Shown here one piece after another: positions 1-49,720 of a DNA stretch of 49,720 nucleotides. Every line of letters starts with the position of its first letter. Position 1 is the first letter of the stretch. A model generated the notes under the pieces. It did not search any database and was not told the origin of the DNA. It saw only the letters and a program-made list of their open reading frames with translations. Source of the DNA: Tannerellaceae bacterium (GTDB lineage: Bacteria; Bacteroidota; Bacteroidia; Bacteroidales; Tannerellaceae); assembly GCA_031266215.1 (NCBI GenBank), contig JAISBL010000009.1, positions 1 through 49,720 of the forward strand, written 5' to 3'. The translations under genes and the position numbers were made by a program.

Positions 1-198
1 AATGCCGAGGAGATCATTATCGGCGCCGTTTTCGGCGCCTTCGCCGGCGGCATAGGTAACTGCCCTCCCGGCATCGGGAAGGATGAAGGCGAGCCGTCCC
101 TTTTCGATAGTTACGCCTCCTTCTTCAGGATCGCCTGCTTTGCTGCAGGCGGAGGTGGCGATGATAGTCGCCACGAGAAAAAAACCAAGATGTTTCAT
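1..198 (-). CDS. N-terminus of a fimbrillin-like lipoprotein (cut by window edge)
   Basis: Sixty-six codons are open from an ATG at 196-198 down to base 1, so the gene continues off the left edge. The product starts MKHLGFFLVATIIATSAC, a type II signal peptide whose lipobox ends in Cys18. It continues with a stretch ending in RAVTYAAGEGAENGADN. A short lipoprotein leader followed by an '(R)AVT...AEN' segment resembles the start of FimA/Mfa-type fimbrillins, in which the pro-region is later removed and the subunit polymerises on the outer surface. That family match is an inference from a fragment; the lipoprotein call is safer. Confidence 0.55.
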   Translation of the reverse strand, partial: MKHLGFFLVATIIATSACSKAGDPEEGGVTIEKGRLAFILPDAGRAVTYAAGEGAENGADNDLLGI

Positions 199-214
199 AA
201 TGAATAATTTTAAA

Positions 215-535
215 TTACGTGACAAAGCTACTGTATATCAACCGAATACCCTCATCAAAACCATCCCGGAAGTTCACCTTCACCATGCTATCCCCGCCCC
301 AATAGTTCACCATTCCCGGCCTCAGACAGGTACAAATATTCATCATATCAACCCATGCATATTTCCGCGATCGCCACAGACGCTCACTGCCTGTTGTTGA
401 CCAGTCTTTTAACCCATAATCCGATAAACCCGTAAACAGCAGTCTGCGATGGGATAAATTACCCCGGCAGGAAGCCAAAAACAGAGAAGAATAAGACATC
501 TCATGCACTATTCCGGAGTCCATGTATGCGGTCAC
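215..535 (-). other. Uncertain ORF, possible gene remnant upstream of the lipoprotein gene
   Basis: A 106-codon reading frame starting at GTG ends 16 nt before the start of the lipoprotein gene on the same strand. The frame is open back to a TAG near 566, about ten codons upstream of the GTG. The C-terminal part (WGGDSMVKVNFRDGF) reads like real protein and codon use is plausible. I recognise no family, see no promoter in front of it, and the frame has no clear N-terminus. It could be the 3' end of a decayed gene or a chance frame. Confidence 0.25.
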
Positions 536-612
536 AAGGGCAACGTATTTTCTTACGTCAGATTCAGGCTATAATATTGATATCTTTCAGAGGCACGTAA
601 GGGTATTTTATA

Positions 613-620
613 TACATTTG
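613..620 (+). promoter_or_regulatory. Promoter -7 box for the GH109-like gene
   Basis: TACATTTG matches the Bacteroidetes -7 consensus TAnnTTTG and would start transcription about 25 nt before the ATG at 648. No clear -33 TTG is seen at the usual distance. Confidence 0.45.
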
Positions 621-647
621 TGCACTTAATTAAACTATTATTAAAGC

Positions 648-2051
648 ATGGAAAACTCTCGTCGCTCTTTTATCAGAAAAATGACTGCTGCCGGTATTGG
701 AACCGCCGGCATTGCACTGGGCAACAACGTTGCTGCAACCGAAGTAGTAAACGCCTCCGAACCGCAAAAGAAAAAACCGGCCGGCAAAGATGACGGTAAA
801 CTGAGGTTTGGATTCATCGGAACAGGTTCAAGATGCCAGGAGCATATAAACAATGTACTGGCCATACCGGACAATAAGATCGTTGCCGTTTGCGATATTC
901 AGCAGGGGCCGCTGGAAAGAACTCTCAAACACATCGCCAGGTTCAATGTGCCCGAACCTAAAGTGTACACCGGAAGCGAACGGGCTTTTGAGCAAATGCT
1001 CAACAATGAAGAATTTGACTGCGTCATCATTGCAAGCCCCTGGGAATGGCACGTGCCGATGTCGGTAGCTTCCATGAAAGCCGGCGTACCATATGTGGGC
1101 GTGGAAGTATCCGCCGCCAATACGGTAGAAGAATGCTGGGATCTGGTAAACGTCTCCGAGACAACCGGCAGCCGGCTTAACATTATGGAAAACGTCTGCT
1201 ACCGCCGCGATTGTATGGCGGCGCTGAACATGGTGCGTCAGGGGCTCTTCGGCGAACTGCTGCACGGCGGATGTGGCTACCAGCACGACCTGAGGGATGT
1301 CAAATTTAACGACGGCGCCAGCTATAGCTACAAGAAAGGCGGCGAATTGCGTATGGGACCGACTGCCTATTCCGAGGCTCAGTGGCGGACGCAACACTCG
1401 GTCATGCGAAACGGCGACATATACCCGACGCACGGCATCGGGCCGGTAGCCAACTGCATGGACATCAACCACGGTAACCGCTTCCTGTCCCTGTCGGCAA
1501 TGGCCACCCAGACGCGCGGACTGCATAAGTTCATCGTAGACAACGGAGGCGAAAACCATCCGCTGGCCAAAGTACGCTTCAACCTTGGAGACATCGTAAC
1601 GTCAATGATCAAATGCGCCAACGGGCAGACTATCATCGTAACGCACGACACCAACTCGCCGCGCCCCTATTCGCTCGCCTTCCGGGTGCAGGGAACAGAG
1701 GGATTGTGGATGAACGACGGCAATCACGTATACGTGGAAGGACAGTCTAAACCGCACCGCTGGGATGAATCGGACGAGTGGTTCAAGAAGTACGACCATA
1801 AACTCTGGAGCACGCTCGACGCCAACGCCCGTGAAGCCGGACACGGAGGAATGGATTACATCATGATGTACGACCTCATAGACGCAATACGTAACAAGAA
1901 GCCTACGCCGATGGATTGCTATGACGCTGCGGCCTGGAGCGCTATATCGGGACTGTCTGAAATGTCGATAGCCCGTGGAGGCGCCCTCGTAGACTTCCCC
2001 GATTTCACCCGCGGACAGTGGATTCACCGCAAACCGACGTTCGCCATCTGA
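648..2051 (+). CDS. GH109-type Tat-exported NAD-dependent glycoside hydrolase / Gfo-Idh-MocA oxidoreductase
   Basis: The 467-residue protein has a twin-arginine signal (SRRSFIRK, residues 4-11, then a hydrophobic stretch to about 30), a Rossmann dinucleotide motif GFIGTGS at 55-61, and a Gfo/Idh/MocA C-terminal domain. Blocks such as ASPWEWHVPMSV, GVEVSAANTVEECWDLV, MENVCYRRD, RTQHSVMRNGDIYPTHGIG and the ending DFTRGQWIHRKP are characteristic of the GH109 family. Known members (alpha-N-acetylgalactosaminidases) use tightly bound NAD+ in an oxidation-elimination mechanism. Length is normal for the family. It is expected to be exported folded, with cofactor, to the periplasm. Substrate identity cannot be read from sequence; GH109 includes members with unproven specificity. 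A single-gene unit is likely: own -7 box upstream and terminator downstream. Confidence 0.88.
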   Translation: MENSRRSFIRKMTAAGIGTAGIALGNNVAATEVVNASEPQKKKPAGKDDGKLRFGFIGTGSRCQEHINNVLAIPDNKIVAVCDIQQGPLERTLKHIARFNVPEPKVYTGSERAFEQMLNNEEFDCVIIASPWEWHVPMSVASMKAGVPYVGVEVSAANTVEECWDLVNVSETTGSRLNIMENVCYRRDCMAALNMVRQGLFGELLHGGCGYQHDLRDVKFNDGASYSYKKGGELRMGPTAYSEAQWRTQHSVMRNGDIYPTHGIGPVANCMDINHGNRFLSLSAMATQTRGLHKFIVDNGGENHPLAKVRFNLGDIVTSMIKCANGQTIIVTHDTNSPRPYSLAFRVQGTEGLWMNDGNHVYVEGQSKPHRWDESDEWFKKYDHKLWSTLDANAREAGHGGMDYIMMYDLIDAIRNKKPTPMDCYDAAAWSAISGLSEMSIARGGALVDFPDFTRGQWIHRKPTFAI

Positions 2052-2078
2052 TTATCCCTCCCTTAAATAAAAAAGCCT

Positions 2079-2119
2079 CCCCCGGATGTCTGCCGTAAAG
2101 GCCATCCGGGGGTCTTTTT
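2079..2119 (+). terminator. Intrinsic terminator after the GH109-like gene
   Basis: A 10-bp perfect stem (CCCCCGGATG / CATCCGGGGG) has a smaller GCC/GGC helix inside the loop and is followed by TCTTTTT. It lies 28 nt after the stop and only 14 nt before the next gene. Confidence 0.85.
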
Positions 2120-2132
2120 AAACACTGGAACC

Positions 2133-3287
2133 ATGAATATAGGATTCGATGCCAAAAGGGCTATCCAGAATAATACCGGCCTGGGAAACTACAGCCGCTA
2201 CCTCGCAGGAATACTTTCAAAACATTACCCCGAAAACCACTACACCCTCTTCGCTCCGCGGAGAAAGCATAACGCCGGTCTGGACGCCGTCATCGACAGG
2301 GCAAACACCACACTGATCTTCCCCCGCGGCCTCTGCTCCATCTTCGCCCCGCTCTGGCGGATGATTGGCGTAAAAAAGGATATACGCGAAAACAATATCG
2401 ACCTCTATCACGGACTGAGCAACGAACTACCCTGGGGCATGGGCAGGTCGGGAACGAAAACGGTAGTCACCATCCACGACCTCATCTTCATGCGCTACCC
2501 CGGATACTACAAAGCGGCGGACCGCTGCATATACTGCCTCAAGGCAGGGTACGCCTGCCGTACGGCCGACAGGATCGTGGCGGTGAGCGAATGTACAAAA
2601 CGCGACATAATGTCCTTCTTCCACGTCCCGGAGCAGCGGATAGTCGTCATCTACCAGGGTTGCCGCAGTTCGTTTGCCCAAAGCGCCGGCGAGGATAAAA
2701 AAAAAGACGTTGCCGCGAGATACAGCCTGCCCCGGCGCTTCCTTCTGAGCGTTGGCACTATAGAAGAGCGCAAGAATCTTATGTTGACGGTAAGGGCTCT
2801 GGAACGCCTCCCCGGCGACATCCACCTGGTAGCCGTCGGAAGGTCAACCCGCTATCAGGAGGAAGTCGAACGATACGCCGCCGGGCACGCACTTACCTCC
2901 CGCCTGCACATACTTAACAGGGTAGCGGCTGACGATCTGCCGGCCATTTATCAGTTGGCCGACCTCTTCATCTATCCTTCTTTTTTCGAAGGCTTCGGCA
3001 TACCAATCATCGAAGCCCTGTCGAGCGGACTGCCGGTGATAGCTGCACGGGGCTCGTGCCTTGAAGAGGCCGGCGGCCCGCAGTCTGTATATATCGACCC
3101 ATACGACGCCAGGGCATTATCGGAAGCCATAACAACCCTCCTTGACAACCGGGAGCAATGCCGCCGGATGGCCGGCGCCGGCAGGGAATACGTAAAACGA
3201 TTTTCCGATGCGCGTATCGCTTCCGACATCATAGGCTTATACAACGAGGTTATTGGGCCGCAGGCCCGGTCTGCATATGTGCGGTAG
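2133..3287 (+). CDS. GT4-family (glycosyltransferase family 1 domain) glycosyltransferase
   Basis: The 384-residue protein has the GT-B fold pattern: an N-terminal acceptor domain starting MNIGFDAKRAI with a glycine-rich turn (NNTGLGNYSRY), and a C-terminal nucleotide-sugar domain. The donor domain shows SVGTIEERKNL, YPSFFEGFGIPIIEALS and the E-x7-E pair typical of retaining GT4 enzymes. No membrane segment or signal peptide is seen, so it acts on the cytoplasmic face. It starts 14 nt after the preceding terminator and has no obvious partner genes, so the glycan it builds is unknown. GT4 assignment is firm; mannosyl or glucosyl specificity is not. Confidence 0.88.
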   Translation: MNIGFDAKRAIQNNTGLGNYSRYLAGILSKHYPENHYTLFAPRRKHNAGLDAVIDRANTTLIFPRGLCSIFAPLWRMIGVKKDIRENNIDLYHGLSNELPWGMGRSGTKTVVTIHDLIFMRYPGYYKAADRCIYCLKAGYACRTADRIVAVSECTKRDIMSFFHVPEQRIVVIYQGCRSSFAQSAGEDKKKDVAARYSLPRRFLLSVGTIEERKNLMLTVRALERLPGDIHLVAVGRSTRYQEEVERYAAGHALTSRLHILNRVAADDLPAIYQLADLFIYPSFFEGFGIPIIEALSSGLPVIAARGSCLEEAGGPQSVYIDPYDARALSEAITTLLDNREQCRRMAGAGREYVKRFSDARIASDIIGLYNEVIGPQARSAYVR

Positions 3288-3354
3288 GGTCGTGCGTACC
3301 GGCGCCGGGGGAAATTTATATACATGACCATGTTTATGTATAGTGTTTTATTGA

Positions 3355-3362
3355 TAAATTTG
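3355..3362 (+). promoter_or_regulatory. Possible promoter -7 box
   Basis: TAAATTTG fits TAnnTTTG and is 36 nt before the ATG at 3399. A convincing -33 element is missing. Confidence 0.35.
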
Positions 3363-3398
3363 TAACGAATTATCATATAACCTTTTAATTTATTTATC

Positions 3399-5258
3399 AT
3401 GAAGAATTATCTTATAGTATGCCTCATTCTGGGGTTTGCGTCTCTGCCTTGCATGTCTAGGGCAGGGCATTATGACGGGTTTAAAGTGTCTGTATATATC
3501 ACGTCAAGCGATGTGAATAAGATGACAAACAACAAGTGGTTGGACAGTGTATGGACGGAAATATCCTCCCGCCTGAAGGTCGACAAAGTGTATATCGAGT
3601 CACACCGCGACGGACTGTACACCTCGGAAGCCGCTCTCACGGCCGCTAAAGAGTTCTTCGCTTCCAAGAAGGTGGAGTTTGGCGGCGGCATCACTTATAC
3701 CCCTGAAAGCCATACGGGAAGATGGGAGACGTTTTGCTACACCACTCCCGAAGGCCGCTCCGAGGTAAAGAAGATTGCAGAGTATACGGCCAGTCACTTT
3801 GATGAAATACTACTGGATGACTTCTTCTTTAACAGTTGCAAATGCGAGCATTGCACAGAAGCCAAAGGTACGAAGAGCTGGACGGAGTTCCGTCTGGAAC
3901 TTATGCGTGATGCTGCCGAAAACCTCGTTGTAGGTCCGGCGCATGCCGTAAATCCGAAATGCAGGGTGATTGTGAAGTATCCAAACTGGTACGAACATTT
4001 CCCGGCCCTGGGCTTCGACCTGGCTCTGGAACCTGCCATCTTTGACGGCGTATGGGCGGGTACAGAGTCGCGCAATCCGTCCGCCGACCAGCATTTGCAG
4101 GCTTATCTCAGCTATGAGATCATCCGTTACCTTGATAATATCTCCAAAGGAAAGAACGGCGGCGGATGGATTGACGCCGGAGGTATGAGCTATGCCGACA
4201 GGTACGCCGAACAGGCCTGGATGACGTTGTTCGGAAAGGCTCCCGAATGTACATTGTTTGAGTTCGGAAGCCTGCAAAGGGCTATCGGCGAGAATGTGAA
4301 AGGCGCCTGGCAGGGCACAGGTACGTCTTTCGACTGGAATAAGCTGGGCGACAAACCGACGCTTGCTTCCATCGCTTCCGTAGCATTTCAGGAAGTTAAT
4401 AAGGTGTATAGTAAGCTGGGGAACCCTGTCGGTATAAAATCCTACAAGCCTGCCAACTCGGTTGGAGATGACAACCTTCAGAATTTCTTCGGCATGATAG
4501 GTCTGCCGATAGAGATGACGCCCGAATTTCCGACCGATGCCGAGGTGATCCTGCTTACAGAACAGGCCGCATATGATAAGTTTCTGGTCGACAAGATCAG
4601 GAAGCAACTAAAAGCCGGCAGGGAAGTGATCGTAACGTCAGGCTTAGTGCAAAAGATACGGGAAGAGCTTGACGATATTGTGGAACTCCGGATTGGTAAT
4701 AAAGGCTTTGTCAACGACTTCAGCTACTTCGGCAAGTCAAAGGAAAAGATGATCATTCCACAGGTGCTGTACTATACGAATGACGCCTGGGAAGACATCC
4801 CAGTTCATGACAAAGGCGTACTGGGCTGGCCTATGCTTCTGCAATCCCGTTATGAAGACGGTTCGCTCTGGGTGCTTACTGTACCCGATTCCTTTGCCGA
4901 CCTTTACGAACTGCCCGAAGGCGTCCTTAACCGCCTCCGCACCGTTGCCGGCGCCGATGTGCCCGTGCGTCTGGAAGGCCCGGCCAACGTCAGCCTTTTT
5001 GCTTATGACAACAACACTTTTGTTGTAGAGTCGTTCCTGGATGAACCTGTCAAAGTGAAGGTAGTCATCAATGAGCCGGCAAAGCAGATTACAGACCTTA
5101 TCAGCGGCGCAAGGATCACCCCCGAAGCGGCTCCGGCCCAGTCTCAGGGCTTTCCTTTCTTCATGCGTACGCGCATCTGGCTTAGGGATTCCAAAGCGAC
5201 CAACACCTATGAGGTAGAAGTGAAACCACATAGCTTCAGGGCTTTCAAACAACAATAA
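3399..5258 (+). CDS. Secreted protein of unknown function, TIM-barrel glycosidase-like
   Basis: A 619-residue protein begins with a Sec signal peptide (MKNYLIVCLILGFASLPCMSRA). The first half carries a segment EILLDDFFFNSCKCEHC (about residues 136-152): a beta strand ending in acidic residues followed by a Cys-rich loop, as in several TIM-barrel glycosidase-like families. The middle has a long hydrophobic/aromatic region, and the last third (from about residue 400) resembles a class I glutamine-amidotransferase-like Rossmann layer plus a C-terminal beta domain. I do not recognise a named family with certainty and no catalytic pair is proven. It sits downstream of a GH109-like enzyme and a glycosyltransferase but with its own possible promoter and terminator, so joint function is not implied. 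Confidence 0.6.
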   Translation: MKNYLIVCLILGFASLPCMSRAGHYDGFKVSVYITSSDVNKMTNNKWLDSVWTEISSRLKVDKVYIESHRDGLYTSEAALTAAKEFFASKKVEFGGGITYTPESHTGRWETFCYTTPEGRSEVKKIAEYTASHFDEILLDDFFFNSCKCEHCTEAKGTKSWTEFRLELMRDAAENLVVGPAHAVNPKCRVIVKYPNWYEHFPALGFDLALEPAIFDGVWAGTESRNPSADQHLQAYLSYEIIRYLDNISKGKNGGGWIDAGGMSYADRYAEQAWMTLFGKAPECTLFEFGSLQRAIGENVKGAWQGTGTSFDWNKLGDKPTLASIASVAFQEVNKVYSKLGNPVGIKSYKPANSVGDDNLQNFFGMIGLPIEMTPEFPTDAEVILLTEQAAYDKFLVDKIRKQLKAGREVIVTSGLVQKIREELDDIVELRIGNKGFVNDFSYFGKSKEKMIIPQVLYYTNDAWEDIPVHDKGVLGWPMLLQSRYEDGSLWVLTVPDSFADLYELPEGVLNRLRTVAGADVPVRLEGPANVSLFAYDNNTFVVESFLDEPVKVKVVINEPAKQITDLISGARITPEAAPAQSQGFPFFMRTRIWLRDSKATNTYEVEVKPHSFRAFKQQ

Positions 5259-5276
5259 GTCCGCAAGGAACCAGGC

Positions 5277-5319
5277 AAAAGCGGTTGGCAGGTATTCTCC
5301 GGTCAACCGCTTTTTAATT
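5277..5319 (+). terminator. Intrinsic terminator
   Basis: An 11-bp stem AAAAGCGGTTG / CAACCGCTTTT with a 16-nt loop is followed by a T-rich tail (TTAATTTT). It lies 18 nt after the stop at 5258. Confidence 0.8.
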
Positions 5320-5397
5320 TTAAACCGGCCCGGCAGGCAGGTCAATGGCAGGGTAGGGGAGTTGGAATTTGATTTTTCGTTAAAAAGCGGCACGGGA

Positions 5398-5429
5398 TTT
5401 GGACAGTATGCCACGGGCGAGTATCTTTG
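5398..5429 (+). promoter_or_regulatory. Strong promoter and long leader for the redoxin gene
   Basis: TTTG at 5398-5401, a 20-nt spacer and TATCTTTG at 5422-5429 match both elements of the Bacteroidetes promoter. Transcription would start near 5435, giving an untranslated leader of about 130 nt. That leader holds two small hairpins (GCCTT/AAGGC near 5456-5470 and CCTGA/TCAGG near 5486-5498). No known riboswitch was recognised in it. Confidence 0.6.
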
Positions 5430-5564
5430 CGGCCGTCTGTGGTAAAGAGCCGGGCCTTGGAGAAGGCTTTGGTGGTTATCATATCCTGAAAATCAGGAGC
5501 CGGGATACAGGAAATAAACCAAAACAGCCTGCTAACCGGTTATGTTCAACGTAAAATTTACATT

Positions 5565-6056
5565 ATGAAGGTAAAAGCTTATGTTCTCGCCGGAGCGGTC
5601 GTTCTGTTGTATATATCCGCCGCTTCGAAAGACGTGAGGTATCGGGGGATAACCCCCGGCGATCTTGCTCCGGGAATAAAGTATTCAGGGAACGGAAAAG
5701 ATTTCGTAATCCCTGATCATTCGAACCGTTACACTTTATTAAACTTCTGGGCGTCGTATGACGCCAACTCAAGAGCGCGAAACGTCAGACTGGCAAATGA
5801 AGTAAACAAACTGGATGAAGACAAAATTGCACTTTGCTCCGTATCTTTTGACGAGAGTCCATCCGTCTTTTCGGGAACCGTAAGGATTGACAAACTGAAC
5901 CAGGCAACGCAGTTTAACGAGCCTGGAGGAAAAAACTCAGGATTGTACCGCAGGTACGGCCTGAAAAAAGGGTTCACAAACTTCCTTATTGATGAGAACG
6001 GGATCATTGTTGCGAAAGACATAGATCCCAAAGAGCTGGCCGGGTTGATTGATTGA
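5565..6056 (+). CDS. TlpA/thioredoxin-fold protein lacking the catalytic cysteines
   Basis: The 163-residue product has an N-terminal hydrophobic signal or anchor (residues 1-20), then a redoxin-like core: 'ITPGDLAPGIKY', a strand 'YTLLNFWASYD', and a late 'FTNFLIDENGIIVAKD' matching the cis-Pro/beta-hairpin end of TlpA/ResA proteins. In active members the strand is followed by WCxxC; here the sequence is WASYDANSR, so both redox cysteines are absent. The protein is therefore probably structural, binding or regulatory and not a disulfide reductase. It is expected in the periplasm. It has a strong promoter with an unusually long leader and ends at a hairpin shared with the convergent pepP operon. 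Confidence 0.7.
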   Translation: MKVKAYVLAGAVVLLYISAASKDVRYRGITPGDLAPGIKYSGNGKDFVIPDHSNRYTLLNFWASYDANSRARNVRLANEVNKLDEDKIALCSVSFDESPSVFSGTVRIDKLNQATQFNEPGGKNSGLYRRYGLKKGFTNFLIDENGIIVAKDIDPKELAGLID

Positions 6057-6068
6057 AACCCAAAATCA

Positions 6069-6099
6069 GCCGCCGGGGCGGGAATTACTCCCCGGCGGC
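6069..6099. terminator. Bidirectional hairpin between convergent genes
   Basis: A 10-bp GC-rich perfect stem (GCCGCCGGGG / CCCCGGCGGC, 11-nt loop) lies between the stop codons of the redoxin gene (+) and pepP (-). The T-tract is weak on both sides (TGATTTTG on the minus strand), so strength is uncertain. Confidence 0.55.
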
Positions 6100-6110
6100 C
6101 TGTATTGTTA

Positions 6111-7484
6111 TCAGCGTAAAGCCTCCACCTCGGCGGCATGCAGAGGTATGCGTTTGCCCAGAAGGCGGGCGCCGGTGGCGGTTATAAGGTAATCCTCTTC
6201 GTTGCGGATACCGCCGAAATCCCTGTAGGTATTCACCTTATCGTAGTTGATGAAGTCTTTGAACTTACCTTCGCCACGCCAGAGGTCTATCAGTTCGGGG
6301 ATGAAATAAATGCCCGGCTCGATGGTCAGGACGAAGCCCGGCTCAAGTTCGCGCCCCAGCCGGAGCGACTTGCGCCCGAACTGCGCGCTCTTAGGCCGGC
6401 CGCCGTATCCGACGTATACCTCGCCGAGGTTTTCCATATCGTGAACGTCAAGCCCCATCATATGGCCCAGTCCGCAAGGCATGAAAAGCGCGTGCGCACC
6501 TGCCCTGACGGCTTCGGCCGCGTCGCCTTTTACGAACCCAAGGGATTTCAATCCCTCCATGATCACCGTGACCGAGTGGTCGTATATCGACTCGAAGCTC
6601 ACTCCGGGGCGGAGCCGCTCCACGGCAGCCTCGTGCGAGGCCACAGCTATGTCGTATATCTCCCTCTGCCGAGCGGTAAAGGTGCGGTCGGCAGGGATTG
6701 TGGAAGACATGTCGCCGGCATAGCCCATCTCCGTCTCCGCTCCGGCGTCGAGCAGGAACAGGTCGCCGCTGTGTATCACATTACCGTGATAATGATTATG
6801 AAGCGTCTGCCCGTCAATGGTGGCTATGATAGGGAAGGAGAGGGGGTAACCGGCAGCTTCGGCCACGGCGGCCACCTGTGCGGCCACTTCCGATTCGCGC
6901 ATCCCGGGGCGAACCACGTCGTAGGCCTTCAGGTGCATGTCGGCCGTCACGATGCAGGCCTTCTCAATTTCGCGTACCTCCTCTTCGCTCTTGTAGTTGC
7001 GCTGGTTGACCACTCCGAGGATGAAGCTGACCGAAGGCGATTCGCCGCCCGGACGGACGTCGAGCCAGTCGAGCAGCTTCAGCCTGTGCTCCGCCCGGTA
7101 GGGAGGCAGGTAATGGACGGTTTGCCCGCGACGCCGGGCGGCGTCGATGAAACCGGCTATTTCGCTCCTGGGGCGCAGGTCTGCGATCCCGACAGCCTGG
7201 CATTTTTCGGTGAGCGACGGCTGCGCGCCCATCCATACGATGTCATCTATGGTAAGTTCGTCGCCAAAGATTATCTCTTTATCTCCGTCTATGTCGATGA
7301 CGGCGTCCAGACCCTCGCGTGAAAGTCCGAAGTAATAAAGAAAGGTGGAGTCCTGCCGGAAGGGGTAGGTGTTACCGGCATAGTTGATGCCCGAATCGTC
7401 GTTTCCAACGAACAGCAGCAGTCCGGAGCCGATCGTTTTTTTAAGCTCAGCCCTGCGGCCGGCATAGATTTTCTTATCAAACAT
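6111..7484 (-). CDS. pepP: Xaa-Pro aminopeptidase (aminopeptidase P, M24B)
   Basis: The 457-residue protein has an N-terminal aminopeptidase P domain (RRAELKKTIGSGLLLFVGN) and a C-terminal 'pita-bread' metallopeptidase domain. The five metal ligands of the M24 family are visible: Asp in LLDAGAE, Asp in AGDMSST, His in GLGHMMG, Glu in TIEPGIY and Glu in IRNEEDYL. The second conserved His (GLDVHD) is also present. The enzyme cleaves the N-terminal residue before proline, using two Mn2+/metal ions, in the cytoplasm. It is the last gene of a minus-strand run, 33 nt after the DUF554 stop, and ends at the hairpin at 6069-6099. Confidence 0.93.
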   Translation of the reverse strand: MFDKKIYAGRRAELKKTIGSGLLLFVGNDDSGINYAGNTYPFRQDSTFLYYFGLSREGLDAVIDIDGDKEIIFGDELTIDDIVWMGAQPSLTEKCQAVGIADLRPRSEIAGFIDAARRRGQTVHYLPPYRAEHRLKLLDWLDVRPGGESPSVSFILGVVNQRNYKSEEEVREIEKACIVTADMHLKAYDVVRPGMRESEVAAQVAAVAEAAGYPLSFPIIATIDGQTLHNHYHGNVIHSGDLFLLDAGAETEMGYAGDMSSTIPADRTFTARQREIYDIAVASHEAAVERLRPGVSFESIYDHSVTVIMEGLKSLGFVKGDAAEAVRAGAHALFMPCGLGHMMGLDVHDMENLGEVYVGYGGRPKSAQFGRKSLRLGRELEPGFVLTIEPGIYFIPELIDLWRGEGKFKDFINYDKVNTYRDFGGIRNEEDYLITATGARLLGKRIPLHAAEVEALR

Positions 7485-7517
7485 AATGTAGATTATTTTA
7501 CGTGATTTGTATGCAAT

Positions 7518-8204
7518 TCAGAAAAAGAGCATTTCCAGCCAGGAGAGCAGGCTGACGATAATAATAGCGGGAAGGAGGTTGACAACCTCCATCTTTTTAA
7601 TGCCGAGCAGCTCCACGGCCAGTCCCATCAGGATGATGCCGCCCACGGCGCTGACGTTGGATATTATCACCTCCGGCACGCCACTCCCGACCAGGCCCAC
7701 CAGCAGCGTGATACCGCCCTGAAAGACAAGGACAAGCCCTGCCGAACACAGGACGCCCAGCCCCATACCGGAAGCAAGCATTATGGCCGAGAAAAAGTCC
7801 ATCACGCTCTTGGTCAGCAGCAGGTCCGAGGTACGCCCCAGGCCTTCTTCTATCGCGCCAACGATGGTCATCGAGCCGGCGCAGAAGAGGAGGAAAGCCG
7901 TTGTCAGTCCCTCTGTAAAGTGTTCGCCGGCGCGGGGGAGTTTCTTTTTTACACTGTCGCCAAGCTGCGCGGTGCGCCTGTCGAGCTGGAATTTTACGCC
8001 GACGAAACCTCCGCCGACGAGACTTATCACAATCACCAGCGGCGACGACATATCGAGGGCCATCTTAGCCCCAAGCAAAAGAGTGAAGAGGCCTACGGCG
8101 CGGAAATAAACCTCGCGGTAGGCCGCTTTCATCCCACCGCCGAGGGTCATACCTATAAGGCTTCCGGCCACTACGGCGGCGGTGTTGACTATCGTCCCGG
8201 TCAT
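7518..8204 (-). CDS. DUF554 family membrane protein
   Basis: The 228-residue protein is almost entirely hydrophobic, with about seven predicted membrane segments and glycine-rich turns. Segments such as MTGTIVNTAAVVAGSLIG, FCAGSMTIVGAIEEGL and the Gly-rich 'VSAVGGIILMGLAVELLGI' are typical of DUF554 (YdfK/YqgA-like) inner-membrane proteins, thought to be transporters of unknown substrate. Length is normal. It starts 14 nt after the preceding gene and is followed by pepP, so all are probably cotranscribed. Confidence 0.85.
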   Translation of the reverse strand: MTGTIVNTAAVVAGSLIGMTLGGGMKAAYREVYFRAVGLFTLLLGAKMALDMSSPLVIVISLVGGGFVGVKFQLDRRTAQLGDSVKKKLPRAGEHFTEGLTTAFLLFCAGSMTIVGAIEEGLGRTSDLLLTKSVMDFFSAIMLASGMGLGVLCSAGLVLVFQGGITLLVGLVGSGVPEVIISNVSAVGGIILMGLAVELLGIKKMEVVNLLPAIIIVSLLSWLEMLFF

Positions 8205-8218
8205 CAGTCGGATAGTCG

Positions 8219-8920
8219 TTACGGTATTATGGCGGAATACAGGGAAGTCCAGGGGCCTTTCTCGCCCCTGGTGTTTTCCCAGCGCAGGGCGAAGGACAGG
8301 TATTTGCCGCGCTGGTCGTCATCGAATTCGAAGATGTAGGGCGATTTTGTATCAAAGGAAGAATGTTCGAGCCGCTTTATCTCGAAGATAGCTCTTTCGC
8401 TTACCGTCCAGAGTATTTCGACGCCGTGCTGGCCATCAGGCTTCCCGCGCTTATACTCGCTCGTGGGGTCGAAGAAGCGTACGCTGACGCGGCGTATCAC
8501 CTTCAGGTCTATCTCTACCGCGGGAGGGTCCGTCGCTACCGGCGAGGGGTGCGGCTTATCGTCGCTGCGCCGGGGAAGGGACATAGCCGACAGGTCTTCG
8601 TTTGTGACAAGGAAGTTGTCTTTCAGCATGCTCTTGTACAGAACCGTGAAGTGGTCTATCATAGCCTTTTCATCGGCGGTGAAGCGCGTTGTTATGTCGC
8701 GTGAGCGCTCGCCTTCGTTCTTCCACGCCGTATAAGAGCTGCAATAAGTTGTGTAGGTGGGGCTGAAGTCAGTGTCGTACCATTCTCCCTGCGGAGTGTC
8801 GCTGCCGAAGCCCATGCGCGTACGTATCGTGCCCATTGCCGAGTTCAGGTAATTTGTGACCTGCTCTAACTGGTTATAGAGCTCTGCGTGATTCCTTTTC
8901 ATCCATCTCTGTGTAGTCAT
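8219..8920 (-). CDS. Helical plus Ig-like protein of unknown function, copy 1
   Basis: A 233-residue soluble protein with no signal peptide. The first ~115 residues are helix-rich, followed by a short proline-rich linker (KPHPSPVATDPPA) and a C-terminal beta-rich domain ending 'SFALRWENTRGEKGPWTSLYSA', which looks like a fibronectin/Ig-type strand pattern. It is paralogous to the gene at 32078-32725: both share a 'DLSAMxLxxR' element, the linker, a strand block of similar length and an ending of the form 'W.N.....GP.(S)..SA.I'. I know similar proteins only as uncharacterised Bacteroidales families. It lies 19 nt downstream of the heptad-repeat gene on the same strand, so they are likely cotranscribed. 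Confidence 0.6.
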   Translation of the reverse strand: MTTQRWMKRNHAELYNQLEQVTNYLNSAMGTIRTRMGFGSDTPQGEWYDTDFSPTYTTYCSSYTAWKNEGERSRDITTRFTADEKAMIDHFTVLYKSMLKDNFLVTNEDLSAMSLPRRSDDKPHPSPVATDPPAVEIDLKVIRRVSVRFFDPTSEYKRGKPDGQHGVEILWTVSERAIFEIKRLEHSSFDTKSPYIFEFDDDQRGKYLSFALRWENTRGEKGPWTSLYSAIIP

Positions 8921-8939
8921 GTCTTTTTGATTTAAATTA

Positions 8940-9776
8940 TTAATAATGTTTATTCTTTTCGATCCTTATAGTAGCGAAGGTGATCCCGCCGCGCCTGTGG
9001 CGCGGGCGTCCGGGGATGTATTTGCGGGTCCTGTACAGGCGTATTATTTTACCGGATACACGCAGGTGGCTGTCGCAGGCTGTTCCAAGACCTTCGGACA
9101 CCCGCGACATGCCTTTTAGTATATGTGAGGGGTTTTTGGACATATGCGCAAGCCCGTTGGACATATGCGCAAGAGCTTCGGACATATGCGCAAAGCCTCC
9201 GGACATATGCGCAAAACGCCTGGAAATATGTCTGAGGGCGCCTGACATGTGTGAAAGATCGCCGGTTGTGTGTACAAAGCCCTGTGTATCGAGCCTGAAG
9301 TTCATAACACGGCGGGTTATCGGCGTTACTTTTATGTCGCGCAGGTCTTCCTTCGGGAATAAGTCGCCGTCCATCTCATCAATACTGCGTCTCTTATATA
9401 TAACGCCATCTTTACCGGGTGCAGCGTAATCGCCCCTGGTTACAATATTTTCGTCTTTAAGGGTATAAGTCACAGGTTTTAAAAAAAACGCCCTGAACGC
9501 GCGTGTAAGATTACAGGCCGCGCGCCCAAGGTGTTTGAGAGTATAAACAAGACCCCTGAGCACATACTCATGCGGGTTAACGGTCAGGATAATACATGTT
9601 TCGCGGAAGCCGCCCGTGGATGTTGTACTGTTTAACGCGCCGCCTTCAAAAGCGAGGCCGTCCGGCACGCGCGAAACTCTGCCGGAGACATATCCGCGTC
9701 CATAACTTTCGGATATAAAGCAGACTTCCCGGCAGCCTTTGGTTGTGGTTGGTGTATTTGAATAGCAGTTATTCAT
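8940..9776 (-). CDS. Heptad-repeat protein of unknown function (21-bp repeat locus 1)
   Basis: I start it at the ATG at 9774-9776 because a full promoter (9822-9851) lies just upstream; this gives 278 residues. Residues ~174-230 are eight heptads of the form (L/F)-x-H-(M/I/V)-S-x-x; the four central ones are nearly identical (FAHMSGG, FAHMSEA, LAHMSNG, LAHMSKN). Weaker heptads (LKHLGRA, ACNLTRA) occur at about 73-100. In the diverged units the His is changed silently (CAT to CAC) or kept, Met becomes Ile or Val, and Ser codons change silently. That pattern argues that this frame is translated. There is no signal peptide; the C-terminus is basic (RKYIPGRPRHRRG). Function is unknown. It is followed 19 nt later by the helical/Ig-like gene. 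Confidence 0.5.
   Translation of the reverse strand: MNNCYSNTPTTTKGCREVCFISESYGRGYVSGRVSRVPDGLAFEGGALNSTTSTGGFRETCIILTVNPHEYVLRGLVYTLKHLGRAACNLTRAFRAFFLKPVTYTLKDENIVTRGDYAAPGKDGVIYKRRSIDEMDGDLFPKEDLRDIKVTPITRRVMNFRLDTQGFVHTTGDLSHMSGALRHISRRFAHMSGGFAHMSEALAHMSNGLAHMSKNPSHILKGMSRVSEGLGTACDSHLRVSGKIIRLYRTRKYIPGRPRHRRGGITFATIRIEKNKHY
9087..9257 (-). repeat. 21-bp tandem repeat array, locus 1
   Basis: About eight 21-bp units in perfect register, read on the minus strand. The core of four units (9132-9215) shares TTGCGCATATGTCC; flanking units are diverged but keep the 21-nt period. There are no spacers, so it is not a CRISPR array. Confidence 0.85.
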
Positions 9777-9821
9777 ATGTTTTAGGCATTCTTTGGTTGC
9801 GGTTAGCTTTTTAACACGGGC

Positions 9822-9851
9822 CAAAGATAAAACAAATTTCATAACACGCAA
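9822..9851 (-). promoter_or_regulatory. Promoter of the heptad-repeat / helical-Ig / DUF554 / pepP run
   Basis: On the minus strand TTG (9849-9851), a 19-nt spacer and TATCTTTG (9822-9829) fit the Bacteroidetes consensus. Transcription would start near 9817, about 40 nt before the ATG at 9776. Confidence 0.6.
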
Positions 9852-9959
9852 CCGTTGATGCTTCCAATCGCAGCGCATGATTTTGATTTATTTGTAAAAA
9901 TGATTAATGATAAAAGTATGCTGAATTGGCGTTTTGCCGGAAAAATATATGCCGATATA

Positions 9960-9990
9960 TTGTGTGGGTAGAACTAATCTCATATTTTTG
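9960..9990 (+). promoter_or_regulatory. Promoter of a short plus-strand transcript
   Basis: TTG (9960-9962), 20-nt spacer and TATTTTTG (9983-9990). No annotated gene follows on this strand before a terminator at 10026-10064. Confidence 0.6.
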
Positions 9991-9994
9991 CAGC

Positions 9995-10064
9995 GAAAAA
10001 GGTAAATATTTACATGGTTAATGTCGGGATGGGGGCGCCTGTGAAGCTGCCTCCATCCCTTTTT
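9995..10064 (+). ncRNA. Candidate small RNA or micro-ORF transcript
   Basis: From the promoter at 9960-9990, a transcript of about 70 nt would end at a good intrinsic terminator: an 11-bp stem pairing 10026-10036 with 10049-10059 (GGGATGG / CCATCCC outer part), followed by TTTTT. A 20-codon ORF (10014-10076, starting MVNVGMGAPVK) overlaps the terminator, so a leader peptide cannot be excluded. On the minus strand the same hairpin lacks a T-tract, so it is not a good terminator for the neighbouring biotin-carrier gene. Confidence 0.45.
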
Positions 10065-10156
10065 ATGTTCGATTAATTGTTTGTCGATTTCCCCCTTACG
10101 GTTATCAATTTTCCTTCACCTGCCGGCCGGGCCGGCGGAGTCCCCGTGTCGCGGAT

Positions 10157-10483
10157 TTATCCGGGTATGATGGTTGCCAGGGGATGGTTCCTGCCTATCG
10201 TGTCGCCTTCTTTCACGTGTATGGCGCCCACCGTCCCGCTTAAGGGGGCGAGGATGCGGTTTTCCATCTTCATGGCTTCGAGCGTCAGCAGCAGGCGGCC
10301 TTCTTCTATGCGCTGCCCTTCACTCACGGCAATGCTGAGCACCGTACCGGGCAGCGCCGATGATACCTGCCCTTCGGGGGGCTTTGTCCACAGTGGGCGG
10401 TGGAGGTATTTGGCGGTCAGGCGGGTTTTATATTTGCGGACGGTGATGACAAAGTCCACGTAAGGGTTGTCTGATGTTTCCAT
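10157..10483 (-). CDS. Biotin carboxyl carrier protein of an acyl-CoA carboxylase/decarboxylase
   Basis: I start at the ATG at 10481-10483 (METSDNPYVDF); codons upstream in the same frame belong to the end of the carboxyltransferase gene in another frame. The 108-residue protein has a short N-terminal segment and a biotinyl/lipoyl domain from about residue 38, with the biotin attachment motif EAMKMEN (Lys72) flanked by the usual LPGTV and APLSGTV hairpins. It carries CO2 on biotin between carboxylase or decarboxylase active sites in the cytoplasm. It lies 34 nt after the mmdA-type gene. It is short: the Pro/Ala-rich linker common in other Bacteroidetes carriers is nearly absent. No OadG-like small membrane subunit sits between the two genes. 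Confidence 0.85.
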   Translation of the reverse strand: METSDNPYVDFVITVRKYKTRLTAKYLHRPLWTKPPEGQVSSALPGTVLSIAVSEGQRIEEGRLLLTLEAMKMENRILAPLSGTVGAIHVKEGDTIGRNHPLATIIPG

Positions 10484-10517
10484 GTCTTTTTGTTTTGTTA
10501 CCTGTTGCGAGTCTGAG

Positions 10518-12065
10518 TCAGAAGGGTGGAAGCCCGTGTTTTTTGGCCGGACGGAACTCTTCTTTGCCGGCCGACAACCTGAGGGCGTGCAGCAGCATGG
10601 AGCGCGTTTCCCTCGGCTCGATAACCGAGTCGATAAAGCCTTTGGAGGCGGCGACGAAGGGATTGGCAAATTTTTCGATGTACTCCTTCACCTTCTCCTG
10701 CCGCATGGCGTCGGGGTCGGCGGCTTCCATGATTTCTTTACGGAAGATGATGCCGGCGGCGCCTTCGGGGCCCATGACTGCGATTTCGGCGCCGGGCCAC
10801 GCAAACATAAAGTCGGCTCCCAGATGCCTGGAGTTCATCGCGATATATCCTCCGCCGTAAGCTTTGCGCAGGATGACGGTTATCTTGGGCACCGTGGCTT
10901 CGGAGTAGGCGTAAAGCACCTTGGCGCCGTGGCGGATGACGCCGGCATGCTCCTGATCTACGCCGGGGAGGTATCCGGGCATGTCTTCGAGCGTGATGAT
11001 GGGTATATTGAAGGAGTCGCAGAAGCGTATGAAGCGGGCGGCTTTGTCGGAGCTGTCGCAATCGAGAACGCCGGCCAGCACCATTGGCTGATTGGCGACG
11101 AAGCCGACCGTCTCGCCGTGCATCCTCCCGAAGCCTGTCACGATGTTCGCCGCCCACAGCTCGTGCACCTCCAGGAAGTCGGAGCTGTCTACCGTGGCGC
11201 GGATAACGTCCCGCACGTCATAAGGCTGCCGTGGGTCGGCGGGTACGATTGTTTCGATGTTCAACCCTGCCAGGGGTTCTGCGGGGGCGATGCTCCTGGC
11301 GCGCTCGGCGTTGTTCCAGGGTATGAAGCTGACGAGGCGTTTTATCTGTTCGAAACATTCCTGTTCGCTTCTGGCCCAGAAGTGGGCGTTGCCTGTCACT
11401 TCGGCGTGTACGCGCGCGCCTCCGAGGTCTTCCATCGAGATGTCTTCGCCCAGAACGGTTTTGATTACGTTAGGGCCGGTGATGAACATTTTCGATATGT
11501 TCTCGACCACGAAGACGAAGTCTGTCAGCGCCGGCGAATACACGGCTCCGCCTGCACAGGGGCCCAGTATGAGGGATATTTGCGGCACGACGCCAGACGC
11601 GATGGTGTTGCGGTAGAATATCTCACCGTACCCGGCCAGCGCCTGCACGCCTTCCTGTATGCGCGCTCCGCCCGAGTCGTTTATACCGATAATGGGGCAT
11701 TTCATCTTGAGGGCGTGATCCATTATCTTGGTAATCTTGCGGGCGTGCTGCAGTCCGAGCGATCCTCCGGCGACGGTGAAGTCCTGCGCATAGATGCAGA
11801 CCGGGGCTCCGAAGATGGCCCCGGTTCCGGTGACGACGCCGTCTCCGGGGAAGTCTTTCTTGTCCATACCGAAGTCGCGCCCGTCATGTTTTACAAACAT
11901 ATCGTATTCGTGGAACGAGTTGGCGTCAACAAGTGACAGGATGCGTTCGCGGGCGGTGAGCTTGCCCATTGCGGCCTGCTTCTCGATTGCGGCTTCGCCG
12001 CCGCCCATCTCGACTACGGCCTTCTTTTCCCTAAGGGCTTGTATGTCTTTGTTTAATTCCGTCAT
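10518..12065 (-). CDS. mmdA: Methylmalonyl-CoA decarboxylase alpha / propionyl-CoA carboxylase beta carboxyltransferase
   Basis: The 515-residue protein has the two crotonase-like halves of acyl-CoA carboxyltransferases: an N-terminal half with GKLTARERI, NDSGGARIQEG and GPCAGGAVYSPALTDF, and a C-terminal half with EDMPGYLPGVDQEHAGVIRHG and RKAYGGGYIAMNSRHLGAD. These bind acyl-CoA and carboxybiotin. In Bacteroidales this type (about 515 residues) acts as MmdA of the Na+-pumping methylmalonyl-CoA decarboxylase in propionate formation, or as the beta subunit of propionyl-CoA carboxylase; sequence alone does not separate these. The biotin carrier follows. Neither the membrane beta subunit nor methylmalonyl-CoA epimerase is nearby. 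It is preceded by def with an 18-nt gap. Confidence 0.9.
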   Translation of the reverse strand: MTELNKDIQALREKKAVVEMGGGEAAIEKQAAMGKLTARERILSLVDANSFHEYDMFVKHDGRDFGMDKKDFPGDGVVTGTGAIFGAPVCIYAQDFTVAGGSLGLQHARKITKIMDHALKMKCPIIGINDSGGARIQEGVQALAGYGEIFYRNTIASGVVPQISLILGPCAGGAVYSPALTDFVFVVENISKMFITGPNVIKTVLGEDISMEDLGGARVHAEVTGNAHFWARSEQECFEQIKRLVSFIPWNNAERARSIAPAEPLAGLNIETIVPADPRQPYDVRDVIRATVDSSDFLEVHELWAANIVTGFGRMHGETVGFVANQPMVLAGVLDCDSSDKAARFIRFCDSFNIPIITLEDMPGYLPGVDQEHAGVIRHGAKVLYAYSEATVPKITVILRKAYGGGYIAMNSRHLGADFMFAWPGAEIAVMGPEGAAGIIFRKEIMEAADPDAMRQEKVKEYIEKFANPFVAASKGFIDSVIEPRETRSMLLHALRLSAGKEEFRPAKKHGLPPF

Positions 12066-12083
12066 AGAGTCTGATGTGTTATG

Positions 12084-12641
12084 TTATTTTCCTGATGCTT
12101 TTGTTTTGTATGAGCAGTTGGTCTGCCCTTTGATGATGTTGGTCAGCTTCTTTTTGTTAAGCTGTCGGCGTATGGCGGAGATGCCGTCGATAAAGATGAG
12201 TCCGTCCAGGTGTTCGTATTCATGTTGTACGATACGGGCGGCGAAGCCTCCGATTCTTTCCTTGCGCTCCACCATGTTTTCGTCGGCGTACTTTATACGT
12301 ATGCTGTCAGGCCTCATGACTTTCTCGTGGATGCCGGGAAGGCTTAGGCAGCCTTCTTCGGTCGCTGTTTCGCGGTCGCTGTACTCTTCTATAACGGGAT
12401 TGATCATGACACGTTTGAAGCCTTTACATTCGGGATATTCCCTGGACATGGGGTCGCCGTCGAGCACCAGCAGCCGTATTGACAGTCCTATCTGCGGGGC
12501 TGCAAGTCCTATGCCTTCGGCATGGTACATGGTCTCAAACATATCAGCGATCAGCTTCTCAAGGCCGGGATAATTCGCCGGGACGTCTTTGGCTTCCTGC
12601 CTTAATACGGGATGTCCGTATAGATAAACCGGTAAAATCAT
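12084..12641 (-). CDS. def: Peptide deformylase
   Basis: The 185-residue protein shows all three deformylase motifs: [10 protein letters not shown] (residues ~45-54), EEGCLSLPG with the metal-binding Cys, and QHEYEHLDG (HExxH with two metal-binding His and catalytic Glu). The enzyme removes the formyl group from nascent N-termini. It begins 3 nt after the ruvX stop, so translation is likely coupled, and it precedes mmdA. Confidence 0.95.
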
Positions 12642-12644
12642 AAT

Positions 12645-13070
12645 TTATGCGTGTTTCGTTTTTTTGCTTTCCATATAGGATTGTAGTATAATGACGGCGC
12701 TGGTGAGGTCTGCCAGCGCTTTGTCCTGCCGTTTCTTTCTTTTGAGTCCTCCTTCCAGCATTGCTCTATGGGCCATAATGGAGGTGAAACGTTCGTCATG
12801 GTAGTGTACTGGAATGTCAGGCAGTGATTGTTTAAACCGGGCGACGAAGATTTCAACATGCTTCATGTTTTCCGATGCCTCATTGTTCATTTGTTTTGGA
12901 AGGCCTACAACGAGAATGTCTACCGGTTCGCGCGCGGCGTAGTCGCGTATATAGTCGACCAGTTCGTTGCCCGGGACCGTAGCCAGTCCGCCCGCAATGA
13001 TTTGCAGGGGGTCTGTGACTGCTATTCCGGAGCGTTTTCGTCCATAGTCTATTGCCATGATCCTTCCCAT
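12645..13070 (-). CDS. ruvX: Holliday junction resolvase-like / pre-16S rRNA nuclease YqgF (RuvX)
   Basis: The start is placed at the ATG at 13068-13070 (MGRIMAIDYG, 141 residues). A longer frame would begin at a TTG inside the -7 box and so cannot be transcribed in full. The RNase H-like fold is marked by MAIDYGRKRSGIAV (first catalytic Asp), VGLPKQMN, VHYHDERFTS (Glu) and a late QDKALADLTSAVIIL (Asp). Known members process the 5' end of 16S rRNA precursor. It is the first gene of ruvX-def-mmdA-biotin carrier. The -7 box is only 6 nt from the ATG, so the mRNA appears leaderless. Confidence 0.9.
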   Translation of the reverse strand: MGRIMAIDYGRKRSGIAVTDPLQIIAGGLATVPGNELVDYIRDYAAREPVDILVVGLPKQMNNEASENMKHVEIFVARFKQSLPDIPVHYHDERFTSIMAHRAMLEGGLKRKKRQDKALADLTSAVIILQSYMESKKTKHA

Positions 13071-13076
13071 CGGGTG

Positions 13077-13084
13077 CAAATATA
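13077..13084 (-). promoter_or_regulatory. -7 box giving a leaderless ruvX mRNA
   Basis: On the minus strand TATATTTG is followed by CACCCG and directly by ATG. With the usual distance from TTTG to the start site, transcription begins at or within a few bases of the start codon. Confidence 0.6.
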
Positions 13085-13139
13085 ATACAAAAAGAGTAAG
13101 GCTTTACACAGAAAGACGGAGAGTGTGCAGCCTGTAGGG

Positions 13140-14540
13140 TTAATAAGCATTCCTTTCTCCCTTGAACATATTGAAGATTGTGACGATAATGATTTTAAGG
13201 TCAAGGAAAAACGACCAGTTCTCGATGTACCATACGTCTCTTTTCACACGTCCCGCCATTTGTTCCAGGGTTTTTGTTTCTCCCCTGTAGCCGGTAACCT
13301 GAGCCCATCCCGTCACGCCGGGCTTCACAAGGTGCCTGACCATGTATTTGTCTATCAGGGCTGAATATTCTTCAGTGTGTTTCAGCATGTGCGGGCGGGG
13401 GCCTACAACGGACATGTCTCCGTAAAGCACGTTAAGGAATTGGGGGAACTCGTCCAGATTAGTTTTCCTGAGAAAATCGCCCAAAGTAGTTTTGCGCGGG
13501 TCGTCCTTCACTGCCTGGGTTATATCGGCTTCGGAATTTACCTTCATTGTACGGAACTTATAGCATTCGAACTCCTGTCCGTAAAGTCCTGTCCGCTTTT
13601 GTCTGAAAAGGACAGGGCCCGGCGATCCGATTTTAATGAGTATACCTAATATAATGTAAAGGAGCGGGTAAATGGTTATCAGAACAATGATGGAAAAGAC
13701 GATGTCAAACGAGCGTTTGAGAGCTCTGTTATAAGCTGCCTGAAGTGGTTCCCTGCGGACCGAAAGCAAAGGGATGGACTCCATCACTTCCATGACCAGA
13801 CTTTTCTTTACGTTACGGTAAAACTCCGGCACGATGTAAAAACGCACCATATTCTTTTCTGCAAAGTTGAGCAGCTTAAGTATCTTTTCGTCTTGCGTAC
13901 CGGGCAACGTGCAATATATCTCATCAATGCCATGACGGGATACGTAATCGTTTACCTCGCCGGTGTTGCCCAAATAGTTGGGCAAGACTTTTTTAAGCGC
14001 CGCGTTATCATCGAAAAATCCCATCACGATGAAGCCGTAAGCCAGTTCGTTTTTCATAACCCTGTACAACTCCATCCCGTTCTTGCCGGCTCCTATGATA
14101 ATGATCCGTTTGAGATCATGACCCCTTCTGCGGTATATCTTCAAGATAATACGCACCAGCGTGCGCCACATGGGAAAGATAATCACCGACGTGATGTAAA
14201 AAATGACGATGAAGGATGTCAGCGCATTTCCTATGTTCAGGAATACAAGGCAGGAAGAGAATAAGAATATGTGAAAGGTTACGAGGAAGATGGCCCTCTG
14301 CACAATCTTGTCTATGAAGACCACCGATTCATGCAGCCGGATTGGGAAGAAGTAGAGGGCGAAGAAATAGCAAAAGTTAAATAACAGCAGTATTTCTTTC
14401 AGATAACCGGTTACGGTATCGGTATTGTATTCGCTCAGCTCATGAGATACAACAAGAAACAGGAGGTTTAATACGACCAGGTCGCCCGCTCCTATCAGCC
14501 ATTGAATTAATAAATTACCTCGCTTAGTGTTCAGTTCCAT
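13140..14540 (-). CDS. Undecaprenyl-phosphate sugar phosphotransferase (WcaJ/WbaP-like)
   Basis: I start at ATG 14538-14540 (MELNTKRGN, 466 residues) because a -7 box (TATTTTTG, 14563-14570, minus strand) lies just upstream and downstream of the longer frame's first codon. The N-terminus has four or five membrane segments and a CoA-binding-like Rossmann segment (RIIIIGAGKNGMELY). The C-terminal ~190 residues are a bacterial sugar transferase domain with KRSFDIVFS, GSPGPVLFRQKRTG, CYKFRTM, LRKTNLDEFPQFLNVL and DMSVVGPRP. It transfers a hexose-1-phosphate to undecaprenyl phosphate, the first step of capsule or exopolysaccharide units. No other polysaccharide genes adjoin it. Confidence 0.9.
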   Translation of the reverse strand: MELNTKRGNLLIQWLIGAGDLVVLNLLFLVVSHELSEYNTDTVTGYLKEILLLFNFCYFFALYFFPIRLHESVVFIDKIVQRAIFLVTFHIFLFSSCLVFLNIGNALTSFIVIFYITSVIIFPMWRTLVRIILKIYRRRGHDLKRIIIIGAGKNGMELYRVMKNELAYGFIVMGFFDDNAALKKVLPNYLGNTGEVNDYVSRHGIDEIYCTLPGTQDEKILKLLNFAEKNMVRFYIVPEFYRNVKKSLVMEVMESIPLLSVRREPLQAAYNRALKRSFDIVFSIIVLITIYPLLYIILGILIKIGSPGPVLFRQKRTGLYGQEFECYKFRTMKVNSEADITQAVKDDPRKTTLGDFLRKTNLDEFPQFLNVLYGDMSVVGPRPHMLKHTEEYSALIDKYMVRHLVKPGVTGWAQVTGYRGETKTLEQMAGRVKRDVWYIENWSFFLDLKIIIVTIFNMFKGERNAY

Positions 14541-14699
14541 ACGCTTTGCGCAAAAAATCCCACAAAAATAACAATAATTTCCAGTCGCATACACCCCCTG
14601 CTAAGGTTTTGGGTAAACTGAAATAAACGCCGGAAGGAAGCCTCCGTCGTTTTTTGCCATGTTTTTTCCTCTTCAATATCAATTCTTAATCATTAGCTG

Positions 14700-14728
14700 T
14701 TGTATAATAGATGTTTTTTGTATTTTCG
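14700..14728 (+). promoter_or_regulatory. Promoter of the tyrosine phenol-lyase-like gene
   Basis: TTG (14700-14702), 18-nt spacer and TATTTTCG (14721-14728), one mismatch from TAnnTTTG. The leader that follows is about 100 nt and contains a hairpin and a short ORF. Confidence 0.45.
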
Positions 14729-14729
14729 C

Positions 14730-14756
14730 CCCGTTTTCAGGTAAAACGGGATTTTT
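14730..14756 (+). terminator. Terminator-like hairpin in the leader (possible attenuator)
   Basis: CCCGTTTT / AAAACGGG with a 5-nt loop (CAGGT), followed by ATTTTT. It begins within a few bases of the predicted transcription start and 80 nt before the gene, so it may be a leader structure and not the end of another unit. Confidence 0.4.
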
Positions 14757-14764
14757 AAAGCTAA

Positions 14765-14815
14765 ATGAAGAAATCGATTCCCTTATACTTTACTGTATTT
14801 AAAATATTCACATAA
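14765..14815 (+). CDS. Possible leader peptide upstream of the PLP lyase
   Basis: A 16-codon ORF (MKKSIPLYFTVFKIFT) lies between the leader hairpin and the lyase gene, ending 20 nt before its ATG. A short leader ORF before an aromatic amino-acid lyase recalls tnaC, but there is no Trp codon; it has one Tyr and three Phe codons. Translation is unproven. Confidence 0.3.
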   Translation: MKKSIPLYFTVFKIFT

Positions 14816-14835
14816 TAAAAAAACAATTTGCTACT

Positions 14836-16302
14836 ATGAGTAAAGAAAATCCTGCAAGGGTTAAATTCTACAATGGAGAGGATATACCGTTGGAGTTGCA
14901 CAAGGTTCGCGTCGTGCAGAAACTAAACCTGGTTCCCATCGAGCGGCGTCTCGAAGCTTTGCATGAAGGCGGGTTTAACACATTCAGATTAAGCACAAAC
15001 GATGTTTTCCTGGATATGCTTACCGATAGCGGGACAAACGCTATGAGCGATATGCAGGTCTCGGCCATGATGCATGCCGATGACGCCTACGCCGGTTCGC
15101 AGAGCTTTTTCCGCCTGCAAAAAGCAGTGGAAGACGTGTTGAAGAAGAAATACTTCCTGCCCGTTCACCAGGGACGCGCCGCCGAAAACATCCTTGCATG
15201 CGCATACATCAGGAAAAAAGGAGACCTGATACCGATGAACTATCACTTCACCACAGCCCTGGCCCACATTACCCAATACGGCGGGCGTATAGTGGAATTG
15301 CTTTACGACGAGGCGTATAACATATCCTCGGAACATCCGTTCAAGGGAAACATGAACGTCGAAAAGCTGGACGAGGTAATCGCCCGGACAGGCGTTGAGA
15401 ATATACCGTTCATACGAATGGAAGCGTCTACCAACCTTATTGGCGGACAGCCATTCTCGATAGAAAACCTCAGACAGGTGCGGCGCGTGGCCGATAAATA
15501 CGGCCTGCGAATAGTACTGGACGCCAGCCTGCTGGGCGAAAACACCTATCTGATACTCCAGCGCGAGCCGGAGTTTAAGAACTCATCTATGGAAGAGGTG
15601 CTCGCCATCATGACCGGACTGTCTGATATAGTCTATTTCTCGGCTCGGAAGCTAAGTTCGTCGCGCGGAGGCGGAATATGCACCGGCGAACTGAAGATTT
15701 ACCGGGAGCTGGAAGCGCTGGTGCCTTTGTTTGAAGGCTTCCTGACATACGGGGGCATATCGGTGAGGGAAATAGAGTCTATGGCCGTCGGCCTGTATGA
15801 GACGCTTGACGAGACAATGATAAGCCAGAGCCCGCAATTCATCTCTTACCTGGTCAATGAACTGACAGCGCGCAACGTACCGATGGTGACGCCCGCCGGA
15901 GTACTGGGAGCGCATGTGGACGCTATGCGGTTCTGCTCACATATCCCGCAGACACAATACCCGGCGGGAGCGCTGGCGGCCGCCTTCTTCCTGGTCTCCG
16001 GCGTAAGGGGAATGGAGAGAGGGTCGGTGTCAAACCAGCGCGACGAGGATGGAAACGAGACCTATGCAGACATGGAACTGCTGCGTCTGGCCATACCCCG
16101 GCGGGTATTCACTCTCTCGCAGATCAAATATGTTGCAGACCGCCTCGTGTGGTTGCACATGAACCGTGAGCTGATAGGCGGACTAAGGTTCGTATACGAG
16201 CCGCCCGTACTCAGGTTCTTCATGGGCGGACTGGAACCTGTGTCTGACTGGCCCGAACGCCTCATTGCAAAGTTCAGGCAAGACCTGGGCGACAGTCTGT
16301 AA
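14836..16302 (+). CDS. Beta-eliminating lyase of the tyrosine phenol-lyase / tryptophanase family
   Basis: The 488-residue protein aligns end to end with TPL/TnaA: LLTDSGTNAMSD-like block at 62-72, DDAYAGSQSFF (catalytic Tyr85), HQGRAAEN (Arg114), NYHFTT (Phe138-Thr139), TNLIGGQP (Asn200), PLP-anchoring Asp229, Schiff-base Lys272 (SARK), VRGMERG (Arg395) and RLAIPRRVFT (Arg422). Phe138-Thr139 and Arg395 match positions that bind the phenol ring in tyrosine phenol-lyase, so it looks more TPL-like than TnaA-like. Two departures stand out: the Arg three residues after the PLP Asp is Leu232, and the usual Lys-Lys-Asp after the active-site strand is Arg-Lys-Leu followed by SSSRGGG. TPL makes phenol, pyruvate and ammonia from tyrosine; the true substrate here is uncertain. 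It is a single-gene unit with a leader and a terminator. Confidence 0.75.
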   Translation: MSKENPARVKFYNGEDIPLELHKVRVVQKLNLVPIERRLEALHEGGFNTFRLSTNDVFLDMLTDSGTNAMSDMQVSAMMHADDAYAGSQSFFRLQKAVEDVLKKKYFLPVHQGRAAENILACAYIRKKGDLIPMNYHFTTALAHITQYGGRIVELLYDEAYNISSEHPFKGNMNVEKLDEVIARTGVENIPFIRMEASTNLIGGQPFSIENLRQVRRVADKYGLRIVLDASLLGENTYLILQREPEFKNSSMEEVLAIMTGLSDIVYFSARKLSSSRGGGICTGELKIYRELEALVPLFEGFLTYGGISVREIESMAVGLYETLDETMISQSPQFISYLVNELTARNVPMVTPAGVLGAHVDAMRFCSHIPQTQYPAGALAAAFFLVSGVRGMERGSVSNQRDEDGNETYADMELLRLAIPRRVFTLSQIKYVADRLVWLHMNRELIGGLRFVYEPPVLRFFMGGLEPVSDWPERLIAKFRQDLGDSL

Positions 16303-16320
16303 TTCAACCCCCCCATACTA

Positions 16321-16347
16321 AATACCCTGCAAAGGGTATTTTTTTTG
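16321..16347 (+). terminator. Intrinsic terminator after the PLP lyase gene
   Basis: An 8-bp perfect stem AATACCCT / AGGGTATT with a GCAA loop is followed by an eight-T tract. It ends just before the metN promoter. Confidence 0.9.
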
Positions 16348-16361
16348 CCTCCCGCCGCCAA

Positions 16362-16369
16362 TATTTTTG
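16362..16369 (+). promoter_or_regulatory. -7 box giving a leaderless metN mRNA
   Basis: TATTTTTG followed by CGGCCG and ATG: the same 6-nt distance to the start codon as for ruvX. Confidence 0.55.
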
Positions 16370-16375
16370 CGGCCG

Positions 16376-17074
16376 ATGATACGGTTGAGAAATATAACGA
16401 AGGAATTCCGTCACAAAGGCCGTGTGACGACGGCGCTGTCGGACGTATCCCTCCACGTTCCGGAGGGTCAGATCATGGGAGTAGTGGGCGAATCCGGCGC
16501 AGGTAAGAGCACGCTTATCCGGTGCGTCAACCTGCTCGAGCGCCCGACGAGCGGCCAGGTAGTGGTCGGCGGCGCAGATCTGACGGCCCTTCCCGCCCGG
16601 CAACTCTCGCGGGCGCGCCGTAACATAGGCATGATCTTCCAGCACTTCAACCTCCTGGCCTCGCGCACGGTATACGGCAATGTTGCCTTCCCGCTCGAAC
16701 TGGCCGGCATGGACGCAGGAAGGATTGACAGGCGCGTCTCGGAGCTGCTCCGGCTCGTCGGCCTCGAAAACAAAGCCACGGACTATCCGACAAGCCTCTC
16801 CGGAGGGCAAAAGCAACGTGTGGCGATCGCCCGCGCACTGGCCAACAATCCCGGCATACTCCTTTGCGACGAAGCCACAAGCGCCCTCGATCCCGCCACA
16901 ACGCGCAACATCCTCGCACTGCTTAAGGAAATAAACGACACGATGCATATCACCATCCTTCTGATCACACACGAGATGGACGTAGTAAAGGCCATCTGCA
17001 ACGACGTGGCCGTGCTCAGCCGGGGCCGCCTTGAGGATAAAGGCCCCGGCGGCGGCTGGTCATACTTTATATAA
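16376..17074 (+). CDS. metN: Methionine-importer ATPase MetN, without the C-terminal NIL domain
   Basis: An in-frame TTG at 16367 lies inside the promoter, so I use ATG 16376 (232 residues). The ABC ATPase core is complete: Walker [11 protein letters not shown]-loop MIFQHFNLL, signature LSGGQKQR, Walker [13 protein letters not shown] and H-loop LLITHEMD. It pairs with MetI and MetQ to import methionine at the inner membrane. Typical MetN is about 340 residues, with a C-terminal ~100-residue NIL (ACT-like) domain that binds cytoplasmic methionine and shuts the transporter off. Here the protein stops after [15 protein letters not shown], so that domain is missing. metI begins 1 nt after the stop. 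Transport should work without the usual feedback inhibition. Confidence 0.88.
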
Positions 17075-17075
17075 T

Positions 17076-17720
17076 ATGTTGGAATTATTCTTGAAAGGTA
17101 TTTGGGAAACGCTCTTCATGACGTTCGCTTCAGGCTTCTTCGGATTCGCCATCGGACTGCCGCTTGGCGTCGCGCTCTTTATCACGCGCGAAGGGCAGAC
17201 CGGCCGTAACCGCATCGTCAATGTCACGCTGTCGGCCCTTATCAACATCTTTCGCGCCATACCGTTCATTATACTTATTGTGTGGATGATACCGTTTACG
17301 CGCATGGTCGCCGGCACATCGATAGGCATGACCGCCGCCCTGGTCCCGCTCAGCGCCGGGGCCGCCCCGTTCATTGCAAGGATGGTTGAAAACAGTCTGC
17401 TCGAAGTGCCCGGCGGACTTGTCGAGGCTGCGAGGGCGATGGGGGCCACGCCGTTTCAGATCATCTGCAAAGTGTTGATACCCGAAGCCCTTCCGTCACT
17501 GGTGAACTGCGCCACCATCACGCTGATAACCCTTGTCGGCTATTCGGCAATGGGAGGGGCCGTCGGGGCGGGCGGTCTGGGGCAGATAGGCTACCAGTAC
17601 GGGTATGTGGGATACGATATGGCGACGATGAATATTGTCCTTATACTGCTGGTCCTGCTGGTCTTCGGCATACAAACGGCCGGCAATTATATCTCCGGAA
17701 AGACCGACCACAGAAACTAA
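17076..17720 (+). CDS. metI: Methionine-importer permease MetI
   Basis: I use ATG 17076 (MLELFLKGIWETL), 1 nt after the metN stop; this gives 214 residues, normal for MetI. There are about five membrane segments and the ABC permease 'EAA' loop, LVEAARAMGATPFQIICKVLIPEALPS-like, that docks on MetN. It is followed 6 nt later by a repeat ORF and then metQ. Confidence 0.92.
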   Translation: MLELFLKGIWETLFMTFASGFFGFAIGLPLGVALFITREGQTGRNRIVNVTLSALINIFRAIPFIILIVWMIPFTRMVAGTSIGMTAALVPLSAGAAPFIARMVENSLLEVPGGLVEAARAMGATPFQIICKVLIPEALPSLVNCATITLITLVGYSAMGGAVGAGGLGQIGYQYGYVGYDMATMNIVLILLVLLVFGIQTAGNYISGKTDHRN

Positions 17721-17726
17721 ACAATC

Positions 17727-18107
17727 ATGCGGGTGAATGAGTCAAAATGCGGCTTCGGCCCGGTGCGTGACTGCGTGATCATGGCTTTTGCGCATATGTA
17801 CAAGAGCGTTGCGCATATGTCCGGAGCCTTTGCGCATATGTCCAAAGGCTTTGCGCATATGTCCGGAGCTTTTGCGCATATGTCCGAAGGCTTTGCGCAT
17901 ATGTCCAAGAGCTTTGCGCATATGTCCAAAGGCTTTGCGCATATGTCCAAGAGCTTTGCGCATATGTCCAAAAGGCCTTTTTGCATGTCCAAAGGGCTTG
18001 CGCGTATGTCTAAAAGGCTTTCGCATACGCCCAAAGGCATTGGACACATGTATAAAACCCAGGATTTTACGCCCCGGCTGGCGGTTAATGTGAATGTGAC
18101 GGAATAA
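17727..18107 (+). CDS. Heptad-repeat ORF within the met operon (21-bp repeat locus 2)
   Basis: A 126-residue ORF starts 6 nt after metI and ends 28 nt before metQ on the same strand. Residues 21-111 are thirteen uninterrupted heptads, mostly FAHMSKG, FAHMSKS, FAHMSGA or FAHMSEG. The last four are diverged (PFCMSKG, LARMSKR, LSHTPKG, IGHMYKT). Because the unit is 21 bp and contains few stop-like triplets, other frames on both strands are also open, so translation is not proven. The same heptad in the same frame occurs at 9087-9257, and gene-strand agreement supports this frame. No signal peptide, membrane span or known domain is seen. Confidence 0.4.
   Translation: MRVNESKCGFGPVRDCVIMAFAHMYKSVAHMSGAFAHMSKGFAHMSGAFAHMSEGFAHMSKSFAHMSKGFAHMSKSFAHMSKRPFCMSKGLARMSKRLSHTPKGIGHMYKTQDFTPRLAVNVNVTE
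17787..18059 (+). repeat. 21-bp tandem repeat array, locus 2 (13 units)
   Basis: Thirteen contiguous 21-bp units with no indel. Bases 1-15 are nearly invariant (TTTGCGCATATGTCC) in units 3-9; bases 16-21 vary among AAAGGC, GGAGCC, GAAGGC and AAGAGC. Units 10-13 are degenerate. No spacers separate the units. Confidence 0.95.
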
Positions 18108-18135
18108 ATTAAAACCAATTAAAAGTATATTAATA

Positions 18136-18942
18136 ATGTATATGCAAAAGACATGGAAACTGACGGCGCTCCTTGCAGTCATACTCTCAGGATGCGGAGC
18201 CGGGGCCGGAGACAGGGCCGATTATATAAAGGTGGGAGTCGTTTCAGGCCCGGAATACGTGGTAGCCCGGGCGGCGCAGCGCGTGGCGAAGGAGAAATAC
18301 GGACTAACGGTGGAGCTCGTAACCTTCAACGACTACATCATGCCAAACACCGCCCTGTTTCAAAAGGATATTGATGTAAATGTATTCCAGACGCGTCCAT
18401 TCCTCGAAGAGCAGTCAGCCGCCAGAGGATACAGCTTTGCGGTAGCCGGCGTAACCTTCGTATATCCTATGGCGGCGTATTCAAAGCGGATAAAAGATAT
18501 AAGCGAGCTGGAAAAAGGCAGCCGCATAGCGATACCAAACGACGCAACCAACGAAGGCCGCGCCCTGCTGCTGCTGGAAAAGGCCGGTATCATAAAGCTT
18601 AAGCCGGGACGCGGGTATGCGCCGCGCCTGACAGACATCGCAGAGAATCCGCTTGGGTTGAATATCCTTGAGATCGAAGCCCCGCAACTGCCGCGCACAC
18701 TGGACGACCGGCAGGTGAGTCTGGCCGTCATCAACAACAGCTTCGCCGTCAAAGCAGGCCTGTACCTGAGCGACGGGGTAATAGTGGAAGATAAGGATTC
18801 GCCTTACGTAAACCTCATCGTATCGCGTGAGGACAATAAAGAGGCCGGGAAGGTAAAACGCTTCGTCAGGTCTTACCAGAGCGACGAAGTGGCCGCTGCC
18901 GCGCAAAAAGAATTTCGCGAAGGAGCTATCCGTGGATGGTGA
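18136..18942 (+). CDS. metQ: Methionine-binding lipoprotein MetQ
   Basis: The 268-residue protein has a lipoprotein signal (lipobox LSGC, Cys21) and NlpA/MetQ family blocks: KVGVVSGPEY, the 'NTALFQKDIDVNVFQTRPFLEE' region, IAIPNDATNEGRALLLLE and a late VNLIVSREDN. It captures methionine (possibly D-methionine or derivatives) at the inner membrane and hands it to MetNI. The usual 'D(A/V)N.FQH' element reads DVNVFQT here. Its stop overlaps the next gene's start by 7 nt. Confidence 0.9.
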   Translation: MYMQKTWKLTALLAVILSGCGAGAGDRADYIKVGVVSGPEYVVARAAQRVAKEKYGLTVELVTFNDYIMPNTALFQKDIDVNVFQTRPFLEEQSAARGYSFAVAGVTFVYPMAAYSKRIKDISELEKGSRIAIPNDATNEGRALLLLEKAGIIKLKPGRGYAPRLTDIAENPLGLNILEIEAPQLPRTLDDRQVSLAVINNSFAVKAGLYLSDGVIVEDKDSPYVNLIVSREDNKEAGKVKRFVRSYQSDEVAAAAQKEFREGAIRGW

Positions 18943-19766
18943 TGGCGGCTAACCTCAAACAACAGATACTGCGCAAAGCCCGTCAGGCCGGGGCCGAACT
19001 GACAGGCTTCGCCCCGGTTGAACGCTGGGCCCGGTACGCCGAAACGCCGGAACCATTCTTCCCCCAGAACATCTTCCCCTTCACGCGCACGGTCATTACG
19101 ATGGCAGTGCCAATATTTATACCCATACTTGACACCACGCCGTCTATCGTCTACTCGGAACTGTACAACACCACAAACAGGATGCTCGACGAGATGGCCT
19201 ACCGGCTGGCTGTGTTCATCAACAACAGTGGATACCGCGCCGCGCCGTTCCCGCGTGACGGGTACGGAGATATATCCGTTCTCGTCAAACGCCCCGAAGC
19301 CGCCTTCTCCCACGTCCTGGCCGCCAGGTATGCCGGACTGGGGACTATCGGCTTCAACCATACGCTGCTCACGCCCCGGTACGGGCCGCGTGTACGCCTT
19401 GTATCGGTGCTTACCGACGCCGCAGTAGAGCCTGATCCGGTGATGGAAAAAAGCCTGTGCACCCGTTGCATGCTATGCCTCAGGTGCTGCCCCACCGCAT
19501 CCCTGACAGACACCCGTCAGCCCGTCGCCTCAATGGACAAGACAAGGTGCGCCATCTATCATAAAGAACTGAAAGAACAGTACCGCTACCCCTGCGGCGT
19601 CTGCATAAAGGTATGCCCCGTCGGGGCCGACAGGGAGCGCTATGGCGCAAACACGCGTAAATACCTCGATGAAAAGAAAGTGCTGGACGAAAATCCCCTT
19701 GCCCCGGACTATGCCGGCTGGGTACATATGCGTACCTTTGGCGCCATTAATCCTAACGACAAATAA
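18936..19766 (+). CDS. QueG-like double [4Fe-4S] reductase
   Basis: A 276-residue protein starting MVMAANLKQQILRKARQAGAELTGFAP. The C-terminal half has two cysteine clusters: CTRCMLCLRCCPT (about residues 168-180) and CGVCIKVCPVG (about 213-223), as in epoxyqueuosine reductase QueG and related COG1600 cobalamin/iron-sulfur proteins. It is about 100 residues shorter than QueG (lacking the C-terminal HEAT-like part), so queuosine function is not assured. The overlap with metQ and the next gene's PLP enzyme suggest a role linked to methionine or thiol chemistry. The start ATG overlaps the metQ stop. Confidence 0.65.
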   Translation: MVMAANLKQQILRKARQAGAELTGFAPVERWARYAETPEPFFPQNIFPFTRTVITMAVPIFIPILDTTPSIVYSELYNTTNRMLDEMAYRLAVFINNSGYRAAPFPRDGYGDISVLVKRPEAAFSHVLAARYAGLGTIGFNHTLLTPRYGPRVRLVSVLTDAAVEPDPVMEKSLCTRCMLCLRCCPTASLTDTRQPVASMDKTRCAIYHKELKEQYRYPCGVCIKVCPVGADRERYGANTRKYLDEKKVLDENPLAPDYAGWVHMRTFGAINPNDK

Positions 19767-19776
19767 AAGAACAGCA

Positions 19777-20958
19777 ATGAACAAACGATTTTCTTCACGG
19801 CTCGTCCACCTGGGCGACCGCCTGGGTGATTCGGTATCCATAAGCAAGTCGATACCCATCGCCATGACTTCCGTATATTCCTTTGACGACGTTGAATCGC
19901 TCGACCGGGTATATGAAGGAAAAGCCCGGGGATATATCTACACCCGCAACGGAAATCCCGTGCATGACGCCCTGGCCGAGATCATGAGCGGGATAGAAGA
20001 GGGCGAAGCCGCCCTGACTTACTCATCGGGCATGGCGGCCATATCGCTCAGCATCCTGGCGCACGTGAAGGCCGGAGACCACATAATAGCAGCCAGCGTA
20101 CTGTACGGAGGCAGTTTCCAGTTCATCAAAAGCGAGCTTGCACGCTTCGACATAAGCGTGACCTTCGCAGATGTGGTGAACGAAGACATATCGTCGTGCT
20201 TCATGCCCAATACGCGCCTCGTATATGTTGAGACTATATCAAACCCGACGATGGAAGCCGTAGACCTGGAAGCAATAGCAAAGACGGCTCACAGACATGG
20301 GGCGAAACTGGTTGTAGACAACTCGTTCGCCACGCCGGTTATCTGCCAGCCGCTCCTGCTTGGGGCCGACGTAGTGGTTTACAGCGCCACGAAGTACATC
20401 GGCGGACACAGTGATGTCACGGCCGGGATTGTTGTATCCGATAAGGAAACGATCGGACGTATCTATGAATCGGGACTGCTGTTCGGGCCAACGCTAAGCC
20501 CGTTCGACGGCTGGCTGCTGATCCGTAGCCTCCGGACCCTTGAACTACGCGTCAGGCAACATTCTCAAAACGCCCTCTCCCTGGCGGAATATTTCGAGAA
20601 CCATCCCGCCATAAGCGCCGTATATTACCCCGGTCTGCCCGCGTCGCCCACACATGCGGCAGCCGGTCGCCTGTTTAATAACGACCTCTACGGAGGCATG
20701 CTCAGCATAGACCTCCGCGGGGGCGAACCTCAGGCTTACGCCCTGCTGCGGAATCTGGAAACCATAAAGTTCGTTCCCAGCCTGGCAGGCGTATCCACAT
20801 CCACCTCATACCCGGCCAGGACGTCGCACCGCTCGCTCAGCGACGAGGAGCTAAAGAAAGCTCGTATCTCCAAAGGATTGATACGCATATCGACAGGGTT
20901 GGAAGACATCTCAGACATAATCAGCGAGTTCGACACCGCCCTGTCGAAGATTTATTAA
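19777..20958 (+). CDS. Cys/Met-metabolism PLP enzyme (methionine gamma-lyase / cystathionine gamma-lyase type)
   Basis: I start at ATG 19777 (MNKRFSSRLVHLGDR, 393 residues), 10 nt after the previous stop; upstream in-frame codons overlap the QueG-like gene. Family motifs are complete: YIYTRNGNPVHDALA, YSSGMAAIS, VDNSFATP and the Schiff-base lysine in YSATKYIGGHSD. Length matches methionine gamma-lyase and cystathionine lyases. The Cys that marks classical methionine gamma-lyases (LYGCT) is Gly here (LYGGS), so gamma-lyase, cystathionine-gamma-synthase or O-acylhomoserine sulfhydrylase activity are all possible. Its place behind metNIQ argues for use of imported methionine. It is the last gene of the operon; no clear terminator follows. 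Confidence 0.8.
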   Translation: MNKRFSSRLVHLGDRLGDSVSISKSIPIAMTSVYSFDDVESLDRVYEGKARGYIYTRNGNPVHDALAEIMSGIEEGEAALTYSSGMAAISLSILAHVKAGDHIIAASVLYGGSFQFIKSELARFDISVTFADVVNEDISSCFMPNTRLVYVETISNPTMEAVDLEAIAKTAHRHGAKLVVDNSFATPVICQPLLLGADVVVYSATKYIGGHSDVTAGIVVSDKETIGRIYESGLLFGPTLSPFDGWLLIRSLRTLELRVRQHSQNALSLAEYFENHPAISAVYYPGLPASPTHAAAGRLFNNDLYGGMLSIDLRGGEPQAYALLRNLETIKFVPSLAGVSTSTSYPARTSHRSLSDEELKKARISKGLIRISTGLEDISDIISEFDTALSKIY

Positions 20959-20989
20959 CGTATCTCATATATTATCTGGCTGCTGTTTC

Positions 20990-20997
20990 TATCTTTG
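20990..20997 (+). promoter_or_regulatory. Promoter -7 box for the PhoH/PIN gene
   Basis: TATCTTTG, 27 nt before the ATG at 21025; no clear -33 element. Confidence 0.45.
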
Positions 20998-21024
20998 GCG
21001 CTGAAATGTTGAATACATAAAAAA

Positions 21025-22374
21025 ATGGAAACTATGACAGCAAAGAAAAAAGGAGTGAAGAAAAACTTCGTCTTAGACACAAACGTAATCCTTCATGATT
21101 ACAAGTGCATAGAGAATTTTCAGGAGAACGACATATTTCTCCCCATCGTAGTGCTGGAGGAGTTGGATAAGTTCAAACGCGGAAGCGAACAGATCAACTA
21201 CAATGCCCGTGAGTTTGTACGCGAACTCGACACTATCACCAGCAACGACCTGTTTCTGAAAGGAGCTCCCCTCGGACAGGGACTGGGCACGCTCTACATC
21301 GTGACAGGCGACAAGTATCAGGAAAAGATAGCTCTCTCGTTCCCTGAACGCAAGCCCGATCACCGCATCCTCTCCTGTGCAATGAGCGTGGCCGAGAACC
21401 ACCCTTCAATGCGAACCATACTGGTAACGAAAGACATCAACCTCAGGATGAAGTCACGCTCCCTGGGCATTGAAGTAGAAGACTATATAACCGATAAAGT
21501 AATAGATGTAGACCTGTTTGCCCGGGCGCAGGAGACTTACGAGGATATAAGCGCCGACATTATCGACAAAATATACAATCAGCCTGAAGGTATCGACATT
21601 GACCAGCTCGGATTAAAGAGCCTCCTCAAGCCAAACGATTGCTTTATCTTAAAAAGCATACGTAACTCCGTATTAGCGCGTTATAATCCTTTTTCCGGCA
21701 AAATAAAGAAGGTAGAAAAAGGCAACAACTACGGCATACAGCCACGTAACGCCGAACAGTCTTTTGCGTTCGAAGTATTGAACGACCCTGACATTAAATT
21801 AATAGGTATTACCGGAAAGGCCGGTACGGGTAAAACCCTTCTGGCGCTTGCCTCGGCCCTGAAACAGGCCGATAACTACAAGCAAATCCTGTTGGCCCGC
21901 CCAATTGTATCGCTCGCCAATAAAGACATCGGATTCCTTCCGGGAGATGAGAAGCAGAAGATCGCCCCGTATATGCAACCGCTTTTCGACAACCTGAATG
22001 TTATAAAGGCGCAATTCCCGCAAAACAGCTCCGACATACGCAAGATTGACGAATGGCAAAAGAGCAACCAGCTGATTGTAGAAGCGCTCGCCTTTATCCG
22101 CGGACGGAGCCTTTCAGAAACATTCTGCATCATCGACGAAGCCCAGAACCTGACCCCGCACGAAGTGAAGACCATTATAACCCGTGCCGGAGAAGGGACA
22201 AAGATGGTATTCACAGGTGACATACAACAAATTGATTCCCCATACCTCGATGCCCAGAGTAACGGCCTCGCTTATATGATAGATAAAATGAAAGGGTTGG
22301 AACTGTTTGCCCATATCAACTTAGTGAAAGGGGAGCGTAGCCAGTTAGCCGAATTAGCTTCCAATCTATTATGA
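21025..22374 (+). CDS. PIN-PhoH fusion (PhoH2-type RNA helicase/nuclease)
   Basis: The 449-residue protein has an N-terminal PIN nuclease domain (FVLDTNVILHD with the first Asp, LEELDKFKRG, later acidic residues to about 170) and a C-terminal PhoH ATPase domain: Walker A GITGKAGTGKTLLALA, Walker B CIIDEAQNLT, TGDIQQIDSPYLD and a late VKGERSQLAELA. Such PhoH2 proteins are reported to unwind and cleave RNA. It appears monocistronic, facing the convergent DUF5103 gene across a hairpin. Confidence 0.92.
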   Translation: METMTAKKKGVKKNFVLDTNVILHDYKCIENFQENDIFLPIVVLEELDKFKRGSEQINYNAREFVRELDTITSNDLFLKGAPLGQGLGTLYIVTGDKYQEKIALSFPERKPDHRILSCAMSVAENHPSMRTILVTKDINLRMKSRSLGIEVEDYITDKVIDVDLFARAQETYEDISADIIDKIYNQPEGIDIDQLGLKSLLKPNDCFILKSIRNSVLARYNPFSGKIKKVEKGNNYGIQPRNAEQSFAFEVLNDPDIKLIGITGKAGTGKTLLALASALKQADNYKQILLARPIVSLANKDIGFLPGDEKQKIAPYMQPLFDNLNVIKAQFPQNSSDIRKIDEWQKSNQLIVEALAFIRGRSLSETFCIIDEAQNLTPHEVKTIITRAGEGTKMVFTGDIQQIDSPYLDAQSNGLAYMIDKMKGLELFAHINLVKGERSQLAELASNLL

Positions 22375-22377
22375 CAA

Positions 22378-22413
22378 CATGGGACACTCTTGGGGCAAAC
22401 CGGGTGTCCTATG
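22378..22413 (+). terminator. Hairpin between convergent genes
   Basis: CATGGGACAC / GTGTCCTATG forms a 10-bp stem with one G-T wobble and a 16-nt loop, 3 nt after the phoH stop. No T-tract follows, so it may terminate weakly or protect the 3' end. Confidence 0.45.
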
Positions 22414-22487
22414 TAAGTTAATTGCTGCTGTGTACGCCTGTTTAGGAAATATAAGTCGAGTACAAAGGCTGTAATCAAAAAATCTCT

Positions 22488-23750
22488 CTATCTGCTACCG
22501 TTTACGACAGCAGTCCCCACCAAGCGATCGTAGCGAGCGCCAAAAGGACGGTAATAAACGAAAATAGCATATTCGTTCTCCGTCTGGTAGTAGTTGCCTT
22601 CAAACATGGCTGTTTCGCCGCGTGTTTCGCCGTTGGGGACGAATATGTACTGGTAGTTATAATTGCCTTGCTTTAGCAGAACGGCCTTTTCATATGCTTT
22701 TGTATCGAAATTATATGTCATACGGTTTCTTTCGTCTAACACATTATTATATATATCGCTTTGGAGATAAACAACGCCGTCGGGGAATGGCTCGCTTTGC
22801 AAGGCAAAATGTACAATGTCGTAGTCGGCTTCCGTATCCGGGTCGTTGCAACGGCTACAACGAATCAGGAAACGCCCGTTCTGATCTTCGTCATACGAAT
22901 AAGTCCGGCGTGCGCGCGGCAAATCCGCCTGTAGAGTTACGTGATAAAATGGGTTGTGAAAACGGATATTGTCAACTCCCATGCCGTTATAGGTGTGGCT
23001 CAGAAACTCAATACGCCGATATTCATTCCCGGCTTCGAATATCAGGGCGCGATTACGGTCATACGCCAGGCGTTTGTTCAAAATAGTGGTCGGATTAAGG
23101 TTGCTGACCGCATTATCCCGCCGCCTGTTCTGATACACAAACAATTTCAGGTCTGTTTGCGGATGAATGACCGGTATGTTGCTATGATCTATAAAAAAGT
23201 CTACCTGCTGATGTTCATTATTGAAATCCGTCAATGTATTTCCGGTCACTTCGGCAGATATATTAATCAAAGGTTCGACTACAGAGAAGCAGGCAGTCAG
23301 CAGAATCCTGTCCGGCTCGTTTTCGCGGTATATGCTGACGGCATAATTGCCCGACAGTTTGAGCCTGACCTCGTCGTTGGGCAACAGCAAACGATAGTTG
23401 GTATATTGTGTTGCGGTGGCGCTTGAATTGGCAAAATCGTTCAACGTCAATCCCTGGAATCCATCCATATATTCAATAGCTGATAGCCGGGAAGGATTCC
23501 ACCCGGCGTCACAATGCTCAATGGAATAGGCAAAACGGTTGAAACTCTGATCCAGAGCATCGAAGTTTATTTCTATCTGACTGTCTCCGTTTAATCCGAT
23601 AACAGGGTCTGACAGCGGTTCTCCAGCTATGGTAATCCTCAATGTTTGTATTGTACTACTGTGTATTCCGGTTTGAGCCGGCTGTGCAAAAACACAGAGG
23701 ATAAATAAGTTAAACACTCCAAGCAAGTATAATTTTGCATCTTTATTCAT
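22488..23750 (-). CDS. Type IX secretion system plug protein (DUF5103)
   Basis: A 420-residue exported protein (signal peptide about residues 1-22, ...ILCVFAQPAQ). It has the DUF5103 pattern: an N-terminal beta domain ('ITIAGEPLSDPVIGLNGDSQIEINFDA' region, 'YSIEHCDAGWNPSRLSAIEYMDGF'), a middle Ig-like domain and a C-terminal beta domain with 'GNYNYQYIFV' and 'EGNYYQTENEYAIFVYYRPFGARYDRL'-like strands. In the T9SS, plug proteins are proposed to block the large SprA translocon from the periplasmic side. Presence implies a T9SS elsewhere in the genome. It is monocistronic and divergent from nqrA. Confidence 0.85.
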   Translation of the reverse strand: MNKDAKLYLLGVFNLFILCVFAQPAQTGIHSSTIQTLRITIAGEPLSDPVIGLNGDSQIEINFDALDQSFNRFAYSIEHCDAGWNPSRLSAIEYMDGFQGLTLNDFANSSATATQYTNYRLLLPNDEVRLKLSGNYAVSIYRENEPDRILLTACFSVVEPLINISAEVTGNTLTDFNNEHQQVDFFIDHSNIPVIHPQTDLKLFVYQNRRRDNAVSNLNPTTILNKRLAYDRNRALIFEAGNEYRRIEFLSHTYNGMGVDNIRFHNPFYHVTLQADLPRARRTYSYDEDQNGRFLIRCSRCNDPDTEADYDIVHFALQSEPFPDGVVYLQSDIYNNVLDERNRMTYNFDTKAYEKAVLLKQGNYNYQYIFVPNGETRGETAMFEGNYYQTENEYAIFVYYRPFGARYDRLVGTAVVNGSR

Positions 23751-23821
23751 TCCTTTGTTTTTAATTGTGGATTTATTTCTTTAATATTTGAATTGCGCAT
23801 ATCAGGCATAAAAATAATTTT

Positions 23822-23829
23822 TACTTTTG
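23822..23829 (+). promoter_or_regulatory. Promoter -7 box of the nqr operon
   Basis: TACTTTTG fits TAnnTTTG and lies 36 nt before the nqrA ATG at 23865. Confidence 0.5.
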
Positions 23830-23864
23830 CGCTAAAATTACGCAAAAACAATTTTAGTTGTATC

Positions 23865-25214
23865 ATGGCAAATGTGATCAAGGTTAAAAAAGGGTTAGAC
23901 ATTCATCTCAAAGGCAGGGCTTCCAACGTGTTGTTGACAGGGAAAAATAGCGACATTTATGCTATTATTCCAGACAGTTACAACGGTATAGTTCCTAAGG
24001 TTACAGCAAAAGCAGGAGAGAAAGTCAAAGCAGGTTCTGTTTTAATGACAGATAAGAATCACCCGGAAATTAAATTCGTTTCACCTGTAAGTGGTGAAGT
24101 AACAGCCGTTAATCGCGGAGAAAAACGCAAAGTGCTCAGCATTGTGGTAAAACCTGACGCCACAATCGAATATGAGTCTTTTGGGAAGAAACAACTTTCT
24201 TCTCTAACGCCCGGCGAGATAAAAGAATCTATCCTGAATGCTGGGATATGGCCTTTTATAAGACAACGTCCGTATGACATCGTGGCTTCTACGGCCGACA
24301 CGCCGCGGGACATCTTTGTATCTACAGTGTATTCTGCGCCGTTAGCGCCCGACTTCGGATTTATTGTAAAAAATCAGGAAGCAGACTTTCAGGCAGGCCT
24401 TGACGCACTGTCGAAACTCACTGCGGGCAAAGTTTTTGTAGGTGTAAATAAAGGTTCCGGAGCACTATGGGACAGCGTGGAAATCGTGGAAGTGGAAGGC
24501 CCGCATCCTGCCGGCAATGTAAGCGTGTTGATCAACTATACGAAACCTGTCAATAAAGGCGAAATCGTATGGACAATCAACCCTGACGACGTGATTATAA
24601 TAGGTCGTCTTTTTACGAAAGGCATTGCTGATTTCACTCGCTTAGTTATACTAACAGGTTCGGAAACGAGTGAAAGAGGCTATATCAAAGCCATTTCAGG
24701 TTGCACCATCCGGAGCCTTGTTGAGGGTAAAATTCTGGAAGGGAAGGAACATCTGCGCATCATCAGCGGAAACGTATTGACAGGAAAGAAGGTGGGCAAA
24801 GACGACTATCTATATGCATATGACAACCAGGTCACCGTCATACCGGAAGGCGACAATACGTATGAGTTTTTCGGCTGGGCGACACCGGGAACAGGCAAAT
24901 TCAGCGTAAGCCATACCTTCCTTAGCTGGTTGTTCGGAAAGAAGAAGGAATACGTGATAGACGCACGTATCAGAGGAGGCAGGCGCGCCATGATAATGTC
25001 AAACGAATACGACAGGGTATTTCCGCTTGATATTTACCCGGAGTTTTTGCTAAAGGCTATTATCGCTTTCGATATTGACAAGATGGAGAACCTGGGGATA
25101 TACGAAATAGCTCCCGAAGACTTTGCTCTTTGTGAATTTGTAGATACATCGAAGATTGAAATACAAAAAATTGTGCGAGATGGCTTAAATCTTTTGTATA
25201 AAGAAATGAATTAA
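23865..25214 (+). CDS. nqrA: Na+-translocating NADH:quinone reductase subunit A
   Basis: I use ATG 23865 (MANVIKVKKGLDIHLKG, 449 residues); the longer frame would start inside the promoter. NqrA features seen are the N-terminal barrel-sandwich-like segment (VPKVTAKAGEKVKAGSVLMTDK), RPFDI-like 'IRQRPYDIVA' and the C-terminal cysteine/loop region. NqrA is the cytoplasmic quinone-interacting subunit. First gene of nqrABCDEF; 22 nt to nqrB. Confidence 0.95.
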   Translation: MANVIKVKKGLDIHLKGRASNVLLTGKNSDIYAIIPDSYNGIVPKVTAKAGEKVKAGSVLMTDKNHPEIKFVSPVSGEVTAVNRGEKRKVLSIVVKPDATIEYESFGKKQLSSLTPGEIKESILNAGIWPFIRQRPYDIVASTADTPRDIFVSTVYSAPLAPDFGFIVKNQEADFQAGLDALSKLTAGKVFVGVNKGSGALWDSVEIVEVEGPHPAGNVSVLINYTKPVNKGEIVWTINPDDVIIIGRLFTKGIADFTRLVILTGSETSERGYIKAISGCTIRSLVEGKILEGKEHLRIISGNVLTGKKVGKDDYLYAYDNQVTVIPEGDNTYEFFGWATPGTGKFSVSHTFLSWLFGKKKEYVIDARIRGGRRAMIMSNEYDRVFPLDIYPEFLLKAIIAFDIDKMENLGIYEIAPEDFALCEFVDTSKIEIQKIVRDGLNLLYKEMN

Positions 25215-25236
25215 TAACATATAAAATTGATATACA

Positions 25237-26442
25237 TTGAAAGCGTTAAGGAATTATCTTGACAAGATTAAACCCAACTTTGAGGAAGGAGGGAAGCTGT
25301 CGATGCTACGCTCTGTATTCGAGGGGGTGGAAACATTTTTATTCGTTTCGAATGAGACTTCGAAATCAGGTGTGCATATCCACGACAGCATTGATGCGAA
25401 ACGCACCATGACGGCCGTCATAATCGCCCTGGTTCCCGCCCTGCTTTTCGGTATGTATAATACCGGTTATCAGCATTACCTGGCAATCGGCGAAACTCCC
25501 GGATTTTGGATGACATTCGTTTACGGATTACTGGCAGTGCTACCTATAATTGCCGTTTCATATATCGTAGGATTAGGTATAGAGTTTACCGTTGCTCAGT
25601 GGAAAAAGGAAGAGATACAGGAAGGTTTTTTAGTTTCCGGTATACTGATCCCGCTGATTGTACCGGTAGACACCCCATTATGGATGATTGCAGTAGCTAC
25701 TGCTTTTGCCGTCATTTTTGCCAAAGAAGTGTTCGGAGGTACGGGTTACAATATATTTAATGTAGCGCTGGTTACACGAGCTTTTCTGTTTTTTGCCTAT
25801 CCCTCGGCCATGTCGGGCGACAAGGTGTTTGTACGTACTGCCGACACATTCGGTATCGGAGCAGGAACGACCGTTGACGGCTTATCGGGAGCTACCCCAT
25901 TGGGGCAGATAAACGTTGCTGCAAATGATATGATCGGCTCGTTTCAGGCAGTGGATATTTTAGGACATCCGCTCAATACGTTGGATTTGTTTATCGGACT
26001 TATTCCCGGTTCTATCGGTGAGACATCGGCAGCAGCCATCCTTATCGGAGCGGTCATTCTTCTGTTTGCCGGTGTAGCGAGCTGGAAAACCATGTTTTCA
26101 GTATTTGCAGGAGGCATTTTCACGGCTGCTATTTTCAACCTTATCGGTACAACAGTAGCGATGAGCATATCTCCTCCTGATCATTTATTGTTGGGAGGTT
26201 TCGCTTTTGGCGCTGTCTTTATGGCAACCGACCCGGTAACCTCAGCCCGTACGGAAACCGGCAAATATATTTTCGGATTCCTGATTGGCGTCATGGCAAT
26301 TGTTATACGCACACTAAATCCGGGCTATCCCGAAGGTATGATGCTCGCTATCCTGTTAATGAACATATTTGCGCCGCTGATAGACTATTACGTGGTAGAA
26401 AGTAATATAAAGCGCCGTCTGAAAAGAGCAATCGCAAAATAA
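25237..26442 (+). CDS. nqrB: Na+-NQR subunit B
   Basis: The 401-residue protein starts at TTG (25237), the first possible start that keeps the conserved MKALRNYLDKIKPNF N-terminus. About ten membrane segments are visible. The covalent FMN attachment motif SGATPLGQ is present (about residue 229), in the position of the V. cholerae NqrB threonine. NqrB forms the Na+ channel core and holds FMN and riboflavin. The TTG start may lower expression relative to neighbours. Confidence 0.95.
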   Translation: MKALRNYLDKIKPNFEEGGKLSMLRSVFEGVETFLFVSNETSKSGVHIHDSIDAKRTMTAVIIALVPALLFGMYNTGYQHYLAIGETPGFWMTFVYGLLAVLPIIAVSYIVGLGIEFTVAQWKKEEIQEGFLVSGILIPLIVPVDTPLWMIAVATAFAVIFAKEVFGGTGYNIFNVALVTRAFLFFAYPSAMSGDKVFVRTADTFGIGAGTTVDGLSGATPLGQINVAANDMIGSFQAVDILGHPLNTLDLFIGLIPGSIGETSAAAILIGAVILLFAGVASWKTMFSVFAGGIFTAAIFNLIGTTVAMSISPPDHLLLGGFAFGAVFMATDPVTSARTETGKYIFGFLIGVMAIVIRTLNPGYPEGMMLAILLMNIFAPLIDYYVVESNIKRRLKRAIAK

Positions 26443-26461
26443 TTAAACACAAAGGTAGATT

Positions 26462-27148
26462 ATGAATAGAGACAGTAATATATATACCATATTATATGCT
26501 TCGGTAATGGTAGTGTTAGTGGCTGTTGTGCTGGCGTTTACTTCGCAATCGTTGAAGAGTTACCAGAATGAAAACGAAGAAAATGACAAACGCCAGCAGA
26601 TATTGCGTTCGATCAACGTACAAGTCCCGGCCAATGAAGCAAAAGATAAATTCAACGAGCTGATAAAAGACTCGTTCATCGTGAACGAACAGGGAGAAAA
26701 GATTGAAGGCGACGCTTTTGACGCTGATGTGGTGAAAGCTTTCGAGCAACATACCTATCCGGTATTTATCGCACAAACAGACGGGCAGACCAAATATATA
26801 ATGGCGCTGTCGGGAGCCGGACTATGGGGCCCGCTATGGGGATACATTTCGGTGAACGACGACCGGAATACTATTTATGGCGCCGACTTCAGCCACTCCG
26901 GAGAAACGCCGGGACTGGGAGCTGAAATCGTATTAACTTCATTCAGCGGACAGTTCGCCGGCAAGCATTTATTCATAAATGGAGAATTTAAGTCGGTTGA
27001 AATCGTCAAACCCGGCAAAAGTGTTGCAGGACAGGATTACGTGGACGGCATCTCAGGCGGAACCATCACAAGTCAGGGTGTAAATAAAATGATATTTGAC
27101 AGCATGCATGGGTATGTTCGTTTTTTAACCTCACAAAATCAACAATAA
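26462..27148 (+). CDS. nqrC: Na+-NQR subunit C
   Basis: The 228-residue protein has a single N-terminal membrane span (residues 10-28) and a periplasmic FMN-binding domain with DGISGGTITSQG near the C-terminus; its threonine carries covalent FMN (family consensus SGATLT, here SGGTIT). Electrons pass from NqrB to NqrC toward the quinone. It begins 19 nt after nqrB and ends 1 nt before nqrD. Confidence 0.95.
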   Translation: MNRDSNIYTILYASVMVVLVAVVLAFTSQSLKSYQNENEENDKRQQILRSINVQVPANEAKDKFNELIKDSFIVNEQGEKIEGDAFDADVVKAFEQHTYPVFIAQTDGQTKYIMALSGAGLWGPLWGYISVNDDRNTIYGADFSHSGETPGLGAEIVLTSFSGQFAGKHLFINGEFKSVEIVKPGKSVAGQDYVDGISGGTITSQGVNKMIFDSMHGYVRFLTSQNQQ

Positions 27149-27149
27149 G

Positions 27150-27776
27150 ATGGGATTATCAAATAAGAATAAGGAAATACTGATAGGGCCGTTGAGCAAG
27201 AACAATCCTGTCATTATCCAGATGTTAGGAATTTGTTCGGCGCTTGCCGTGACGTCTAAACTTGAGCCGTCTATTGTAATGGCCGTTTCGGTGACTGCCG
27301 TCGTGGCATTCGCCAATGTAATTATATCGCTTCTGAGGAATACGATACCTGCCCGCATACGAATCATCGTGCAACTGGTGGTAGTGGCGGCGCTGGTAAC
27401 TATTGTGAGCGAAGTATTAAAAGCTTTTGCATTTGACGTTAACAAACAACTTTCCGTCTTTGTGGGACTTATAATCACAAACTGTATCCTTATGGGGCGC
27501 CTGGAAGCGTTTGCGCTGGGCAATGGCCCCTGGGAGTCATTTCTCGACGGACTGGGAAACGGACTGGGATACGGAATTATACTGGTGGTTATCGGATTTT
27601 TCCGCGAATTACTGGGATCAGGCATCCTTCTGGGGTTCCAGGTAATCCCCGATGTATTTTATCAATGGGGTTACGTGAATAACGGTCTGATGATACTGCC
27701 TCCTATGGCACTCATCGTTGTCGCTGTAATTATATGGGTGCACCGTTCAGGGAACAAAAACCTTCAGGAAAATTAA
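27150..27776 (+). CDS. nqrD: Na+-NQR subunit D
   Basis: A 208-residue membrane protein with six predicted spans, beginning MGLSNKNKEILIGPLSKNNPV and carrying the Rnf/Nqr D-type segment IITNCILMGRLEAFA, whose Cys takes part in the FeS centre shared with NqrE. It starts 1 nt after nqrC. Confidence 0.95.
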   Translation: MGLSNKNKEILIGPLSKNNPVIIQMLGICSALAVTSKLEPSIVMAVSVTAVVAFANVIISLLRNTIPARIRIIVQLVVVAALVTIVSEVLKAFAFDVNKQLSVFVGLIITNCILMGRLEAFALGNGPWESFLDGLGNGLGYGIILVVIGFFRELLGSGILLGFQVIPDVFYQWGYVNNGLMILPPMALIVVAVIIWVHRSGNKNLQEN

Positions 27777-27803
27777 TTATTAATTCCACTAATAAAATAT
27801 ACA

Positions 27804-28421
27804 ATGGAAGAATTATTAAGCACATTCGTACGGGCCGTTTTTGTTGACAACATGTTATTTGCATACTATCTGGGTATGTGTTCATTCCTGGCTGTTTCCA
27901 AAAACGTAAAGACAGCGTTGGGATTAGGTATCGCTGTGACATTCATTCTCGTATGTACGCTGCCAATCAATTATATGCTTGAAAATTATGTATTGAAGGA
28001 AGGCGCGCTTAGCTGGCTGGGAACCGGATACCAGGAAGTAAACCTCAGTTTTCTGTCGCTGCTTATATTTATCGCCGTCATTGCTTCCTTTACCCAATTG
28101 GTAGAAATGGTTATAGAGCGGTTTGCTCCGGCTTTATATGCTTCTTTGGGAATCTTCCTGCCGCTTATTGCCGTAAACTGCGCCATCCTCGGCGCTTCGC
28201 TGTTTATGCAGCAGAAGGCATTTGACAATGCAGGCGTTGTCACGGTTTACGGGTTAGGCTCCGGGATAGGCTGGCTGCTTGCTATTGTCGGCATGGCCGC
28301 CATTCGCGAAAAACTGACTTATTCGAACATTCCCAAACCGTTAAAAGGCCTTGGAATTACGTTTATTATTACCGGTTTGATGGGTATGGGATTCATGTGC
28401 TTCTCCGGTCTAAAGATTTAA
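27804..28421 (+). CDS. nqrE: Na+-NQR subunit E
   Basis: A 205-residue membrane protein, homologous to NqrD in inverted topology, with MEELLSTFVRAVFVDNMLF at the start and the central 'IAVNCAILGASLFM' element holding the conserved Cys of the NqrD/E iron centre. Six predicted spans. Confidence 0.95.
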   Translation: MEELLSTFVRAVFVDNMLFAYYLGMCSFLAVSKNVKTALGLGIAVTFILVCTLPINYMLENYVLKEGALSWLGTGYQEVNLSFLSLLIFIAVIASFTQLVEMVIERFAPALYASLGIFLPLIAVNCAILGASLFMQQKAFDNAGVVTVYGLGSGIGWLLAIVGMAAIREKLTYSNIPKPLKGLGITFIITGLMGMGFMCFSGLKI

Positions 28422-28451
28422 TATTAACGCATTAACGAAATATACAGAGAG

Positions 28452-29714
28452 ATGATTATATTAATGTCAGGCGGACTTACCATTGCGACGGGGGCGGTTG
28501 TGTTTCTGTTAATCACACTTATACTGGTCGGTGCATTGTTGTATGCAAAAGCCAAACTGATCCCTTCAGGCCATGTGGAGATGGTAGTAAATAACGAGAA
28601 AAAGTTCGAGGTCCCGCTGGGAGGCACCGTACTCGGCACGTTGCAGGGCAACGGCATTTTCCTGTCTTCCGCCTGTGGCGGGAGCGGAAGTTGCGGGCAA
28701 TGCCGGTGTCAGATACCCGAAGGCGGCGGGAGTATATTGCCTACCGAGGTTGGTTTTTTCTCCCGTAAACAAATAAAGGATAACTGGCGGTTAGGCTGCC
28801 AGACAAAGGTGAAAGAGGATATCAGGATAATTGTCCCGGAGTCGGTATTCGGTGTGAAAGAGTGGGAGTGTACCGTGCTTTCGAACCATAATGTGGCCTC
28901 CTTTATCAAAGAATTTACCGTAAAACTGCCGGAGGGTGAAGTGATGAACTTCCAGCCGGGCAGTTATTCGCAGATCATTATTCCTGAATATGAAATGTCG
29001 TATAAGGATATTGATGTAGACGACCGTTTCAAAGACGAATGGGATAAGTTCGGGATGTGGGACCTTGCATGCAGGAATGAAGAAGAAACAATACGCGCCT
29101 ATTCAATGGCCAACTATCCTGCCGAAGGGAATATTATCACCCTGAACGTACGCATAGCCACTCCGCCGTTTGATCGTGCCGCGGGGGCGTGGAAAGCCGG
29201 CATAAAGCCCGGTATCGCTTCCTCGTATATCTTTAGGCTGAAACCGGGGGATAAGGTGAAAATGTCAGGCCCGTACGGAGATTTCCATATCCTTGACACC
29301 AGGCGCGAAATGCTGTACATAGGCGGAGGCGCAGGTATGGCGCCACTCCGTTCACACCTGCTGCACCTGTTCAATACATTGAAGACAACCGGCCGCACGG
29401 TGTCATACTGGTATGGCGCACGCTCGAAGAACGAAATCTTCTACGAAGAAGACTTCAGGGCTATTGAAAAGGAGTTTCCGAACTTCAGGTTCCATATCGC
29501 TCTTTCCGAACCGCGTCCGGAAGATAACTGGACGGGATATACAGGCTTTATCCATAAAGTGATTTACGACAATTACCTCAAAGATCACGAAGCGCCGGAA
29601 GATATAGAATATTACATGTGCGGCCCCGGCCCGATGTCGAACGCTGTAAAAGGCATGTTGGACAGCCTTGGCGTGCCTCCGGAAATGTTGATGTTCGACG
29701 ATTTCGGAGCATAA
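28452..29714 (+). CDS. nqrF: Na+-NQR subunit F (NADH dehydrogenase)
   Basis: The 420-residue protein has an N-terminal membrane span, a plant-type [2Fe-2S] domain (SACGGSGSCGQCRC ... LGCQTKV, four Cys), an FAD domain (RAYSMANYPAEG) and an NADH domain (GGGAGMAPLRSH, MCGPGPM). It is the electron entry point of the pump. Last gene of the operon; a long-loop terminator follows. Confidence 0.96.
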   Translation: MIILMSGGLTIATGAVVFLLITLILVGALLYAKAKLIPSGHVEMVVNNEKKFEVPLGGTVLGTLQGNGIFLSSACGGSGSCGQCRCQIPEGGGSILPTEVGFFSRKQIKDNWRLGCQTKVKEDIRIIVPESVFGVKEWECTVLSNHNVASFIKEFTVKLPEGEVMNFQPGSYSQIIIPEYEMSYKDIDVDDRFKDEWDKFGMWDLACRNEEETIRAYSMANYPAEGNIITLNVRIATPPFDRAAGAWKAGIKPGIASSYIFRLKPGDKVKMSGPYGDFHILDTRREMLYIGGGAGMAPLRSHLLHLFNTLKTTGRTVSYWYGARSKNEIFYEEDFRAIEKEFPNFRFHIALSEPRPEDNWTGYTGFIHKVIYDNYLKDHEAPEDIEYYMCGPGPMSNAVKGMLDSLGVPPEMLMFDDFGA

Positions 29715-29773
29715 GAACAATCAGGAATCATAAAAAGCAGTTAAGCACAAATTAACTAAAATATCATAAATAT

Positions 29774-29826
29774 AAGCGAGCCGTACCACAGGGCATAATA
29801 AACCCCGGAACGAGCTCGCTTTTTTT
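29774..29826 (+). terminator. Terminator of the nqr operon
   Basis: AAGCGAGC / GCTCGCTT with a 32-nt loop, followed by TTTTTT, 60 nt after the nqrF stop. Confidence 0.8.
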
Positions 29827-29866
29827 ACATTACATCCGTTTTTATAGTTATTTCAGGTTTATTTAT

Positions 29867-29874
29867 TACATTTG
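29867..29874 (+). promoter_or_regulatory. Promoter -7 box for the lipoprotein/barrel pair
   Basis: TACATTTG, 57 nt before the ATG at 29931. Confidence 0.45.
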
Positions 29875-29930
29875 CTACCGCAAAAAATCTATGTGTGACG
29901 TAATATTAACAATACCAAATTATTTTACCA

Positions 29931-30545
29931 ATGAAAATTAAGAGTTATTTATTTGTGTTTGTTTTACTTTTCATCGCCTTATCCTCATGTGTGGAGAAAG
30001 GATACGATTGGGATGATGTAAACAAGGAAGGTGCTTTTAGCCATGAAAGCGGTCTGTCTATACGGATAGGCGATTTTGACACCATTACCTTTAAGAGGCA
30101 GCTTGAAGTGCCTGTCGTGGTTGATATTGAGTATATAAAAGAGTTTGAAGGCCTTTTTTCGGACGAAATGTACAGTTATTTCGTTTACGATAACAATGGG
30201 AAGGATGAACCTCTGGGCGACATCAAATTTGAAGCCGACTTTGTCTCCAGGATAAAGAACGCCGCCGAAAAAAACTTTTCGGACTTCGAACTGTCTACAT
30301 ACATTTTGAATGAAAACGACGAAGATACAGGCATCCAAATAGACAGGCAGATCTATAAATCAGACGTGGAACAGCCGCAACTGTTTGTAGTAAATATCAA
30401 AAAAGATGATATAGTAAAACTCAAAGACGCTCATAAAATGCAGCTTGTTTTTAAATTCCAGTCCAGAATGGTAGAAGCATCGGACTACGTATTGATAGAA
30501 AACATATGGCTGAAACTGACCGGAGGCGTCTCCTTCAATATATAA
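29931..30545 (+). CDS. Lipoprotein of unknown function
   Basis: A 204-residue protein with a lipobox (LSSC, Cys20) and the sequence SCVEKGYDWDDVNKEG after it. The rest is predicted beta-rich, with no cysteines and no known motif. It ends 55 nt before the DUF5723 barrel gene and shares its strand and promoter, so it may be a surface or periplasmic partner of that barrel. Confidence 0.6.
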   Translation: MKIKSYLFVFVLLFIALSSCVEKGYDWDDVNKEGAFSHESGLSIRIGDFDTITFKRQLEVPVVVDIEYIKEFEGLFSDEMYSYFVYDNNGKDEPLGDIKFEADFVSRIKNAAEKNFSDFELSTYILNENDEDTGIQIDRQIYKSDVEQPQLFVVNIKKDDIVKLKDAHKMQLVFKFQSRMVEASDYVLIENIWLKLTGGVSFNI

Positions 30546-30600
30546 AAACCATATCCACACCATTTAAAAAACCATGTATCATCTATTAAGATATTATTCA

Positions 30601-31992
30601 ATGAAACAATTCACCATTCTTACCATATTCGTATTATTTGCAGGTACGACACTCATGGCGCAATCCGCCCGCAGCGACTATTTCATGCAAAACTCCTATA
30701 CACGCTCGTCGATGAACCCGGCTTTCATGCCTCTTCAGGGCTATGTCGGCGTTCCCGCCCTGTCGGGCCTGGCGGTTGAGAGCCGCACAAACTCCCTGTA
30801 TCTGGACAATTTCCTGTTTGACAAAAACGGCGGGAAAGTAACATTCCTGCACCCGTCGGTCAGCTCATCTGAATTTCTGGCCAATATGCCCGACATCAGC
30901 AACTTCGCGGTAAACATGAACTACCAGCCCATCTCCTTTGGTTTTTTCACCAGAAGCGGAGGATTCTGGAACTTCAGCATCGGAGTGAAGACGGTGGGTG
31001 ACTTAAACATACCGAAGCCGCTTTTTGAACTTGCCAAAAAAGGTTTTACCTCAGAAGACCATGAAGTAAGCTATCCGGTGCGCGACCTCAGGATGTCGGT
31101 AAGGCTATATTCGGAAATAACAGCCGGATATGCACGCACGTTCCTTGACAACAAACTCTCTGTCGGCGCCAGGGCCAAGCTCCTCGTCGGCGCAGCCTAC
31201 ATCGACATGAACATCGAATCCCTTGACGTCACCGCCCGTAAAGACCGGTGGACGGCACGCTCGAAAGCGTACCTTAAAGGCTCAGGCATTAAAGCGAAAT
31301 ACGACGAAAACGGCTTGTTTGAATCTGTCGAAGACGACCTGTCAGGCGTCGGAGGGTTCGGACTGGGGCTTGATCTTGGAGCAGTCTACAACGTCTTTGA
31401 CAGGGCGAAAGTATCCCTGGCGATAACCGATCTTGGATTCATCTCATGGAATAAGTCCTCTTCCATAAATTTAAAAACCCCCGAAACACTGGTCACCGTC
31501 TACCCCGGAGGAGAATCTGCAATGATAGAAGAAGACTTTGATTTTAAAGAAAGCTTCGACTCATCGATAGACGATATTAAAGAATCCATTAATTTCAAGG
31601 GATCATCCTCAAATGAAGGGCAGGTCACAACGTTGTATACGACGGTAAATGCAGGCTTTGAGTATGAAGTACTGCCGGGGAACCTGTCGGCCGGACTTCT
31701 GTCGTCTACCTATCTGGGAATGAAGACGGAAACGGAACTTACCCTTTCGGCCAACTATAATCCCGCACGGCTCAGATGGTTGTCGGCCGCCCTGACCTAT
31801 TCATTCATGTATGGCAGGTTCAACACCTGCGGCATAGCTCTTCATCTGGCCCCGAGCAAAGTGATACACTTCTTCGTTGCAGGCGACTACATGGTACCCA
31901 CAATAAGCGGACAATTCCTTCCCGTCAGGAGCAAAGCCGTCAACGTGCAGTTTGGCTTTGCCATACCGATAGGAAAGAAGCGTATAGATTAA
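30601..31992 (+). CDS. DUF5723-type outer-membrane beta-barrel protein
   Basis: I use ATG 30601 (MKQFTILTIFVLFAGTTLMAQ, a clean signal peptide) and not the ATG at 30574; this gives 463 residues. The mature protein is rich in alternating beta strands (for example 'FGFFTRSGGFWNFSIGVKTVGD', 'LSVGARAKLLVGAAYIDMN'-like blocks, ending 'VNVQFGFAIPIGKKRID'). Start 'YFMQNSYTRSSMNPAF' is typical of the PorP/SprF-like and DUF5723 barrels. Function unknown; terminator follows. Confidence 0.75.
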   Translation: MKQFTILTIFVLFAGTTLMAQSARSDYFMQNSYTRSSMNPAFMPLQGYVGVPALSGLAVESRTNSLYLDNFLFDKNGGKVTFLHPSVSSSEFLANMPDISNFAVNMNYQPISFGFFTRSGGFWNFSIGVKTVGDLNIPKPLFELAKKGFTSEDHEVSYPVRDLRMSVRLYSEITAGYARTFLDNKLSVGARAKLLVGAAYIDMNIESLDVTARKDRWTARSKAYLKGSGIKAKYDENGLFESVEDDLSGVGGFGLGLDLGAVYNVFDRAKVSLAITDLGFISWNKSSSINLKTPETLVTVYPGGESAMIEEDFDFKESFDSSIDDIKESINFKGSSSNEGQVTTLYTTVNAGFEYEVLPGNLSAGLLSSTYLGMKTETELTLSANYNPARLRWLSAALTYSFMYGRFNTCGIALHLAPSKVIHFFVAGDYMVPTISGQFLPVRSKAVNVQFGFAIPIGKKRID

Positions 31993-32014
31993 ATACACAC
32001 ATAATCTCCATCCG

Positions 32015-32059
32015 GAGGCTGCTCACGCAAAGTTTTGGCGTGGCAGCCTCTTTTTTTTT
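32015..32059 (+). terminator. Strong intrinsic terminator
   Basis: GAGGCTGC / GCAGCCTC outer stem with an inner CACGC / GCGTG helix, followed by nine T. Confidence 0.9.
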
Positions 32060-32077
32060 CATTTATCACATGGAGTG

Positions 32078-32725
32078 TTATCCGATGACTGCGGATATTT
32101 CGTCGCTACAGGGGCCTTCCTGAAGGCGGGGGTTGATCCAGGAGACCGACAGGATGATAGTCCTCGCCTTGTCATTGTGGCCAAAACAGAGCGTGCAACG
32201 CCGGCGTGAGGACAGTTCGGTGTGCCATGTGGTTTCGTCTTCAAACCGCCAGCGGATTTTGATGCCGTGGTAGCGCCTTGCATGAACGCCCGGTTGCGCA
32301 TGTTTGTTGCGGACGGCGTACACAGTGACCTCATAATGATGGTGTGTGACATTGATAATGGGGACGTCTGCGGGCTCGGGCAGAAGCTGTCGCAGGGGGC
32401 GGGTGCGTGACCGTAGGTTCATTGCGGCCAGCGCATCGTCGGGCACCGAGGTATTGGTTACAAGGTAGTCTATAAAGGCCGACAGGAAGCGCCTAAGTTC
32501 TGCGAAAGCGGCTTTTTTGACCGTCGCCGTAGCGTGGTTACACGTGGAGGGGTTTCCGTTCGCATGGTATGCTTCTTCGGCGGTGGCCAGTAAGGACGAC
32601 AGGATGTCAAGCCGCGCCTGGTCTATTTCCCACGTTACGGCATTAAGGCGGCATTGATCGCTGATTGATTTTGCAAGAGCTATAAACTGTTCGTCCGGCT
32701 TTTCAAGTGTTGCTGTCCTACTCAT
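32078..32725 (-). CDS. Helical plus Ig-like protein of unknown function, copy 2
   Basis: A 215-residue soluble protein, paralogous to 8219-8920. The N-terminal ~115 residues are helical; a 'DALAAMNLRSRTRPLRQLLPEP' linker follows and then a beta-rich domain with a His-rich strand (NVTHHHYEVTVYAVRNKHAQ) and an ending 'SWINPRLQEGPCSDEISAVIG'. The match to the other copy is clearest from the linker onward. Its start lies 98 nt from a 21-bp repeat array, and the other copy also adjoins one. No signal peptide; function unknown. Confidence 0.6.
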   Translation of the reverse strand: MSRTATLEKPDEQFIALAKSISDQCRLNAVTWEIDQARLDILSSLLATAEEAYHANGNPSTCNHATATVKKAAFAELRRFLSAFIDYLVTNTSVPDDALAAMNLRSRTRPLRQLLPEPADVPIINVTHHHYEVTVYAVRNKHAQPGVHARRYHGIKIRWRFEDETTWHTELSSRRRCTLCFGHNDKARTIILSVSWINPRLQEGPCSDEISAVIG

Positions 32726-32823
32726 AATGTTTTTGTAATTAAGTGATTAAAGAAACATGTTACAATGTAAAAGAACGGAGTAAAGTTAAGCAAATTCTTC
32801 AAAAACTACATCCTGTATACAAA

Positions 32824-32968
32824 ATTCTTGCGCAAGTTTCGTGGATTCTTGCGCAAGTTTCGTGGATTCTTGCGCAAGTTTCATGGATTCTTGCGCAAGT
32901 TTCATGGATTCTTGCGCAAGTTTCATAGATTCTTGCGCAGGTTTCGTGGATTCTTGCGCAAGAATTTG
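32824..32968 (+). repeat. 21-bp tandem repeat array, locus 3, with a 10-bp palindrome in every unit
   Basis: Seven units at a 21-bp period. Each holds CTTGCGCAAG, a perfect palindrome (CTTGCGCAGG in unit 6), followed by TTTC(G/A)TGG and ATT. Unit 5 has a TAG in the plus frame and unit 7 breaks off after the palindrome. In the phase used at loci 1 and 2 it encodes LAQVSWI. The minus strand is also open (CARIHET). Confidence 0.92.
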
Positions 32969-33130
32969 ATGGTTTCAGACCAGTTTCACAGAATATGATA
33001 TATAATATCAACGCCGTCACAGGTCGTAAGGTAAAATCAGGCGGAAAAATCCATTGCCCTGCACCTGACCTGCGTTGCATTATTTACTACATTCGCTTCC
33101 CAGTATAAACCTCTATTAATTAAATGAATT

Positions 33131-34921
33131 ATGTATATCGAATCAAAGAACAGACATCCGTGGGCGCACGCGCTCACACTATGCATGCTGATTGCCGTCG
33201 CTACTTCATGCGTGCAAAAGGAATTTCCAGTAACAGAATCCATTCGCTTCAACCAGTTGGGGTTTTACCCCTCGGAAGAAAAAGTAGCGGTTATCTTTTC
33301 CGACACTGTCGGTAACCTGCCTTTTTCGATCCGGAACATGGCGAACAGGAAAATCGTCTACACCGGCGTCTCGTCGGAGCTTCGTTCATCTTCCTTCTCG
33401 GATAAAAAAACATCCGTGCTGTCGTTCAGCGACGTCACTGCCCCGGGGCAATACCGTATAGAAGTACCGGCAGTCGGACAGTCACACCAGTTCACTATCG
33501 GCGAAAATATTTTGCAGGATGTGTCGCTGGCCGGATTGAAAGCGTTTTACTATCAGCGGGCCTCGACGCCGGTTGAAGAAGTCTATGCCGGGCAATGGAA
33601 CAGGCCCTCCGGGCATCCTGACGACCGGGTGATGGTTCATTCTTCCGCCGTCTCTCCCAACCGGCCCGAAGGTACGGTCATATCTTCCCCCAAAGGATGG
33701 TACGACGCCGGCGACTACAACAAGTATATAGTAAACTCCGGGTTCACGGTCGGCGTATTGCTCTCCCTTTATGAAGATTTTCCGGACGAAGTGAAACAGC
33801 AGGACGGCAACATACCTGAAAGCGGAAACGCAACGCCTGACCTGCTCGACGAGATTCATTGGAACATCGACTGGATGCTCACCATGCAGGACCCTGCCGA
33901 CGGCGGTGTGTACCACAAACTGACCGAGCCTGAATTCGAAGGGTTCATTAAACCCACAGACTGCCAAAAACAACGTTACGTAGTAGCCAAATCGGTGACG
34001 GCAACCCTAGACTTTGCCGCATCCATGGCGCAGGCTTCACGGGTCTATGCCGGATACGGGGCCGACTATCCGGGTGTGGCTGAAAAAACGCTCAGTGCGG
34101 CGCGCGATGCTTTCAACTGGGCTTTGAAAAACCCGGACATCCTTTACCGTCAGCGTGATATGAATGAGAAATTCGACCCTGATATTACCACCGGGGAATA
34201 TGGCGACCGCGCGGCGGGAGATGAATTTTTCTGGGCTGCCGTCGAACTGTATGTCACAACCCGTGAAGCAGGTTTTCTGAAAACAGCCATGGCATACGCA
34301 CCCGAAACGTACAGGCTCCCTACATGGGGACGGGTGAGCGGACTTGGTGCATGGACGTTGTTGCGCTATGCCGGGTCATTGGAAGATGAGAGCGGAAAAG
34401 AACTGGCCGGCAAAATGCAATCGCAACTGCTTGCCTATGCCGACAGCGCCGCGCAAAACGTGGAGTCGGCGCCTTATTATGCGCCATATGGTCGCGAAGC
34501 GGGAGACTTCTTCTGGGGATGTAATTCCGACGCTGCGTCAAACCAGGGCATCACCTTCCTGTATGCCTGGATGCTGACAAAAGACAGGAAGTACCTTACT
34601 GATGCGCTTCGCGATATGGATTATATCCTTGGCAGGAATGCAACAGGGTTTTGCTATATAACCGGACAGGGATATAAAAGTCCGATGAATCCGCATCACA
34701 GGCTCTCGGCCAGCGATGAATTGGTTGATCCGCTGCCCGGATTCATGGTCGGCGGCCCCAATCCCGGCAAACAGGACGGGTGTGAATACCCCTCCGACAT
34801 ACCCGACGAGTGTTATGCAGACGTAACACCTTCTTATGCCAGCAACGAGATAGCGATCAATTGGCAGGGTTTATTCACCTACTTCTCAACGGCGTTGAAC
34901 GCCTCCCTCCAAAAAGAATAA
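33131..34921 (+). CDS. GH9-family glucanase, lipoprotein
   Basis: The 596-residue protein has a lipobox (VATSC), an N-terminal Ig-like CelD_N domain (IRFNQLGFYPSEEKVAVI to about residue 125) and a GH9 catalytic barrel. Catalytic residues are visible: GWYDAGDYNKY (nucleophile-activating Asp pair), HHRLSASDE and YASNEIAINWQG (proton-donor Glu). GH9 enzymes cleave beta-1,4-glucans by inversion. As a lipoprotein it is probably on the outer membrane. The stop codon directly abuts the stop of the convergent HsdR_N gene, with no base between them. Confidence 0.92.
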   Translation: MYIESKNRHPWAHALTLCMLIAVATSCVQKEFPVTESIRFNQLGFYPSEEKVAVIFSDTVGNLPFSIRNMANRKIVYTGVSSELRSSSFSDKKTSVLSFSDVTAPGQYRIEVPAVGQSHQFTIGENILQDVSLAGLKAFYYQRASTPVEEVYAGQWNRPSGHPDDRVMVHSSAVSPNRPEGTVISSPKGWYDAGDYNKYIVNSGFTVGVLLSLYEDFPDEVKQQDGNIPESGNATPDLLDEIHWNIDWMLTMQDPADGGVYHKLTEPEFEGFIKPTDCQKQRYVVAKSVTATLDFAASMAQASRVYAGYGADYPGVAEKTLSAARDAFNWALKNPDILYRQRDMNEKFDPDITTGEYGDRAAGDEFFWAAVELYVTTREAGFLKTAMAYAPETYRLPTWGRVSGLGAWTLLRYAGSLEDESGKELAGKMQSQLLAYADSAAQNVESAPYYAPYGREAGDFFWGCNSDAASNQGITFLYAWMLTKDRKYLTDALRDMDYILGRNATGFCYITGQGYKSPMNPHHRLSASDELVDPLPGFMVGGPNPGKQDGCEYPSDIPDECYADVTPSYASNEIAINWQGLFTYFSTALNASLQKE

Positions 34922-35377
34922 TTATTCATCCAATTCATCGTAGCATGGTATGCTTCTGAGGAAGGTGTAGGTCTGAGTCCGGTAATCTATACGGCAGCAA
35001 AAATGCCGCAAGCCGTTGCTGACAGTCAGAAACCGCACCTTCAAAGCTGCGTTATAGCGGCTTATCTGGTCGAATACGGCCTTTTTTACAGCCAGGTCAG
35101 GGGATTTGTACTCTACGATCATCAAAGGGGCCAGGAAGCGATTATATATGATGGTGTCACAACGCCTTGTCGTAGCGTTCAGCCTGATGGTAATCTCGTT
35201 ACCCATCAGGTTTTTCGGATAATGTTTTTCGGTAACCAGGTAATTTACGAAATGCTGCCGTACCCATTCTTCAGGAGTGAGGGCGACGTACCTTTGGCGA
35301 AACGGGTCGAAAATCATCCGCCGCCCTTCCTTTTCAGTCAGTCTGACATCGAACGCAGGCAAGTTCAGTACAGGCAT
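34922..35377 (-). CDS. Solitary HsdR N-terminal (type I restriction, PD-(D/E)xK) nuclease-like domain
   Basis: A 151-residue protein with the HSDR_N_2 pattern: MNLVG-like start 'MPVLNLPAFDVRLTEKEGRRMIFDPFRQRYVALTPEEWVRQ', an Asp in RRCDTIIY and EYK in MIVEYKSP, the D...ExK nuclease core. It lacks the helicase and other parts of HsdR and is not next to hsdM/hsdS. Such solitary proteins are common in Bacteroidetes; their role is unproven. It is divergent from the AMP nucleosidase gene. Confidence 0.8.
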   Translation of the reverse strand: MPVLNLPAFDVRLTEKEGRRMIFDPFRQRYVALTPEEWVRQHFVNYLVTEKHYPKNLMGNEITIRLNATTRRCDTIIYNRFLAPLMIVEYKSPDLAVKKAVFDQISRYNAALKVRFLTVSNGLRHFCCRIDYRTQTYTFLRSIPCYDELDE

Positions 35378-35389
35378 GTATATTTTAAT

Positions 35390-35397
35390 TATATTTG
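35390..35397 (+). promoter_or_regulatory. Promoter -7 box for AMP nucleosidase
   Basis: TATATTTG, 28 nt before the ATG at 35426. Confidence 0.5.
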
Positions 35398-35425
35398 CAA
35401 TCCGCTCATCAAAGGTAATTTATTT

Positions 35426-36202
35426 ATGAAGACAAAACAGGAAATCGTTGAAAACTGGCTGCCGCGCTATACCGACAGGCCGCTGGAAGAATTTACCCAA
35501 TACATCCTTCTTACTAACTTCACCCGCTATGTCGAGATGTTTGCCGACAGCTTCAGCGCCGAAATAAAAGGCCTTAAAAGTTCCATGCCTAATGCCTCCA
35601 ATGGAGAAATGATGATCATAAACTTCGGAATGGGAAGCGCAAATGCTGCGACAGTGATGGACCTTTTGTCGGCCGTCAGGCCCAAAGCCGTGTTGTTCCT
35701 GGGCAAATGCGGAGGGCTGAAAAAAGCCAACAGGGAAGGAGACTTCCTCCTTCCCATAGCCGCCATCCGTGGAGAGGGCACATCCAATGAATACCTTCCG
35801 CCGGAAGTGCCTTCGCTGCCGGCGTTCTCCATGTTGCGCGCTATTTCGTCGGCCATACGCGACAACGGGCACGACTACTGGACAGGCACCGTATACACCA
35901 CCAACCGTCGCGTATGGGAATACGACGACACATTCAAAGACTACCTTCGCCGTACTCACGCCACAGGCATTGACATGGAAACGGCAACCCTGCTCACAGC
36001 CGGTTTTGCAAACGAAATACCCACCGGGGCCCTCCTGATGGTATCAGACAAGCCAATGCAGGAGAGCGGAGTAAAAACGGAAGAAAGCGATAAAAGAGTT
36101 ACACAACAGTTCGCCGCCGTGCATCTCAGGCTTGGCGTAGAGGCATTGCAACAAATGCTCGAGGGAAAGAAAACCATCCGCCACATACGGTTTAGCTGGT
36201 AG
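35426..36202 (+). CDS. amn: AMP nucleosidase
   Basis: I use ATG 35426 (MKTKQEIVENWLPRY, 258 residues), 28 nt after the -7 box; the longer frame overlaps the divergent gene. The phosphorylase/nucleosidase fold is marked by NFGMGSANAATVMD, LGKCGGLKK, GTVYTTNRRVWE and GIDMETATLL (nucleoside-binding Glu) and a late SDKPM. It hydrolyses AMP to adenine and ribose 5-phosphate. holA follows by 32 nt. Confidence 0.92.
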   Translation: MKTKQEIVENWLPRYTDRPLEEFTQYILLTNFTRYVEMFADSFSAEIKGLKSSMPNASNGEMMIINFGMGSANAATVMDLLSAVRPKAVLFLGKCGGLKKANREGDFLLPIAAIRGEGTSNEYLPPEVPSLPAFSMLRAISSAIRDNGHDYWTGTVYTTNRRVWEYDDTFKDYLRRTHATGIDMETATLLTAGFANEIPTGALLMVSDKPMQESGVKTEESDKRVTQQFAAVHLRLGVEALQQMLEGKKTIRHIRFSW

Positions 36203-36234
36203 ACTGCTCCTACGGATTATCATCAATAACAATC

Positions 36235-37263
36235 ATGGCTAAGAAAGAAGAGGCTCTCTCGTTTGAGAGTATTTGTGACGATATAAAAGCAGGGAAATTC
36301 CATCCGGTATACATGCTGATGGGGGAAGAGCCTTTCTTTATAGACAGAATAACCGACCTGCTGATAGAAACCGTTTTGGAAGAATCGGAACGTGATTTTA
36401 ATCAAACCATCCTCTACGGTGCTGATACAGATGTGGCAGCCATATACAATGCTGCCCGGCGTTTCCCGATGATGGCCGAACGGCAGTTGGTTGTCGTTCG
36501 AGAGGCGCAATTGCTGCGCGACATAGAAACATTGGCGAACTATGTTAAAAATCCGCTTATGTCTACCGTACTTGTTGTGAATTACAAATACAAAACGTTG
36601 GACGGGCGCAAATCGCTGGCTACAGCATCCGGAAAAGCCGGCGTCCTGTTTGATTCCAAAAAGATTCCCGACAGCAGGATGCCGGCATTTATCACTTCTT
36701 TTCTGAAATCGCGTGCAATAGCAATAGACGACAAGGGTGTTCAGATGCTTGCCGACTTCCTTGGCAACGACCTGAGCCGCCTGTGCAGGGAGTTGGACAA
36801 GCTGGCTATCTTACTGCCTGAAGACTCTCCAAAACGCATCACAGCGGATATGATAGAGCAAAACGTAGGCATCAGCAAAGAATATAACAGCTTCGAGCTT
36901 GTGAAAGCAATAGCCGTAAAAGACGTCCTGAAAGCCAACCGCATCATTCAGTATTTTGCCAAAAACCCCAAAGACAACCCCATGCCGGCAACTCTTCCGG
37001 TATTATTCAACTACTTTTCCAACCTGTTGATTTGCCATTATTCTTCCGACCGCTCCGAGAATGGCTTAATGAACACACTGGGCCTGCGATTTAGTATTCA
37101 GGTCAAAGACTATATTTTGGGCCTTAGGAACTATTCCGCCATGAAAGTATTCAATATTATAGGCGATATCCGCACCGCCGATGCCCGTTCGAAGGGCGTT
37201 GAAAAGGGCACCCTGACTGATGCCGACATCATGAAAGAGCTATTGTATAGAATACTGCACTAA
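36235..37263 (+). CDS. holA: DNA polymerase III delta subunit
   Basis: The 342-residue protein has the HolA pattern: FHPVYMLMGEEPFFIDR, the AAA-like domain lacking a P-loop, QLVVVREAQ, 'SFLKSRAIAIDDKGVQMLADFLGNDLSRLCRELDKL' and a C-terminal collar helix bundle. Delta opens the beta clamp during loading. It shares the plus strand with amn, 32 nt downstream. Confidence 0.92.
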   Translation: MAKKEEALSFESICDDIKAGKFHPVYMLMGEEPFFIDRITDLLIETVLEESERDFNQTILYGADTDVAAIYNAARRFPMMAERQLVVVREAQLLRDIETLANYVKNPLMSTVLVVNYKYKTLDGRKSLATASGKAGVLFDSKKIPDSRMPAFITSFLKSRAIAIDDKGVQMLADFLGNDLSRLCRELDKLAILLPEDSPKRITADMIEQNVGISKEYNSFELVKAIAVKDVLKANRIIQYFAKNPKDNPMPATLPVLFNYFSNLLICHYSSDRSENGLMNTLGLRFSIQVKDYILGLRNYSAMKVFNIIGDIRTADARSKGVEKGTLTDADIMKELLYRILH

Positions 37264-37431
37264 ATACTCATTCTCCCGGCATCCGGATATAATAATCACA
37301 CTTTACAATCTCTCCGTTTATTATTGCTCAGTAGGAGGAAAGTAGCAAAGTATATTTTCCCCAACACCTAATCCTTAATCCAAACAGGGGTATCTTTTTC
37401 AAGGCGCATGTTCACTCATATAAACAGCCGG

Positions 37432-37453
37432 ACAATGTGACATATCACATTGT
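37432..37453. promoter_or_regulatory. Perfect 9-bp dyad, candidate operator
   Basis: ACAATGTGA-N4-TCACATTGT, arms identical and complementary, spacer CATA. It contains TGTGA/TCACA half sites like CRP/FNR-family operators but with a 4-nt instead of 6-nt gap. It lies about 170 nt after holA. Confidence 0.55.
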
Positions 37454-37853
37454 ATACTGCGAACACCAGAAAGAAGGGAATGTATACAAAATCAGATCAT
37501 ACACAAATGTAACACAAATAGAGGTGTATGAGTAGCTCTTTTATCGGTTACTTTTGTAGCCATGCATGTCTGTATGCATTCAGTTTGTGTCTATACACAT
37601 CGGTAACATGCATGTATAACTGATATGTTTTTACAGCAAATATCTACTATATAATACTATAAAAACCAGTGAATTATATATTTTAGTTGAATACATGAAT
37701 TAATAAGAGGGCAGGGTAGGGGATAGGTTTGTGAATTACATCCCTATAACAACTAAATAACGTGCTTTTATATCCTACAAATCTGTATTTTATTCAAATT
37801 AGTGAAAGTAACTGTTATACAGAAATACAGACAGAATCACTGGATATAATGCT

Positions 37854-37872
37854 CACAAATGATACATTTGTG
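37854..37872. promoter_or_regulatory. Inverted repeat upstream of the XRE promoter
   Basis: CACAAATG-ATA-CATTTGTG, 8-bp perfect arms with a 3-nt spacer, about 70 nt before the -33 element of the regulator gene. Confidence 0.5.
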
Positions 37873-37943
37873 GGCTTGTGTCACATTTGTATCTTTGTGC
37901 GTTTGCAAATATAAATCGCATCTCCTTGTCAGTGCAGTTTATT

Positions 37944-37974
37944 TTTGTGTCTTTTGTTTATTTGTGTATATTTG
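37944..37974 (+). promoter_or_regulatory. Promoter of the XRE regulator gene
   Basis: TTTG (37944-37947), 19-nt spacer, TATATTTG (37967-37974). The ATG at 38029 is about 50 nt downstream. Confidence 0.6.
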
Positions 37975-38028
37975 CACGGCTGCGGACAAAATGACAGTCT
38001 CATCACACATAAATAAAAGTGATTTCAT

Positions 38029-38481
38029 ATGAAAAACCGTATCTTACAAGTAATGCAGCGCGAAGGCTTAACTCCTGCTAAATTTGCGGCAGCGATTGAT
38101 ATACAGCGCTCGGCCGTGTCGCATATTACAACCGGCAGAAATAATCCGAGCCTTGATGTTATTATGAAAATCCTTGAAAAATATCCTTACATCGACCCGG
38201 ACTGGCTGATATATGGGAAAGGAAATATGATGCGCAAAAATACGCCTCCGGTACAGACCGATTTGTTTTCGCTGGCGCCTTTAATTACGCCCAAAGTGAC
38301 AGCAGCTCCCGAAAACCGCAGGGAAATTAAGGCTGAGAAACCTGTTGTCACTATTAAACAACCTGTACAAGAACCTGTTATTGTCAAAAAAAACGAATCC
38401 AAAAACGTAACTAAAATCATGCTTTTCTATTCAGATAATACATTCGAGACTTTTATTCCCGAGAAAATCAATAAAGACTGA
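38029..38481 (+). CDS. XRE-family helix-turn-helix regulator
   Basis: The 150-residue protein has a Cro/CI HTH at residues ~5-60 (LTPAKFAAAIDIQRSAVSHITTG: turn and recognition helix visible), then a Pro/Val-rich, probably disordered linker (about 80-120) and a C-terminal 'KIMLFYSDNTFETFIPEK' element. Similar regulators with this short C-terminal tail are common in Bacteroidales. The palindromes upstream suggest autoregulation. Confidence 0.8.
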   Translation: MKNRILQVMQREGLTPAKFAAAIDIQRSAVSHITTGRNNPSLDVIMKILEKYPYIDPDWLIYGKGNMMRKNTPPVQTDLFSLAPLITPKVTAAPENRREIKAEKPVVTIKQPVQEPVIVKKNESKNVTKIMLFYSDNTFETFIPEKINKD

Positions 38482-38513
38482 TCTTTACGCTAGGTGTATA
38501 CTCCTGAATCGCA

Positions 38514-38521
38514 TATCTTTG
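38514..38521 (+). promoter_or_regulatory. Promoter -7 box of pyrKD
   Basis: TATCTTTG, giving an untranslated leader of about 108 nt before pyrK. Confidence 0.5.
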
Positions 38522-38541
38522 CGCGCAAAAGAAAGCAATAT

Positions 38542-38583
38542 ATGAAACTAACATGTAAAAACTATTTACGCCAAAGGCGATAA
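38542..38583 (+). CDS. Possible upstream ORF in the pyrKD leader
   Basis: A 13-codon ORF (MKLTCKNYLRQRR) lies about 15 nt after the predicted start site and 50 nt before pyrK; it ends in an Arg-rich run. Translation is unproven and it may be chance. Confidence 0.2.
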   Translation: MKLTCKNYLRQRR

Positions 38584-38633
38584 ATAAAACGTACTGCGAG
38601 TTCCATACCTGCATTAATTAATATTTTATTCGT

Positions 38634-39416
38634 ATGAAAAAATACATGCTTGATATGACGGTGAAGGAATGTATAAATATACATGCGAACCATTGCCTGC
38701 TGAAACTAATATCCGACTGTACGCTCCCTGGGACGTTGCCGGGACAGTTTGTGCAGGTACGGGTAGATAATTCACCTGCAACATTCCTGAGACGACCTGT
38801 TTCAATCCATTATATTGATGAAGTAAACAATGAACTGTGGCTGCTGATTCAAAAAGTTGGAGACGGCACGCGCATGATGTCAAAATGCAGGCCGGGCGAC
38901 AGACTGAATCTTATCCTTCCGCTTGGTAACGGCTTTACAATCCCTCCCTGCACGGATAATGAATGCAAAAACCTGCTTATCGGAGGAGGAGTGGGGACCG
39001 CCCCGCTGCTGTTTCTTGGCGCACGTCTGAAAGCAAAAGGGCATAAACCTGTCTTTCTTTTAGGTGCACGTACACAAAGCGAACTTCTGCAACTACAATA
39101 TTTCCAAGCCTTCGGAACGGTATATACCACAACGGAGGACGGCTCTTGCGGCGAAAAAGGCTTCGTTACCCGGCACTCTATCCTGAAAAGTGTCCGCTTT
39201 GACAATATATACACCTGTGGCCCCAAGCCCATGATGAAGGCAGTAGCGGAGTATGCCTTTTCCTCTTCCATCTCCTGTGAAGTATCACTCGAAAACACTA
39301 TGGCGTGCGGTATTGGCGCTTGTCTGTGCTGCGTGGAAGACACCCGTGAAGGAAATATATGCGTGTGTACGGAAGGACCTGTATTTAATATAGATAAACT
39401 GAAATGGCTGAACTAA
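38634..39416 (+). CDS. pyrK: Dihydroorotate dehydrogenase electron-transfer subunit
   Basis: The 260-residue protein has a FAD domain ([11 protein letters not shown]), a NAD-binding domain ([26 protein letters not shown]) and a C-terminal [2Fe-2S] cluster with four Cys ([10 protein letters not shown] ... [10 protein letters not shown]). It passes electrons from dihydroorotate oxidation by PyrD to NAD+. Its end overlaps pyrD by 13 nt. Confidence 0.95.
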
Positions 39417-40327
39417 AAATAAACATCGGTAAACTGTCGCTGAAAAGCCCGGTTACAACGGCATCCGGCACATTCGGATACGGTATGGAATATGCAGACT
39501 TTATGGATATTGAACGCCTTGGCGGTATATTCGTGAAGGGAACTACTGCGGAGCCGCGCGAAGGGAATCCTTATCCCCGTATGGCGGAAACACCTGCAGG
39601 TATGTTAAACGCCGTTGGTCTCCAAAACAAAGGATCAGACTACTTTATTCATTCTATTTACCCGAAAATAAAAGATCTTGATACGAATATAATCGTAAAT
39701 GTAAGCGGCTCTACCGTCAGCTCTTACGTGGCTTGTGCGGAAAAGATGGCTGCGCTGGAAAAAATACCGGCTATCGAACTTAATATATCATGCCCAAACG
39801 TAAAAAAAGGCGGTATGGCGTTTGGTGTGACCGCCACAGGAGCAGCCGAAGTAGTTCGCGCCGTGCGGGAAGTATATCCGAAGGTATTGATTGTAAAACT
39901 GTCGCCCAATGTGACAGACATTACCGAAATAGCTAAAGCGGTTGAAGCAGAGGGCGCCGACTCCGTCTCATTAATAAACACTCTGCTCGGTATGGCTATC
40001 GACGTCAATAAGCGGAAGCCCATATTATCCACCATAACCGGTGGTCTTTCAGGCCCATGTGTCAAACCCGTCGCCCTACGGATGGTCTGGCAAACATATA
40101 AGGCGGTGAAAATACCCATTATAGGGATAGGAGGTATTGCTTCATGGAAAGACGCCGTAGAATTCATGCTTGCCGGGGCTGCCGCCGTACAGGTAGGAAC
40201 ATCAAATTTCATCGACCCGGCCATCTCCATGAAAATAACCGGTGGAATACGCGAATACTGCGACAAATACGGTTTCAAAACCGCTGCCGAACTAACCGGC
40301 GCCCTGGAAATATCAGGAAACGTGTGA
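39404..40327 (+). CDS. pyrD: Dihydroorotate dehydrogenase class 1B catalytic subunit
   Basis: The 307-residue FMN barrel has [23 protein letters not shown] (catalytic Cys of class 1 enzymes), [19 protein letters not shown] and [11 protein letters not shown] with the FMN phosphate-binding loop. With PyrK it converts dihydroorotate to orotate in pyrimidine synthesis. The ATG lies within the pyrK end; the last 15 nt overlap the convergent YcaQ-like gene. Confidence 0.95.
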
Positions 40328-41383
40328 AGATACAAAGGTTTTATACCTGTTTGCTGCTGCGTTAAATATCTCTTCGTTGATGATATAATGTTTGTCAAAG
40401 AAAGCAGGTTCGACGATCAACCCCTTTTTCCGGATAGTTTTGTTCCACCGGCCCACAAGCGCTCCTTTATGCAAAACAAGCGGGAAAAAGACGCCTTGAG
40501 CGCTGTAAGCTTTAGGAATGTGAGGTGCGTCTAAAACAGCGCTACGGTCTTTATAGCTGATAATATATTCGTCATAAGACGGCAGAAGATGCAGTACTTC
40601 GTCTGCATAGACTTCCTTGCACGATTGATGTATAAATAATGTATGCTCACCCCAATGATCGGTAATCAATAGATGTTCTATCAATCGGGTAGCCTGCCGT
40701 GCTTCGACGACTGATAAACCCGACCACCATGCAAAATCATACAGGCTTGCAGGGGAGTGGCTTCTGAAATATTTCCCGGCAAGTGTGGCAAGGGCTTCTT
40801 CTCTATGCAGTTCCTTTGCCGGGGCGGCGCGTTCTTCCAGCAGGGCATAGGTCGATTTATTACCCTTGTCCACACCGCTGCATATAATTCCCTCTGCCTC
40901 GGCCCGCATCATAAAGTGAGTCATCCTCGACGTATCGGCCAACACACCCGCTCCAGCCAGTTCCAAAGCTATCTCTGTTCTGGTGAGGCTCCTGTTTCCT
41001 TCAAGCATTTTCTCTATCAGGCGATTGGTGTGAGCATACAGGCTTTCGGTTATTTCCAGCGCCTTGTCTCTTGTCCTGGCACTGGCTTTGATATGCCGCT
41101 CCGATAGTTTGAGCATCCAGCGAATATCTTCTGCAGATACTAAATGCCATGTAGGCCGCATGACATGCGAACGCAGTATTTCGCCCATTTCAAGTGCTTT
41201 TTCCACTGACTGAATCGTGGAGCCAGACTTTAATCGTATTCCCACAGCCCATTTACTCATAGGATAGTCCTGTGCCTGAATAGCGCCCATATACGATACA
41301 ACGTCTTTAGAGTCGTCAAACAGCGGTCCGGACAACTGCTGGCTTGACATACGGATAGCTCTGATAGTTTTATTCATATTCAT
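40313..41383 (-). CDS. Winged-helix DNA-binding protein, YcaQ/AlkZ-like (HTH_42)
   Basis: I start at ATG 41381-41383 ([17 protein letters not shown], 356 residues). The protein has the [14 protein letters not shown] element (the QxQ motif of the YcaQ/AlkZ glycosylase family), '[19 protein letters not shown]' and late '[19 protein letters not shown]' blocks of PF06224. Related proteins unhook interstrand crosslinks or alkylated bases; this one's substrate is unproven. Convergent and overlapping with pyrD. Confidence 0.85.
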
Positions 41384-41532
41384 ATATATATTTAATGAAT
41401 TATAAGTCACGATAGATGTACTAATTAGTGCCCGGCAAAAGTAACAGTTTTTGTTTCATGAAAAATTTAAACAGACGACCGTATCTATGAGAGCTTTCTG
41501 CGGCGTTGACTGCCAAGAGATTAACCAAAGCT

Positions 41533-41586
41533 GTTGAAACTCTCGTTAGAAACTTGTTAGAAACCGTGTTAGGAAGTTGTTAAGCG
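41533..41586 (+). repeat. Iteron-like short repeats upstream of dnaB
   Basis: Five copies of a GTTaGAAAC-like word start at 41533, 41545, 41556, 41568 and 41579 (GTTGAAAC, GTTAGAAAC twice, GTTAGGAAG, GTTAAGCG), alternating 12 and 11 nt apart. They lie 40-95 nt upstream of the dnaB -7 box. Confidence 0.55.
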
Positions 41587-41626
41587 TTTACATAGGGGTT
41601 TTTATCAGTGCCAAGTATAAAAGCAG

Positions 41627-41634
41627 TACGTTTG
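41627..41634 (+). promoter_or_regulatory. Promoter -7 box of dnaB
   Basis: TACGTTTG, 21 nt before the ATG at 41656, giving a short leader of about 16 nt. Confidence 0.5.
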
Positions 41635-41655
41635 ACATTCCAATTGATATGATAT

Positions 41656-43185
41656 ATGGCAGAAGGAACAAAAAATGTGAATGGTAGCAGAAAAAGCAAG
41701 CAAACGGCTGCGAATGTTATACCCGATACGGGACGCTTACAACCACAGGCAAGAGAGCTGGAAGAAGCAGTTCTCGGAGCCTTAATGCTGGAAAAAGATG
41801 CTTATTCCATTATCAGCGAGATATTAAAGCCGGAATGTTTCTACGACAGGGCAAACGAGATGATTTATTCTGCAATCCTGGATCTATCCATCAGTCAGCG
41901 CCCAGTAGATATGCTTACCGTTATCGAACAGCTTAAAAAACGTGGTGAACTGGAAGCTATAGGAGGGCCTTTCTATATCTCACAGCTTACCAGCAAAGTT
42001 GCAAGCAGCGCACATATAGAATATCATGCCCGTATCATTGCACAGAAATATCTGGCCAGGGAACTGATCTCTTTTACGTCTCAGGTGCAGGGGAAAGCGT
42101 TTGATGAAACGATTGATGTTGACGACCTCATGCAGGAAACGGAGGGTAAACTGTTTGAAATATCCCAACGAAACGTAAAAAAAGACGTTACTCAGATCAA
42201 TCCTGTAATTAAGGATGCGATAGAACTGCTAAAAAGGGCGGCCGAACAGAAAGAAGGGCTTAGCGGATTACATTCAGGATTCCACGGGTTGGATAAGATA
42301 ACCTCCGGATGGCAAAACTCTGATCTGATCATTATTGCAGCACGCCCGGCTATGGGAAAAACCGCTTTTGTCCTGTCAATGGCCAAAAGCATGGCGATGC
42401 ACCATAACATACCGGTAGCCTTGTTTTCGCTTGAAATGAGCAATGTGCAGTTGGTAAACCGTCTGATCATAAATGTTACGGAAATTGCCGGTGAAAAGAT
42501 TAAAAGCGGACGTCTGGAAAACTATGAATGGGAACAATTAGACTTCAAGCTCAAAGACCTTTACGACGCTCCTATATACATAGACGATACGCCGAGCCTT
42601 TCTATTTTTGAACTTCGTACAAAAGCTCGCCGACTGGTGCGCGAGCATGGCATAAAGTGCATCATAATAGACTATTTGCAATTGATGAATGCCAGCGGCA
42701 TGACTTTTGGCAGTCGCGAGCAGGAGGTAAGTACCATCTCCCGGTCGCTGAAAGGATTGGCTAAAGATCTGAATATCCCCATAATTGCTCTTTCACAGTT
42801 AAACCGCGGAGTCGAAAGCCGCCAGGGGGCTGAAGGAAAACGCCCGCAGCTTGCAGACCTTCGCGAATCGGGCGCCATTGAACAGGATGCAGATATGGTA
42901 TGCTTCATACACCGCCCTGAATATTACAAAATCACAGAAGATGAGAGGGGAAATTCGTTGCTTGGCATTGCTGAAATTATCATCGCCAAACATCGTAATG
43001 GTGCAACCGGCGATGTACGTCTCCGCTTCAAAAGCGAGTATGCTAAATTCATGAATATTGATGAAGATGTGAGTGTACGCGAGTTTACGTCCGGTATGAA
43101 TAATACTGAATCCCTGCCGCCAATTACTCCTACGGCAGGGATTGATTTTCTTCGCCCGGCAGGCAGGGAAGAAATGCCATTTTAA
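41656..43185 (+). CDS. dnaB: Replicative DNA helicase DnaB
   Basis: The 509-residue helicase has the N-terminal primase-binding domain (LEEAVLGALMLEKDAY), a linker and the RecA-like C-terminal domain: Walker A ARPAMGKTAF, CIIIDYLQLMN (Walker B), 'IIALSQLNRGVESRQ' and DLRESGAIEQDADMVCF (arginine-finger/sensor region). No intein. It has its own promoter preceded by short repeats. The convergent DUF1080 gene stops 12 nt away. Confidence 0.96.
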   Translation: MAEGTKNVNGSRKSKQTAANVIPDTGRLQPQARELEEAVLGALMLEKDAYSIISEILKPECFYDRANEMIYSAILDLSISQRPVDMLTVIEQLKKRGELEAIGGPFYISQLTSKVASSAHIEYHARIIAQKYLARELISFTSQVQGKAFDETIDVDDLMQETEGKLFEISQRNVKKDVTQINPVIKDAIELLKRAAEQKEGLSGLHSGFHGLDKITSGWQNSDLIIIAARPAMGKTAFVLSMAKSMAMHHNIPVALFSLEMSNVQLVNRLIINVTEIAGEKIKSGRLENYEWEQLDFKLKDLYDAPIYIDDTPSLSIFELRTKARRLVREHGIKCIIIDYLQLMNASGMTFGSREQEVSTISRSLKGLAKDLNIPIIALSQLNRGVESRQGAEGKRPQLADLRESGAIEQDADMVCFIHRPEYYKITEDERGNSLLGIAEIIIAKHRNGATGDVRLRFKSEYAKFMNIDEDVSVREFTSGMNNTESLPPITPTAGIDFLRPAGREEMPF

Positions 43186-43197
43186 GTTGCCTGCAAT

Positions 43198-43842
43198 TTA
43201 TTTTGTAATAGTTAGATTGCGGAATTCGATGTCTTTGCCTTCACTCTGCAACCCTATGTGCCCGCTTTTTACCTTATTGGTGCCGGTATTTTGATACACA
43301 CCGTTGATATATACGGTGATAGTCCCGTCTTTAATAAATATATTAGCCTCATTCCATTCGCCAACGGGTTTTTCACTCGATGGATTCGTCTTTTTTACAG
43401 AAGGAAAGTTAGGACGGGGTATGCCGTGAGGTGCTTGAAACTCTGCCAGGTCGGAGCCGCCAAGCAACACAAAATCACCAGCATTACCGGCTGCCAACTG
43501 GCATTCAATACCGTTGGGAAACGGGTTTTTAGTATCTTCTATTAACAGGAAAATACCGCTGTTGGTTGCTTCTTCCGGCCAACGCCATTCTAAATGCAAG
43601 CGGCAATCGCCGTATTTTTCCTTCGTATACATATACCCTAATGGATTACCCTTGATATGGATAACTCCGTTCTGTACGTAATAGACCTGATTGGCTGGGA
43701 CTTCGTTATTACCTGCCATGATAAAATTCCAGTTAGATAGGTTTTTCCCGTTAAATAATTTCTCTGTTTTCTGAGCAATCGCTCCATTGCTTACACAGAA
43801 AAGGGCAGATATAACTGCAGCTAAGATCGTTCTTGTTTTCAT
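43198..43842 (-). CDS. DUF1080 / 3-keto-disaccharide hydrolase-like secreted protein
   Basis: A 214-residue exported protein (signal peptide ending ...GAIAQ). The concanavalin-like DUF1080 pattern is clear: LFNGKNLSNWNF near the start, 'LEWRWPEEATNSGIFLLIE', 'GIECQLAAGNAGDF', 'GEWNEANIFIKDGTITVYING' and 'SGHIGLQSEGKDIEFRNLTI'. Members bind or hydrolyse 3-keto sugars; substrate unknown. It begins 24 nt after the EttA stop and is probably cotranscribed with it. Confidence 0.88.
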   Translation of the reverse strand: MKTRTILAAVISALFCVSNGAIAQKTEKLFNGKNLSNWNFIMAGNNEVPANQVYYVQNGVIHIKGNPLGYMYTKEKYGDCRLHLEWRWPEEATNSGIFLLIEDTKNPFPNGIECQLAAGNAGDFVLLGGSDLAEFQAPHGIPRPNFPSVKKTNPSSEKPVGEWNEANIFIKDGTITVYINGVYQNTGTNKVKSGHIGLQSEGKDIEFRNLTITK

Positions 43843-43866
43843 CGATTTAAATATTTAAATAATTAA

Positions 43867-45555
43867 TTAGCCTTCAATAAGTTTACGATAACGTACGCGC
43901 TTGGGTTCTTCATTACCCTTTTGTTTTCGCTTGTATTCTTCATACTCCGAATACGAACCTTCGTAAAAGACCACTTCAGAGTTGCCTTCAAAAGAGAGAA
44001 TATGTGTACATATACGGTCAAGAAACCAGCGGTCGTGTGAGATAACCACCGCGCAGTCGGCAAAGTTTTCCAGCCCTTCTTCCAAAGCACGTAGCGTATT
44101 TACGTCTATATCGTTCGTCGGTTCGTCCAATAGTAGCACGTTAGCTTCTGCCCTGAGGGTCAACGCCAGATGGAGACGGTTTCGTTCTCCACCGGAAAGC
44201 ATGCTACAAGGTTTTTCCTGGTCGGCGCCAGTAAAGTTGAATTTCGATATATAGGCACGTGAATTTACTTCTTTTCCTCCGACACGAATAAACTCATGTC
44301 CGCCGGAAACGGCCTGATACACTGTCTTATCCGGGTCAATATCCGCATGCGTCTGATCGGCATAGCCGAGGGTAACTGTTTCACCGACCTCAAACGTTCC
44401 TTTGTCAATAGAATCCATGCCCATTATCATCTTGAAAAGAGTGGTTTTCCCAGCGCCATTGGGGCCGATAACACCAACAATCCCGTTTGGAGGGAGCACA
44501 AAGTCGAGGTTGTCAAACAATAGCTTTTCTCCGAAAGCTTTGGTAACCTGCCGTGCTTCAATGACTTTATTCCCTAAACGGGGGTCATTGGGTATAAAAA
44601 GCTCAAGTTTAGATTCGCGCTCCATCTGGTCTTCATTAAGCAGTTTTTCATACGAATTTAAGCGTGCCTTTCCCTTAGCTTGACGGGCTTTAGGCGCCAT
44701 ATGAATCCATTCAAGTTCGCGTTCCAGGGTTTTACGGCGTTTGCTAACCTGCTTTTCTTCCTGCGCCATACGTTTGGTTTTCTGATCAAGCCATGAAGAG
44801 TAGTTTCCTTTCCAGGGAATTCCTTCACCACGGTCTAATTCCAGAATCCATCCAGCCACATGGTCGAGGAAATAGCGGTCGTGTGTTATACAGATGACCG
44901 TTCCGGCATATTGTTGTAAGTATTGCTCCAGCCAATCTATAGATTCAGCGTCTAAGTGGTTGGTAGGCTCGTCAAGCAAGAGTACGTCCGGCTGCCTTAA
45001 TAACAGGCGGCAAAGTGCCACACGGCGACGTTCGCCTCCAGATAGTGTGTCAATAATCTGGTCTTCGGGAGGACATCGCAAGGCGTCCATAGCACGTTCC
45101 AGGCGACTATCTAAATTCCATGCGTCCGTAGCATCTATCTTGTCCTGCAAGGCTGCTTGTCGGGTTATCAGGGCATTGATTTTGTCTGGGTCGTTAAATA
45201 TTTCCGAATCACCAAACATTCCGTTCACTTTCTCATATTCGTTTAGCGCATCAACAATCTCCTGAACACCTTCTTGTACAATATCTCTAGCTGTCTTTCC
45301 GGCTTCCAATAGTGGGTCCTGCTCTAAGTAACCAACCGAATAATCCGGTAAAAACACCACCTCTCCCTGGTATTCTTTTTCTATTCCTGCAATGATTTTC
45401 AGCAAAGTTGACTTACCGGAGCCATTTAGTCCGATAATTCCAATCTTAGCTCCATAAAAGAATGAAAGATAAATATTTTTAAGAATTTGTTTTTGAGGTA
45501 GATAGTACTTATTTACTCCAACCATAGAGAAAATAATTTTCTTATCGTCTGCCAT
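43867..45555 (-). CDS. ettA: ABC-F translational throttle ATPase EttA
   Basis: The 562-residue protein holds two ABC domains: Walker A GLNGSGKST and GPNGAGKTT, signatures LSGGERRR and LSGGERNR, Walker B LLLDEPTNH and LLLDEPTND, plus the EttA 'arm' and the inter-domain linker with a basic coiled segment (RMAQEEKQVSKRRKTLEREL). EttA gates the ribosome's initiation-to-elongation step in response to ADP:ATP. Length matches E. coli EttA (555). Confidence 0.95.
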   Translation of the reverse strand: MADDKKIIFSMVGVNKYYLPQKQILKNIYLSFFYGAKIGIIGLNGSGKSTLLKIIAGIEKEYQGEVVFLPDYSVGYLEQDPLLEAGKTARDIVQEGVQEIVDALNEYEKVNGMFGDSEIFNDPDKINALITRQAALQDKIDATDAWNLDSRLERAMDALRCPPEDQIIDTLSGGERRRVALCRLLLRQPDVLLLDEPTNHLDAESIDWLEQYLQQYAGTVICITHDRYFLDHVAGWILELDRGEGIPWKGNYSSWLDQKTKRMAQEEKQVSKRRKTLERELEWIHMAPKARQAKGKARLNSYEKLLNEDQMERESKLELFIPNDPRLGNKVIEARQVTKAFGEKLLFDNLDFVLPPNGIVGVIGPNGAGKTTLFKMIMGMDSIDKGTFEVGETVTLGYADQTHADIDPDKTVYQAVSGGHEFIRVGGKEVNSRAYISKFNFTGADQEKPCSMLSGGERNRLHLALTLRAEANVLLLDEPTNDIDVNTLRALEEGLENFADCAVVISHDRWFLDRICTHILSFEGNSEVVFYEGSYSEYEEYKRKQKGNEEPKRVRYRKLIEG

Positions 45556-45649
45556 AATTACATTTGACTAATTAGTCATTCAAAAGTTAAACAATACTAA
45601 ACGTATGTATTTTCGTGCAAAATATTATGCTGTATAACATAAAACACAC

Positions 45650-45657
45650 TATATTTG
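45650..45657 (+). promoter_or_regulatory. -7 box of a short plus-strand transcript
   Basis: TATATTTG facing a terminator 48 nt downstream (45705-45735). No clear -33 TTG is found. Confidence 0.4.
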
Positions 45658-45662
45658 CATTG

Positions 45663-45735
45663 TGTTTTTCATGGTATTAGATTTTAAGGTTAACAATGAA
45701 GATTGGTTGTCGGGATGACAACCTTTTCTTTTTTT
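45663..45735 (+). ncRNA. Candidate small RNA or micro-ORF between ettA and the ThuA-like gene
   Basis: A perfect 7-bp stem GGTTGTC / GACAACC (45705-45711 with 45717-45723) is followed by TTTTCTTTTTTT. With the -7 box at 45650-45657 this defines a ~70-nt transcript. It contains a 15-codon ORF (45671-45718, MVLDFKVNNEDWLSG) that ends inside the hairpin. Neither flanking gene reads in this direction. Confidence 0.4.
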
Positions 45736-45752
45736 GCCTAGTTCATTTTTTT

Positions 45753-46493
45753 TCATTTCACTAGCCAACAGATAGAACGCTCAAACGCAAGCTTGAAATT
45801 TTTATCGTTAAATATATCCGGTCCGTGACCTGTTACGATGCCAACTACTTTTGCCTTACCATAGGAATGGGTATACATAACTATCTTTTCACTCTCCGGA
45901 TGGGTAGTTGTCCACAATGGGTGAATATCCGGCGACTTCCATAACCTGTCGTATATCTCGTCGTTAAAGACAAAGGTTTTATCCATACCCTGCGTTATAA
46001 AGTGTTGTTTATCTACTACTGTTATAGGGATTTCTTGTTTATGCTTATAAAAAGATACGCCATACTCTAAACCATCCACATCTTGTGAACTCATAAAATA
46101 CTTCATTCCGGCAATTTTGGCAAATTCAGGCCATTTATTGTAAGTAAGCAATCCGTCATGTAAGACAAATACCGGCTTACCTTCGCTTACCACGTTTATG
46201 AGATCTTGTTGGCTTGCTTCCGGAAATTCATCTAAACAAATATCATAGAAAACTATCACATCATATTCATTAGAATGCTCCGGTTTGAACAACTCCTGCG
46301 ATTCTTCGTTCGTATAGGATTTCCATTCTATATTTTCAGACTCTAATAATGGTGCGTACAATTCGTAATTGAATTCGGGGTTCATGCCGGAGATAAAAGC
46401 CAGTCGGATATTTTTTCCTTTGCCGTCACAACTACTTATCAGCAAAGAAAACGCAAACAATGCGCATACGAGATACAATGGATGTTTGTTCAT
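45753..46493 (-). CDS. ThuA-like lipoprotein
   Basis: I use ATG 46491-46493 (MNKHPLYLVCALFAF, 246 residues), which gives a clean lipobox (LLISSC, Cys20). The rest matches the ThuA/glutamine-amidotransferase-like fold: strand 'YDVIVFYDICLDEF', 'GKPVFVLHDGLLTY', 'EIPITVVDKQHFITQGM', 'HSYGKAKVVGIVTGHG'. Members are linked to trehalose or other sugar use, but no catalytic Cys triad is evident. A full promoter lies upstream at 46531-46561. Confidence 0.75.
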   Translation of the reverse strand: MNKHPLYLVCALFAFSLLISSCDGKGKNIRLAFISGMNPEFNYELYAPLLESENIEWKSYTNEESQELFKPEHSNEYDVIVFYDICLDEFPEASQQDLINVVSEGKPVFVLHDGLLTYNKWPEFAKIAGMKYFMSSQDVDGLEYGVSFYKHKQEIPITVVDKQHFITQGMDKTFVFNDEIYDRLWKSPDIHPLWTTTHPESEKIVMYTHSYGKAKVVGIVTGHGPDIFNDKNFKLAFERSICWLVK

Positions 46494-46530
46494 TTTACAG
46501 GTATTATTAACAGTTTTAGATTTTTGAAAA

Positions 46531-46561
46531 CAAAAGTAAATCAAATTGTTTAATTATCCAA
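46531..46561 (-). promoter_or_regulatory. Promoter of the ThuA-like gene
   Basis: On the minus strand: TTG (46559-46561), 20-nt spacer, TACTTTTG (46531-46538). Predicted start about 30 nt before the ATG. Confidence 0.6.
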
Positions 46562-46698
46562 CAGCATAGGTCGGAAGTGGTTTTTCTACATTTGTATACC
46601 TAAATTCGGGATAAGAAAAGCGAAAAAAAGAGGTAAGCATCAAATATTTTTGTTATCTTTGAAGGTGAATATCAACTAAATAACAAAATAGTATGAGC

Positions 46699-46996
46699 AT
46701 GTTTACTCCAGACAAAATTACCGGAATTTCTGTGTTGTGGACAATTTCTGCAGGAAATTCACCAAAGAGTTCAATAATCTCCAAATCCAGTCCGGCGATG
46801 GCAAAAGGCGCAGAAATCGTTCTCTGGAGATGGCCGATAGCGAAATCATCACCATCCTGATGCTTTTTCACTTCGGCACATTCCATAATTTCAAGCACTT
46901 TCGGAGAACATTTGAAGAAATAATTCCCCAGACAACTCTCATACAATCGTTTTATAGAAATTGAGCATAAGGTTTTTATCCCCATGATGTTTTGTA
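46699..46996 (+). pseudogene. IS982-family transposase remnant, plus strand
   Basis: The N-terminus reads MFTPDKITGI, then a -1 shift leads into (C)VVDNFCRKFTKEFN... with RRRNRSLEMADSEIITIL and HFGTFHNFKHF, typical of IS982 transposases (DFCKEF...; LSDSEIITILxxFHFGTFRNFKHY). A second frameshift joins NRFIEIEHKVFIPMMF. The match ends near 46996. No full DDE domain remains. Confidence 0.75.
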
Positions 46997-47082
46997 TCAA
47001 CATATAAATGATGATCTATTGTTGAAACGGGAAATAACTTTTTGAGTTATTCTCGTTTTAATAATTTGTGGATTCTATCAGA

Positions 47083-47278
47083 CTATAAAACCAAACTTCT
47101 ATCAATAGATTTTAATCCGACAAAGCTATGTAATTGTTCATTATTGGAAAAGCGATGAATATCACCCGTTTCCGTTAACAGGACAATCGCACCCAACAAA
47201 CCTATTCCGGGGATTGACCTTAACAGAGCTACTTCCTTTTCATATTTGCCATTAGCCAGGGAAACAATTTGTCTTTCG
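47083..47278 (-). pseudogene. IS110/IS116-family transposase C-terminal fragment
   Basis: The segment reads LLRSIPGIGLLGAIVLLTET then GDIHRFSNNEQLHSFVGL, the conserved helix-hairpin-helix-like part of Transposase_20 (IS110/IS116/IS902). It is joined upstream in frame (about 47275-47285) to an IS982 piece and stops at 47083 soon after the GL. Confidence 0.7.
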
Positions 47279-47826
47279 ATCCCCTGTCTGCATATAACTT
47301 TCCTGAGACACCACGAATGAAGCTCTCCATGGAAAGAGGCAGGCGGATCATCCACATTGCCCCGGGTAATAACAAAACTGATGATCCCGCCCTTATCATT
47401 AGAACCACCCTAATGTGCTCCTGCCTTTTGTTGCAATACCATCAAATACCCTGTTTTGATGCTCTCTTTTGATATGACAGATTTTCAATGCGGTCGAATC
47501 AATGAAGCTGATTCCGATATAGCTTCCCATGTCAGAAACAAAACCAATGGCAGGACAACCCTTTGTTGAAGTTCCACAAACCGATTGTAGGAAACCAGAT
47601 CGGGGAATTCATCTCTCATGTGTTTGCAAACATAGAACAGGTAGAAGGCTGTCAGGTTTCGCATACCGCTTAAATGAAAAGCTGTCAGAATTATAACTTC
47701 ACTGTCGCTTAGCCTGTTTGGCTTATTTCTGTGCTTTTTGCCATTATCTTTCCGTAAGACATGTTTTTAATTCTTTCGAAAATTCATCGCTTAGATAGAA
47801 AATCTCTGTAACTTCGTTTACTGTTA
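47279..47826 (-). pseudogene. Second IS982-family transposase remnant, minus strand, frameshifted
   Basis: Reading on the minus strand from about 47826: VTEIFYLSDEFSKELK, a frameshift, then LRKDNGKKHRNKPNRLSDSE..., SGMRNLTAFYLFYVCKHM, VSYNRFVELQQRVVLPL; a second frameshift into ISFIDSTALKICHIKREHQN and GIATKGRSTLGWF; then stops, GGIISFVITRGNVDDPP and, after another shift, SGKLYADRGS. All segments match IS982 order. At least three frame changes show decay. Confidence 0.75.
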
Positions 47827-48275
47827 AGCAGCTTCCAGTAATCCGTATTTGTAGGTACTGCTGTTGTCTGGACGATACACTTGTAGATATTGTATCTTTA
47901 AAAAAAAGCCTTCCATTCAATTCGACAGAGAAAAACCAACAGGACAGTTGGAACTTTTTTATTGATCTCTCATGCCTGTTTTCTTTTCTTAACCATAACC
48001 TGCACTGACAGATTGGAGGCCGGGATACGCTTATTTTTATCCACTGTTGTCCGATAAAAGTATTTAATTGTCTGTTTCTCAATAATATATTAAAGAGTAG
48101 CCCTCCCTGTTTCAAAAGCGCTTTATGTTACAGTTAATCATACGATTATAATAGTTCTCTGAATTTTTTACCGGACAGTAGTGATTTTTATCCTATTCTC
48201 TTTTTATTATAACCCCTTATCCCGAATTCAGATTTGTATGGGTTATAGGGATAAACTCATTTAGAAATTATCACT
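47827..48275. other. Low-information gap upstream of nspC
   Basis: AT-rich sequence without recognisable coding potential beyond a chance minus-strand frame extending from the IS982 remnant. It may contain the outer end of that element; I could not identify terminal repeats. Confidence 0.4.
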
Positions 48276-48283
48276 TATCTTTG
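48276..48283 (+). promoter_or_regulatory. Promoter -7 box of nspC
   Basis: TATCTTTG, about 50 nt before the TTG start of nspC. Confidence 0.45.
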
Positions 48284-48332
48284 TCCTGAAATAAAAGTAA
48301 TATATTGTATAATTCGTTACTTTGCTAGTAAG

Positions 48333-49472
48333 TTGGTAGATATAGATAGAATACCTTCGCCTTGTTATGTAATAGAGGAGAGTCTGCTCAGGAACAACCT
48401 TGCTTTAATTAAGCGCGTGAAAGAAGAGGCTAATGTGAATATTATACTAGCATTTAAGGCTTTTGCCTTATGGAAAGCATTTCCCATCATACGTGAATAT
48501 ATTACTTTTTCCACAGCAAGTTCTCCATACGAGGCTCAATTGGCCCATGAAGAGATGGCTGGTTTGGCACATACATATTCTCCGGCGTATACAGAAAATG
48601 ATTTTCCTGTGGTATTGAAATACAGTAGTCATATTACCTTCAATTCGCTTTCGCAATTTGAGCGTTTTTACCCTATGATTCAAGCGTCGGACCAGAAAGT
48701 GTCTTGCGGATTACGTATTAATCCTGAATACTCGGATGTAGAGACAGAGTTGTACAATCCATGCGCACTTGGTTCACGCATGGGTATAACGGCGGAGCTA
48801 TTGAGTAAGACTTTGCCGGAAGGAGTAGAAGGACTGCATTTTCATACCCTCTGTGAATCGTCATCATATGATTTGGAAAAAACATTAATGGAAGTAGAAA
48901 AACGTTTTCATCGTTACCTGCCCACGATTAAATGGCTAAATATTGGAGGTGGGCACTTGATAACTCGTAAAGGGTATGACACAAAACATTTGATAGGATT
49001 GCTACGATCATTCAAGTCCAAATACCCTAATCTGGAAGTCATAATAGAGCCTGGCAGTGCTTTTGTCTGGCAAACAGGTTTCCTGCTAACTACCGTAGTA
49101 GACATTGTAGAGAATCATGGAATTAAGACAGCAATCATAGACGCTTCTTTTACCTGCCATATGCCTGATTGCCTAGAAATGCCATACAAACCGGTTATTC
49201 GGGATGCTACGGATGCTATAGTCGGAAAACCTATTTATCGTATCGGCGGAAACAGTTGTTTGAGTGGCGATTACATGGGTGACTGGTCATTTGAAAAACC
49301 TTTGAAAGTGGGCGATAAACTGATCTTTGAAGATATGATTCATTACACACTGGTAAAAACGACGATGTTCAACGGCATACCACATCCATCCATAGCTTTA
49401 TGGAGTAGAAACAACGAATTAATTATCTATCGTCATTTTGGCTACGAAGACTATAAGCAACGAATGAGTTAG
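48333..49472 (+). CDS. nspC: Carboxynorspermidine/carboxyspermidine decarboxylase
   Basis: The 379-residue protein begins at TTG (48333; MVDIDRIPSPCYVIEE), the only in-frame start that retains the conserved IPSPCYV N-terminus. The alanine-racemase-fold type III PLP decarboxylase motifs are present: ILAFKAFALW (Schiff-base Lys), STASSPYEA, HFHTLCESSSY, LNIGGGHLITRKGYD, IIEPGSAFVWQTG and a C-terminal SFTCHMPDCLEMPY (active-site Cys-Asp). It makes norspermidine or spermidine from the carboxy form. Its stop overlaps the IS5-type fragment by 4 nt. Confidence 0.93.
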   Translation: MVDIDRIPSPCYVIEESLLRNNLALIKRVKEEANVNIILAFKAFALWKAFPIIREYITFSTASSPYEAQLAHEEMAGLAHTYSPAYTENDFPVVLKYSSHITFNSLSQFERFYPMIQASDQKVSCGLRINPEYSDVETELYNPCALGSRMGITAELLSKTLPEGVEGLHFHTLCESSSYDLEKTLMEVEKRFHRYLPTIKWLNIGGGHLITRKGYDTKHLIGLLRSFKSKYPNLEVIIEPGSAFVWQTGFLLTTVVDIVENHGIKTAIIDASFTCHMPDCLEMPYKPVIRDATDAIVGKPIYRIGGNSCLSGDYMGDWSFEKPLKVGDKLIFEDMIHYTLVKTTMFNGIPHPSIALWSRNNELIIYRHFGYEDYKQRMS

Positions 49473-49720
49473 GGCATGTTCACACAAAAAAAGGTATCGG
49501 TGATAAAAGCTAAATTTAAGACATTGAGGAACATAATATCAAGTTTGTCGTAACGGGTGCATACCCTGTTTCGGCGCTTATAGCGTTCTTTGTAATATTC
49601 CCAGGGCCTGAGACGATTTGATTTCGGTGGAACTACCGGTTCAAAACCTTTATATTTAACCAATCTGTGAGTCTCATCGTCTTCGTAGCACCTGTCCATT
49701 GCCATGAAAATATTCCCCTG
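49469..49720 (-). pseudogene. IS5-family transposase C-terminal fragment, with internal deletion (cut by window edge)
   Basis: The minus strand is open from the window end to 49469 and reads DRCYEDDETHRLV, PVVPPKSNRLRPWEYYKERY, KRRN and YDKLDIMFLNVLNLAFI, the C-terminal DDE segment of IS5-type transposases. Between KRRN and YDKLD the usual ~15-20 residues (including 'E-R-x-F-x-R-x-K' with the catalytic Glu) are missing in frame, so it should be inactive. The 5' part lies beyond the window. Confidence 0.7.

Follow-up and report, generated by a model that had tools for sequence, protein, structure and literature searches.

Tandem arrays of 21-bp units upstream of members of a multi-copy gene family in Bacteroidia

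The window, that is, the whole stretch of 49,720 nucleotides analysed here, is the complete contig C65 of a 2.7-Mb draft genome that is 86.9% complete. A previous sequence-only reading had claimed three separate 21-bp arrays in it, and these proved to be real: Tandem Repeats Finder (TRF) called period 21 at exactly three places, 9137-9230, 17787-18037 and 32824-32962. At the first of these, degenerate units extend the clear core (9137-9230) out to 9087-9257. The arrays and their surroundings are listed here.

8219..8920, minus strand: family gene 1 (233 aa), a member of a multi-copy family; its modelled C-terminal half has a predicted fibronectin-III fold
8921..9086, minus strand: leader sequence from array 1 to gene 1
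9087..9257, minus strand: locus 1, a 21-bp array of unit A, 166 bp upstream of the family gene at 8219-8920
8940..9878, minus strand: 312-aa ORF spanning locus 1, considered not to be a gene
17031..17720, plus strand: metI-like permease gene, upstream of locus 2
17727..18107, plus strand: 126-aa ORF spanning locus 2, considered not to be a gene
17787..18059, plus strand: locus 2, an orphan array of unit A in the metI/metQ gap, without an adjoining family gene
18136..18942, plus strand: metQ-like NlpA lipoprotein gene, downstream of locus 2
32078..32725, minus strand: family gene 2 (215 aa), a distant paralog of gene 1
32726..32823, minus strand: leader from array 3 to gene 2, with a Bacteroidetes-like promoter suggested by eye only
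32799..33080, minus strand: 93-aa ORF spanning locus 3, considered not to be a gene
32824..32968, minus strand, the strand of the gene: locus 3, an array of unit B, 98 bp upstream of 32078-32725

The window also contains, at 45662-45735 (+), a match to the Rfam small RNA BTncRNA_FopS (RF04319; 78.8 bits, E = 5e-10).

Loci 1 and 2 have a unit in common, unit A (TTTGCGCATATGTCCAAAGGC), which occurs also on contigs C96 and C127, and locus 3 consists of unit B (CTTGCGCAAGTTTCATGGATT), found also on contigs C24, C35, C112 and C118. The sequence-only reading had joined all three loci through one core, TTGCGCA, read in a common frame. The heptamer is indeed present at each, with 33 occurrences in the window against 9.6 expected, a number reached by none of 100 shuffles; the excess arises because the arrays repeat it. 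The sharing of one unit by loci 1 and 2 was upheld, but kinship between units A and B was not: the best match over all registers and both strands was 11/21, and shuffled pairs averaged 9.9 (P = 0.26). A 7-mer in common has P = 0.042 for this pair, and at least seven bases are shared by 15 of the 190 pairs among 20 unit families of the genome (4.4% in shuffles). TTGCGCA was, therefore, ruled out as a unifying core by the unit comparison, and its proposed role as a common binding core fails for the same reason and because other 21-bp arrays of the genome carry other cores. The common frame is no evidence of kinship either, since the core itself dictates it: any NTT-GCG-CAN gives (F/L/I/V)-A-(H/Q). 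When flanks and homologues were compared, the arrays proved unrelated, the outcome that had been named beforehand as speaking against the idea, and the flanks pointed to another shared feature, the gene family downstream. In a sample of 395 genomes of the class, three cores at period 21 were found in 5 genomes, with none for the reversed control and none at period 20; because the core itself was the query, this search shows the period and not kinship. In 40 relatives searched with up to 2 mismatches, the reversed-core control also matched G004 (11) and G009 (3). A contig scan found TTGCGCA arrays in at least 115 stretches from many phyla, and 2 of 115 such loci hold a family gene (L095 and L133), in both cases downstream of the array. 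The record of L095 (JAIRYX010000165.1), with its family gene and array, is a contig titled Planctomycetaceae bacterium Gsp477_bin66; this would mean either misbinning or a broader range of hosts.

The genes at 8219-8920 and 32078-32725 are distant paralogs, and neither was named by any family model in scans of Pfam and NCBIfam. The 32078 branch has five near full-length copies in the genome (window, C56, C93, C38 and C45) and three short pieces, the C56 copy having an inner stop; gene 8219-8920 matches copies of this branch at weak E-values, and a single profile built from both branches recovers both. This type of search, applied to 395 sampled Bacteroidia genomes, detected the family in 20, often as multiple copies, and its paralogs cluster by genome in a tree, indicating expansions within genomes. 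The full members that were translated are 215-275 aa long. In 27 members each scanned against Pfam and NCBIfam there was no match to a Y1/HUH transposase or a nuclease, and the only Pfam matches were two at chance level, each in one of the 27. A family gene was not found in plasmids, phages or viral contigs by tblastn with one member each. The C-terminal half of the protein is predicted to adopt a fibronectin-III beta-sandwich, a fold that usually serves as a binding module. This assignment comes from a second look at the top 1000 Foldseek matches and mainly covers residues 117-233, the N-terminal half being poorly modelled; no nucleic-acid-binding fold was among the best 50 of these 1000 matches, which likewise cover mainly residues 117-233. 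A single-sequence structure model, with a mean pLDDT of 36.6, had been set aside.

Both family members in the window have an array upstream, locus 1 for gene 1 and locus 3 for gene 2. The same placement was seen in all five full-length copies of the 32078 branch, each with a 21-bp array of a different unit, and in the genus sample, which took 40 of 75 listed family places, mostly the best scoring: an array of period 21 or 42 lay less than 700 bp upstream in 38 of 40, and downstream in 2 of 40, where the arrays were weak and had 2 copies each. The two misses were L306 and L338, the latter at a contig end with just 3 bp upstream. By comparison, of 202 predicted genes of this genome outside the family, 14 had such an array upstream and 10 had one downstream. 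Elsewhere in the class, in other families, 17 of 28 loci had an upstream array (fewer than 3.5 copies in 3 of the 17), 11 had none, and 0/28 had one downstream; 29 loci had been examined, and L364 was left out as a repeat of this genome's contig-end copy. Fisher tests of three contrasts gave P = 2e-31 (38/39 versus other genes), 1e-17 (upstream versus downstream) and 4e-7 (the third), values that count related paralogs as independent and set family loci drawn mostly from relatives against a base rate from this genome. We regard the link between gene and array as highly likely to be real. Arrays upstream of gene family members are the arrangement expected of a phase-variable type of system. The median distance from array to start codon was 99.5 bp in the 44 gene-linked arrays; about eight arrays end less than 50 bp from the start codon, and the array is thus not always upstream of the promoter. 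A promoter pattern could be recognised in just 5 of the 46 upstream regions.

All 44 gene-linked arrays have 21 as their best single period, and 393 of 398 gaps between units are multiples of 21. The unit sequence itself mostly differs between copies. Units resemble one another about as much as shuffled units do, and how alike two units are does not depend on how alike their proteins are (903 pairs, rho 0.03); just one gene-linked pair was clearly alike in unit (L316/L320, 17/21). Three paralogs in G015, with 88-91% identity, have differing units, and in one of them a unit of the old type survives (17/21, against at most 15 in 40 shuffles), placed between the new array and the leader. Among 70 pairs whose genes are homologous at the DNA level there was one clear orthologous locus, in G017 and G008, at which flanks, leader and gene are 78-85% identical and the arrays have no blastn match to each other. 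Flank-anchored alignment of this locus left a register-specific likeness between the units (12/21, P = 0.0125), which argues for fast divergence rather than a swap for an unrelated array. Rapid turnover of the arrays in place is, therefore, probable. These comparisons show a fixed array period together with a sequence that differs between most copies and, in the loci compared, changes faster than the gene. As relatives usually carry their own upstream array, the repeats resemble rapidly evolving DNA associated with the gene family. Weak dyads are present in the gene-linked units (mean score 4.61 versus 3.56 in shuffles; P ≤ 0.05 in 11/44), and inverted repeats flanking gene-linked arrays were not commoner than in mismatched controls (4/29 versus 9%).

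Unit A was found at three and unit B at four places that have no family gene, in addition to one place each beside such a gene, and for both units the repeats cognate to a family gene are dispersed beyond it. In G009, G011 and G017, too, gene-linked units were found at further places in the sequence sampled. The orphan arrays of A and B adjoin unrelated, mixed housekeeping genes, those of unit B often between divergent genes, and none of either unit was found in viral contigs. Four relatives that have metI and metQ together (G001, G003, G004 and G009) do not have the locus 2 array in the gap. The orphans were also considered as debris of lost family genes, and this was rejected because no gene remnant above noise was found at the A or B copies. 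Beside locus 3 lies a GH9 gene, and the region upstream of it has other arrays, of 21 and 42 bp, in G014 (L256) and G017 (L258), the GH9 homologue of G017 being less than 50% identical. TRF called a two-copy 22-bp repeat upstream of the homologue in G003 and no array in G002, G006, G009, G010, G015 or G016; for G008 only 80 bp could be searched.

Arrays of period 20-24 with at least three copies are numerous in this genome, with 30 in 338 kb (the window and 20 further stretches), compared with 14 in 306 kb from ten genus relatives and 0 in 265 kb sampled from 20 genomes outside the genus. A simple codon-use gene caller placed 41 of 43 sampled arrays outside genes. By context, 12 arrays are in divergent, 9 in tandem and 6 in convergent gaps, which account for 26, 55 and 19% of intergenic bases, numbers too small to carry weight. 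The sequence-only reading had also considered a DNA element whose period equals two helical turns. That proposal holds for the gene-linked arrays, with period 21 throughout, but not for arrays in general, given that 11 of 34 arrays of period 21-23 have period 23. Outside the window, the flanks of many arrays are themselves repeated, and one class consists of a transposable element bounded by inverted ends of 14 bp (GCAGACGCATTTAA), represented by seven complete copies of 303-1672 bp with different internal 21-, 22- or 23-bp arrays.

L289, L290, L291, L294, L296, L297 and L300, on contigs C1, C16, C23, C39, C45, C79 and C119: copies of the element

Direct target duplications of 10 bp immediately adjoin three of the seven copies, and at a fourth a single base separates duplication and element. 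Exact matches to the end motif number 22; allowing one mismatch raises this to 37, versus 4 for the reversed control. The nearest elements described so far are BrickBuilt and PgRS (PMC4596501). The 1.67-kb copy L296 (C45:80-1860) carries a family gene and its array. The 400-bp flanks of the window arrays contain no 14-bp inverted repeat with up to 1 mismatch, and the same test was positive in the control L168; alignment of the flanks of four A loci and five B loci revealed neither a leader nor a tail in common beyond decayed units, C35 and C118 sharing short pieces. A MITE origin of the window arrays was rejected on these grounds, as they have neither shared ends nor terminal inverted repeats. 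Dyads in 44 sampled arrays had a mean score of 5.25 versus 3.86, with P ≤ 0.05 in 13/44, or 11/44 on a stricter first score, and covariation about the dyads amounted to 30 versus 22.2 expected, two arrays exceeding all other axes. Those with compensatory changes about one dyad axis in excess of all others are the 23-bp arrays L169:588-883 and L172:5972-6206. Palindromes were rejected as a unifying feature, the stricter score giving 11/44. RNA folds are stable at loci 2 and 3 (z = -7.5 and -9.75), which is expected because repeated dyads give such folds.

One possible explanation for these arrays, proposed by the sequence-only reading, is that they encode short heptad-repeat peptides. A period of 21 equals seven codons, and loci 1 and 2 lie in ORFs of 312 and 126 aa. 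The frame preference in substitutions that this explanation calls for was not seen: changes at codon positions 1/2/3 numbered 87/64/60 in unit A, with no bias, and 6/11/32 in unit B, where one single position accounts for 22 of the 32. Codon-use scores per codon were -0.016, -0.029 and -0.28 for the array ORFs as compared with +0.07 to +0.22 for seven window genes. Stops occur within units of A at C96 and, in the core frame of unit B, at 5 of 308 codons, and units are not kept between relatives. Several frames are open across locus 2 on both strands, and in the 44 gene-linked arrays 74/132 frames are free of stops on the forward strand and 69/132 on the reverse, so that neither is a coding strand. 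The 312-aa ORF (8940..9878) has no codon bias and no match in Pfam or NCBIfam, and its genus matches cover the repeat region and not the first 129 residues. The heptad-looking ORFs exist because 21-bp arrays create them. On these sequence measures the arrays are very likely non-coding, and heptad-repeat proteins are most improbable.

Alternatively, the gene product might copy, expand or spread its own array, as in the partnership of RAYT genes with REP sequences, the orphans being its products. The orphan copies of units A and B, each unit also adjoining one family gene, and the recurrence of gene-linked units in G009, G011 and G017 are what such a partnership would leave behind, but the members belong to no transposase or nuclease family by sequence, and unit sequence is independent of protein sequence, and we consider this reading unlikely. 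The fibronectin-III match of the modelled C-terminal half lowers it slightly further, as it does the idea that each paralog is a DNA-binding regulator of its own array, with the orphans marking its regulon. The upstream position, the weak dyads and the frequent location of unit B orphans between divergent genes would suit private operators of this kind. However, proteins with 88-91% identity adjoin different units, the orphan neighbours are mixed housekeeping genes, and no DNA-binding family or fold was seen, with the N-terminal half poorly modelled, so that private operators seem very unlikely. Genes and arrays might also be mobile or hot-spot DNA that came to lie side by side with no mutual function. 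Mobile elements that contain 21-23-bp arrays abound in the genome, and the family gene on C45 is inside one; yet the association is one-sided (38 versus 2 of 40) and locked to period 21, recurs in several families of the class, and is not accompanied by an excess of flanking inverted repeats. Such hitch-hiking is, in our view, quite doubtful.

The best explanation overall, to which we assign a probability of about one half, is that the array would be a fast-changing cis element of its gene family with a fixed 21-bp period. As a cis element of the downstream gene, the array would owe its usefulness to geometry, with one repeat per two helical turns and the units facing one side of the helix, rather than to one recognition sequence. 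Renewal would come about through slippage or unequal recombination, 21 bp at a time, new unit types would overgrow old ones, and copies of the array would now and then be seeded elsewhere. Repeat number would then tune or switch the gene. That the array has such a cis-control role is a tentative suggestion; control of the gene by the array is weakly favoured over a gene that makes the array or over joint travel of the two. The orphan arrays need a separate reason if the array is a cis element. A wider proposal, about which we are rather sceptical, is that a gene family of Bacteroidia whose copies each have their own array, with the period kept and the sequence renewed, may itself, or through its product, make and seed arrays and would then constitute a new genetic system.

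The family can be recognised from sequence alone by the array of its own that stands before most copies, each built on a 21-bp period. Regulatory sites seldom keep a period while their sequence is free, and such a pattern suggests either that DNA geometry exerts the control or that some activity makes tandem arrays; the latter, if true, would be a minisatellite-making system. The pairing of gene and array provides a handle on the family and on the origin and turnover of bacterial minisatellites. Among the titles and abstract openings listed from open-access PMC text, none describes the pairing, and the claim of novelty rests on these and on Pfam, NCBIfam, PHROGs and PDB sequences.

Three known systems invite comparison. 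In Mycoplasma gallisepticum, one short unit (GAA repeats) precedes every vlhA gene. The likeness is a tandem array upstream of gene-family members, whose repeat number could, by analogy, alter expression; the unit here, in contrast, is 21 bp and mostly private to its gene. RAYT genes are chromosomal and have their own REP palindromes adjoining them and elsewhere in the genome. Here too the gene has a short repeat beside it and elsewhere in the genome, but there is no Y1/HUH match, the repeats are arrayed head to tail instead of occurring as palindromes singly or in pairs, and the unit is independent of protein kinship. Also from Bacteroidales are the BrickBuilt and PgRS/MITE464 repeats of Porphyromonas gingivalis, which, in the parts of the published account drawn on here, are dispersed, mostly intergenic and spacer-free direct-repeat arrays with periods of 23 and 41 nt (PMC4596501). 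The same parts describe predicted stem-loops, a species-limited sequence, and MITEs with a leader, a tail and terminal inverted repeats (PMC4596501). The window arrays are likewise tandem, without spacers and intergenic. As far as that account allows a comparison, they differ in having no such ends, in their period of 21 and in that two of the three lie upstream of one gene family, whereas other arrays of this genome do resemble BrickBuilt.
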